From: Liolophura sinensis
Lineage: Eukaryota > Mollusca > Polyplacophora > Chitonida > Chitonidae
DNA length: 64,000 nucleotides
Direction of reading: 5' to 3'
Assembly: GCF_032854445.1 (NCBI RefSeq)
Contig: NC_088303.1
Span: 24,125,501-24,189,500 of the forward strand
Of this stretch, positions 1 to 64,000 are shown piece by piece. The position numbers and the translations under genes were made by a program. The notes beneath the pieces are model-generated. The model saw only the letters and a list, made by a program, of their open reading frames with translations, did no database searches and was not told the origin of the DNA. Position 1 is the first letter of the stretch, and each line of letters opens with the position of its first letter.

Positions 1-549
1 ACTTAAAGTTTATTGTATGGATAACAGAGATATTTACATTTTTGTTAATCTGTCATTTTTGCTAGATTGAAATTTGAATAAGATCAAAACTATTATGGAG
101 ATATCAGTCAATATTTGTTGTATATAAAATATATAAAATGAGAGTTGATTATTATGTATATGCCAGTAACCTTGGGAGAGGTCCTGAATATATATATATA
201 CATCTATGTGAACCTATTAGTTGATGAATATATGTTTTAAATCTGTGAGTTGATGAATAGCATTGTCAACCTGTGACAGTTCATGAATACATGTATGTTG
301 ACCTGTGAGAGTTTATGAATACACATATATCAACCTGTTAGTTTCTGAATGCCATTATGTCAACCTGTGAGAATTCATGTCAGTCTCTAAGAGTTCATGA
401 ATACAATTGTCAGCCGGTGATGATTATATTATTGAAGTGGCCATGTGCAAATATTTTTAATAAAAGCAGATACTAATTTAATCTTTTTGTCATATACAGG
501 TATTTAGAATTCATACTCACAGAATGAATCTCTTATTTTCCAAATATTA

Positions 550-730
550 GACCACTTAGCATGGTGGCTTAATGGTTACAGTGTCCCTCTCAAAGTTGGA
601 AGAATTGGGATCAGCGCTGAGATGTTACAACAAGGACACAGTACTGCTTGGTCTGGTGTTAGCATAGTGTGATATGGTGGGGTGTCATGTCTGGTGTCTT
701 CAGCATTGTACTTCAGTGGGGGCAAGGACT
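550..730 (+). mobile_element. SINE copy, group C (tRNA-headed)
   Basis: The head reads 'gtggcttaatggttacagtg', a tRNA-like A-box region. It is followed by a central part with 'ggtggggtgtcatgtctg' and 'cttcagcattgtacttcag'. The same order of blocks is seen on the other strand at 14255-14512, so this is a dispersed element and not a tRNA gene. It is diverged and probably old. Confidence 0.6.
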
Positions 731-1967
731 CAACTTGTTACGAGAAGACACAGTATATGATGTACACACACACACTGAAGTTCTCCTTGTCAACATATGC
801 ATGACTGAAGATTTTTTATTTGTGAGGTGAAAACCCAAGTACACATACATATTTATTTTCCATTTATATGTATCTTTGCCTGACGTACTATACATCATAT
901 GTTTTCAGTAATCAGTGCATATCATTAATTTACATTAATCAGTGTTTATTGCCTTATTCAAGAAGTTTCCACTTATATGATGAATGGTTATGATTATTGG
1001 TGCAGGAAACCAGAATACCCAGAATAAACCACTGCCCTTCAGCATGAAGTCACCTGATAATCCTCCGGACAAAACTGAAGTCTAACCAGCATTCAAACAT
1101 GTGACTTCACATGTCAATATGACATTTCCTGTTATTATAAGCGGTGCTAGCTCATATACAGAGCACTGGATTAAATCACAGAAAATTGCTTATTTTAGAG
1201 GCTAGCACACTTAACAATAGCCCTACCAGTGAGTGAGGCCATGCCCTTTAAGCCTACATTAGGTCCTGAGTATCAATACAAACACAGCATTTCAGATCTT
1301 TGGTAGAAATATTTTATTATCAAATTATCAGCCATGTTAACAATATATCTGTACACTCAGATAAACTGGCCATGATGTTTCAAACTCTGCTCTGACAACA
1401 ATTAACAAGAATATTAACAATCTGGACAGTTCCACATTTTCATGATGTCTGGAGCACATTTTTCATGTTCAGACTACGGCTTTCCACACCAAGTTTTCAT
1501 ACATTCAGCCAATCCCATTCATATACACATAACCATGAACCAATAACTTACACAGAAATAATACCCTTTGGGGAATACTCATTCATAGCTGTTAACCGTT
1601 CTCCATGATACCATATGGTGAGATTCACTTGAACATTTCCTGTGCTCCGAGAGTTGGTAAACCACTCAAAATGGCCGTCTTTCCCCAAAAACAGGAGCGG
1701 TAAAGAAAATTTTTTAGTTTTTACATTCAAATTTTTTCAAGACCATATCACATGATACAGAAACATTCATATTCAGTGTACATCCTTTGGCCAATATGAA
1801 AATGAGATTGCCTCATCAACCCAAAGTTTTCTTTCCCTTTGCATAATAAAACATCACAAACTTCACACCTTATGACAAATTCACAACACAAAAAAACAGT
1901 CTGTCTCATACCCACTGATATACCCTTACTGACCTAAAAATTCAACCACAAAAGAGGAGTTTTGGAG

Positions 1968-2160
1968 GCAAATAAATGTCATACGACATTACTTCTGGTG
2001 CTAAAATTTACATTTTCCCAGCTGGTCATCATCCTACCTTCCAAGTACCTTTTAAAAATCAGCGGAACGCCCAGAATGTGGAAAAATGAGCAACTTAGTC
2101 ATGGACGAAACTTTAGGTCATTTATAATTAAGAAGTCGAGGTGTCACCACGTAAATGTAA
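1968..2160 (+). repeat. Interspersed repeat, unnamed, copy 1 of 3
   Basis: The block begins 'gcaaataaatgtca' and ends 'cttagtcatggacgaaactt' plus 'aggtcattta'. Related copies lie at about 34622-34796 (plus) and 26165-26350 (minus). They share 'tagtcatggacgag' and 'cagaatgtgg' type blocks at similar spacing. No coding content, tRNA head or terminal inverted repeats were recognised, so the class is unknown. Confidence 0.5.
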
Positions 2161-2574
2161 AATGAAACCATTGCGTGGTCACTTGTATTCAATTTTATCA
2201 TTGAACCCATGTACGACTTTTGAGTCTAAAGCAGAAAACTTGTTTAACTTTGAAGGTGTGTATTGAACACTTCAGGTTCAGAGAATAATGTATGTTGGAG
2301 AAAGTTTCTAATTACTAATACCTTTACTTGAGACTAGGTGAAACTTTCCGACATATGAGGGCAAGTAACCCTCATTTTAGGGATAGCCTGATACTTTGTA
2401 TTGAATTCATTGTGATTTATAATCCACCAGGCCTAAAAATGCTGAAGTCTACATTTATTTATAATATTTACAAATATTTCCATTTCCACTGATAAGCTTC
2501 ATAAAGTAGAGTATTGTGTTAACTCTAACAAAGCATACAAAGCGATGCATCGTTTGATGTTTACACCATATTCA

Positions 2575-2690
2575 AGAATATTTTACTCATACTACGGCAG
2601 TCAGCATTATGGTGGGAGGAAACCTGGCAGAGCCCAGAGAGGAACCCACAACCATCGGTAAGTTGGGCTGAAGTCTACATGTGCCCCCGC
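2575..2690 (-). mobile_element. SINE fragment, group A
   Basis: Contains 'cggcagtcagcattatggtg', 'ggaggaaacctggcagagcc' and 'cccacaaccat'. These are the 3' body of the group A SINE read in reverse, as in the complete copy at 49115-49378. The tRNA head is missing. Confidence 0.6.
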
Positions 2691-3332
2691 ACATATCTTC
2701 ATAGTTTAATCTGTATAAGATACGTCTCTCTCACAGCTGTGATGAACAGGCTTTTCTTCTTCTATTTTAAGAGAAATAAACTATCCCAGATGTATAAATG
2801 AAAATTAACTAGTTTATATGGTATTACCAAATGCTTAAATTGCCTGTTGATAGAGGTTAAGAAATAAATGAAATCAGACCTTTCGTTACAGGATGGTTAT
2901 TGCCTAAAAAACTTAGTCATATCTAGCCTGCGGTCTTGTGTTTTTTTGGGCCATACAGAACCTAACTCCTACAACTCCTACTCCTAACAGACCTATCGGC
3001 TCAGTCAATAGAGTTCAACAAACAAGCCATGGCAAATTCACTGTCATCAGTTCGACTTGGATGTAGGCGTATGCCAAACATGTATATCAGACCCTTTCAT
3101 ATAGAACTGGCTTTCGCATTGCATCCATACAATGAACCAGGCTATTTGGTGTTATCAATCAGATCACTTACATGCCATTATTACCTAATACCTGGCAAAT
3201 AAATGGCTGGAATCTAATTTATCCTAACTTATACTCTAATGTAAATAACAAACTATCTGCAACAAAGGTTTAATAATGGCAGCTTACATATTGATTAATG
3301 TACATATACGAAGACACAAAAAACAAACAATC

Positions 3333-3800
3333 AAGGGCCCGGTGTGGTTAGCATATCAGCAGAGCGCAATGACCTGGGCGCCTCTCGCCAATACGTTCGC
3401 TGTCACCAATACATTCCCTGTGAGTTAAAGTCCAGTTTATGCTGGCTTCCTCTCCGGTCATACAAGGTTTTCCTGCAACCAATGAATGGTCGTGGATTTC
3501 CTCCCACCATAATGCTGTGGCATACTGTAAATCTTCAACCTTTTCGATCACTAAAGCACTTTTTTTCAGCAGAATTTATGCATACAGTTATTATGAAAAT
3601 GATATCAAAAATGATTTGCTTGTATCACTAAAGATACAAGCTTCATAAAACTGTGCAGATCATTTATCTACACTCCATAATTCTCTCAGAATGTTTTAAA
3701 ATATTAGTCGCAGTGGTGGTTGAAAAGGTTGAAGAATTAATGTAAGAGAAATATTCTTGAGTGCAGTGTAAAACACTAATCAACTTAAAATCAAATAAAC
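3333..3800 (+). mobile_element. SINE copy, group A, split by a MITE
   Basis: The 5' part (about 3333-3527) has the tRNA-like head, a 'tgtgagttaaagtcc' B-box-like block, 'ctggcttcctctccggtc' and 'cctcccaccataatgctg'. The 3' part resumes at about 3740 with 'taagagaaatattcttgag' and 'gtaaaacactaatca'. Together they match the order in the intact copy at 49115-49378. The 212 bp between the two parts is a separate element with terminal inverted repeats, so the SINE is the older of the two. Confidence 0.75.
3528..3739. mobile_element. MITE copy 1 (about 210 bp, 22-bp TIRs)
   Basis: The left end reads 'aatcttcaaccttttcgatc' and the right end 'ggttgaaaaggttgaagaat', which are near-perfect inverted repeats of about 22 bp. 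The body includes 'cactaaagatacaagcttc' and 'ataaaactgtgcagatcat'. Copies with the same ends and body lie at 5950-6148 and 37828-38037. The flanks fit a TA target duplication (TA at 3528-3529 and 3738-3739), which would suggest a Tc1/mariner-type MITE. No transposase is present. It sits inside a group A SINE. Confidence 0.8.
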
Positions 3801-4825
3801 TTAAACAAACCTTTTTTACATCAGTAATTTTCAGATCACTTGGCATAAATTTCTGCATGTTTAAGTGCAACTTTAAAGGTAATTTATCCAGGTATTATTT
3901 CATTATCATGGTGATAAGTTTTCTCAGATGGCAGTGCCAAAATCAGGCTTGCACAGTAAATATGTTATATTTTTCAGTCCTGGCAGAGAAATGCCCTCAA
4001 AATTTGCTCAAAAAACACCAGGGGTGTGCTGCACAAAGTGATTGTAGGCTAAATTTATTGTAACTACCACAGCAACATACGATTTTAACATGCATCGCCA
4101 AGGTGATTGCAATTGGCCCCAGATTAGAAAAGATTGAAGAAATAGCGTATATCCTCTTAAAAATGTACTGGTATGACAGCATCCACAAGCTCACAACAAC
4201 TACATAACTGATACAAGTATATAACAAGCAATAAATCACAGTCCAACATAAAAAATACAGGGTTACAGATACAAACTTAGACCAGCGAGCTGAAGTAAAA
4301 AAGGGACAAGGATGGACAAGTGGTTGACCCACTGTATACACATATTAATCAAATCCAATCATTACCAGAATTACAATATCCCACACAAATCATGGCACAC
4401 TGTGTGGTATCGGTGAGATTGAAATATCACAACAAAATGGATCAACAACAACAAGTTTGACTTCCACAGAACAAATTTCACATAATACCATGTAATAAGA
4501 TATCACATAACATAAAAGCATGCTACATTTTCCTGGTTATCATACACAGAAACACTTCAATGAACACGTGTGTTACAGCTCTACTGATAGCTGTACTTTA
4601 AATCTTACCAAGATGCTGAAATAAGCCGCCAAATTATATTTATATCCTTCCAGCGTCTGTGAAACATGGTTTATTTACAAATAAACTCGAATCATGCAGC
4701 ATTATGTGAGAAATTGAAAGCTTTGAACCGCTATTCTTGGATATAATCCCTTAAAAAAAAATCCTTGATTCTTTGGCCAAAAAACAATGCATGTGCATTA
4801 TTATCATGATCCTTTTCAAGTTTAT

Positions 4826-5580
4826 AATCCAAAGTCACAGTAATCCACAGTCACAGTAATCCACAGTCACAGTAATCCAAAGTCACAGTAATCCACAGTT
4901 ACAGTAATCCACAGTCACAGTGATCCACAGTCACAGTGATCCACAGTCACAGTAATCCACAGTCACAGTAATCCACAGTTACAGTAATCCACAGTCACAG
5001 TGATCCACAGTCACAGTAATCCACAGTCACAGTAATCCACAGTCACAGTGATCCACAGTCACAGTGATCCACAGTCACAGTAATCCACAGTCACAGTAAT
5101 CCAAAGTCACAGTAATCCTCAGTTACAGTAATCCACAGTCATAGTGATCCAGTCACAGTAATCCACGGTCACAGTAATCCACAGTCACAGTACTCCAGTC
5201 ACAGTAATGCACAGTCACAGTCATGCACAGTCACAGTAATCCAGTCACAGTAATCCAGTCACAGTAATCCAGTCACAGTAATCCACACAGTAATCCACAG
5301 TCACAGTAATCCTCAGTCACAGTAATCCACAGTTACAGTAATCCACAGTCACAGTGATCCACAGTCACAGTAATCCACAGTCACAGTAATCCACGGTCAC
5401 AGTACTCCAGTCACAGTAATGCACAGTCACAGTCATGCACAGTCACAGTAATCCAGTCACAGTAATCCAGTCACAGTAATCCACACAGTAATGCACAGTC
5501 ACAGTAATCCTCAGTCACAGTAATCCAGTCACAGTAATCCACAGTCACAGTAATCCACAGTCACAGTAATCCACAGTCAT
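4826..5580. repeat. Minisatellite, 16-bp unit (about 755 bp)
   Basis: Tandem copies of 'ccacagtcacagtaat' with variants such as 'gtgatccacagt', 'aatcctcagt', and shortened units 'ccagtcacagtaat'. There are roughly 45-50 units. A block of about 180 bp recurs (compare 5110-5290 with 5310-5490), so the array also has a higher-order duplication. It is not a CRISPR: there are no unique spacers. Confidence 0.95.
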
Positions 5581-5737
5581 TCTAAACAAAATCAAAACCT
5601 AAACATGATTACTGATAATAGTCTATAATGTCAGACCTATGCGCTATAATCTTCAAAACTAAGTCAGGGCCTGATACACGATTCAAAGCTATGATTTTAT
5701 ATGCTCTCTCAGCCCTCCAAGGTAGAAAACATGAAAA

Positions 5738-5903
5738 AGTTATCAATAAGCAAAGTATCTCAGAAAATTCATTTTGACAATCTCCATATTTCGACTTTAA
5801 TTAAGTCCTCCTCATAATTCTCCTGAGGAAGACTTAATCAAAGTCGAAATATTGAGATTGTCAAAATGAATTTCTTCAGAGTTTGTTTTTGCTTATTTAT
5901 TAT
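5738..5903. repeat. Long imperfect hairpin (foldback element)
   Basis: Left arm includes 'attcattttgacaatctc' and 'atatttcgactttaattaag'. The right arm has the reverse complement, 'cttaatcaaagtcgaaatat' and 'gagattgtcaaaatgaat'. The arms are about 70-75 bp each, and 'ctcctcataattctcctgag' forms the tip. The outer flanks ('aataagcaaa' on the left, 'tttgcttatt' on the right) also pair. It looks like a foldback or MITE-type element. No second copy was noticed in the window. Confidence 0.75.
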
Positions 5904-5949
5904 GCTAAGCTGCTCAGTGGATAAACTGATAAAGCTATGTTTTGTTTTG

Positions 5950-6148
5950 TAAATCTTTAACCTTTTCAACCACTAAAGCACTTTTTTTAATGAAACATAT
6001 GCATACAATGATGATGAAAATGATTTGTTTGTGTCACTAAAGATGCAAGCTTCATAAAACTGTCCAGATTATTTCTCTAAGCCTCATAGTTCTCTGAAAA
6101 TGTTTCAAAATATTGGCCGCAGGGGTGGTTGAAACGGTTGAAGAATTT
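5950..6148. mobile_element. MITE copy 2
   Basis: Begins 'taaatctttaaccttttcaa' and ends 'ggttgaaacggttgaagaat'. The internal 'tttgtgtcactaaagatgca' matches copies 1 and 3. The right-hand TA is not preserved in this copy. Confidence 0.8.
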
Positions 6149-6159
6149 GGGCACTCAGG

Positions 6160-7440
6160 GAATCATGGTATATGTCTCTGTACCACTATGACTTCCATCA
6201 TTAGCACCTTGAAAGTTATGACACCAGTATAGGTAATTATATGCAAACAGTTCTGTTACCCAAACTATTAAAGAATTAATAAGGGATGTCAAAAGTACAG
6301 GCCGCGTATACATATACAATTTATAAGCACATTAGCATTGCTTCTGAATTTGGTAACTTCGTATACATTTGGTTACAGACTCATATCTTTGGTACTCAAA
6401 ACATTTACATATTGTTCACTCTAAACACAAAAATATTTACACACAAACATATAAGTATGCTTTGTCTGTCTCATACCCACTGATTGTAAATCATAATAAT
6501 TGTTTTCTGGCATTTTTTCTTATAAGATGTTCAATACTGTTAATCAGGTCCGTTCATAATTTAATTTTTAAAAAGTATGATCACATCACGGTCTGACATG
6601 ATTTGTTTAACATTCCTTATATTGCGTACACAACACTTATGGTACCTGTAAATCTATGGATTGAGGACAGGCACTCAGAGTTATCTCCCTTCTATCATTG
6701 AAAAATGTAAGTATTAGAATGAAACTTCAATTTTCTCTCAACAAATCACAAAGCTGGCAAATACTGGAATCTCCACATCCAAAAACACTAATCACTATTC
6801 AGCCAGAAGATACTCTCTTGAAAAAAAAGAAAATTCTATCTTGTCACTTAAAACAAGTAAAAGAACGTCGAATGCAGAATTTCGTTGGAACCAAAACCAA
6901 AAGAAAACCAGGGAATTGGTTCTTTATTTCATTTACATGACAGCGGAAGTACTGGTTAAAGTGGAAAACTTGACTTTTCACCAGTAAGGCAACTGCATGA
7001 AATTTGAGATCCTCTCCACAGCATTTTTCTTCAATAGCTGAAATTTTACAAATGATGTGACCAAACAAATAGGGATATTACCAACATTTGAAAGCCATAT
7101 AGCATTAATTGTCCAACCCGGAATCTATTTAAAGCAACCATGAACAATTATTTTCAATTGTGAACCTTCCAGTGTGCTTGTCCGATATACTGCAGATACA
7201 GTGTTTCTCCATTTCTTAAAGTTTTGGAAAATAAACATAGCTTTCATGCCTACCCTTACACTTTCCCAGCGTGATACCCATCACATAAAACAAGTTTAGT
7301 TAACTATCTTTTTATGTACAGCTACCAGCATACTTTTGAATAACCATTGTGGGCAAGACCTATTCAATCAACATTAATTAGTTGCTATTGGTTATTTTGT
7401 GACAAATACCCAAAGGATATAATTCCAAGACTATTATAAT
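6160..7440. other. Non-coding stretch, no supported gene
   Basis: Several short plus-strand open frames exist (for example 6698-6940), but none has a recognisable domain, a splice-site context, or a homologue I know. The sequence is AT-rich. I see no promoter-like or RNA-gene-like structure. Confidence 0.4.
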
Positions 7441-7463
7441 AACTGATAGGATGCTGAGACAAG

Positions 7464-8094
7464 CGGGCTCTAATTGTCACTATACTGCAGTTTGCCATCC
7501 TCACGCGGGCTCTAATTGTCACTAGGCTGCAGTTTGCCATCCTCAATAGGGCTCTAATTGTCACTATGCTGCAGTTTGCCATCCTCAAGCGGGCTCTAAT
7601 TGTCACTAGGCTGCAGTTTGCCATCCTCACGCAGGCTCTAATTGTCACTAGGCTGCAGTTTGCCATCCTCAAGAGGGCTCTAACTGTCACTATGCTGCAG
7701 TTTGCCATCCTCAAGAGGGCTCTAATTGTCACTATGCTGCAGTTTGCCATCCTCAAGAGGGCTCTACCTGTCACTATGCTGCAGTTTACCATTCTCAAGA
7801 GGGCTCTGTCACTGACTGGCTGCAGTTTGCCATCCCCAAGAGGGCTCTAATTGTCACTACGCTGTAGTTTGCCATCTTCAAGGGGGCTTTAATTGTCACT
7901 AGGCTGCAGTTTGCCATCCTCAAGAGGGCTCTGTTACTGACTGGCTGCAGTTTGCCATCCTCAAGAGGGCTCTAATTGTCACTATGCTGCAGTTTGCCAT
8001 CCTCAAGAGGACGCTGTCACTGATTGACAGCAGTTTGCCATCCTCAAAAGGGCACTGTCACTGATTGGCTGCAGTTTGCCATCCTCAAGAGGAC
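7464..8094. repeat. Minisatellite, 42-bp unit (about 15 copies)
   Basis: The unit is 'gggctctaattgtcactatg' followed by 'ctgcagtttgccatcctcaa' and 'ga'. Later copies vary, with 'ctgtcactgattggctg' in place of the middle. Because 42 is a multiple of 3, the array stays open in more than one frame on both strands over its regular half, which gives long repetitive open frames that are not genes. It lies about 1.2 kb beyond the OTUD3 stop codon. Confidence 0.95.
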
Positions 8095-9289
8095 TGATTG
8101 ACTATTGCGTGACATACCCAAGTTAACTCTTAATCATGAGTGACTGGCTGCCCTTCTCTATTGTTCAAACTTTCATAAGTGAAAAAGTTTTGGGGACATT
8201 TTAAGAAAAGGTGTAATCTTTGTAAAATGGCTACCAACTAGACGCAAACAAGGTAACAGCCTCTAGCATGCAGGAAACAAAAAAACGAAACAAGCCTTGA
8301 TTGATGATCCCAAGGCTAATATCTCCAGGAATTTTGAGTTGCATTGTATTAAATTTGGCATATTCCAAAACAAATGACCAGACACTTCACCAAAATAAGA
8401 TTTCTAAGAGCTAGAGAACTGAATTCAGTACAAGGTACATCACATCACTCCATCTGAAACATGTGTTGGGGTGAAATAACATAATTTTAATGTCATCTCT
8501 GGCTTTGTGTTGAGCATTTTGGACATTAAAAAACCTCTCTGTTCAATGTGGCCATCAGGACTACCGGTGCATTAAAGCCATTTTATCCTGTCAGAAGAGA
8601 AAGCAATAGAGGTTTGTGTCTCAAAAAGAAAGTACATTGTTCCATGTCCCTGCATTGCAAGAGTAGAGTGTCTGAATCCAGTTCATTATAATGATGTCAC
8701 ATTAAAAATAGATTAGTCTATTTAACCATGTGAATCAAAGGACTTTACAATTTCATTACATATGGTAACTGGCTGACAAAAAGAAAATTTAATGAAATTT
8801 TATTTGGACCTTTACTTCCAGTCAGCTGATGATGCTGCCATTTTGCATATAAAAAAAAAACAACGCAGGAAAGCAGAAGACAAATTCTGATTGGCTTAAA
8901 TTCCTGTGAAGTTCAGTGTCAGCTCTTATCAAATCTTAAGGTCGCTACAACCTATTACCGGCTAGATACTAGTTGAAGCACTCAATGGACAGAATGTAGA
9001 ACGATGCTTCCGATCACATACTAAGGTTCAAGTTATAGTGGGCTGCATCACCCTCACATGAATGTAACCTGTACAGTATGTACTCAGCAATACATCAATG
9101 CTGATGGTTCAGTTGCCTTGGACTTTGTAATTCCATACTCCATATCCTGTTCCAATCACACTGAACTGAAACGTTTTGGTCGCTAAAGACTTTGCGTGGC
9201 GATGCAGTAAAGTAAGGTAAACAGAGCAGAAGACCTTCACCAAGGATAATATACAACCTTTTGTTAATGCTGGATTAATAGTGCCAGTG
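8095..9289. other. OTUD3 3' flank, including probable 3' UTR
   Basis: This is downstream of OTUD3 in its transcription direction. No open frame of note is present. A canonical AATAAA on the minus strand lies at 8799-8804, 486 nt past the stop codon, and is a plausible polyadenylation signal. Confidence 0.45.
8799..8804 (-). terminator. Candidate poly(A) signal of OTUD3
   Basis: AATAAA on the minus strand, 486 nt after the OTUD3 stop. The choice rests only on the hexamer and the distance; other hexamers could be used. Confidence 0.3.
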
Positions 9290-12200
9290 CTATCCCCGTA
9301 TAACAGCTGCATCTTTGGCAGCTATCCTTATCACATCTGGGCTGTTGGATTCCTCGTCGCTCTCAACACGCGGCGCCAAACCTAGAATGTTCTGCCGATG
9401 GCGCTCTTCTGCTCGCTTCTTCTTGTCCATCTTTTTTTGGTCACGTTTCTGTCTAGCTGAGAGATTCTGTGGCAAAGAAATGTAAACAAATATAGACTGA
9501 TCACAAATTTTGAGAGACATTTTTATGACACTTGAACATTGAAGAGGGGACCCCTTTGCCCTAATTGACCCATGGCAGTCTTCGAAAAATGGCAAAAAGC
9601 AGGCCAAAAAGTTGGCGAAACAGGCCAACTTAAAATCGGCCTGCCATGAAAAAATCAACAAAATAAATTGCACGCTAAGCATGAGATGTCTTAAAAAATA
9701 GCAGGTCATTTAACCTGCTAAAAATTTATGACTGGCAAAAAAGTAGAAGGCCGAAGGAGATTTTCTAATTCAAGCCTTGCAGTTTTGGGTGCACTTATGT
9801 AAATGAATGCTAGTTACAATCATGTACAAAACCTAAAGCTGAAGTCATAATGAGTTTTAAAAATAACGTGCAGCAAACTGCTTGATTAACATGATTTTAA
9901 GGTGATTGTTTCTCAAACAATTATCTCCTCTTGTTAGCCTCAACTATATACTCACCTGATTATTTTTAACTGGGTTTTTGGGACGTGCACCACCATGGTT
10001 ACTGCTAAGTGACCCATATCCAGAACTGGTTAAGCTGTTGTCACGGGAATGGCCAAGACTGACAGGGTGGGAGGGGCTTGCTGTTGAGCAGATGACTCTT
10101 GAACCAGTGCCATTATCAGACCAAAGTCCACTGTCAGCTGTCATCTGAGAGGTTACAGAGGCCGTATCAGCTGGAAAACAGATTTATTTCCAAACACGCT
10201 TATGTTTTACGCTCACTGACATTATTTAACTGAAATACACGTGGTCAGATCAAGGTGGGGAGAAGACACTGTTGAGACTCTGAAAGGCCAATGACCGTTT
10301 CCAAGGTTACCAGGTCAGCAGGTCAACATCTTGACATACAAAGCTACAGCATAAACATCAGAATCAAGATGTGTTTATCTGACTGTCATTCAATGAAACA
10401 CTCAAGAATTACAGAAACAGATTACAGAGAAATCTAAGCATGCAACATTATTTAAAGTAAAAGAGTAGCAGATTCCACTGTGAGAAAGACCCTAAAAACA
10501 GCCTAGGACACCTTTTGTAAGTTTAAGACCTGTAAAAACTGACTGTCACATCCTTAAATTTTCATAAAGAAGTGTAAATTTAAAAAATGCAGAAATGTAT
10601 ACAAGTATATTTTTTGCTGCTTGAACTATTTTATTCGAACGACAATAATCAAGTCTTACAACATGTAAATGTACCAATTTTGTGATGTATCACACATACT
10701 TAACATAACAGTAAAATTTATGATCTGTTTGACAAAAATTAATGTACATAAATTTACATATTGTGTAAGTTTAACCCAGTTGAATTCAATAGTATTAAGC
10801 AATGAAGACTTACCAATTCATTTGATTTGATTTGTGGCCTTGAATATAATATTTTATTGTACATAAGATCACAGTAAGGTTTATGGTATGTTGGATACAG
10901 AACAGAGAAAACCCTAAGACCTCTGATGTCTCTGATAACTGTCATGTTCTACTGCTGCGGCAGGTCAATGTCCAGTGGTCTCTAGTGAGGACACCTTAGT
11001 TACTGAGTCAACTTACATGTAAAGCATCAAGTCATGAAGACAGTAACATTGGCAAGACACATGTAAACATAAGTAATACAGGATTCAACTTACACTTATT
11101 TGAAATTTCCATCATTTGGAAGACATCTGTGATTGCAGTTTCAACATCAAAGTCATTCTCATAAAGACTCTGTCGTACCGTTTCAATATCCTGTTGAAAT
11201 GAAATTAGCTAAAATTAACATCTCTCGTGATATCAGGTAAATGTAACATACAAGAGCTGTTGTCATCCTAATTATCATATAAGGATGATAGTACATTTTC
11301 TTGTTCAAACCTAATAACAATATGTGTACTTTGGTATTACTATTTAAAATATTTTCTCCGATTGTCGGAAAGTATTTTTATTTATTCATCACAATTAAAT
11401 TCTGATACATTCGTGACTGTTAAATAGCCAAGGATATGTTCCTGCCAAAGGCACAGTAGGCCTACCTTACAACCAGTGGCTGTTATAACCTGTTGTTCTA
11501 TGGAGGTCTCATCCCGCAGAACTCGGGCCATTCCGTCCCCTCTTGTAAACAGAACAGACTCCTTGTTGTTATGGTAACCATTGTAAGACTGAGAGTAGCC
11601 TTCATTTTTCAGGGAATTCTGTTTTGTGTCGGTTTTGTCCCCGATCTCATGAAAAACAAAAGTGCAACAGAACTGAGAAGACTATACAAAGAAATCTGTC
11701 AACATCGTCAAGTACCTTAATCACTTATCTACCCTAATGCCTCAACTTTTTCGCAGATGAAAGAGCAACTAGTCTACACAGAACAATGTCCTCACAATGA
11801 AACACTTGGCAAACCTGTGAAAAGGCCGAAGAATTACAGTAATTGTTAATTGTAAATAATGCACTTGGCTGCAACAAAAATTTCAAGAACATGCATTTGC
11901 AGTTGTTGTTGATTTTTTTCTTCAATCTAGTATTTTCGTTTGAAATTTCCTCACAATTTGGCAATTTATCACTTGTTTTCACACATATATGAATACTGTT
12001 CGGCTTCAGCTTAATATAATGATGTTTTCCAAATATGATCAGTTAAACAGACCAGCCACATGTAGCCTTGGGCATGTTAGGACAGACACACTCTGTTGCA
12101 GGCCAGACTCATTTACCCATTGGTATATCTGTAAGGCTCCTTGACTTGCACATAATATAACAATCTGATCAGATTATTCTAATAAAGTAGCACATTGACA

Positions 12201-15200
12201 GGGCTAATTGACAGGGTCTAGTGGAACAATGAGATAAGCACATGCAAGACAGTAACATTTCCATATGAAAATACACGCCTACACGGATATACATACATGT
12301 AGCCTATGCTTAAATTTACTCTACACTGTATGTGTGTGGACAATCAATGTGTAGCTATTTAACTTTGAAGGAAATGTAGAAGAAATGCATGAATTACACT
12401 GTACAATAGCAATTACATTTTAGACACAATACTCCCTTTTACCCGGCCCCAAAATGAGAAAATATTACTGTAGGAGTTGTGCAAATGCACTGAACATTCC
12501 GCACAGGAAATCCCTCATCGCACAGGCCAAACAAGGAAGAGCACACAGAAAACACAATGGACTTCCTTATGGAGACACTCGTGGACATGCCACCCTAATG
12601 ACAGCACTGATGACATTTCATCCTTTTCTGAATACATAAACACTTAAAAAACTGAGTCATCATGTCAACTTTATGAAAGAGTACATTGTGTCATGGAGAT
12701 AAAACAAAGACATATTTTTTTTTTTTTTGCTCAACAGCACTCAATGGAATGCCACTGAAAATCCATTTCAAACAATTGTCATGCCTGTCTGCTTATAAAC
12801 TTTTTGACACTTTTTTTTTTTTTTTAAATGAAAAATCCACCTCAAATCAGTTTCAGACAATGTCAGCATGTCAGTCAAAAAATAATCAAAGCAGATACAG
12901 TGGTGCTACTTTGTGCGCAGGTGTCTGAGTGTGCAGAACTGCAAAGTTGTGTTACAGTATTAATGATTATGATGGGCCATGTGACACGAGCCAGTTATGA
13001 GACAACATTTACTGAAGGTTTTGGATGCTTTACATGTGCAAGAAAACAAATCAGTAATCATGTCAGAAACTATCATTAACTAGTACCAACTTAACTACTG
13101 AAGGACTCAACCAGATACTTATATTCATTTCATAGTTGTTTAACTGCATACTAATGGTGGAGGATACCGGAGCGCTCACTTGCAATAAGTTAAACTTATG
13201 CGAAAATATGGTGCCAGCATAGCTCAAATGGACCACTATAAATGTAGTTTTGATGGGTTTGTGGTTCGTTGACACTAAACTGATACAACATTCGTGTGAA
13301 TATATATATATTCACCTGTAAACTAATATTGGCCGGAGATTCTGTGTTGTCGTTGCGCTTCCTCACACTGGAATAATGGTCGCCATTATGGTACGCTATA
13401 TGTAACTGACGGACATTTGGGTTGGGGGAACCATGAATCTGAAAGTAAAATTGCATGTTTCACTACGAGTGCATATCAACCCTTTAATTATTTTTTAATA
13501 GATGAACCATCCATTCTTTTCTTCACTTTCTTTGAAATCGAAAGATGTACTTTAGGGACACAAAGCATAAGTATCTTAAATCATCTTTAAAGACACAAAT
13601 ACAGTACAAGTTTAGGATCCACTCCAGGTAAAACTTACCCAGCAGCCTACTCATCACATTAAAGAGCAACACCAGAGTTGAAAACTTTGTGTCTAAAAAG
13701 GCAAGGTTAAATAAACTCTCTTGGAAATGAAGGAACACTTACATGTATAATGAGTAGCACAAAGTGGGTTTATTTTCATTAGTTCAAAATGTTCCAACTA
13801 CACAATATATCCAGACACATATGTACACCAAATCACCATACACAGCTTGGTAAGCCAACACACATTTGATCAGAAGTTAATCATTGTATAAAGTTTTCCA
13901 TGTGAGCTAATTTGACACTGAAACCCATCTTAGACATTATAGAGTAAGTTCAGTACTGGAGCTGATATGAAGCCATGTACATATAGTTCCATGAACTTTA
14001 TCTCCATGTATGATCTTCTTCATGTGCTGAGATGCAGTGATGAAGCAACAATATCACACAGTCATATTTCCAGGTACAACCCTACTCATAAGGGAATGAA
14101 CTCCACGGCTCTGTTCTGAACAATGTATGTTTGTATGTACGTATATATGTATGTATTTAGACCTTGGGTTAACCGTCTTACTTTACAATATGTCATATGA
14201 CAATGAGGAACCATAAGGTGTGTGTACATTATAATATTGTGTTTTCTTGTGGCAGGCCGAGTCCATGTCGTCAAAGTGCTGCCTACACTGAAGTATCATA
14301 CCGAAGGCAGCAGACATGACACCCCACCCAGTCACATTATACTGACACCGGGCTAACCAGTAATGCTTTCATCCTCTAACCTCTTAGTACTGAACCAAGC
14401 GAGGCAACCAGTACCATTTTTAAAGTCTTTGGTATGACCCAATCCAGATTTGATCCTGGGGTCTCCTTCGAGGCGAACACTCTAACCATTAAGCCACTGA
14501 ACCAGTGAACAATGCATGCAAATCAAGTATGAAAGTGTGGCTTGAGTGCCGACCAGTAATACGGAGTGGACAAATATGTAGACAATACAAATATTTTACC
14601 TCCAAAAACGGAGCTGCCAGCTGATGAATAATAATATTAACACTGTTAAGCCTTGCAAAAGCCACAATGGCGTCGTTGCCTGCATAGGTGCCCAGTTCTC
14701 TAAGATTTGATACTGAAACAGAGACAATATTTAAATAGCCAAATAGCAAAAAATTACCACAACACATGGAAAATATAATAGGAAAAAATCTAAATACATA
14801 AATTGTTAAAAATTCTAAAACAAATGAGGCTGACAATAGTAAGACATTGCTGATACATCAAACATTTTACTAGGTCATTAAACTCACCATGATTGTCAAA
14901 AGAAATGTTATCTTCAACAAATGGCTCAAAATCTTTGCGATGCTGGTACATAAAGTTGGCAACATCCAACCTGTGTTTAAAGTGACTTCTGCCATGTCCC
15001 TCCAGTTGGTCTCCCAGAGCACGAAACAGACAATTCCTGCAAATATGTACATGAAAACATTTTGACTTGTACCTTATTGTGTACCTTGTATTTTAGTCCT
15101 GTTGAGAAGATCACCGAATTCATGCCTGTAATTCACAAGATCAGAATAATCCTGTTCTGGTAGAGATGGAAGAAAACTATGGGTCATTTCCACAAAATAA

Positions 15201-16783
15201 ATAACTTTGATTAAAAAAAATTTCAGTTTAGATTACATTTACTGATGGAATATACAAAGCCGACAACCTAACAAGACATCAATCACCAAAATACAACAGA
15301 CAAATACTAGACAACACGTCAGCTGAGTCAACACAGGACAGACAAGCATACATGTCCACCAATGAGTATGTTCAATAATATGTACATCATGTTATTAATC
15401 AAGTAATTTCACATTGCCTCGGTACTGGAATGTGCATCATAATACTGACCAAAGGCTGATGGCTTATGGTCAAGACCAATACCATGGGAAAATGGAAAAA
15501 GTCAATTGGTAACATTTTCATTAATTCACTTCATATGTTATATGATCCGAGAACCCCCTCACAAGAAAACATGATGACGATTTCCAAAACTGTAAAAACA
15601 CATAAAAGTGCATTAGTATTAATTTTATGACATTTATGACTATACCTGACTAATTTTGACCTCCCTCCAAAACATGACAGTTACAGTTTTCTATGTACAT
15701 GTACATGTGTGGAATGTCCACCTTGAGCCAACATTCCTGCAGACAACCTACATGTATTTTTGACAAGTGAAGTCAGGCAGTGAAAACGGTGATGTTACCA
15801 AACTGGTGGCTGATCTGCAGCATCTGACATAGGGTCTCAAGGTACAGACAACAACTTGTGATGGGTGTGCACAGCTATCACTGCATAACTGCAAATGTCA
15901 TCTAGGTCAATGATTGACAGGGCGCACGGCTGGATTTTTAACACTAATTTTACTCACTTGATTGAGTCACCAATTGATGTTTATGGGTATCCCATGTTGT
16001 TTTTACAAAAACATGGTTTAAGCAATGATATTGCTAAGATTGCTACAATTCTGCTACAACTGAACAATACACTCTGCAATCGCCATTTAGATGAGTGCAT
16101 GAGCGAGTGAGCTTAGATTTTAATGTCATACTTAACAATTTTTCAGTCTTATGACGACAAAAGAGTCCTCAGAGTGTATGTGCGTGTAATGTGCCTCCTT
16201 GCTGCAGGACAGATTTCCGCTGCTTTTTTATTTTAGGAGTGACCCGACCCAGGATTGACCCTCAATCTACCGCCACCGAAGTGGATGCTCTACCAACTAA
16301 GCCATCAGGGCCGGTCCATTTAGGTGACAAAAACCTGTGTTGTCTTCAGCTGTGATGTCATTTAACGTGTGATACATATCTTGCATTACTGCACTCTGAG
16401 ACAACAGCCAATACAATTTTCATCTCGCATAATTCAACTCTCAACTTGGTCAATACAGCTCGGCCATCAGCGTCTTGGTATATAGAAGTAGGTCCAGATT
16501 GCCAGGCAACATAAATAACTGTTTTAGGGTAATAAAATCTGTAGTACTGGAACTTTACATGTGCATGCTCTTACCCGTCGCCTGGTATATCCCTCAGTTG
16601 TAATCCATATTTGGCCAGCTGTATAGCAAATGATGGGAAGTTGTCATCCTCGGCTAAGTAAGAAATTATTTTACGTTCCCTCTGCAAAGCCTCTCGCCGT
16701 GCTCTTTCTGCCTGTTTATTCCTTTGCTGTTGTGCCACTGCCTCTGCGCTACTGATCTGACGTTTTGCAGCAGTTCGCGCCAT
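9290..16783 (-). CDS. OTUD3: OTU domain-containing protein 3 (deubiquitinase)
   Basis: A cysteine protease that removes ubiquitin from target proteins in the cytosol. Eight coding exons join in phase: 16783-16575, 15036-14888, 14712-14600, 13438-13316, 11645-11466, 11190-11094, 10170-9956 and 9466-9290, giving 420 aa (the human protein is about 398). The OTU core shows PGDGNCLFRAL with Asp69 and catalytic Cys72, [12 protein letters not shown], and the His178 motif GDHYSSV. Exons 5-6 encode a UBA-like segment (ATGCKDIETVRQ...), and a basic C-terminal [18 protein letters not shown] tail matches the vertebrate protein. I chose the ATG at 16783 because its context (A at -3, G at +4) is strong. 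An in-frame ATG at 16843 has a weaker context and would add 20 residues. The catalytic residues are intact, so the gene is probably functional. Exon 5 has no long ATG-led frame and was found by phase and by the LRDE...TATGC match. Confidence 0.93.
14255..14512 (-). mobile_element. SINE copy, group C
   Basis: On the minus strand it begins 'cagtggcttaatggttagag' (tRNA-like head), then 'aggatcaaatctggattggg' (B-box-like), then 'cagtataatgtgactgggtg' and 'ctgccttcggtatgatact'. The last blocks resemble the middle of the group B SINE at 17480-17860, so groups B and C seem to share a central domain. It lies in the OTUD3 intron between exons 3 and 4. Confidence 0.75.
16118..16318 (-). mobile_element. 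SINE copy, group B, internally shortened
   Basis: Has the tRNA-like head 'ggccctgatggcttagttgg' with 'tagagcatccacttcgg' on the minus strand, and the tail 'ctgaaaaattgttaagtatg' shared with 17480-17860. The central domain is missing. It lies in OTUD3 intron 1. Confidence 0.75.
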
Positions 16784-17479
16784 TTGGACAGGAAAGTGGC
16801 GATGAGGGTATATATAGAGCACTCCTCTTCGCTGAGTTGACATATAGGATTTAGACCTTAGGTTATCTGGAAATCTAAGAAAATTGGTATACCTGCAGTT
16901 ATTAAGTTAAATTAATGAAAGCAAACTACAAGCAAGATTATTTTTCAATCATGTTAGCAAGTATGAAAAATATTAAAAACGGACACCTTGATGCTTAAAA
17001 CCTGATTTTAATTCTACCTCAAAGGCAAAGCAGATTTGGTGTAAAATCAGCGAAAACAGGTACATTCTCGAGCTATAGCTCGTGTCTGAATGGTAAAAAC
17101 TAAAAACATTGCGTTCCTTTTGTAAATTCTCAGTATATACAAGTTTGCTTACTTTGAGCATTTTAAACATTATGTGGGATGCTTTATGGATACATACATG
17201 CATTTGGTGTATTGTTGTCTTTTCTTTTAAAGAATTACCATAATAATAAAAGTTATCTCCCATTGACAACTTAGATATTTAAACCTTCCATACGTCTACT
17301 ACAATGACACTGAGTCGTTACAAAAGGAGAATTACACATTTTAAAACTTTAGCAAAATGAACATCTACACATAACACCTTCACGTGTAGCACTATAGTAG
17401 AATGTAGTTAGGAAACTGTGAACAATCACCACTTTTTCCATGCAAAAACAGCCTCAATATTTACACAATCTCCCTCTGT

Positions 17480-17860
17480 CTTACAGTCGAATTGTGAGTG
17501 CGAGTGAGTGCTTGGGGTTTAACGTCGTACTCAACAATTTTTCAGTCATATGACGACGAAGGAATCATTAGGGTGCATGTACGTGTAATGTGCCTCCTTG
17601 ATGCAGGACGGATTTCCACCGCTCTTTTATTTAGTGCTGCTTCACTGAGACGACTTACCGAAGGCAAGTAAGCCGCCCCGCCCGAGCCATTATACTGATA
17701 CGGGTCAACCAGTCGTTGCACTATCCCCTTCATGCTGAACGCCAAGCGAGGAAGTTACAACTTCCTCTTTTAAAGTCTTAGGTGTGACTCGATCAAGGAT
17801 TGATCCTGGATCTACCGGTCCCGAAGCGGACGCTCTACCAACTGTGCTATCCGGGCCGGT
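17480..17860 (-). mobile_element. SINE, group B, near full length
   Basis: On the minus strand: head 'ccggcccggatagcacagtt' with 'ggtagagcgtccgcttcggg' (A-box), a B-box-like 'gatcaatccttgatcgagtc', the central 'cagtataatggctcgggcg' and 'gccttcggtaagtcgtctca', and a tail with 'ctgaaaaattgttgagtacg'. It resembles tRNA-derived SINEs with a conserved central domain known from molluscs. It sits upstream of the OTUD3 start, in the 5' intron. Confidence 0.8.
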
Positions 17861-18872
17861 TAGTCGAATTGTACCTCTATTAAAATTTATCTATTTGCTA
17901 GACCCATAGCTGAGCTTGATTAAGAATTAAGTAGTAATTATTCCCTATGACAACAATTCCTTACTTCATCTCCTACTTCTTGGCTTTGTTATTCTTATCT
18001 GCACTGCATCATGGCATAGACGTACATGAGGGATAAGTGTGTTTTGAAAAGTCGAAAAACGTAAGGGATAAAATCTGTATTCATTTCAAAGTTTGCCTCC
18101 ATTATAGTTTTGAATGGTGAAAAGAACATGGGGCGTAGCAAAGAGATGAAAGAATTGGGTAACCAGGAGTGTCTTTATTTGTTCAATATTCCATCTGACT
18201 GTTCTAAAACTTACGCTGTTTGAATGCAAGAAGCTGTGATGTAAATAATATAAAATACTGTCAGAAAGGGCTGCTAGCACAATGTGTTTGGTTAAATGTG
18301 CAGTAAAACAGATGAGCCTCAGTATCCAAACATATTTCACTTAAATGATGGGTGAAAACATGAAATATGTTGGAATACAGAATTCTCATGCCTGATTTGC
18401 TGTCTGAATACAGAATTATTGGCAAAAATTACAGAACTTGATGTACTGGCAAGAACACATGTAGCTGGCCTACAAATGTAACTGATAAACTTTTCATGTT
18501 TGTCTAAACTTGCATGTGTGTTTTGTGGAATTATTTATGTTTATAACCAGGTCGGGACTGCTTATCAGAGGAATAATACATTTCCATGGCATGATTACAC
18601 TTTTTTAAATGATCCTGCACAGTGAAGAAAAAAAGTCCTGCTCATGAATATAATAACTTGGAACCGTACCAACTAAATTAATACCCGACTGCTATCTCAC
18701 TCCTTCTGAGACTGCACACATGCATAAATGTACCGGCTACTTCATCATGGGCGCTTAGACAACCTACAATTCTGATATGCCTGTTCGAAGTGCAAAATTA
18801 GGCCAGACATTCTTTCAAGTTGTGCAGTGTCGTTTCAGACAGCTGATCAGTCGCTGTGCCGGCCGAACTTAC

Positions 18873-19000
18873 CATGTTTCACGATCACAGCGTGCGATAT
18901 GAGCGGTTGCGCGCAGGAGAGACATGGAGGGGTGGGGTAACTCGTCAAACTCGACAAATTTCACCACAGTCCAACCCATTTCTGGTTAGCTGGGCTAACT
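18873..19000 (-). other. OTUD3: Putative 5' non-coding exon of OTUD3
   Basis: On the minus strand a strong donor, 'acatg' followed by 'gtaagttcgg', ends at 18873 in a locally GC-rich, CpG-containing stretch. A matching acceptor, 'agatttccag' followed by 'ataacct', lies just upstream of the first coding exon near 16878. Joining them puts TAA soon after the junction in the frame of the ATG at 18875, so this exon would be 5' UTR with a tiny upstream frame. The 5' boundary is a guess. Confidence 0.45.
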
Positions 19001-22000
19001 GTTGTTTTCCTCGCGCTTACTTTGACAATATGGATTACAATTGTATCCGCTCCTAGCATAACTTTACACAAACCGGTTGAAGTTATTGAAAAAACACATA
19101 CCAACTTGCAAATTGAGGTCCTTTCCTGTTCTGTCAAATAGTTCGCCCAACCAGTTGGTACTATAATTATCAGATTTGACATTTTTACGGAAATTTTTTC
19201 TAAAATTTTTATTAAAAGTGATGATAATATGAAGCTAACGCTGCGTTTAGATATGTTAAGAGTTTATTTTCTAAATGATAAAGTAATTTTTTTCATATTT
19301 CTATAAAACAAAAGAATAAATACTAAAGTGTAACTTTCCGGATTTTTGTTTGATTTTACTTTTGTATTGCATATCATGAAACTTCTGCACTCGTACCCTT
19401 TTTCGCGATTTGCAGACGACATGATGCTTTAAATGCACACGGAGGTTGTTTAACAACTGTACAATGTTCAACAAAATTGCACACAAAAGAGAAACAGGTG
19501 CCAAGACGTTAGACTCTAGTAAGTTTACTTGAAATACTCTCCCAGTGCTGGATGGCCTCGTTGATTCGAAAATCAAAAGAGCCTATTATTTTCTCCAATG
19601 TCAATGACCGTTGGTGTCATATGTTTGTTGTTGTTGGTCGCTTAATACGCACAAACACAGTGAAGAAAAATCTGCGACGCATATTATTTTGTACTGTTGA
19701 CTTGTTTAGTCCCAGAGTTTATGCCAAAATCATGGATTGTTGCTTTCAAGTGAAATCATTCATTTAAACTTTATACCTTAGCGTTTAATCTCCAAATGTT
19801 TTACATGTTCATTGCAAAAATTGAAAAAAAAAATTCTGTTAATGAACGAATTGATGATTGAGTAAAACGTTTAAATATCCAGGTCAGGCATAATGTAGCC
19901 TGAATATTCTGCCTAGAACTTCTATTCTAAAGTACTGCCTGACAGCTTGGCTAGTTCATCAAAGTGCCTTGCATTTAAAATTAAGACGTACCAACAGGTT
20001 ACATTTTTAGGATCTGCTTGTGTATATTTAGTAGGACGGGTCGGAAGTCGGAGGTCACCTGACCACCCTCGTGTCAAAAACGAAATGGCCATCCAGTGTT
20101 AAAGCATTGTGGAAAAGACCACTTCTTGCCATTTCGATATTGACCTATAAGGCCCAGTGGTACAAAATAATATCATAAAAGCTCTGCCAAATTACCCCGA
20201 CCATCAGAAAAGCTAAGAATAATGCAAATCCAACAGATACAAGATCACTGACAGCGATTCATTTTCACATCTAGTAGCGTTGGGAGGACTATGTTTTTCG
20301 CCAACGCTGCTTGTTACTAAGAAGATCATAAGGTCTCTAGCTTCCAATCCTTTATAGAATAGATCAAGTCACTTGAGTCTGAGCGAGTGTGACAATTTCC
20401 CATTATATACGTCCACCATTTTCAGATTTGCGTATTGCGTTCTTTTTATACCTTGAACAGATCTGATGTATACAGATCAAGTGCTGTCTGAAAAAATGAT
20501 AAAACAAACTCTTGTTTTCCAGTCCTCAGGTAAATGTTGTTTATAATCATGGACTCTTTCACTCCGGTTTTCTTTTTATGGGTCTGTTGGTGAGAATCAA
20601 CAATGGAGGCCCATTATAGAGGACGTTTCTGTGTGCTTTAACGACGTAGACCGTGTGTTATTGTCAAATATTAGCTTCCTTTCATTGTTTTGTTCATATG
20701 GTTTATATGTTATGCATTGAATGAAAATTTTAATTATGTTTGGAGTTTTAATTATTATTCTTTTAGTTTCATGTGACAAAGTTATAATATTGAATACACT
20801 ATTTTGATCGTGATGGTAAATGTCGTATACCAGTCAATATGATAGCATATGTAGCGAATAGTTTAGGTGTTAGGTAGCCAATGATCATGTATTTAATAGC
20901 TCCTGGTAATATTTAGGCTTACCGTACAGCAATCAAGCGCGTTGTTAGTCACCAAAACGTTGAAAATAAAGAATGTGGAAGTTATCAGACATCGGGTGTG
21001 CCATTTGACGTTGACCCTTGTGTTACAGATAAGGGGCATGCAGGCATAAATGCGTGTAAAAAATTAGATGGTACGCTTCTAAAATTAAGATAGAGCGGAC
21101 TGAATAAGCATGGTGACTTGTGTGTACGCCTAAATTCCTGAAAAGTATAGTGTACATGCGAAATTTAAAGCAAACAGTCCTGTCAAAATCAAAAGTAGAT
21201 CTCCTAAGTAGTTTACGTGCATGATGTGTTAGTTTTCAGAACTGGAAGGTTACAGCAAAAGCTCATGTATCACTACCAGCAGTCGTGGAGAATGACTACT
21301 ATGATATTTGTATCTGTGACATTCTGTAGTGTTTGCCATGAAGAAGATGTAACCAGGGCTGGAAAAATGGTCATTTGGGTTACTATTGTAACCGTGCCTG
21401 GGGCGAGGCAACAGGTTAGCTTTGGCTAACATTAGGGGATGCCAGGTGGTAGGTAAACAAGTGAAACAGACACAAAATCAGAGTGAGTGATGTGTATTGC
21501 TGCCATCTGGGTGACCTGCCAGGCTGATGACTGTCCAGGATGGTGACTAACTCCTCACTCTCACTTCACTTTAGGGCTGGACTTTTATAGCCCCAGTGAG
21601 GACCTTCGAGAAAGCATTTAACTACACAGCTGTGGGTGTTTACTCAGTACATGACTTAACTAAGATTTGCGTTTCCAAAACATTGGAAACACTGCATATA
21701 AAGACAGTCAAAGGTACATGTAAGAACATTTATACTCTAGAGGTATCCAAAATATGAAAAGCCTTCTACCTCTGCTTTTATAACTAAACATCGTTTAATT
21801 GCTATGAAACCACTCTAACTCATTTAATTTTGCTGTACATCCTCAATAACTTTTTGAATATCATTGCACCTGTAAGCTAGTAACCATGATGACAAAGTAC
21901 AAATTAATACATAGTCATATGCAATATCCCTACCTAATATGAATCACTAGTGATAAATTTCGTGTTGCCAAAAATGCAGGAAGCCAAATCCTAACTACAG

Positions 22001-23242
22001 CAAGTACTGCTATTGTACTGCACTAAAGCATCCTAATATCGCTCTCAGTGTATGGGTTTAATTCTGCACTGATCGTCAGTTATTTGTGCTATGTTAAAGT
22101 GTGAGTTGGGAGTTCAATCGGAAGACAGGCAGCTAACAACTGTTCAACTAACCCACAAATGTATTTGTGAATAAGAATAAGAATGACGACAGCAACTGAG
22201 AGTTTACCAGAGCTCTTAAGTTCATGAAGTCCTATATAATTGTGCTTGGAGCGAATTCAGGCCAATAATCTCTGCCACATTGCTAGGATAGTCCATGGTG
22301 GAAGGAATGCTGATGTGATACAGGGTTGTAAGTGTGAGTAGGGGAGGTAAGTTTTGTGAGCATAGAAATGCCTGTGTTACTGATGTGTCTGATTTCATAA
22401 GATCAAGTCAACCTTGGAAATAGGTTTTGATTGTCAACATTTATCATGCTGGGCGGTGAGAAGAAATTAACTAAGACTAACTTTTTGAAGCCAACTTGTG
22501 GACCCAATATGGCTTATTTCAATAAATGAATGATGCCATTGTCAACTTACATTTCTACTCTCAACTTGTTAATTTATTTAGAGCTCTGTGTAAAATCTCG
22601 CGATAAAACCAGAGCCCCTTCTTAAAATTTCCCAAGGCAAGACCCTCTGTCTAAATCTGAATGTAACAAGTTGTCAGGCAGTATGTTAGTATCACTATGG
22701 TAGACTAGCAGGGTTGTCATTATATTACTGAGCAGAATTTTACACTGGAAAAGTAGCCAGATAACTTAGGAGCTTTGGTAAGTGACAACCTTCTCAATTT
22801 TTCACATAGTAGCAGTCTGCAGGTAGCTCTTAACTGTCCTCTGATTAATCCCTTAACTAGTTTTCATTCCATAAGCTAAGAGTTATTCCTCACTTATTTA
22901 GGTGTTATGACATTCATTTGTTGGTTGATGACATATCAGATGGAAAAAATTAAGTGTTGACATTTAACTGTGTGAACTAGGCTAGGCTCTGCCTCAACAG
23001 TCCCTCCTGTCTGATGTTAAAAGTCGTGGGTTGATGATTTGTCGTTTGACTAGGGAACATCTTCTACTTCTCTTTGCATAATTAGGCAAGGTAAACTGTA
23101 AGCTTTTTGTAGAAAATCAGGCATCAGGAGTTTTTACTGTTGACAGCTTTTATGACATTCTGATTTCAAGTACATATTCGCGAGATTTATTTGAAAAACT
23201 CAAACTACATGTGTAACATTTGCTTTTGCTTCTATTTCTCAG
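19001..23242. promoter_or_regulatory. Divergent intergenic region OTUD3 / TMCO4
   Basis: About 4.2 kb between the probable first exon of OTUD3 (minus) and the first coding exon of TMCO4 (plus). Both promoters and the 5' UTR exon of TMCO4 should lie here. I could not place the TMCO4 transcription start. No coding exon was recognised; the short open frames (for example 19552-19767 and 21217-21429) have no recognisable domain. Confidence 0.4.
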
Positions 23243-23256
23243 GGAGTGTCAGTGTG

Positions 23257-26200
23257 ATGGAACAGCCTAGGAATCCTGATTCTGCTAGATGGTTAGCCAT
23301 CACTGAATACAATTGTGTTTGTGAATTTTCATTCTTCAGTAATATTATTATTGTAGAATCCCAAGAGAAAGCCTCAGCCATGGCTAATAAGGGAGAGGAA
23401 AAAGTAGTTCCCGCTGTTGGGGTGAACTTGACGGCAAACTTGAGTGATGTCTCAGTATTTTCCTATACTGGACTATGTGTTGTTCTGCTGAAGAAATACT
23501 TCGAAGACAAATGGCATAGGTGAACAGAAACAATATGAATTAGACACATTTAATTGACATAATTCATCTATTCATATTTAAGGAAGCAATATTCATACAA
23601 TATGCTCTATGAATTAAGAATGCTGTGAGTTTGTATTAATTTCTAAATGAATTATTTGTTTGTTGTTTTTTGTTATTGTTTTTTTTATTTATCAATGAGT
23701 TGGCTAATTTATTTATTCAGTCATTATTTGATGGGAATTTGACACAGTTCTGAAGAATGTTGCCCTTCTATGAGGCAGTCAGTTTTGTGAATGGAGAAAC
23801 CCTAGCAAACCTTGGTAGAAACCATTGCATTTTGCCAGCTACCTTTAAGGAGATGCGGTGGTCAGTGTGCCGGCGCAGCGCAATGACATAAGATCACCTT
23901 ACCAATGCTGTGAGTTCAAGTCCAACTCATGCTGGCTTCCTCTCCAGTCGTACAAGGGAGGGTCTGCCAGAAAGGTTTGGATGGTCATAGGTTTTTCTCA
24001 AGCTCTGCCGAGTTTCCTCCCACCATAATGCTGGTGACTTGAAATAATCTTGAGAACATGCAGCATAAGGCACCAATCAAATAAATAAATAAATAAATAA
24101 ATAATTTAATAATTTAATAAATATATCCACCACATACAGCCATTAAGCTAAAGCTTAATGTTTTTAACCAACATCAACTCAGCAAGATGTTATGTTTTTT
24201 TATCTGATAAATGTCTAGGTACATGTATATGCCCTTGTTGACATTTATAACTACCAAATAGGGGAAATGTGAAGTAGTCATTTTCATTATCCACAAATCT
24301 GGAAACAAGAGAAAATATATCACATGTAAAACAAAAATTTGTCATAAACGGGGGTTTTTTTTCCCTTTTTTATTCAGAGATTTCAAGCTGAAGACAGTTC
24401 ATCAGCTTGAAGAGCATTTAGATCTGCCAGCTCAGGTAAGGATATAAAACATTGGGTGAATGTCCATTGTTACTATTGTCTAAATAGTACATAAATATGT
24501 GACAAGCTACATTAATAGCTTTCCAGAAGGATGGGTGATATGCAAGATGTCCTCAGGATATTGGAGTATGAGACCTGCACAGCAAATGTTGCGCATGTAA
24601 CCTCTCTGTCAGATGTATGCAGGTCACTCACATGTGACTCCAATCAAATTCGCTGTGAGGACTGGAAATAGCATGACTGTCATTATTCCACCGTCCTTCT
24701 TGAAGTGCCAAAATTGTGTTCATCGGTACCAGAAATGATTTTATATGTGGATTACCATATTACTGCCTTTTTCCTAAAAAAAGATAGAGTTTGAGAAATT
24801 GTACAAAATAAAATAAAAGAATTAAACACAATCATTTTAAGTTAATGATTTTAGTTACATGGTTACTCGGTGATGGGATATGGAAATATATGGTGTCAGT
24901 AACACTCATATTTGGTGAGGCATCGGCCATCCCAGGCCCAGTATGAAAGTAAGGAATCGCATAGATTTCCATCTCCTATCACTAAGTCAGTACTAACCAG
25001 ATATCAAATTTATCGTGGAAAATACCCATCAGTTCAGTGCAGAGTATCAATATATAGGTGAATTGCGGTAGGACAAAGGCTAGCCGCTCCCCACAGTTCG
25101 AGTCCCCCTCTGCTGTTTCAAACAAGCAAGTAACTAAACAAATTGTGCATTCCGGGAGCGCAAAATCTGGACTTCTTCTTGTTTTTTTTCGTTTGACTTT
25201 TTGGCAGGTATATAAGCCTCGTCCATTGACCCTTTATTTTAGTATTTGACTGACTTAGCAAATCTTATAAGACTATTATCGAGTCCTCGGTAATCAAAGG
25301 GTGTTTTTGATGAGATTTGGTCCATATTTTCTTAATCTGTGGGATCTTTAGGCCATATATATAACCTTACAGTACCCTGCGTTGTGTTACTGCAGACACA
25401 AAGCCACAGTTGAGCATGGAATAATTTTGAAATTCGTTTAGCGATATTTTCCTGCTGTCTGTGCTGTTCACATAGGGAAGCCTCACATGCCTGCAGGGAA
25501 TGTACTGCTGTGACATCGTGAGGTCAGCAGTGGCTAGATCGCAGGGGAGTAGATTTTCTGATGTTTGACCACCAAATTCTACCATTTTTCTTGCGTTTTT
25601 GACATTTTAAACGATTGGACTCGATTTAGGGAACATGAAAGCATCTATATGAAGTTTGGAAAGTCCACCACTGGGATTCTACTTTTAAGGACTTTGTGGT
25701 CTTACTCTACATTCAAGGTGCGAGAATCAATGTATGCCATTCTGGATGAAGAAGGAATTGAGGATGTTGACCCATTTGTTACTGCCCTCCTGGAAGACCC
25801 ATTTTTGCAGAAATCTGGACTCACTATTGTCTTTGATCTTTTGATTCTTGGCTTGAAAGATGGTAAGTTTTCATTGATTTAGGTGCAGGGTAGTTGGGTT
25901 ATTACTGGTACTCATAATAAAGGTCCGCACACAGTATGTCACCTGAACATATTTGATTCTACAATCTTGTTTCTGATGTACAGACAAATTCAGAAGATAA
26001 AGCAACTCTATTGGGTGCATTTAGAACTAGTTACTTATGGCAAGAGCCTTAACAACTGGCCAACTTCATGGTTAGACTGTCTGCAACTTTGTTAGTACTT
26101 TGTAACAGGCACTAACCTTGTTGTTTTGATATCTGCCGAAGTGCCCTGTCAAATTGAATCATCTTTAGCTTGAGCCTTACAAGGAAGAACCTAAAATTCC

Positions 26201-29200
26201 ACCCATGACTAAATTGTATATTTTGCCACATTCTGAAAGTTCTGTTGGCCTTAAGAAGATGTTTTTTTGGGGGGAGTTGTTTTGAATGTAAGATGATATA
26301 CTTTTGGCCTGATGTAAGTGTCATCATATTTTTGACATTTAATTCCCTGTATAAATGCACTGTGTTAAGCAAAATTTAGATCATATTCCATAATTACATT
26401 AGACTAATTAACAGAGAGATCACAGTTTGGAATACTTATTCTGTTTGTTCATTTGTCGAGTTGTGTGGTTGTCTTTTTGGGTCTTATTAGAAATGGTAGT
26501 ATTTTGGATGGTGATGGGAACTTTTCTGTCTTGACTGTATATTGAAACATCTGACGCATCATGGATCTCAATGAGAAAAAAAAATTCTCTTGAATGGGAT
26601 GAAAGGCTTGCTTATATTTCACTCTTTCTGTAAGTATCTCCCTGTCCAATTTACATGTGGCTTCATAACGTTGTGCGCATTGTTTGCAGCAGGTCTTGAA
26701 AAGCTCTCAACTAATTGTCACAAAGAATGCATGCAAGCTACAAAGTTATATCTTCAGATTCAGCTTCCTTTACAATGGGGTACCGATAGGTAGCGGCGTG
26801 CTAGTGTGATATAGGACTTGCATTTCACAAGTCTTTTGTTGTGTGATGTGAAACATGTTGCGTGCTGCGGTGTCATCTGTGACGTCTTTGGTCTACCCAC
26901 TGTGATGTCATGCTGTTGACGCTGCAGTCGAATGTCCAGCATCGCTGAAATACGTGAAATATCCCAATTCGGACTTGCTGGTATCCCGTTCAATTATTTT
27001 CAATTTTATACCTTGTCCTTGCTTTTGTTTGTCCACTTTTTACGACTGCACTGCCCTTACCCTTATAAGGTGGACTAGAGGTATACTTAAGGTGTTTCTG
27101 AGGTGTATTGAAGATGTATTGAAGGTGTATCTGAAGTACTGCCAATTACACCAAGGTACAACAGAGGTATAGCTGAAGTACAGTCTTATAGGCAAGGTGG
27201 ATGTATACCAGTTTCACTTTTATTTTGATAGAAAACAAGCTCAAAACACTTAAATATAAATTATAGATAAATTTAAGTAAGTGCATGCTGTTCTTTGTTT
27301 ACAGTATCTGTAAACCTCAGCTGACTTACAACAACAACAGTTTACATGAGGCTTTCTAGGTGCTTGATCAAAATTTAGTGCTACTCCTTTTCTATGCCTC
27401 TCAGAACTGTCCATGTGCCCAAACATGTTACAAATTTTGTCCCAGGAAGCATGACTCAGTGCATAATTGGGTTGTTTTCCCACAACCTGGAATGTTTATG
27501 CGCCTTGTTCACGGCAGCCATCTTGGAATAATTAGGGGCAAATACTTCCATGCTCTGTGATTGTTAGATATTTGCACACTGAATAGCAAGTCACTGTAGG
27601 GTGAGATAAGAGCTTGTATTTATTTTGGTCTTCTTTTGCACTAAAATATTTGCAATTTTGTACTCACAATTTTGTTTGAATTAAAATGTAAATATGATCT
27701 CTTGTTTTAAAACTTTAAAAAAAAGTGGCTGAGGTACATGATCGCTTTACATGACACTAAATTATAATCAAAAACTCACAAAGTTTCTTAGGTGTACCTG
27801 AGGTATATCATTTACTTTTTTTAACCTTCAAAGTTGCTAAGGTGTACCTGGGGTATATCTTCTAAGTGTTGATTGTTTTCAAATTTCCTGAGGTGTATTT
27901 GAGGTACATTGTCTTGTGTTCAACAACTGCTCCAAAACTCGCAAAGTTTCTAAGGTGTACTGGAGGTACATCATTCATTTTTTTTGAAGTGCCACTCTGG
28001 GGAGAATACCAAATTGTGTAGAAATATTACAGTGATATGAAAGAAATCCTATGGAGTAAGCCTAAAACCATGTTTCAATATGATTTTGGTGAATAACACT
28101 ATTTAACCCATATAACTGAAGATTCCTTGAAAAACAAAATCTTTGGTTGTGCCCCGCCTAAAATTTCCCTGATGTGACGTGATAATATTCCCTGTATGAC
28201 GTAGGAGCAGGCAGATGTGACGTTGAGTAAGAAAGTTATGCTGGGATGACAACAAGGGCGTTTGAAAGGGCAGCGTCATTTGTGGATATACACTTTCAAA
28301 GTTTCTAGGGTTCACCCAAGGTACATCTTCTACTTACTTGAGGTACAGTACATCTCAGATAATATAGATAGGGTGTACACCTCATCTATACCTCACACCA
28401 AGGTGTACATGAGGCGTACACCCCATATACACTATATCTACAACCTCACATCTGTAAGGGGTACTTGTCCATGTGATGTCTTTCTTGGGTGACGTTGAAA
28501 CTTTTATTAGGTGTCAACTAGAACTGTATTCACCTTTCTGTTTCTAATCCGTACCTTTCAGACTCATAGCTTATTGATGGGTTCACCAAGCCGCAGCCTG
28601 CTTGCAGTTTTGTCAGCTAACATTAGCGTTTGCAATTTTATTGTTAATGTTTGCAGGACATTATGATGGCCCGTATGCGTTTCCTGATAAAGAGGGTAGC
28701 CTGGGTAACCTGCGAGTGAAGTGGGAAGAGGTGGAACATCTAGAGCTTAGTGTGGTGGAAAATCTCTCCACCAATCAGTACCTCATGTCAGAGTAAGAGT
28801 ATACATGTTGTCATTTTGTAATGGGGTGGAAAATCTCTCCACCAATCAGTACCTCATGTCAGAGTAAGAGCAAATATGTTGTCACTTTGTAATGAGGTGG
28901 AAAATCTCTCCACCAATCAGTACCTCGAGTAAGAGCAAACATGTTGTCACTTTGTAATGAGGTAGAATATGTGTGCACAAAACGGTACAAAATATCACAG
29001 AAGATCTTAAACATGTTGCCATATTATAGCGTGGTGGAAAATCTTTCAACAAACCGGTACACAATTTCAGAGTATTGAAGGCTTCATTTATTTTCAGTTT
29101 AAAGTGCATGGGGTCGAAAACTTGTCCACAAAACATGACAAGATTTCAGCGAAAATCTTTATCATGTTGTCACTTTGTAATGGAGTGGAAAATTTGTCCA

Positions 29201-32200
29201 CAAGCCACAACAAGATGTCAGAATATTAAAGGCTTCAGTTGTTGTCACTTTGTAATGCAGTAGAAAATCTCTTCACAAACCAGCACATGATATCAGGGTA
29301 AATTCTTCAAAATATTCTCGCGTTGTAGAGTGGTGGAAATATCAGCCCTTAGCTAGTCACATGATACGTAGGTGTTTTGAAAATGGTCTACCAAACTGAT
29401 TAAGGCCTTTAGTTAGGAGGTTTGTGGTATAATGTAACTGTAGAGGTGCAGTGGTTTCATCTGGGCCTCCATTCGGTTTTGTATGGACTTATCCAATGAA
29501 ATGGTCTTATGTTAAACAGCCACAAAGAAAAAGAATCAAATGCAAAGTGCAATACGAACAGACCATGCTTTTATATCAACAAAATGGATTTACCATTACA
29601 CAAACACCAACGGTTAGCCTAGTGTTTACATTCCGGGATGAGGTTTTGCACATTAAGGTGCATTGAGAAGAACATTGTAAATGTGAAACTTTGGAATTCT
29701 CTTGCTACATGTATATGTATATGAACGTTTTAGTGTTGAAAGCATTGCTTAATCCATGTGTGAAAAATCTGTTTGATGGTCGCCCAAGTTTCCTGCACGA
29801 TTAATGACACAAATGTAATACTGCATTTTTGGAAATTGTACACATTTTGTCATCTCTACCACCTTTGCAGTCATCCATATTTGTGACTGCAGTCTATACT
29901 TGCTTTCAAGTATGGACCCCGTACATCTGAACTTAATGATGGTGAAATGTTCATTTCTTTGTGAAAGAGACATAAGTACATGTACTAGGATTTTAATATA
30001 CATATGTGTACGTATTGATCTCATTACTCATATTTCAAACATGTGTAGATTTGATTAAGTGTAATCTCTAAGACAACTGTTCAAAATTCAATATACTTGG
30101 TTTATGCTTACTGCAGACAGATGAGGTAAGTGATAAATGTCAAGTTGTAATGTAGATTCATATCAGTTGTAGCATGTCAAACGTCATGTCACACAAGACT
30201 TCATTTCCATCTACCTGAATGCAGCTTGTTCTCACTCAGTAACATTTACATCTATTATTAATTTTTGAGTTGTTGTAAACCATGCTTTAGACTGGCTTTC
30301 ATTTCTCTATGTGCGTAGAGAATATAGACATTATAGTGTAGGTGATTTTATACAATTTCCTTTTAATATTTTTTTTTCTTTTTCTTTTCTTTAGTTGGAA
30401 TACCATGCTGAAAACTTAATTTTTTATTTTTAATGGCCTTATTATATTCATTTCTTTTTTTCATCGCCCTTGTTATTCATATTAGCGGAAGGGAAGAGGA
30501 ATCATCTAAATTGTCTAACGTGTTATGTACTGTGTATAATTTTGTTTGTTATTTATTTGATTGTTGTGGGCAGAGTCAAGAATTTTTACTTATACCATGG
30601 CAATCAGTAATCATAGCAATCAGTAATCATAGCAATCAGTAATCATAGCAATCAGTAGTCATACATCTGTGACAATCAGCCTGTAATTTTTTGAACTCTT
30701 CTTCACATCTTGTTTGTCTACTGATTTTGCCAATTGCATGCGAAGCGTGGCTGATGTGTAGATGTGGTTTGATTCTGTGTGAGTGTTCTTGAAGTCATAA
30801 AAAAATGTGTACATGCCTATAGTGTCACCAGTTAATACTGACATGATCAGTGAGTACACCAGATAGCTGGCAGGAGACTTTCTAAAGATGATATTATTTA
30901 TATATTTATTTCATTGAATTTTTTTTTCTGTATTCAAGAATATTTCACTTAGATGATATTTAATCCTTGTCATAATATATGAGACATTTCAGTTTATTTT
31001 CAGTATGTATGATTTTGCGTCATACCGAAGAATATTTTGTGCATTTTGAAGTTCTCCAGACTTGAGTAACATCGTCTGTTGTTCAGTCCTACCATTGTGA
31101 TAATGTTGGGGGGAATTGGTAACTTGCTACATTGAAAACACCTAGAATTTAATGGAAATTTTTACAACTACATGAAATTGCCCAGCTGCACAAATTGTAT
31201 TCAAGAAAAGTTGATTAGTTGTAAAGTTATGTTGACATGTGATTCACTGTTAATCACGTAAAATATCTTGTGATTGTTTACTGGCGTGATACAACAGGGC
31301 GATCAATCCGTGAAATTATAGGCTGTTTACTGCATGTACTCATACATTGCAAGGTAACAATGGTCAGTCCAGCATGGACTTAAGTCACCATTGTGCAATG
31401 GCAAAGTTCCCCATAGCTTCATATGACTGTCCCAAATACATGTATAGCATATGTCATTGTAGTGCCCAAATAGGGCCTCTGCGGAACCAGCATGTTACTT
31501 TGGAGAAGGTTTTAATAGTTGACTACTCGAAACCTGATGTTAATTGAAAAGAAAGTACATATATTCTTCACTATGTTCACAAGGTGTCAAGAAGTTGTTC
31601 TCATCAAATAATTTTTTGTGTGAAAAATGAATTGAATTATAACATTGCAAAAACTCATGTACATTATGTTTCCTTTTGTGTCTCTATTTGTTTTTTGGTG
31701 GGTTTTTTGCAGAGAGGAGCAGAAAGAGAAAGCAAGTCATGCAAAAAAACAGAGGATAAAGAGGATAGCCCTGATCAGCTTAGCCACTATTGGTGGAGGA
31801 ACGCTGATAGGTGAGATTTTATACTAGGTAAAGCTCATGGCCCAAATTACTCCAGCCATGTTTTAACAAGCATGCCTGATTATTTGTGGCAAGATAAAAT
31901 GAATTGATCAACTGATTGGAAATATCACCAGCCCTTTGTCATTATTACAATCAATGTTGTAAGTAATGATAAATAATGTTGCAAGTACCTGGATCTTTCA
32001 GTAATATAATTTAATGTGTTGGAAGTGATGGAAATAATCTTAATTGTGGTGGCAGGTTCCTCCGTGGCCTGGTGATTAGCATGCTAAAGCAGCACAGTAA
32101 CCCAGGAGCCTCTCACCAAAGCAGTTGTTGTGAGTTCCTCTGCAGTCGCACTTGGGAAAGATTGCAGGCAACCCACAATGCTGGCCACTGTTGTATAGGA

Positions 32201-35200
32201 GAAATGTTCTTGAGTACAGCATAAAACGCCATTGATATAAATAATAAAGAATAGTGGTGGAAATTGCAAATAATTAAACTAATACGTGTATCATATACCT
32301 CTTGGGCACATACTCTTCTCCCCAAGTGGACAGTTCATCAGTTGTCATGTTACAGAGTTTATGATACATGTATAAAATCCCAAATTCTCTGTGTTTCAGG
32401 TTTAACAGGTGGTTTAGCAGCACCCCTGGTGGCTGCAGGAGCTGGGGCGATCATAGGTGGCGCTGGTGCTGCTGCTCTAGGCTCTGTGGCTGGAGTGGCT
32501 GTGATTGGTTCCTTGTTTGGTGTGGCAGGAGCTGGGATTTGGCAGGTGTGTATTGACGTTTCATCTGTGTAGTGTTTTACAACATACACTAGCATTCACA
32601 CATAAACTCCTAATTTATAACAAATGCCATGTTGTTCGACACCAGCTTTGTTTGTACTCTTGGATTAAGAAAAATACTCAGAAATAGAAAGATCTAGTGT
32701 CCAACGTGGTTGCTAATTCGCACATAATCATGATATTATGCAGATCAAGCTTTGCCTTTTTATGCAATTATTCGGTAAATGCAAAACCTTAACCTAAATA
32801 CACTTTTTTCAGGGCAAAATTTGGTCTGGAAGTCAATTTAAGTGTTAAATATAGTGTCCACTTATAAGAAAACTTATACATTTAAGCACCACAGATGACT
32901 TATAAAAATAATTTATAATATTAGTACAGTGTTTGGCATGAACCTATATCATCTTGGGTCGTACTGTTATGATTTGCATTTCCACTAACACTAATAAACT
33001 TCATGGAGAATTGGAAAGCTTAACTTAGAAGCCATGTCCTGGGCCAGCTCACCATTTTACTGGCTTCAGTGAGTGAGAGTTACGCTAAAGATAGACCTTT
33101 CACTAATACATTGCGTGTATACTACATGCTGGTATATCCTCACCAGGCCTGCCTTACTAGGTAAGCAACCTGATGATACATTGTGTCATGTTTACATGCA
33201 GTTAGTGTGTAAACAAAGGCTGAAGTGTCATAAAATGGCCTAAACCAGATTACATGCACTAAACGATCAAGATCCGTGTAAGATGCGATCAGGATGTTGC
33301 CAAAATCCGTGCATGGGCGTCCATCATGGCCACATGATATGCATAGGATCCATAACCACATGGATCAAGATGCACGTAGGGTGGACAGATGATACACTTA
33401 GATTATATCAGTAGGATGGACAGTACTGTATACCCTCAAACATGAAAGTATTTTTACAAATGGTTGTTCAGGTATATCGTGTATCACATCTGGTTGTTTC
33501 AGGTATATCCCTAAACCTGACCGTATTTTTACACCTGGTTGTTTCAGGTATATCCTCAAACCTCACAGTATTTTTACACCTGGTTGTTTTCAGGTATATC
33601 CTCAAACCTCACAATATTTTTACACCTGGTTGTTCAGGTATATCGTGTATCACATCTGATTTTTTCAGGTATATCCCTAATCCTAACAGTATTTTTATGT
33701 ATGGTTGTTTCAGGCATATCCTGAACCGGATAGCATTTTTACGCCTGGTTGTTTCGGCATATCCTGCACCTGACTATATTTTTACAACTGGTTGTTTCAG
33801 GTATATCCTGAATCTGACTATATTTTTACACCTGGTTGTTTCAGGTATATCCTGAATCTGACAGTATTTTTATGCCTAGTTGTTTCATCTATATCCTGAA
33901 CTTTTGTCAGGTATATCCTCTGTCACATCTGGCTGTTTCAAAATATATCCTTAAACCCGACAGTATCTTTTATGCCTGGTTTCAGGTATATCCTCTGTCA
34001 AACCTGATAGTACTATAATGCTTGGCTGTTTCAGGGTATAAAATGAAGAAGAGAGTGGGAGCGGTGGAGGAATTTGAGTTTGAACCCCTCATCCATGGAG
34101 GTCCTCTTCAGTCTAAGGACACCCCATCTCGACAACTTCATATCACCATCGCAGTCACTGGCTGGCTGAATAAAGATATGAAAGGTTAGCATTACTTTGG
34201 ACCTCCTTCAGTTTTATCTATCACATATATTTAAGTGTTATCAAGTTAACTGTCTCATTATTATTTTATCTCATTTTATCTCTGTGTTTTCCTCATGGTT
34301 TTGCTTCAGTAATTATTACTGTTACTCAGGTAATTGAGTTAGGTTATGAAATCAAGCTTGGGAGTATACTAAAGTGATGTAATGGGCCAAGGAAGAACTA
34401 ATTTTGTTTAGGACAGATATGGGTTCATTCTAAAATAGATTGGCCCTTACCAGTTTTAATTGTTGTTTGACGGACACAATAATAAATCCGTTTCCAGTGA
34501 TAGAGGGTAAAAAAATTAACGCTTGAAAATCATCTGCTTCTTGAAATGTGGATAATCCTTTTTCCTATTGAAGAGACACCCTAAATGGCCAAGAATTTCA
34601 CTCACAAAAGTGCATTTTTATTTTAAGCAAATAAATGTCACAAAATATTATTTTTGGAGCTGCAACTTACAATTCTTCAGCAGAATATCCCATATGCCCA
34701 GCAAACCTCAAAACAGCTTTCTAATATCAGTAGAACTCTCAGAAAATCAGGGAAAATGGGCATATTAGTCATGGACGAGATTTATGGTCATTTAGGGTAT
34801 TTACACAATCAGAAAGCTTAGAAAAACAGGAAAATCAAAACATTTTCTGTTTTGTTTATTTTTTATTATTTTTTTCAGTTGTCTCACTCGTAAAATACCA
34901 GACATAATTTGGCCCTACTTAGCAACTTTACATGATATTTAGCATATAACTGTGTGCTATGGTTTCTGTTTGTTCTACTCATAAACATTATGTCTATCAT
35001 GAGTGTACTCAATAAGATTTCCTTGAGTACATGTGTTTGGGAAGAAGCGCTTTAAGTAAATAGTTAAACCAAATAAAACTGCTGTTTTGCTTGATCACTT
35101 CTGTTTTATTCTGATAGCATTGGCAAAACATGGTCTAAAATGCTGAGTATTTATAGAAATAGAGTGGTAGTAAGGATATAATTTGTAGAGTAGCATTAAT

Positions 35201-38200
35201 GGTATAATTTTATTAGCTACTAGTATTCAGCCTGTCAGTGAGCTATTGGTATTAAAAGACGTTAGACAAAAGAAAGCTCCAGTCAGTTTCTGCATGAATT
35301 TTTGACTGTGGCTGTCGTTGACCTGTCTTGAATGTTAATATGTGTACATGTATTTATCTTGCTGGCAGATGTGAGGAAGCCGTGGAAGTGTCTGATGAAT
35401 TCCAACGAGCAGTACTGCCTGCGGTATGAGACAGAGCACCTGCTAGCATTTGGCACAGCCTTTGATTATATTCTCAGTGTGGCCATGTCCATGGCAGTCC
35501 AGGAGTCCCTCAAATATACCGTTTTGTCAGGTATGACTGGATGTTCTCTGTGATGGTGTACAGTATTAAGAAAGTGGCTCAGCTTGACATTATTACATTT
35601 ACTTACACCCTTTCTTTTGGAATTTTAGATGAAATACAGTAATCAATGACTTTCATTATTGATGTGTCCTGTCTAGCCCCATGTACTATTCTCTGATCTA
35701 TTTTCACTTTCGTTTTGTCATGTCTGCTGCACCTTTAATGTGTGTGTGTTAATTTCTTGTGGTGCACATCAGGTATCTTGGCTGCAGTGGCTTGGCCAGC
35801 TGCCCTTGTGTCTGCTGCTAACGTGATTGATAACCCTTGGAGTGTATGTGTACAGAGGTCAGTGGGTGCAGGCAAGCAGCTTGCAGAAGTGCTGCTCGCA
35901 CGTGAGCAGGTAGGATGTGAATGCATTTCCTTCACAGCACAAGTTCACATACTTTCCTTAGTCACTTGAATGTGTTCAAATAAAGCTGTTACTGACATTC
36001 ATACAATATTTGTAATTGTCTCTGTTTCACTTACATGTTAAAACTTAAATCATGTTAAATGTACCATAATGTAACCAGAAATCAAATTTGATGAACGCCT
36101 GTGAAATCTTCATCTGTGCTGCCTTTTATCCAGATTTTATGCTGTGTTCAATAGGGCCACAGGCCAGTCACACTGATTGGATACAGTTTGGGTGCAAGAG
36201 TTATCTTCTCTTGTCTAGAGGAACTTTCCAACAGAAAAGGTAAAGAGAAGATGATCATGTGATCTGTGATATTCATCTGTATGATAAAACCATGCAAATT
36301 ATTTTTAAGAATTGACATAAACCTGATTGTGTATAATCATTAAAAAGTTTAAATTTATTAGTATAAATTTATGAGGAAATATATTCTGTTTATCCTTATT
36401 TATTGTGGGACCAAATATCACAGGTAGCACTTGGTCATCATTTTCTTGAGCAAAAGGTTAAGAACTTTGACTGATGTCTGGGCGTACATTTACGTGACAG
36501 CAGCTCATTGGAATCCTCCTGTCAGACAAAGCATTAGTAGGAATGAAATAGTATTGGAAGTTAGACTAAGCTTAAAACCTTCTGACATTACAACAAGATA
36601 AGACATCACAAAAATGTCCAAAGTGTAGTTAAGCTAATACGGTTTAAATTAGGTAAAATTAAAAACATGAAATTTTAAATCTCGTGAAAGATATTAAATT
36701 TTCAGTCTGTTACAAAAAATCGGAAAATGCTATCCCAGTTTTTGAGGAAGCTGTTATTAGCACACCTGAGAGTTTGCTGAATCTTCTATCGAAAAAAAGT
36801 TATTAGGGTGCATCTAAAGTGTCGCAAAAATTTGGTTTATCATAGTTTACTTATCAATAATGTTCTTGCTGACTTTGTTAATTTCTAATTTTATGCTCTT
36901 GGACAGAAGCTGGTACAAGGTTAAAACATTCCAGTAAGGAGGGGAAAACTAGGTATGAGATCAGGCAAAACATTTGAACTTTTTCATTTTTTGTTTTTCA
37001 GTTATATCTGGTTTCAGTTGTCTGGTGATGCTTGTTTCCATTGTTTGACAAAGTTCTCAACTAGCCCACTCTTTGTGTCATTGTTTCAGGGTGTGAGGGA
37101 ATTGTAGAGGATGTGATACTCTTGGGAGCTCCAGTAAGCGGAAGTTCTAAACACTGGGAACCATTTGGTAGAGTGGTTGCAGGAAAAATTGTCAATGGTT
37201 ACTGCAGGTGAGTCAGACTGTGAAACCAGGTGTAAATCCATGGATTAATCCCAGACATCACTGGCTTCAGTGGAACCTATCGCACTAGGGATCACAACCC
37301 TGTGAACATTATCCTTAGTAACTTAATTTAAGAAAGATAATTTTTAACCAAGTTAATGTAACGTATACTTCCCAGCCTAAAGTAATATACACACAAGCGA
37401 TAAAACTTTTGTTCATTGCACTGTTTGAGATGAAGTGATTAGTACTAATGTTTGAAAACTAAAAAGCTAAAAACTGCCTCGAAATAATCATAAATGTATG
37501 TATTTATCGCAAATTCCATTTTGTTGATGTTGTCTGCCATGGCAACAGGGGCAAACTTTTGCTTTTTGTACGAATTGCAAGCAGAGGGTCAACTTCGTTT
37601 TAACTGATTTTAATGACAGGGCATACACATGATAATTACTAACAGATTGGCCTTGGACATGGATTTTGTATATCACCGTGTTTGTGCGACTTTGGTGACA
37701 ATAAACGATCAAAGACGCTGGTTTGGCCATTTTCCATATTATCATTTGGCCAGATTAAACCTTCATTGAAGACTGCTCGTTTTCATGTGGAAACATAGCA
37801 TTCAAGTAAATAAACCACTAATTACTATAAATCTTCAGCGTTTTCAACCCCTAAGGCACTTTTTTCAGTGGAATTTATGAATACATCTACTACAAAAATG
37901 ACTCCAAACTTATTTGTTTGTGTCACTAAAGATGCAAGCTTCATAAAACTGTGCAAATTATTTCTCTACACAGCATAGTTCTCTTAGAATGTTTCAAAAG
38001 ATTGGTCATAGAGTAGGTTGAAAAGGTTAAAGAATTAGGGTACAGATGATGGGTTGGGGAAGTGCATATGTGATTATCTACATTGTTTAATCTGTTTCAG
38101 AGGAGACTGGTTACTGAAGTTCCTGTACAGGACTTCCTCAGTACAAATTAAAATTGCCGGTCTTCATCCAGTGCGATGGGAAGACAGACGCATGTGTAAC

Positions 38201-39030
38201 ATAGATCTCAGTGATTTGGTAAGGCTTCACCACCAGATTGGCTCCTTTCTGTTTCCCTGCTGTAATATCAAATTTCACCATCCCTTCATATTCCTAGTCT
38301 AGTACAATCTCTAATTTTTTAGCAAACCCAGAAGCCTTTGTGCCAACAGTACATTTAGTATATTGTACATCAGAAGTGCAAAATCATGTTCACCACTGTT
38401 TAATAAGATCACAGGGAGTGTGTTAATAGTTGGCATGAAGATGGGTAGTACTGGAATGTTCATGTGTCAGCTATTAGATTTCAGTTTTGTGTTCTGAATT
38501 CATGGCATCCAATTTTTCTTGGCTAGGTTACTGGTCATATGGACTACCTGATCAAACTGGAGGAGATCCTGAATGTGATTGGTGTACGAACGATCAGCAG
38601 CAGTGGCCACCCTATTAAATCTACATCATCCCAAAGTCTTGCCAGTCCCACAGCCAAACCTAGTTCTCCCAGTAAGGAAAACCCTGCCGCAGAAAACAAC
38701 AACAGGGAGCCTGGAGCAATAAGCCAGGTGGCTAAATCTGATTCTGATGTCAGCGTTGGAAATGTTCCCCAGAAAGCTAAAGGTCAGGACGAATTGGCTG
38801 GCCACACTGCTGAGGTTACTGGGAACGCTCTGCTTCAGTCGTCAAATAAGACTGCATTAGGGTCACAACCACAGAAGTCTTTAGAGGAGAAGTTTACTGA
38901 TCTTGGGCTGGAAAACAGAAATGATAGCATAAGGACAGCCACAGAGGAGAGGGTGTATGTACCTCCTAGAAGATCACAAGGTGCACAGAACTCAGCGCTC
39001 AGGTATGACACAGAGAACACCAATCCTTGA
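23257..39030 (+). CDS. TMCO4: Transmembrane and coiled-coil domain protein 4
   Basis: DUF726-family membrane protein with an alpha/beta-hydrolase fold; its substrate is not established. Thirteen exons: 23257-23519, 24378-24435, 25718-25862, 28657-28792, 31713-31810, 32400-32549, 34035-34184, 35369-35530, 35773-35909, 36155-36239, 37090-37207, 38101-38218, 38527-39030, about 707 aa (human about 634). Exon 5 encodes a charged stretch ([18 protein letters not shown]). Exons 5-6 encode a Gly/Ala-rich hydrophobic segment ([20 protein letters not shown]). Exon 10 holds the nucleophile elbow GYSLG (Ser444), exon 11 [10 protein letters not shown], exon 12 [14 protein letters not shown]. The last exon ends in a Ser/Pro-rich tail. 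The first coding exon follows an acceptor (ctatttctcag at 23242), so a 5' UTR exon lies upstream; the segment [11 protein letters not shown] in exon 1 may be unrecognised intron. The exon 6 end is uncertain: the obvious donor at 32546 leaves the wrong phase for exon 7, and the donor at 32550 restores it. Confidence 0.92.
23849..24115 (+). mobile_element. SINE copy, group A
   Basis: Has 'gctgtgagttcaagtcc' (B-box), 'ctggcttcctctccagtcg', 'cctcccaccataatgctgg' and 'caatcaaataaataaataaa' as the tail. It lies in TMCO4 intron 1. Confidence 0.85.
26165..26350 (-). repeat. Interspersed repeat, unnamed, copy 2 of 3
   Basis: The reverse complement contains 'tagtcatgggtggaatttta' and 'cagaatgtggcaaaatata', matching the blocks at 1968-2160 and 34622-34796 in order. 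Lies in TMCO4 intron 3. Confidence 0.45.
27060..28465. repeat. Degenerate 'ggtgtacctgaggtatat' repeats
   Basis: The phrase 'aggtgtacctgaggtatatc' and variants recur: a cluster at 27070-27175, four copies about 60-70 bp apart at 27785-27985 with 'caaagtttct' before each, and another cluster at 28300-28450. The intervening DNA is partly related. It is an old tandem array within TMCO4 intron 3. Confidence 0.6.
28751..29345 (+). repeat. Tandem array seeded by TMCO4 exon 4 donor edge
   Basis: The last ~42 bp of exon 4, including 'gtggaaaatctctccaccaa', 'tcagtacctcatgtcaga' and the donor 'gtaagag', is repeated into the intron with a period of 71-74 bp. About nine copies are visible. The first two intronic copies are almost identical to the exon and keep a donor (gt near 28864 and 28929). 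Later copies (29034, 29106, 29182, 29256, 29329) are diverged. Confidence 0.9.
30594..30663. repeat. 18-bp tandem repeat, four copies
   Basis: Copies of 'atagcaatcagtaatc' with small variants, in TMCO4 intron 4. Confidence 0.85.
32050..32250 (+). mobile_element. SINE copy, group A
   Basis: Starts 'ttcctccgtggcctggtgat', has 'gttgtgagttcctctgcagt', 'cacaatgctggccactgttg', and the tail 'agaaatgttcttgagtacag' then 'cataaaacgcca'. An internal piece of the body is deleted. Lies in TMCO4 intron 5. Confidence 0.8.
33465..34034 (+). repeat. Tandem array of acceptor-like units before TMCO4 exon 7
   Basis: Units of about 46-62 bp: 'tatttttacacctggttgtt', then 'tcaggtatatcctgaa', then 'cctgacag'. About 12 units run directly up to exon 7, whose own acceptor is 'cttggctgtttcag' followed by 'ggtata'. 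Each unit therefore carries a pyrimidine-rich tract and a CAG/GTATA that copy the real splice acceptor. Long open frames through the array are artefacts of the repeat. Confidence 0.9.
34622..34796 (+). repeat. Interspersed repeat, unnamed, copy 3 of 3
   Basis: Begins 'gcaaataaatgtcacaaaat' and ends 'attagtcatggacgagattt' plus 'atggtcattta'. It shares both ends with 1968-2160, with extra sequence in the middle. Lies in TMCO4 intron 7. Confidence 0.5.
37828..38037. mobile_element. MITE copy 3
   Basis: Left end 'taaatcttcagcgttttcaa', right end 'ggttgaaaaggttaaagaat', internal 'gtgtcactaaagatgcaagc'. It lies in TMCO4 intron 11, ending only about 60 bp before the exon 12 acceptor. Confidence 0.8.
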
Positions 39031-39137
39031 GCAGAACTGGAGCTCTACAGGAGAAAACCGACAGGTGTATTAAGTATATAAAAACGGGACTAGCTGAGGA
39101 AAAATTGTGAAGGTAAATGTTAGTGTAACAAATTATT

Positions 39138-39143
39138 AATAAA
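39138..39143 (+). terminator. TMCO4: Candidate poly(A) signal of TMCO4
   Basis: AATAAA 108 nt after the TMCO4 stop codon. Further hexamers occur downstream, so a longer 3' UTR is possible. Confidence 0.4.
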
Positions 39144-39149
39144 TCGTAC

Positions 39150-42100
39150 TAGAGATTAATTAAAGGGGTATACGCCAGATGCCAGTCATATTCTTAAAAG
39201 CAGATAAATGAACACAGTTGGCAGTGGATTGAAATATATTACTGTATGAACCTGAAGTTCGTCCAAGACTGAGTTGCACATTTTGCATGATGTGGAAGTT
39301 ATATTGATGTCAGAAAGCTGGTCTGAGGTTTGTTTTGAAAGATGAATGAAAGGAGAAAATGTGAGATGATGCAGGCAAAGTAATGTTTTCTGACCTGTAC
39401 TTGCCACATGTTGGGCCATTTTTAGGGCAAATAAAGCATTTAGTGATTTTCTCTCTGTCGGGTTTAGAACAATTCCACAATTGGTATGGTGGACGTATGT
39501 TGCTGGAAACTGAGAACTCAGGAGGTTTTGTTATATTCACTGACTTCCCTATCTTTTCAGGTGAGCCTTAAATCATGACCAGGTTTTAAACCAAAGTTAT
39601 AGATATCATGACTGATAGAATGAAACTCAAGAGGGCTATCATGCCCTGACACATGTTATCAGAGCAACTAGAAAACATGGAAAGGCAAAATTTTAGATAC
39701 AAAAACATTTTTGTACTTTTTCAAAATTTTAATTTCATTAGATTCCATCATTGAACTGAACTAACAGCTCTGTGGAAATGTATTTGTTTTATGGGGAAAA
39801 TTTTGCTTGCCTTATTATTCGATCATGTCATAAATGAAAATGGTATTTTTATTTTGCATTGTATCATATGTATTTTGATACTCATGATTTCTGAAACTGA
39901 CCTACATTTTTCTATTGATTCTGTGCTCAGAATCAAACTGCAACATTGAACTCAACTTTGTCATGCAGGTCTACATTCCATGTCTGATTTTACTGTAGGA
40001 CGGAAATTTATCTCAGGTGCTGAGTAGAAACCTTAGCAAAGGTTTTCCAGATCTCATGCAATAACGCTGAAATCTGAAACAAAATACGCTGTGCATTTAT
40101 TGTTCACCCACAAAGATTTTTTTTTGACCTAAACCACAACAATTTTAAGCATCGAGAAAACAATGTGTTTATGTATGTACTACATATATATACCTAATTT
40201 TTAGATCACATTTGAGGGTGTGCTGGTGAAATGCAAATTTTTGTTAATCATGTTAATTATAATTAATTTTATACGTATATATATAAATGTAGGAGCATAT
40301 CCTCAAATACATTAAAATTTTAATCTTTGTAAAATTATGTCCTTGTAGTATTAAATACACAAATACCTCTTTTGTTTTCACTGATGTAAGTTTGGGTACA
40401 AAGAGTATTCTGCACTGCTAGTTAAAAATTGAGAGTAAATATTGAAGTAATGTTTTGTTGATTGCGCATTATGAAACAAATTGTTTTCTGATTAATATAA
40501 CTGCTATATTAGTCCCAGTGTTAACATATCTTTTACATATGTGTATGATTTATCTGTTATAACCTATAGTTTTTATAACATAGTGATTAAAGGGTTCAAA
40601 ACGTCAACACCGAAAGGCATTATACTTGTGTATAACAAACACGTGGAAAACACAATTTTTTCAAAACAAAATCCTGACGATCACATTGTTGAGTGGGGAA
40701 TGACATGATTGCCGTCACAACTGATAGCCTGGGGCGCTTGACAAAATGTGTGAGCGCATGCTATGCGTACAGTGTTAATGCTTTTTCCGTAGTTCTGGAC
40801 CCAATGTATAAATTCGTCTTTGTAAGCAGCGGCTACAAAATAATTTGGCGCGTGTAAGGAGATTGGTGTTGTGGCGGTATGACGTCATCATTTTGGCTAC
40901 GACTTCTCAGACAGTTGCAGTGTTTGTGTCTTATGATATACAGAGGCTTTACACGTAAAGTTAAGGTCTCAAAAGAATCTTTTTTGTTGTAACTTTTTTG
41001 CAAGTTATAATAGTATTCTATCCAGGAGTTCTGTTTTTAATCATATGCAGTTGAATGATGTACATGTAATTTTATTCAGTCTTACTTGTCTATATTTGCA
41101 CTTATTGGACTGCTGTTAATTTGTGAATGGAAATGAAGAGATTATTGCTTGATTTGTTGGTATACGAAGGTATATGTAAATGTGATCATATAAAGTATAT
41201 TTATAATTTACTTAAAGAATATGTTGCAAGACAGAAGACGTTCATATGTATTATCTTGAATACATTTCCCTTCAGCATTGAAAACCACGTCAGATAATTG
41301 GTGAATGTATACCTACATGTAATTGTGACAGTGACAGTATTGAGATCGTTTGTGAAGGTCATATAAATAATGACAAGAAATGTGTCTCCTTTCTTAGAAT
41401 ACAGTATACCATAATCGAGATTTTAAACAGGTCTTTATTTTTTTCCTGCCGTGACATTTAGTATTCAAAGCCATACCCAGTCCACAAACTGACAGCATGA
41501 ATACCAAGCTTCCAAGTTTATGAAAGCATGATTAGGTATTGTAGAAGCCAGAAAATTCTCAATGTATAAAGTCGATCGCTTCGCATGGTTGGCTTTGCTG
41601 TTATTCCGTCTGTCTGCTTGACTACCGTCGTTTTTTGGTGGTTCCGTTCGTCGATCGTTTGGTTCGTCAGTTGGTAGGTCGGTCGGTCGGACGGACAGTT
41701 GGTTGGATGGTCGGTAGGTTGCTGGGAAGGATAAACCAGCAGTCGGTCGACCGTTCATCTGACAGGGAGACAGATGAAGGGTCGGTCGGACATTCGGTCA
41801 TTCTGCCGCAAACGGAGGGACTAACCGATGAATTGGCGGATGGACAGTAATTTGATGTCAAGGAGCTGGCAAAATGACCACTGAATGCGTTTCACACCAA
41901 CGCACTTAATTAAAAGCATTTTATGTCATGTGGGATTTCTGCTCATACTGTCAATTATTCCACATTAAAATCTACCCTGTGACCTTTCCGGTCGACTGAT
42001 TAAGGATTTGTCAGAATTATATAGATATATGTTAGCAGGTGTAGTGATGCAGTGTTATCATCTGCGAACACTCAATCCGCCTATAGTCAAATTCATCAAG

Positions 42101-42530
42101 ATTAACCACGATTGGCCACGATTTTTCGCTCGCATTTTGTACTTAAACAGTCGTAAGGGTGGATGTGACTGGGGCTAAAGACGCTTGTCTTCCAATAGCT
42201 AGGGCACACGAAGGGGGATTTAATCCCGTTTATGGAAATGGAATTTGTGGAACCTTTCCCCATGCTCGTGTGTCCATTTTTCCAGTCTTGTATTCGGTGA
42301 AGACCACTTCTCTTTCATCGACTTCCATCCACCCATATAGCTGACAGCCATCTTAAAAAATATAACATAATTCTTGAATATGGCATCAGACAAAAATCAG
42401 ATAAATCAAGTCAATCATTCAGTGCTTGTAATCTATGACTGTAGTCCAGCTTTCTTAACAAATTGTCCTCGAGCAGAGCGTATGCCCTGTATGAATTCCG
42501 GGCTTCACCGAAACTGTTCTTAGTCTTAAA
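39150..42530. other. Intergenic stretch between TMCO4 and the F-type lectin gene
   Basis: No exon was recognised on either strand. Part of the first few hundred bases may be TMCO4 3' UTR. The 41630-41850 section is a degenerate GGTN-rich simple repeat, listed separately. The remainder is AT-rich with no recognised element. Confidence 0.45.
41630..41850. repeat. Degenerate GGTC/GGTN simple repeat
   Basis: Runs such as 'ggtaggtcggtcggtcggac' and 'ggttggatggtcggtagg' form an imperfect tetranucleotide repeat. It yields open frames on both strands that are rich in Asp, Arg, Pro and Thr and are not genes. Confidence 0.8.
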
Positions 42531-42536
42531 TCTGGA

Positions 42537-43215
42537 TAGTTCCTCACGCTACAGTGTAAAGTTCCAAATCACTAGTTATTACGTGGTAGTTTCTCTTGCT
42601 ACAGTGTGTAGTTCGAGTCATTGATTACGGCCTGATATTTCCTCACGCACATTGTGCAGTTTTCAATCACTAATTGCAACCATAATAGTTCTTCACGCTA
42701 CATTGTGAATTTCCCAATCATTGCTTACAGCTTTTTAGTTCTTCACGCTGGAGTATGAAGGTTCCAATCACTAGTTACAGTGTTGTTCTTCACGCGACAG
42801 TGTGAATTTACCAATCACTGGTTACAATCTGATAGTTCTTCACGCTACATTGTGAATGTCCAAGTAAGTGGTTACAGCATTTTAGTTCTTCACACAACAG
42901 TATGAAGGTTCCAATCACTAGTTACAACCTGATAGTTCTTCACGCTACAGTGTGAATTTCCCAGTAAGTGGTTACAGCATTTTATTTCTTCACGCTACAG
43001 CATGAAGGTTCCAATCACTAGTTTCAACCTGATAGTTCTTCACGCTAAAGTGCCAAGTTTTCAATCAATAATTACTACCTGTTAGTTCTTCACGCTGCAG
43101 TGTAAAGTTCTCAACAACTAGTTACAACCTCACAGTTCTTCAGGTCACGATGTAAAGTTCCAAATCACTGGTTACAGTCTGGTAGTTCTTCACGCTACAG
43201 TGTGAAGCTCCCAAT
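42537..43215. repeat. Minisatellite, about 50-bp unit
   Basis: About 14 units: 'agttcttcacgctacagtgt', 'gaatttcccaatcactgg', 'ttacaacctgat'. The array ends about 25 bp from the proposed last coding exon of the F-type lectin gene, so it would lie in or just after that gene's 3' UTR. Confidence 0.92.
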
Positions 43216-43238
43216 CACTGGGTACAACTTAGTAGTCC

Positions 43239-46200
43239 TCATACTTTGGTAAAATAGTGTTCCCAGTCTGTGACCTCTGCTTCGTTGTTCGACACCCAGG
43301 GAACGGGATCGGCGATGAGTTCGCATGTCTTCTCCGCAGCTGTCGTCTGGTGGAGATTGAAAGACGTGCAAGGTCTGTATTTCTGACACAAAATGAAGCA
43401 ATGGAGAACTGAGGAGACCCGGAACACCCCAAGTGATGGATTGAGAGACCGCTTGCTTGGCCGATAAATTATCTCAAACACCCTCTCTGAAAACCGAAAG
43501 GCCATACTGTTTTGTAAGGGTATACTAAGGCAAAACTTGAGAAAAGAAATTTAAGATGTATAACGCTTGGCAAGAGGAAATGAAATGCACTCATGTTGTC
43601 ATCAGACACAGCGAATCAAACACTGCCTTATCAGATGCAGCGAGCGTAACACGGTTATGAGATGTACCAAATGGTATAACAACTGAACTGCAATCCTGTA
43701 GTCGGAAAATGTAACTGAACATTCCTGTCAAGAGAGGAATCAAGTACGACAAATCGAATTCGAAAATATAACGATTTCAACAATGTTGTAAAGACAATGA
43801 GAAATACACTCGACTGCTGTTACCGGTATGCAATGGAATTGTATGTTGGAATTGTTTGTTACGGAGCTATGTTGATATCACGAGATACAATAAGTACAAC
43901 AATGTTGTTGGAATTGTCTGTTACGTTACTACGGTGTTTTTATCATGAGATAATTTTGTTGGAATTTTCTGTTACGGTGCTACGGTGGTGTCACGAGAAA
44001 CAATAAGTACAACACAGTTGTTGGAATTTTCTGTTACGGTACTACGATGGTTTCACGAGATTTAATAAGAACAACACTGTTGTTGGAATAGTCTGTTACC
44101 GCGATATAATAATAGACACAATGATATAGTAATAGGAGATACAATAAGAAAAAAGCTGTTGTGAAGATTTACCAGCACAACACTGGCACACTGTGAATTG
44201 TCTGCTTTATGTTTCTTATACGCACACTGGAGACGTTCCTCCCACCAGCAACTCAAACTGACATATAGATGGTTCAGATGCCTCAAATATTTAGTGCAAT
44301 GTACGTAATTTTATTTTATTTATTTATTCGGTTTTTATTTGATGCCACATTCAAGAACATTTCACTTATACGACGGCGGTCAGCATTACGGTGGGAAGAA
44401 ACCGGGCAGAACTGGTAGGAAGCCCACGACCGTAATTTGAATATATATACTCGTGCATATACCATATCTCCAGAAAGATACTTATCTATCCGGATAAGTT
44501 ACACCTGTAACAATGCAATTAAGTTAGATCTGAACAACATCTGTTGTCTCTCTCGCCTTTGATTGAGTAACATATATTAGGCCCTAGTTACCAAATGAGT
44601 TTAACGAAAAGAAGTATGGTATTGTAGTAATTGTTTCAAACGCTGACTGACCCAGCAAATCTTGCCACTCACCCATGTCCGTAGCATATACCGCCAGCTC
44701 GCAGAAGTACAGCGGGTGGATGTTGTCTGTGGCGTGTATCATTACTCTGACGTATCTTCCCATGACATCTACAGGACAACCGTACGACTCTGTTGTGCTC
44801 GACGCCTGCGCAGTCGTGCGGTAATGGCAGAGAACTGGCCTGATCAGAACACCATTGTGTGGGCCGCCTTCCATATATGACGATATGTCTATGGTAAAGT
44901 TTCGCAGTTCTTGGGCGACTGGAAGCAGAAGATCATGTATGCTCTAACTGGTGAAACTGAACATGTTTCTTAACTCAGTGTTTTTTGTTCACGTTTACCT
45001 TTCTTGCCATCTTGTCATAATAACGTTAAAGAGATAGTTTAGTTAATTTAGCAAATCTTCTGACTTTTGAATCTCCCGATGACAACCTGCGACCGGATAT
45101 ATTTCAATATTCCTGTGTTTTCTAATCGTGAGCCCAGCTGTCAATAATTAGATAAATGAAAGGAGGCATAGATAGGTACATACATGTAGATCACACTTTT
45201 AGAAACTCCAATGAACAGGATACGACAATTAAATGAGAACAAGGAACGCTGTTGTGATTCGAACCGAGAACACAGCGTGTTTCCATCTGACATTATTAAT
45301 AACAAATATTTATGCTCATATGTATAAGTATGCATATGCTCATTTGATAACGACCTGAAAAAATTAATATAATTATATGTAATAATAACATAATTTATTT
45401 CATTTCACATTTCATATAATCACGGGCAGGCGTCATAAACTAGAATACATAAATCAATTATATCTCCATCATAAGTTTGTGTCGATGTATATATACATTT
45501 TTACATCATAATGATAATGATGCTTGTAAATCTATAAGAAATAATACACATGTAGTTGTGTATTAGTATGATGACGTATTAGTATGATGACGTCTGTATT
45601 TCTCATAAGCCAAGATGCATGAACGATTCTTCACAGCTAGAGAGGCCCTACAGTCTAAGCCCAACGTTTTGAAGGCTTCAAACGTTTATGTAGCAAACGT
45701 TTCATTCACGGTACTTACGCTTGCCGTTAATCTGTGGGTTCCCAAACTTGTGTATGAATTTGGGTTAAACTTACCAAAGTCTGCGCTGGTGATTTCCACG
45801 TGACTAATGAGATGTAGACTTCTCAGATCCACCACCCACCAAGGATTCCACTCTTCCTCAGTGTGCATACAAGAACCCTGTGTATACGCCGTGTCTTTAT
45901 TCCCATCAACTGCTCTCCATGCGTCCCCATTATGTCGCTCGTTGCTGTTCTTCTGGTAACTGTAAACTGAGCTCTGATAGGACGGCTTGCCAAGAGCCAC
46001 GTTGTTAAAATTCTTGCCTGTAATTTTCATCATACATGTATGTAAACCCTTGGCCCAAAGAACACATCAAAAACGTACCATAAAACGTATGAATATAAGT
46101 AAATTAAAGAAAGATGAGACAAACAAAAACAGATTTTTTTACATTTTTAAGGCATATTTTATAATACTTCTTGCCAAACGCTCAGTTTTATGCATATTTT

Positions 46201-47426
46201 GTGTTAATCGTCCAAAATATTCGATGAATCGATGAATATATTGGGAAGGTGGGACTAGCTTAGCGCTCCTAATTCTGACTCTCCCTCATCCCCGCACATA
46301 CCCTGGGCATAGCCTCTTCTCTGACCTACAATTCAGTCTGGGTGCGTGTTATATACGGCTTAAAATTGCACCCAAGTATACGTTTTGCTAACATGTCGTA
46401 TATAGACATCTCAAGTTGACTATACTGGAACACTCCCTCTTTATATCATTCACTTTGAGTGTATGTTGCATACACTTTTGTCTACATCAGGTATTACACC
46501 TCAAATCTGTGGCCTAGTGATGGAGTGCTAGCGCAGCACAGTGACACAGAACCCTCTCACCATTGTGGTCTCTGTGAGTTCAATCAAGCTCATTTGGCTT
46601 TTTCTCTGGTCCCACGTGTGAAGGCCTTGCAGCAACCCGCGGATGGTCGTTGGATTTCCTCGGTTTTCTACCACCATAATGCTGACCGCCGTCGTTTAAG
46701 TGAAATATTCTTGAGTACAGTGTATGACTCCAAACAAATAAATAACTAAATAAATCTGAGTATACTCCCACATTAGCCTAAAGTTTTAAATACTCGATGT
46801 TTAATTGTGTCTAAATTGCTGGGTTACTAAACCCAGAACGCAGTATATTACCTGCTGGGATGTTTATTAAAATATCATAAAAATTGATCAACATATTTTT
46901 TATTTAGTCCTTGATGGGTTCTCTTACCTGATGGTCATTTACCAGATTTAGAGATTACTAAAATTCAAAGAATACGATATTCCACACAGGCGTCTTGTGA
47001 GTCATTAACCCTTAAGACATTCACCTAAGAACATTTTCATGAAAATTTTTTGTGTATAAAGGTGGTTTAACAAAACGAACACGCTGTCGATTTCACCTTG
47101 AAAGCATCTTATACACGGCATTTTTTATACTGGCCTGCCTGAAATCAAATCTTGCTGCATCACACATCCTGCAACACGTTCATTCTATTTGGTTTGCTCT
47201 AGCCATAATCTTTACCTAACGGTGAGACAATTGTGAGCAAGGCTTATAGGAACCATCATATCATAGCTGAATGAAAATGAAAGTAACATATATACATTTT
47301 AAAAAATATTGTCGACTTACGCCTTGCCATAAGACCGTTTTGAAAGTATTTGTACAAGGGTGTTATCTTACCAGTAATTCCAAGAGCTGTGGCCACAGAC
47401 AGCATTATTGCTATCATAAAAGCCAT
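43239..47426 (-). CDS. Secreted F-type lectin (fucolectin)-like protein
   Basis: A small secreted F5/8-type-C-like lectin of the fucolectin/tachylectin-4 group, which usually binds fucose in innate immunity. Exons: 47426-47372, 46017-45775, 44918-44673 and probably 43339-43239; 214 aa in total. Exon 1 is a signal peptide (MAFMIAIMLSVATALG). Exon 2 has NVALGKPSYQSS, AVDGNKDT, SCMHT (His70, the conserved sugar-binding position) and NPWWVVDL. Exon 3 has CPVDVMGRYVRV and LYFCELAVYA, the usual end of the fold. The typical RGDCCGER loop with the binding arginines is absent: after VEIT the sequence reads SADFVAQELRNFTI. Exons 1-3 are well supported. Exon 4 (starts AAEKTCELIADPVPW, ends HYFTKV) fits in phase using the acceptor at 43340 but is less sure. 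Reading through exon 3 would instead stop at 44584. Confidence 0.8.
43800..44110. repeat. Tandem repeat, about 60-bp unit, in lectin intron 3
   Basis: Units like 'ttgttggaattgtctgttac', 'ggtgctacggtggtgtcacg', 'agatacaataagtacaac', about five copies, all diverged. Lies between exons 3 and 4 of the F-type lectin gene. Confidence 0.85.
44320..44425 (-). mobile_element. SINE fragment, group A
   Basis: Begins with an ATTT tail, then 'cattcaagaacatttcactt', 'atacgacggcggtcagcatt' and 'ggtgggaagaaaccgggcag'. The head is missing. Confidence 0.85.
46498..46755 (+). mobile_element. SINE copy, group A
   Basis: Head 'ctgtggcctagtgatggagt', 'gctagcgcagcacagtgac', B-box-like 'ctgtgagttcaatcaag', body 'accaccataatgctgaccgc', tail 'caaacaaataaataactaaa'. 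Lies in intron 1 of the F-type lectin gene. Confidence 0.88.
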
Positions 47427-47429
47427 GGT

Positions 47430-49098
47430 CTCACTCTTTTTCACAGCCAGAGAAACTAAAACAAATCTGCAGCTAGGATTCTTGATCAAGGCAAAGACTC
47501 TTCGATATCCGAATTTTAGTGTTTTATCATTTTATCCAGTGGTAAATTTCAAACTCCAAGCAGAATTCATATTGATTTAGCTGAAATATGACCAATAAAT
47601 GGAAAGGTATAAACTTCTTGTCAGTGTACCGGTATCGGGTGAAACAAAGAAATGGTCCCACCACGCAGTGCTGTTCCAGCATTAACAATTATAGAAGATA
47701 ATATACATAATTATATAGGCTTAGAATTTCCTAAGCACATACATGAAAACTGAAAGCGAATTATTTTGCATTAGAAACTTGGGAACGCTACAATTTTATT
47801 TCATCATACCAGATGACCTAAGCAGATGAATAATGACTTTGTTAACACAACCCCACGGTACCCGCTGTTGTCAAGGAAGAAGTTTCCTATTGTATCCCTG
47901 TATAGCAATCACTGTTATTCCAAGTCAAATAAGTCGATATGGCTAAGAGAATGGACACATTCAAACTGCATGTGATATTCTCGTAACACACACGTTCTCG
48001 CAGCAGATGATTGAGCGGATTACACCAATAAAAATAGTCCTTAGAGGCAATAAAAATGATAATTGTAAAGAACCATCCCTTTTCCCGAAATTAATCTATT
48101 TCAAATAATGCAGACTTTAGATGGGAGCTTTCGATTACGAGTGAAAGCATTTAGGGAGGACCTTGTCTAAAGATGTACACAAATTAAAAGACGAATGTCC
48201 TAATGTAAAGTTTCTGTTTTTGTCGATTGTTGTCTAACTGGTAAAGGTTAAGATCTGTCCCCTTCTATGGAATGCACAGAGAACTCATACTATATGGACT
48301 ATACATGACGCTGAAACTTTGATAATAGTACAGAAGCTCTTCATATTAGACGATCTATGTCGGACTACTTCTGTGTGAGCTGTTGTTCAACCAACTGGGC
48401 ATGTGACATAGAGAAAAACATGTAAAAAAAAACGTTTGAATGTACAGGTTACTTGCCCTGTGGCCATACACCAGGTGGCGAGGTAGACTATTCATCTATA
48501 AATAGTCATGGGTTGTGTTAAGTGGCCAGTCTAATAATGCCCTTAGGCTTTGTCCAGTGTTTAATGTATCCTGGATTTTTACTCTTAACCCTAAAACACG
48601 TTTTACGTGAATTCGATTCTGATTCGATCAGTCTGATAGACCCATGTGGTCACGTCAGGCCTGATGATGGCCAGTCTACCGATGCATACATATGTACATG
48701 TCGATTTCAGGAACTTGTACCGGTATAGTTGAATTGCTAACGCAAACCCCATAGCCGAGAGTAAGCTTTTCGTGAGATTGCTTCTCTGTGAATGCAAACT
48801 ATCTTGATTGGACAAGAGGGCTTTTTTTCTTCTTCCTTACCTCACAACTGAAAAAGTCACAGCTGCTACAGTCAGGAAATTACAGGCAGTAAATCTTGAA
48901 CAGCAAATCACTATAGGCTACAATCCTTTGCTGATTAGCAATGGCATAAAACCATGCAAACTTGTTTTGTTTCAGTCATTACCCGGAATGTATTAAGATT
49001 TACAGAATACTGAATTAAATAGACTACAATGGACACCTGAAATACTTTCCACTGATAAATCTTGAAAATAGCTCTGCAACGTAAAAGAACAATGATGA
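47430..49098. other. Intergenic stretch, lectin promoter side and GMC upstream
   Basis: Upstream of the F-type lectin (minus) and of the GMC gene (plus), so it should hold the lectin promoter. No exon was recognised. An open frame at 48522-48728 has no known domain. Confidence 0.4.
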
Positions 49099-49114
49099 CG
49101 CAATAAAACATCAT

Positions 49115-49378
49115 TTATTTATTTATTTGATTGGTGTTTTACGCCTTACTCAAGAATATTTCACTTATACGACGGCGGCCAGCATTGTGGTGGGTGGAAA
49201 CCGGGCAGAGCCTGCGGGAAACCCACGACCATCCGCAGGTTGCTAGCAGACCTTCCCACGTACGGCCGGAGAGGAAGCCATCATGAGCTGGACTTGAACT
49301 CACAGCGACCGCATTGGTGAGAGACTACTGGGTCACTGCACTGCGCTAGCGCGCTAACCAACTGAGCCACGGAGGCCC
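49115..49378 (-). mobile_element. SINE, group A, complete with target-site duplication
   Basis: On the minus strand: head 'ggcctccgtggctcagttgg' and 'ttagcgcgctagcgcag' (A-box), 'gctgtgagttcaagtcc' (B-box), body 'ctctccggccgtacgtggga' and 'caatgctggccgccgtcgta', tail (aaat)n. It is flanked by 16-bp direct repeats, 'cgcaataaaacatcat' (49099-49114) and 'cgcaataaaatatcat' (49379-49394), differing at one base. This proves a retrotransposed insertion and defines the element as about 264 bp. Confidence 0.95.
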
Positions 49379-49720
49379 CGCAATAAAATATCATCTCGCA
49401 ACGCACAAACAGTCCTTAGAGTTATGATAATGTCTTCACGAGGTCGAAAGGTCAACTGTTTCAGTTGTTGGTTGAAATGTAAAGTAAGCGTAGGAAATTC
49501 ATCCAAGCATTCTCTAATCTTTAAGATAATGGACTCCCTTGGCTTCAGAGCCTGTGATCGCCGCAGGCAACAGGCAGAAACCACAGGCTATTTTTAATTA
49601 AAGACTGATTCAAATTTTTGTTCAAGTAGCAGTGTACTTATATCTACTACAATACACAGGTCACAGCTTCAGACCTTGGGCTATCTGAACATTAAGAAGT
49701 CATCAGAACATTAAGACAAG

Positions 49721-50825
49721 ATGGAGAGGACGGTCACTGAAGAGGAGATGCTGCCCGTCTACGACTACGTTATTGGTAGGTAAATGTTCACTCCTTTGTC
49801 GCCTTGTAAGGTAACGATATTTAAAGTTGCTAATATCAAAGAATAACTCCTACAATACCGTGGAATTATCTCAACGACCAAATTCCGGTCTTTAATCATA
49901 TATGCTCGTTACATTTACTGGGTTTAATAGTTATCTGCCTGTGGTTATACAACAGGGTAGGTCGTTAAAATTTTCCAAATGTTTTACTCTGTATAAATTT
50001 AACTTCAAATTTGTAATTTGCCTATGTCAGTTGCATCTATCAAGGCATACTAACTTTAAATGGTTAAACGATGAATTGATTGATTTTTGTTCAACGCCAC
50101 ACTCAATTATTTTCTATTTACTAGTATGCGACTTGTCAGGATTGCCCGGGGCTAAACCACTGACCTTTGGCAAGTTACTGCCAAACTTATATCAACACCC
50201 ATATATCAACACTTTTGTTTTTCCAATTTGAAGGCCTTTACGGAAGCCTAATATTGCTTAAAATAGTAATTCATGAACAATAAAAAGTATGGCTTCATAG
50301 AAAAGAAACATTGCAACAATGTATAAGATCCATCCAGTGCTTGCAACCTTTTAAACTTCCTGACACTCATTGGCCTCTTATCATTGTCTTATCGTGGTTA
50401 TCATTTATCATATACTTCCTCATTATCGCACAACTGAACCATTTTGTTGTTTGGAGAGGGGATAACATTCATATAAACAAAGAAGTAAAATGGTTCCAAT
50501 GTTTCTACAGTTGGAGGAGGTTCGTGTGGTTGTGTGTTGGCCGCCCGATTGGCCTCGGCTTCAGACCGAACTGTGCTATTACTTGAGGCTGGCGGAGATG
50601 ACCGAAAAATACCAGAGATCCCCGTGCCTGGATCAGCTCGTCTTCTTCAACTGACTGATTGTGACTGGCAGTACAAAGCCGTGGCCCAACAAAATGCATT
50701 CAAAGCATTTAAAGATCAGGTAGTTTATACTTCCGTGCTAAGTTTGAATATTTGTCCACAGATAGCGTGTAGAAAGAATGCTATGTGTTAACCTTGTAAA
50801 GTATGTGAATGAGGTTTTTTTTATC

Positions 50826-50856
<31 letters not shown>

Positions 50857-51022
50857 GATTGTTGTTTGACCAGGCAGTCAAGAATATTTCACTTATACGA
50901 CGGTGGCCAGTATTATGGTGTGAGAAAACCGGCCAGAGCTCGGGGGAAACCGACAACCATCCACAGATTCCTGGCAGACCTTCCCACGTACGGTCGGAGA
51001 GGAAGCCAGCATGAGCAGGAGT

Positions 51023-51065
<43 letters not shown>

Positions 51066-54000
51066 GGGAATCTGTGATTTATTTATTTATTTATTGTCGT
51101 TGTTTAATGTTTTTACTTACGATTTGCTTTCTAGACAGACTGTTTGTGAGACATGTTCCAGTCGTCTAAATGGCCTATTTACATGAAGGGATAATTCATT
51201 GTAACACCTAAAGTTGGTATTTTACCTTTACTCTACATTCGATCAGCTCTCTCAATAAAACCCGATCATGACAGATATATATGTAAACCAATATCGATTT
51301 AAAATTGGGAATACATTTGTCGGAGCTATGAATCCTTTTGTCCATAATATTGTCAGTTTATTCCTGTTGATCAGGTGTTCAATATTCCCCGGGGTAAGGT
51401 TCTGGGTGGGTCGGGGTCTATAAACTACATGATCTATATGAGAGGTACCCCTCACGACTACGACATCTGGAAGAATATGGGATGCCCAGGTTGGGGCTAT
51501 GACGATGTGCTACCTTACTTCATGAAGTCGGAGAGATGTCTCATTAACAGGCGGGTGGACAAAGGTGAGGGTATTAAGTGTTTATCATGTAAACATTTCA
51601 CCAAATGAGTTTTAATAAGGGCAAAACTGTACTTTAAAAGTTCGAATTTTTATGTTGGATTATCATTACGCTCCAGACGGGATCAATGTGATGACCGAAA
51701 TTTGCAGACGAAATCTCCGGATGAAATCTCTCAAACATCAGTTAATATCGCTAAATTCGGAATGCCGATTTCTGAAACCAAATTAATCTCGCTCGCCATT
51801 GTGTTTGTAATGGCTGGTAAGGCTATGGAGTACAATTTGTCATTAAATTAGGAATGTTCAGTGATATACATATAGGCCTACACATATACTTACAGGCTAT
51901 AGAGGAACCGATGGCCCGATGATGATTTCTGAAACCAAAGTAACTCCACTCGCCAATGTGTTTTTGGAAGCTGGCAAGGCTATGGGTTACAAGGAAACGG
52001 ATTGCAATGGGCCGGATCCCATAGGTATAACAACCAGCAATGATGTGTAACGCTGGTTACTTTTATAATGGCCTAATTTTTTTTATAATTGGTAACCTGC
52101 CATTTTATTTCTTTGTCTCGTTTCATTTTTATTTTATAAAGGTTGTCTGTAAAGAAGGCTTGACCTAACGTCTAATACACTGCAGTTAGCCTCACTGCAT
52201 TTCTTTATCTAATTTTGACTAAGCCATGGTGTTATGAGGATGTAAATTATGCAAGTATTTACATGAACAGTTAAAATAAAAACCTAAGTGAAGTAAATTG
52301 ACAATAGGTGGATTTCACTGTGGTACGTGTGATCATTTACCAACTGTCACAGTGTCGTCATAGTTCGGGATTACTCTATATAGTGAAGTCTTGATATCTA
52401 ACTCAGCACTTGACCTGAATACATGCTGTGTTCTGGTGATCTTAGGACTAAATACATGATGGTGGTGAGATGATCTTTCTCAGGACTAAATACATGATCC
52501 CATAGAATAATCTTTCTGAGGGCTAAAAATGGTGTGGTGAGGTGATCTTCGTCAGGGCTTAATACATAATATGGTACCATGATACCTGTATTTCTTAGGG
52601 CTAAAAATGATGTGGCGAGGTGATCTTCGTCAGGGCTAAATACATGATATGGCACCATGATACATGTATTTCTGAGGGCTAGAAATGATATGGTATCATG
52701 ATACATGTGATTCTGAGGGCTAAAAATGATGTGGCGAGGTGATCTTTCACACAACTCCATACATGGTGTGGTACCATGATCTTTCAATCCTGGGTCAAGT
52801 CACACCTAAGACCTTAAAAGAGGAAGTTGCAGCTTTCTCGCTTGGCGTTTAGCGACTGGTTGGCCCGTATCAGTATAATGGCTCGGACGGTGGGGCTTAC
52901 TTACCTTCGGTATGCCGTCTCAGTGAAGTAGCACTATATAAAAGAGCGGTGGAAATCCGTCCTGCAACAAGGAGGCACATTACATGCACTCTAAGGATTC
53001 CTTCGTCGTCAAATGACTGAAAAATTGTTAAGTACGACGTTAAGCCCCGATCACACACTCACTCACTCAAGACTGAATACGTGGCTGTTTTCAACTATTG
53101 CAGGATTCATGTTGGTTCAGTCCAACATCGCTGATGGTGTTCGACAGAGCTCCAGTGAGGCGTACTTGAGACCCGTAATGAAGCGGGAGAACCTGCACGT
53201 GGCCCTAAATTGTCACGTGACCAAGGTGCGTTCGTTGTCTGAACAACCACAGTTTCGGATTCCTGTTTCGTATTATCGTACTTTTCTAAAGGAATGGTGC
53301 CTTTGCCTGACTCGAGAATATCTGACTTAAATGCTGGCAAAGTTTAGAGATGAAGGAAACAATGAGAGAAATAATATATTAATTGGATGAAAAAACAAGC
53401 TTTAATAAAGCGTGTATGACGTTCTCTTTTCTGTAAGGAGAAAAAAAGAAGGAAAAATATCTTGATCGAACACAATGTGTGCTTGATTTCAGGTGATCAT
53501 GCAACCCCTTGACCTCGTAAGAAGTAGTTTTGGGTTATTGGGTTTCGCCCCGTTATTACATTTAACGTTTCGTGTCTTTTATTACAGGTATTGATTGATA
53601 AACAGGTAGCTCGCGCTGTGGAGTTTGTGCGTGGATCATCCAGAAAGAAAAGGCAGACAGTGCGAGCCCGTCAGGAAATCCTGCTCTGTGGCGGGACGAT
53701 TGGCTCGGCTCATCTGCTAATGCTGTCCGGCATTGGACCTGCCCATCATCTCAAGTCAGTAGGGGTGAGCTGTTTTCTGTGTCTACATATATGCTTTCAA
53801 TGAGAATTTAAAATGTCATAGAATGAATCGGCATTTTCCCTTTTTTAAAACAATAAAGGTCAGAAGTTGTTTGCACAGCGTGCTTTGGTGCTCTATGAAA
53901 ACTCTGTTAAATATGCCTACCCGTAGGCTATTTTAACCATATCTGACAAACTAGAGTTCTTTGTGATTCATTCTTGTCGATCTTTTTCATTTTACAAAAC

Positions 54001-57000
54001 AAAGACAAATGTTATCCTAAAACGGATAAACCACCGGGATAAAATCCTTCATATTTTATTTCCTTTTCATTTTCTTATTCCTACCGATCGCACAACCGGG
54101 AAACACCAATAATTCTGACGAAGAATAACTCAAGGAAGAAAATTATTATTCTCTGTTTATTTCTTTTGGAATTTGGACGAAGAATTGAAAAGAGCATAAA
54201 ATAATACCTTGTGCAAAACTAAAAACTATTTAAGCCACAACAGAAACAAAACTCTGGTCACTTAAGATAATCTAATATGCCAGATAATTAACGGGCTAAT
54301 TCTGAGCTTAAAGTTAGGCCTGACAGACGGACACGAAAGTAAACACATTTTAGGTGCATTGTTTCTTTAAATCCAGGGAGCACTCTCTTTTCTTTTACCA
54401 GTACAGCTATTCATTGATAATGGTATTTGCTACTTTAGTTGCAAACTCAAGGAGAACGCGTATTTAATGACACACGAATACAGCGAAAACTGTTAACAAA
54501 TGAAAGGAAATTTGAACATGATGATTAGTGTAGAACAACACTAAAATCAATGGAATATTCTCTTTTTTTCCCCTGTACAGCCGATGAACGGCTTGTAGAT
54601 TGAGAGACAACTCGCATACCACTGGTATTAAACATAGCGTAAGTAAGGTGGACATTTTCATCGCTATTGTGTGTATATGTGGTTGCCCATTTGTTATTCA
54701 CAATACAAATAACCTCCATTTTCATGGGCATTGGGCAAGACTACGATTATATGGACGTGTGCTGATTTGTGCCTATAGATTGACGTGGTTGCCGATTTGC
54801 CGGTTGGAGACAACCTTCAAGACCATAGTGGCACGTTTGGAATCGAGTTCCAAATTGATGAGCCTATTTCTGTGTTACCTGAAGACTTGGCCTGCCAGGA
54901 GAGACGAGACCTTTATGAGAAATTGAGGACAGGTGAGTATGAGATTATGAGTATCATCTAGCTTATGAGATCAAGGCATCTACACAATATTCTCCCACTA
55001 AGGAGATCATTATGAGTAGTTGACAGGTGAGTGTAGCGTCTTACTGGGGAGATCAAGGTCTCTACACAATATCCTCCCACCAAGGGAATCGTTATGAGAA
55101 GCTGGGGATAGGTGAGTATGGCGTCTAGCTGAGGAGATCAAGACTTCTACCCACCAATATCCTCCTACCCAGGAGATCGTCATAAGAGGTTGACAGGTGA
55201 ATATGGCATCTAGCTTATGAGATCATGGCATTTACACAATATCCTCCCACGAAGGAGATCGTTATGATAGGTTGACGGGTGAGTATGGCGTAGCTAAGGA
55301 GATCAATGCATCTACACAATATCTTCCCACCAAGGACATCAGTATGAGACACCGAGGACAGGTGAGTGTGGCGTCTAGCTGAGAAGATCAAGGCATCTAC
55401 ACAATATCCTCCCACCAAGGAGACCAGTATGAGAAGCTGAGGATAAGTGAGTATGGCGTCAAACTGAGGCGATCAAGGCATCTACATAATATCCTCCCAC
55501 CAAGGAGACCAGTATGAGAAGTTGAGGACAGGTGAGTATGGCGTCTAGCTGAGGATATCAAGACATCTACATAATACTAGTATCCTGCCACCAAGTAAAT
55601 CGTTATGAGACACCGAGGACAGGTGAGTGTGGCGTCTAGCTGAGAAGATCAAGGCATCTACACAATATCCTTCCACCAAGGAGATCAGTAGGAGAAGTTG
55701 AGGACAGGTGAGTGTGGCGTCAAACTGAGGCGGTCAAGGCATCTACATAATATCCTCCCACCAAGGAGACCAGTATGAGAAGTTGAGGACAGGTGAGTAT
55801 GGCGTCTAGCTGAGGAGGTCAAGGCATGTACACAATATCCTCTCATCAAGGAGATCCATATGGGAAGTTGAGGACAGGTGAGCATGGCATCAAGCTTGAG
55901 GAGATCAACGTATCAACACAATATCTTGGTACCAAGGAGATTTTTATCAGAAGCTGAGGACAGGTGAGTTTGGTGTCTAGTTGAGGAGATCAACGCATCC
56001 ACACAATATCTTCCCGTCAATGAAATCGTTATGAGAAACCGAGGACAGGTGAGCACGACGGCTACTGAGGAGATCAAGGTATCTGCACAATCACGTTGGG
56101 GATAGCCTCAGGCAGGTAGTACGAAGAATTAATTTTCCAAAGCCAAAACTGGTATCTCAAATATAAGTATGTAAAAGATATATATTTTAAAACGCCTCCT
56201 ATCGGCATACTATACTGTTTACTACTCCTTTATAGATTGGTGTTTTACGCCATTTGGTTGGTGTTTTACGCCGAACTAAGAATATTTGACTTATACGACG
56301 GCGGCCAGCATCCTGATGAGAGAAAACTGGGCAGAGCAAATCGCGTGGCAGAGCTTCCTACGTACAACAGGAGAAGATGCCAGCTTAAGCTTTATTTGCC
56401 GAATTTTCGAACATTAAAATCAAATCAATATTATAAAATCAATATTTATGTAATTTATGTTTTAGTAAGTATTTTATATCTTGACTGATATCTGAAATGG
56501 GTTCCAAAATTATTTCAATATATATATATAATGGAGCAGCACAAAAAATGTAAAACCATTTGATTATTTACCCTATGTGGACATCTAGGTGTTTTACGGA
56601 TACACTATCTGTTTGTTCCTCGGTGAAGCCGATAGAGCTTCCCAAATTCACAAAAACTGGGACAATATTTGACACAGTAGACTCACCATCTTTTCTAGGT
56701 CATCTAGCTACGAATGTGTATGACGCCATTGGCCTGATCCGGAGCGAGGTCCAAGATCCGGGCAATCCCAATCCGGACATTTGTCTGACAAGTCTCTGCT
56801 CATTGTACGGTGCCGGTCACGGGACTGCATTCAAAGCCGCCACTGGCATGCGCAATGAGGTAGGTAAAACTCACGCATATGCATTTTAAATATGTCATTA
56901 ACATTTAACGCCATACTCAATAAGATGGCGGTCAATTTTATGATTGGTGCAAACCGCATGGCTTGTATTGAACCACCGTTCCTTTGCACTTCACTGACCA

Positions 57001-60000
57001 AGTTTCCTCAGAGTACTCTACATAATTCACTTCATATTGGTGGAAGACAAATAATCTTCAAGGATTAACGTTTCAATGCGCAAACGGTCACATGACCATA
57101 CATGGTAGACAGTTTATGGTCTGAAAAGCAGTAGGAACGGTTGGAATTTACAACTTCTTTGTTCCTAGATTAAACATGCACTTGCCCAAGCGATTGAATG
57201 TCAACCACCTTAACCAGTCTGCCACGACCTGTTTCCCAGATAAAGTATTTGTCTAGTTGACAGATTGCTCACAGTTTAATACATGTTATCCAAAGGTACT
57301 TCTAACCTGCGCATGGCTCTTCCCTTTTTTTCTCCCACCATAATGTTGACCGCTGTCATATGAGCAAATCAAAGGTATTTCTAGAGTATATCGGCTTAAA
57401 CCAGAGTAGGTCGACGGACCTGCAATTGTAAAGGCTTTAGCGTTGGATATAGATTTGAATGCGAGCAATTTCATCGATAAAGGACCAATTGGAGCTCTAG
57501 CAGTGGATGTAGACAGTTTTGTTCACCAGAGGCGAATTAAACTTTATTTTTTGAATTTAACTAACACGTATCAAAATGAATGTACGTAAGGTTTAAGGAC
57601 TAGGCATGCGTGGAAAGATGATCGACAAATGTGATTGGTCACAGCGTACATCATAGCCAAGCATCGCCTTGTTGAACAGTTTCCTATTTCATGAATGGTA
57701 ACCTCCGTGGTGTGATTAGCGAGCCAGCGCGGCCCACTGACTCGGGAGCCTCTCATCAATGTGGTCGCTGTGAGTTCAAATCCAGCTCTTGTTGCCTTCC
57801 TCTCCGGCCGTACGTGGGAAGGTATGGTATCAACTTTCGGATGATTATGAGATTCCCCCGGGCACAGCACTCTCACTTCTTCATACGGAACACTGTGGTA
57901 TATTTTTTTGTTTGGTTTGTTTTTAACAGATCTGGGAATCCATGTTTTGTGGAAATCTGGGCAAACACGGCTTCGGAGTCAAAATCGCCGTGACTCACCC
58001 AAAGAGTCGAGGCACAATCCGGTTAAGGAACCCTGATCCGTTCTCATACCCAGCCATCGATTACCGGTGTTTTTCACATCCGGATGATGTCGCAACGACG
58101 TTAGCAGGTAACACAATTCTTTTACGATTACAGGATTTGCACATGCTCTCATACCTAGCCATCGATCACTGATGTTTTTCACATTCACATGAAACCACTA
58201 AGAAAACAAAATTGTTTTTACGGTGTTAGCTATATCCTTGGCGAGGTCACTAATACCACACAACAAAAAAATTACCACCGGCATCGAAAAAATTGTGCTG
58301 TTATTTTAGACGTCATCTACATAAAGTTGTGACTTCCAGATGTTTATTGACACGAATCTGACTTTGAGTGAACACACAAATGTTGAGGTTTACCCTGGGT
58401 TTCCCTTCGACCATCAACTCATTCAATTCGCTGTATTTTGAAGGCCTGCTTTTTCGGAGTCACTTACCTCCGCTTGTTGTCTAGACGGCGGGAGATGTTC
58501 AGCGAACTTTAATGTCAGACGCGGTATTGTATTGCAATTATTTGTTTTACTATTTTATTTCAGTTCAGTAGAAATCGTTGGGAATTCCGAATACTTTATA
58601 AAACATTATCGATAGAAAGGAAGATTGTATATGCTTTACTAGATTTAGAATTCACTTCCGATCTGTCGTACTGTTTACAATGTGCGATCCACGAGTGAAC
58701 GTTGAATTGTGGCAATCTTTGCGCTGTCTCATTTGCATGTTATCTCGTCGGGCTTTCCCTTATGATTCTCTTAACTGACATTTTTGGGAAAATACGGGTT
58801 TAGTTAGGAATCAAACGCAACTCATTTTTTTGTATTTAGCTGAACCAAGTCAAAAATTCTGTATGGCGGTATGTCCCATCAAAATCTATCGGTCTTTGCT
58901 CTGGTGTTGGCTGCTCGTCAATCCGTTTCCATTAGACAGCCAATTACTATAGCTTTTCTGCTCTAAAACTGAGGACAATGTACGGGAACAGCTCGTGAGT
59001 AAAGTCGTTTTCAGTAATATGTGGTCGAAATTTTGACAATGAACTAAGAAAGGTGAGCTGCGTTTGGGTTGAGGAATCTCTTTTCAGGTGTGTTTCTGGA
59101 ATTTTTAAATAGGACTTGTTAATACTGTAAAAAGCACAGAGTACAGATTATAAAAGCTTAACGTGCCTTACATTCCGCGTGGAAGTTCTGAGAGCAGAGA
59201 TTCAAATACTTTTTTTACTGAATTAAACTTGAATCATGTGCTTGGTAACTGCTATATTACTGTTTTATAAATTTTGTACCCGAGTGCGTTATATCATGAA
59301 TTTAATTAGAGCTTTGATAGATGAATGTGTTGTATGGGTGACTTAATTATCAGTTTGCTACCTGAGTGTGTATTGTGGCTAAATTAATTGTAAATTTGAT
59401 ACCCGAGTGCGTTATATCATGAATTTAATTAGAGCTTTGATAGATGAATGTGTTGTATGGGTGACTTAATTATCAGTTTGCTACCTGAGTGTGTATTGTG
59501 GCTAAATTAATTGTAAATTTGATACCCGAGTGCGCTATATCATGAATTTAATTAGAGCTTTGATAGATGAATGTGTTGTATGGGTGACTTAATTATCAGT
59601 TTGCTACCTGAGTGTGTATTGTGGCTAAATTAATTGTAAATTTGATACCCGAGTGCGCTATATCATGAATTTAATTAGAGCTTTGATAGATGAATGTGTT
59701 GTATGGGTGACTTAATTATCAGTTTGCTACCTGAGTGTGTATTGTGGCTAAATTAATTGTAAATTTGATACCCGAGTGCGTTATGTCATGGATTTAATTA
59801 GAGCTTTGATAGATGAATGTGTTGTGTGGCTGATTTAATTATCAGTTTGCTACCTGAGTGTGTATTGTGGCTAAATTAATTGTAAATTTGATACCCGAGT
59901 GCGTTATGTCATGGATTTAATTAGAGCTTTGATAGATGAATGTGTTGTATGGCTGATTTAATTATCAGTTTGCTACCTGAGTGTGTATTGTGGCTAAATT

Positions 60001-61197
60001 AATTGTAAATTTGATACCCGAGTGCGTTATGTCATGGATTTAATTAGAGTTTTGATAGATGAATGTGTTGTATGGGTGACTTAATTATAAGTTTGTTACC
60101 TATAAGTTTGTATTATGGCTAATTTAATCATAAGTTTGGTAATTTAACCCCATATCTGACTGGTGTTAAAATCTTTTTTCCCAAGGTATAAAATTCCTCA
60201 TGAAACTTGGACAAACGGAGCCAATGAAGGCGATTGGAGCTCGCTTTACAGCACGTGTTCTTCCACATTGCACTAAAAAGCCATTCACCGACGCATACTG
60301 GGAGGAATACATCCAAACTTTGACCTTCATGACGTATAATATTGGTGGAACTTGCCGAATGGGCCGCCCGGAGGATTCGACAACTGTCGTTGATCCACAG
60401 CTCAGGTTTGTATCCTTATTGGTTTATTACATCTTTGTGGCTCATCAATTTCAACTTGAATTTCATTCGCCTTAATTGAGATAGTATCTATAGCTTTACG
60501 AAAACTTCTCTTAATTTAATGTCCGTGTTCATAGCTATTTAATGCAGAAAACCTACTTTTTTCTGGGTATTTGCGAATTAAGCAATTAGTCGAATTGCAA
60601 CAACAACTGACCACCAAATTGCCGATTTCATCACAATGTCATGGAGACCTTTTGTCGCCCAGTGTCATACCGGTCCTTGGGCGTGTATGGTTTTGTTCCG
60701 TCATGTAGCGCCTTAAGCTTAGCTACATCTATCAAAGTGCCAAATAGATACTTCAGAATATTTCTAATTTTGAAACGTGACCAGCAGAATACACTCAGAA
60801 AACTACACCTGTTCTTGAGCTATCACCATCTATGTTGTATTCCGTCGTTTTACTACTGCTGTATAGGACAGCTGTGATTAAGACAGCCAGCATTATGGTG
60901 TGAAGAGAATATCCTAAGGAAATTTGTGAAAGTGACAACTCGACGATATGCGTTCATACCACGATATATGGGGTAACGTGTTTTTATGATCAAATGATTG
61001 GTTATGTTGTTTCGTAATGAAATTATCATTTAATTTACTAAGAGCACATAATTTTCGGATTCAGGGTGAAAGGTGTGGAGAGGTTACGTGTGATTGATGC
61101 TTCCATCATACCTGTCCTTCCCTCAGCGAGCATTTATGGACCGTGCCTGATGATTGCTGAGAAAGCTGCAGACATTATCCTCGGGAAACACACATGA
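49721..61197 (+). CDS. GMC-family FAD oxidoreductase (choline/glucose DH-like)
   Basis: FAD-dependent glucose-methanol-choline family oxidoreductase; substrate unknown. Eleven exons join in phase: 49721-49775, 50511-50719, 51375-51564, 51896-52024, 53104-53225, 53588-53764, 54779-54932, 56699-56859, 57930-58107, 60186-60405, 61065-61197, giving 575 aa, usual for the family. The FAD-binding start is [18 protein letters not shown] (GxGxxG at 20-25) with Glu44 of LLLEAGG. Signature 1 is [19 protein letters not shown] (94-112), signature 2 [15 protein letters not shown] (271-285), then [11 protein letters not shown]. The usual catalytic His before GTCxMG is Asn510 ([11 protein letters not shown]), and the usual Asn of the SGNTNAP motif is Tyr556 (SASIYGP). 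No frameshift or stop breaks it, so it may be an altered enzyme or pseudoenzyme. There is no signal peptide. A poly(A) signal AATAAA lies at 61279. Confidence 0.93.
50818..51020 (-). mobile_element. SINE copy, group A, head truncated
   Basis: (attt)n tail, then 'caagaatatttcacttatac', 'gacggtggccagtattatgg' and 'cttcccacgtacggtcggag'. The head end runs into a (TA)n tract. Lies in GMC intron 2. Confidence 0.88.
51024..51062. repeat. (TA)n microsatellite
   Basis: About 19 uninterrupted TA units directly next to the SINE above; likely length-variable. Confidence 0.95.
51765..51836 (+). pseudogene. Decayed partial copy of GMC exon 4
   Basis: 'atttctgaaaccaaattaat', 'ctcgctcgccattgtgttt' and 'ggctggtaaggctatgga' match exon 4 (51896-52024) in the same order and orientation, with about a dozen changes over about 70 bp. 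It lies 60 bp before the real exon, and its own splice sites are not intact. Confidence 0.85.
52430..52790. repeat. Minisatellite in GMC intron 4
   Basis: Alternating blocks 'gaggtgatcttcgtcagggc', 'taaatacatgatatggcacc', 'atgatacatgtatttctgag', 'ggctaaaaatgatgtgg', about seven irregular units. Confidence 0.88.
52790..53062 (+). mobile_element. SINE copy, group B, 5' truncated
   Basis: 'ggtcaagtcacacctaagac', 'cgtatcagtataatggctcg', 'accttcggtatgccgtctca', 'aaagagcggtggaaatccgt', 'ctgaaaaattgttaagtacg'. These match the reverse complement of 17480-17860. The tRNA head is absent. It ends about 40 bp before GMC exon 5. Confidence 0.88.
54916..56090 (+). repeat. Tandem array seeded by GMC exon 7 donor edge
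   Basis: The exon 7 end, 'tatgagaaattgaggacag', with the donor 'gtgagtatg', is repeated about 13 more times across intron 7 in units of about 80-96 bp. A typical unit reads 'tatgagaagttgaggacag', 'gtgagtatggcgtctagctg', 'aggagatcaaggcatctac', 'acaatatcctcccaccaagg'. Most units keep an intact GTGAG donor after 'aggacag'. The array covers about 1.1 kb and starts inside the coding exon. Confidence 0.93.
56234..56392 (-). mobile_element. SINE fragment, group A
   Basis: 'ttggtgttttacgcc' occurs twice, followed by 'gaatatttgacttatacgac', 'ggcggccagcatcctgatga' and 'gcagagcttcctacgtacaa'. The head is missing and an internal piece is deleted. Lies in GMC intron 7. Confidence 0.85.
57298..57390 (+). 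mobile_element. SINE fragment, group A
   Basis: 'ttctcccaccataatgttga' and 'ccgctgtcatatgagcaaat' match the 3' body of group A. Short and diverged. Confidence 0.6.
57690..57860 (+). mobile_element. SINE copy, group A, 3' truncated
   Basis: 'aacctccgtggtgtgattag', 'gcctctcatcaatgtggtcg', 'ctgtgagttcaaatccagct', 'cctctccggccgtacgtggg'. The tail is missing. It lies just before GMC exon 9. Confidence 0.88.
58138..58191 (+). pseudogene. Decayed partial copy of GMC exon 9
   Basis: 'ctctcatacctagccatcga' and 'tcactgatgtttttcacatt' match exon 9 (58038-58090: 'tctcatacccagccatcgat', 'taccggtgtttttcacatcc'). The copy starts about 30 bp after the exon's donor, in the same orientation. Confidence 0.85.
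59273..60122. repeat. 123-bp satellite, about 7 copies, in GMC intron 9
   Basis: The phrase 'cgagtgcg(t/c)tat' starts at 59281, 59404, 59527, 59650, 59773, 59896 and 60019, exactly 123 bp apart. Units differ at only a few positions (for example ATATCATGAAT versus ATGTCATGGAT), so the copies are recent or homogenised. The last copy is partly degraded. It ends about 65 bp before exon 10. Confidence 0.97.
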
Positions 61198-61278
61198 GTG
61201 GAAAAAATTCTTCCAAACCATACCCTCTAAAACATCTACATTTCTTATTTACACATGAATCTATTTTAACACTGAAGT

Positions 61279-61284
61279 AATAAA
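61279..61284 (+). terminator. Candidate poly(A) signal of the GMC gene
   Basis: AATAAA 82 nt after the stop codon in an AT-rich context. Confidence 0.55.
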
Positions 61285-61289
61285 GAATA

Positions 61290-62520
61290 GATTTCACCCT
61301 TATAGAAAATATTAGTATTTGTGTGTTAAACTCGTGCATGGATGCTTCGAAAACTACAGCTGGATGTCGTGAAAGAAATTTATTTGACTGATTTGTTAGC
61401 TCAAAGGTAAGTTGTCCAATTATTATTCAAGTAAGAAAAGCAACATTTAACCTGTTTATTTCCATCTCAGTTAAATAAAAAAGGATACAATGCTGAAATA
61501 TAAGAAACCGAACAAAAACAAGTACAGGTATTGCTTGATTTCTGGGAAACATTAGAATCCTGTATATCGCTTGCAGCTGAAAACCAAAGAGTGATCAGAA
61601 ATTGTGAACTCTTTTCGCTTGCTTTTTTCAGGTCATCATGTTTCTTATTTATTTGATTTCTGTTTATGGAATTATAAGATGGCGGTCGAATTTGTGGATG
61701 GCAAACGCCACTGAGAGCGTGGAAGAAAGCGCGGAGATTCCATATGAGGATTGCTATATGTGGTCAATGGGGAGAGATTGCGCGATATATAGTGAATGTC
61801 TAACAGCATTATAATATTTTGACGAGATTTTAACTAGACGTGTCTCCTCCTCAAATCAGGAAGCTAATCTACTGCATATTGATAAATACCAAGAATTCGT
61901 TCTGGAACAGTCAAATTATTACATGATGTGACCAAAATCCAAATTACACGAATAATTAATTAATTGTAATTTTTGTAATTAATTGTAATAATTAATTAAT
62001 TGAATAAGTTGTTGGAAAATGGAATTCTTCCATTCAAGCTATGAATGTAGGCCCTACGTGCTTGAAGTATATTGGCATGGCTTTCAGTTGGGTTTACTCT
62101 GAAAAGTCCATATATTGTGGGCGAGTCTATTTCAAGCGGTCCTGCATGGGGGATAAGACTTCCCTTTGAAAGTCGTTAAGTTGATGCTTAACGACATGAA
62201 CAACATCATCGTCATCATTAGTCATCATCATCGCCATCATGATGACCATTATCACATCATCGTTACCATCGTCGTCATCACAATTGTCAGTATCATCAAC
62301 AACATCATCATCATTATCACCGTTATAATAATTGTCACTTTGTTATTTATTAGTATACTTCGTTCGCACATTCCTTATACTTTTTTTGGTGATCAGGAGT
62401 TGTATTTATCACATTTTACTGTAAAGATACAGTAGAAATATACAAGTAAGCCAGTAACTGCTTGGACGCTTAATAGATCAGATTTTATTGGTCTTACTTC
62501 TCTAAATACACTGAAGGAAA
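61290..62520. other. Intergenic stretch between GMC and H-type lectin genes
   Basis: The two genes converge here. A palindromic AT-rich run (TTAATTAATTGTAATT at about 61955-62005) and a (atc)n simple repeat at about 62205-62310 are present. No exon was recognised. Confidence 0.45.
62205..62310. repeat. (ATC)n-rich simple repeat
   Basis: Imperfect 'atcatc' and 'catcgtc' runs. The open frame across it is His/Ile-rich and not a gene. Confidence 0.85.
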
Positions 62521-62523
62521 GTG

Positions 62524-63496
62524 TCAGGGATTGACAGACCCACATGCCATCCAGGAGAGCGTTAGCTGATAGCACACAGAGCCGGCCCATGTGTTGAATC
62601 GTATTCTCAGATAAGTCTCTGTCACCACCGGCTGGGTGGTGCTCACCCTTGTGTTTTCGGAGCCCAGTTGATCAAGGTAAGCAAAACCATACGTCACAGA
62701 GGGAGGCTCAACGAATTTCAGGCGAAAATGAGCTGTTTTCTCTTGATTGAAGCATGACTCGGTATAGCAGTAACCACTTGTTAAAAAACCGCTTTCACCT
62801 GCAGAGAAAAATGATTAGATCCCACGAAATTCGTAATACCCATCGATAGTATGGGTACTCTGATGTAAACTGCAAACATTACAATTTGCCGTAGTCACAT
62901 TCCACATCTGGTGATTTCTCACACATCTTATCTCGTTATCGTCTTATCGGTTTTATTGGCTTCCGATCTAGACACAAGGTCACGTGTTTACGTGGAAGTT
63001 TAAGTTCTTGAGTCCTAATACTTCACCTCACCAGCATGGAATATCACTGGTTAATTAATTTATGAGTATTTAGATAAACAGAAGCCACGACATAAAAGCT
63101 TGTGAGTTAAAGGGTCCATGAAAAGGCACCATTAAACGACAATAATGGTTTTAAAGAAAATGAAGAGAAACGTGTCAAAAAGAATTAGAAAAAATATTGA
63201 GGCATATTTTATATTTCTTAATTTCATCTATTTTATACATATTTTGCGCCAAAGCTCAAATCGGACTGTCAAACCAACAAAAATGTTGTGACAGACCAGC
63301 CAGAAAATGAGAACATACATATACATTCATACATACACGAACACACGCACACACGTGCGCACATTACTTGTGCTTTAATGCGATTTCATCCGTGTCTGAC
63401 CAGTCTGTCTGACTGGAATTTGACATTTAAATTCGACTTTTTTATTAATTCAAATATACTTACATTTGGTTACTGGTTCCTTGTTTTTCTTTTCAC
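62524..63496 (-). CDS. H-type lectin domain protein, 3' end (partial)
   Basis: Last two recognised exons of a minus-strand gene that probably continues beyond the window. The terminal exon, 62798-62524, encodes about 90 residues ending at TGA. It reads HFRLKFVEPPSVTYGF, then LDQLGSENTRVS, then YLRIRFNTWAGSVCYQLTLSW. The spacing of PP, LD, NxRV, the aromatic-x-W block and the final beta-strand ending in SWMA follows the H-type lectin domain (the Helix pomatia agglutinin family, which binds GalNAc-type sugars). A 33-nt exon lies upstream at 63496-63464 (EKKNKEPVTK), with acceptor 'ctctctttgcag' and donor 'gtaagtat'. It is phase 1 at both ends, and joining it restores TGT (Cys) at the next exon. 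Earlier exons, the signal peptide and the start were not found in the remaining 500 bp. Confidence 0.75.
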
Positions 63497-64000
63497 CTGC
63501 AAAGAGAGACGTGGCATCTTTAAGTTTAAATGCAAATTATAGACAGGTTATAATGATTTTTACGTGTGGACAAATTATCGTTTCATAACGTTTAATTCTA
63601 GATCAGCGCTCCCTTTGGAAAAGTGGTCTCCCCTTTGGGAGTGATCTCCCCATCTTGGGGTGAGTTGACTGACTTCTGACAACCTCTGTGCACCATCACT
63701 TGTGATCATCACATGGCACAGTTCATCCCTATGGTGATATTAACATATAGAAGACAGCATGGCTTCATTACGGCCTTTCAAAAATTGTCCCACAGGGAGG
63801 CAAGACGTGGTTTGGGTGAAAGAAATTTTACCACCCTCCTCTTCTTTGGGGGCATGATGGTTTAAATTTCTGTCTTCAGTTTGCCTCATTTTAACCCCCA
63901 CCTTTTGCGGATTCTGACTTCATTTCATTTCCAACTTTCAAAATACCAGGTACTAAATCTTTTTTTTATTTTCTGTAACTTAATTCTTAATAAATTTGTC
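63497..64000. other. Window edge, no further exon recognised
   Basis: Probably an intron of the H-type lectin gene. No acceptor/donor pair with convincing coding content was found. Confidence 0.35.

Follow-up and report, generated by a model that had tools for sequence, protein, structure and literature searches.

Minisatellites spanning exon-intron borders recur in unrelated genes of a mollusc genome

Exon-edge minisatellites in print come mainly from single amphioxus genes, as far as the sources considered here report. The "mirages" of amphioxus are minisatellites at the exon-intron boundaries of Adh3 and of the globin genes BflGb6 and BflGb9 (PMC3087553), and the available text of a later report adds troponin C and PGBD5 (PMC3902484). 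Splicing of the affected genes is reportedly undisturbed, according to the accessible parts of both papers (PMC3087553, PMC3902484). In human paralogues, the available portion of De Grassi and Ciccarelli (2009; PMC2812944) describes internal tandem repeats at exon-intron boundaries, with RNA-supported altered splicing and novel introns. Among the literature matches listed for molluscs, no title, as far as titles indicate, concerns exon-edge arrays. Intron gain through tandem duplication was reportedly described by Rogers in 1989 and by Zhuo et al. in 2007. A potato RdRp gene is given as an instance of such gain in the part of the source available (PMC4974935).

Arrays at exon borders of two genes

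The window, the whole stretch of DNA analysed here, is 64 kb long and yields 32 tandem-repeat rows with TRF. Its arrays are far beyond chance, and three of them touch exon borders: those at exons 4 and 7 of a gene with a DUF726/PF05277 match, which we take to be TMCO4, and at exon e6 of a GMC oxidoreductase gene. TMCO4 exons 4-7, when assembled, match PF05277 with an E value of 1.6e-28. The features of this gene are as follows.

28657..28792, + strand: TMCO4 (DUF726 family) exon 4, with GT-AG borders and the donor AGA/GTAAGAG at 28793
28754..29302, + strand: donor-type tandem array of 71-bp units that extends from TMCO4 exon 4 into the intron and is decayed in its outer copies (TRF, copy alignment, consensus scan)
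33428..34034, + strand: tandem array of about 45-bp units, most with a TTTCAG acceptor-like core, up to the TMCO4 exon 7 acceptor (TRF rows 33428-33901; consensus scan, 14 units to 33993)
34035..34184, + strand: TMCO4 exon 7, acceptor at 34034/34035

The original prediction held that tandem arrays start inside coding exons and carry the splice site into the intron. TMCO4 exon 4 bears this out. TRF reports 3.1 copies of a 71-bp unit at 28754-28967, so that the array starts 38 bp inside the exon, whose end is at 28792, and carries the donor into the intron. The authentic copy is followed by six aligned copies that weaken outward, three of which retain GT, and the consensus scan follows copies to about 29301. 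At exon 7 the predicted array is present (about 33428-33990) and leads up to the acceptor, but its predicted start inside the exon does not hold. The sequence common to exon and array units is only about 6-7 nt, and the array therefore abuts the exon and spans the exon-intron boundary only marginally. Read from the printed letters, TCAG is retained in 11 of the 14 consensus-scan units; a "noAG" label in the scan and a count of 0/5 AG in the copy alignment are artefacts of a one-base alignment shift.

The GMC oxidoreductase gene contains the following features.

54779..54932, + strand: exon e6 (exon 7 of the original prediction), donor ACAG/GTGAGT at 54933
54906..56091, + strand: donor-type tandem array, 85-bp unit x 13.4 that takes in roughly the final 27 nt of e6 (TRF)
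51762..51835, + strand: partial copy of the interior of exon e3 (formerly exon 4) in the upstream intron, without a splice site (local alignment score 84; maximum of 300 shuffles, 34)
58147..58192, + strand: partial copy of the interior of exon e8 (formerly exon 9) in the downstream intron, without a splice site (local alignment score 64; maximum of 300 shuffles, 31)
52440..52735, + strand: intron-only minisatellite, for comparison (TRF)
59268..60128, + strand: intron-only minisatellite, 123 bp x 7 with 97% matches, 58 bp before exon e9, which starts at 60186, for comparison (TRF)

The protein encoded by the assembled GMC exons matches PF00732 (E 4.4e-46) and PF05199 (E 3.7e-32), and related enzymes with solved structures were found. 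TRF places the 13.4 copies of 85 bp at 54957-56091, with the exon ending at 54932, and the intronic copies match the last 27 nt of the exon at most. GT is retained in all 13 aligned intronic copies, and the donor array proposed for this exon is thus confirmed. Identity is 0.97 in the splice-site columns of this array versus 0.81 in the rest of the unit. The decayed copies proposed for two other GMC exons are real, since their alignment scores clearly exceed the shuffle maxima, but they come from exon interiors and bring no splice sites with them. Other arrays of the window, including the two intron-only minisatellites at 52440-52735 and 59268-60128, have no contact with a mapped border. Local repeats cover 29 of 125 intron positions of TMCO4 and the GMC gene.

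Recurrence and placement across the genome

The assembly searched comprises 609 Mb in 632 contigs, and the sampled contigs are 25-96 Mb long. Sample 1 consisted of 36 segments (236,736 bases) around CCT/TCP1, myosin and kinesin exons, and sample 2 of 60 further exons with 280-bp flanks each; exon-edge arrays in the segments were judged by eye. Sample 1 contained 14 such arrays in 12 of its 36 segments (10 donor, 4 acceptor), and four more were found in the 60 short segments of sample 2.

Segments L001, L007 (two), L008, L010 (two), L013, L015, L034 and L035: donor-type arrays, sample 1, by eye
Segments L009, L014, L027 and L030: acceptor-type arrays, sample 1, by eye
Segments L061, L087 and L088: donor-type arrays, sample 2
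Segment L070: acceptor-type array, sample 2

These arrays lie in unrelated genes, each with a unit of its own. The units take in 9 to somewhat more than 100 nt from one end of an exon together with the splice site there, with the extra copies on the intron side, and across the window and the 96 segments boundaries are spanned at donors and acceptors alike. The clearest sampled case is a CCT-like gene (L001), in which about 92 nt of exon end and the donor AAG/GTGAGT recur with a period of 109 bp and up to full identity, as the authentic site and six aligned copies. Another CCT-like gene contains two exon-edge arrays, and myosin and kinesin genes contain arrays of donor and acceptor type. The genome as a whole is very rich in gene-specific intronic minisatellites. 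Genome-wide, the donor decamer ACAGGTGAGT forms 502 tandem pairs spaced 40-70 bp apart versus 60 for the reversed control, 7 of which (contig C1 at 92.96 Mb) are themselves part of a donor array. As single sites number 4303 for ACAGGTGAGT and 1252 for the control, these counts correspond to 11.7 versus 4.8 pairs per hundred sites, or 2.4 times the control. Recurrence in unrelated genes marks the pattern as a feature of the genome at large, not a coincidence of one window. Contig C8 carries a cluster of eight haemocyanin beta-sandwich domains (PF14830) in about 11.5 kb. Multi-unit haemocyanin genes of this kind are molluscan, and the organism is accordingly taken to be a mollusc.

The check proposed along with the original prediction, whether array ends overlap exon borders more often than intron positions, was run on the sampled segments, and two kinds of test point in opposite directions: repeat coverage is lower at borders, whereas arrays that straddle borders exceed expectation. 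Borders were annotated by splice-site scoring together with Pfam matches to three conserved families, and not from transcripts, which gave 58 introns in a first pass, 86 in a second and 101 in their union. The PF00501 family yielded few multi-exon genes and was left out of the sample. The array-bearing borders of L013 and L015, among others, escaped automatic annotation and were included through inspection by eye alone. In a first coverage count local repeats were found at 5 of 116 borders versus 41 of 424 random intron positions at the same threshold. The larger count gave 13 of 304 borders (8/139 donors, 5/165 acceptors) versus 306 of 1607 intron positions, a border/intron ratio of 0.22 (0.12-0.40 by bootstrap over loci), with 4 of 144 exon midpoints covered. 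Two of the 13 covered borders are doubtful, leaving 11/302 without them: the one at 1294 in L008 seems to reflect a duplicate of mutually exclusive exons, and the one at 4536 in L024 is probably no true border. Coverage increases with distance from the border, from 5/101 donors and 2/101 acceptors to 10/76 at a depth of 200 bp in the intron. Because arrays grow into the intron only, this test is biased against an excess at borders. Coverage that is highest in introns, lower at borders and lowest at exon midpoints, and that rises with depth in the intron, is expected of random birth combined with selection against exon damage.

The per-array test gave a different result. The 101 introns for which both borders are known contain 18 arrays, of which 7 straddle a border versus 1.5 expected under random unit placement (P 0.0006). 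One of these seven is the L001 array, which was noticed before its segment was selected. After correction the expectation for sample 1 rises to 1.8 for intron growth, 2.6 for locus and 2.5-3.5 for GC content (P 0.0008-0.040), with one merged array split by hand so that 18 arrays become 19; under a stricter null, in which no array may leave the intron where it lies, the expectation is 3.6 (P 0.039). Sample 2, whose arrays were collected with a looser score limit and typed by eye, has 4 of 22 straddling versus 1.8-2.6 expected (P 0.10-0.24) and is not significant alone. Both samples together, the 41 arrays that form the base of the placement test, have 11 straddling versus 3.7-6.1 expected, with P 0.0015-0.047 depending on the null. 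GC content is 41.7% in border 60-mers, 36.1% in non-array intron 60-mers and 43.0% in intron-only arrays. Weighting by GC lifts the expected number of straddlers 1.48-fold, and locus stratification lifts it further, which leaves P at 0.047 for both samples together. A preference for exon borders is thus weak at best; it is at most two- to three-fold, and part of it comes from composition. A mechanism seated at exon-intron borders was considered and is unsupported, as border coverage lies below that of introns and the per-array excess shrinks after corrections. What remains of the common local mechanism originally suggested is the recurrence in unrelated genes; neither its restriction to this locality nor its seat at borders does.

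Array coverage also varies with position along the contig. Among the 36 segments it is lower the farther a segment lies from the end of its contig (Spearman -0.55, P 0.0006), at 26% in the 15 segments within 10 Mb of an end and 4.7% in the 21 beyond (Mann-Whitney P 0.00025, gene density uncontrolled). Likewise, 19 of 43 short segments within 10 Mb of an end contain an array versus 1 of 17 beyond (Fisher P 0.005, gene density again uncontrolled). On contig C1, which the listing of donor-pair loci covers, 12 of the 18 listed loci fall in the 10 Mb next to either end, zones that together make up 21% of its length. The peak of array density near contig ends suggests that recombination drives the birth or expansion of arrays.

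Origin and fate of the arrays

The arrays are probably ordinary minisatellites whose founding unit fell by chance across an exon-intron border, in a genome rich in minisatellites, and a special exon-edge mechanism is not clearly needed. Local tandem duplications would form at random, by replication slippage or unequal exchange. Those inside an exon would usually be purged by selection. Those that cross a border would be tolerated, because the splice site adjoining the exon body survives and should still work; further copies would then count as intron, leaving the array free to expand, contract and decay. The extra splice sites would most likely be by-products that are rarely or never used. Several observations count against chance founding, namely the straddling arrays above random expectation, the excess of ACAGGTGAGT tandem pairs and the splice-site retention of the GMC array.

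The first two of these bear on the possibility that exon borders are preferred birthplaces, where composition, transcription-linked breaks or a slippage-promoting donor-like motif starts duplications. The 7 straddlers among 18 arrays, the combined 11 of 41, the 2.4-fold pair excess per site and the predominance of donor-type over acceptor-type arrays (10 to 4 in the 36 segments) all speak for it. However, border coverage amounts to only about a fifth of intron coverage, GC weighting and locus stratification bring both samples to the edge of significance, sample 2 alone gives 4 of 22 versus 1.8 (P 0.10), and one of the seven straddlers was known beforehand. Preferred birth at borders is therefore rather unlikely, though it deserves more weight than the other alternatives. 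Selection for function, with the extra donors and acceptors serving alternative splicing or as decoys, would explain why GT or AG is retained in 165 of 181 aligned copies from 17 arrays, and why the GMC splice site is better conserved than its surroundings. Yet the GMC array is an exception: over the 17 arrays, aligned with the L013 border one base off, the splice site shows no more conservation than its unit does elsewhere (Wilcoxon P 0.33; the site ranks higher in 12 arrays), and most copies of the L010 myosin array have GTCAGT or GTCACT in place of the authentic GTGAGT. Splicing at a copy would in many cases change the reading frame, as unit lengths such as 85, 71, 109, 31, 82, 121 and 73 cannot be divided by three, and reading the CCT-like exon on into the next copies meets stops at once. 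Amphioxus arrays of like build are also said, in the available text, to leave splicing intact (PMC3087553, PMC3902484). Maintenance for function is accordingly graded as very unlikely.

It is still less probable that the repeats stem from introns having recently been created, by Rogers-type duplication of an AGGT-containing exon or by mobile introns. Units that combine exon ends with splice sites are suitable raw material, and such gain is proposed for amphioxus globins in the accessible part of one report (PMC3087553). The GMC exons that flank array-bearing introns nevertheless join in frame within one continuous Pfam match. Mobile introns (introners) place one sequence at many unrelated intron sites, whereas the GMC array matched only itself in a whole-genome word search; this points away from a dispersed element, although the search skips very common words and is no proof. 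Misassembly is the least credible explanation of all. Tandem repeats are hard to assemble and copy numbers may be wrong, but the contigs are chromosome-sized, the copies diverge in a graded manner from near identity to strong decay, and the arrays recur in many genes. Chance founding of ordinary minisatellites thus remains the favored origin. A bolder proposal is that the chance of founding a minisatellite is two to three times as high at borders as in matched sequence, with thousands of exon-edge arrays concentrated toward chromosome ends. It is doubtful, but if true such a preference would maintain a lasting reservoir of duplicated splice sites, replenished by recombination, for new introns and splice forms.

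Comparison with known systems

Exon-edge arrays occur at about 4% of the sampled borders, so that intron growth, competition between splice sites and intron gain by tandem duplication could be studied in many genes at once. Core genes such as those for CCT subunits are among the carriers. For annotation, predicted exons within such arrays may be copies.

Human minisatellites are in excess in subtelomeric regions, towards chromosome ends. The arrays described here share the excess at ends, but they belong to a mollusc, and their end bias comes from 96 gene segments and a single decamer. The intron gain of Rogers, Zhuo et al. and, in the part of its source available, potato RdRp likewise involves duplicated splice-site sequence; there a new intron arises, whereas here an existing intron grows. 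The human genes of De Grassi and Ciccarelli (PMC2812944) resemble the present ones in minisatellite expansion at exon-intron boundaries, although the cases in the available text are duplicated paralogues with RNA support, and those reported here are described from sequence alone.

The closest likeness is to the amphioxus mirages. Both consist of boundary-spanning repeats at 5' and 3' boundaries, with units from some tens of bp up to about 160 bp and many copies with intact AG or GT, as far as the available text describes (PMC3087553, PMC3902484). Splicing and length polymorphism were tested in amphioxus, according to the same text, whereas the mollusc arrays are known from the letters of a single assembly. 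Within the literature searched, as far as the sources extend, the kind of array seems to be already known and its frequency in a mollusc new. The present arrays differ from the amphioxus mirages in belonging to a mollusc, where 96 genome segments supplied 18 further examples, and this genome is an unusually rich case of the amphioxus-type phenomenon.

Reading frame across the TMCO4 exon 6-7 junction

The coding sequence of TMCO4, the DUF726-family gene of the window, includes two adjacent exons:
32400-32545, TMCO4 exon 6, with the strong donor CAG|GTGTGT
34035-34184, TMCO4 exon 7

When this strong donor is used, the reading frame is broken across the junction of the two exons, and one extra base is required for the conserved GYKM reading over it. 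Splicing from a weak GT at 32550 would bring the two exons back into frame. Alternatively, the break possibly reflects a one-base difference beside the array that ends at the exon 7 acceptor.

Distribution of minisatellites and other repeats

Intron minisatellites are denser towards the contig ends of the assembly (segments L001-L096). Within 10 Mb of a contig end, minisatellites cover 26% of the segments' length, and farther in 4.7%. Among short segments, an array is present in 19 of 43 in the outer zone and in 1 of 17 beyond it. In the window, a dispersed element of TTATACGACGGCGGCCAGCAT type, which we take to be SINE-like, recurs at 2561-2640, 50870-51015, 56270-56330 and 57690-57870. Elsewhere in the assembly, a haemocyanin gene (G000:C8:37880506-37891931) has eight successive PF14830 matches.

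Myosin-gene segments and donor copies within arrays

Segment L008 of a myosin gene contains three similar myosin exons in series (~192-1390, oriented; profile positions ~95-135), which are probably mutually exclusive. Another myosin-gene segment, L010, harbors a 3.4-kb minisatellite (4667-8052, oriented) of 52 copies of a 65-bp unit with 96% matches. At L010:2784-3324 (oriented), the authentic donor is GTGAGT. Of its 17 copies in the intron, the majority carry GTCAGT or GTCACT instead and are weakened, putative decoys. In the array of the GMC oxidoreductase gene (54933-56091), identity to the authentic copy is 97% in the donor columns and 81% over the remainder of the unit. The GMC array differs from the average array in that its donor columns are kept better than the rest of the unit.
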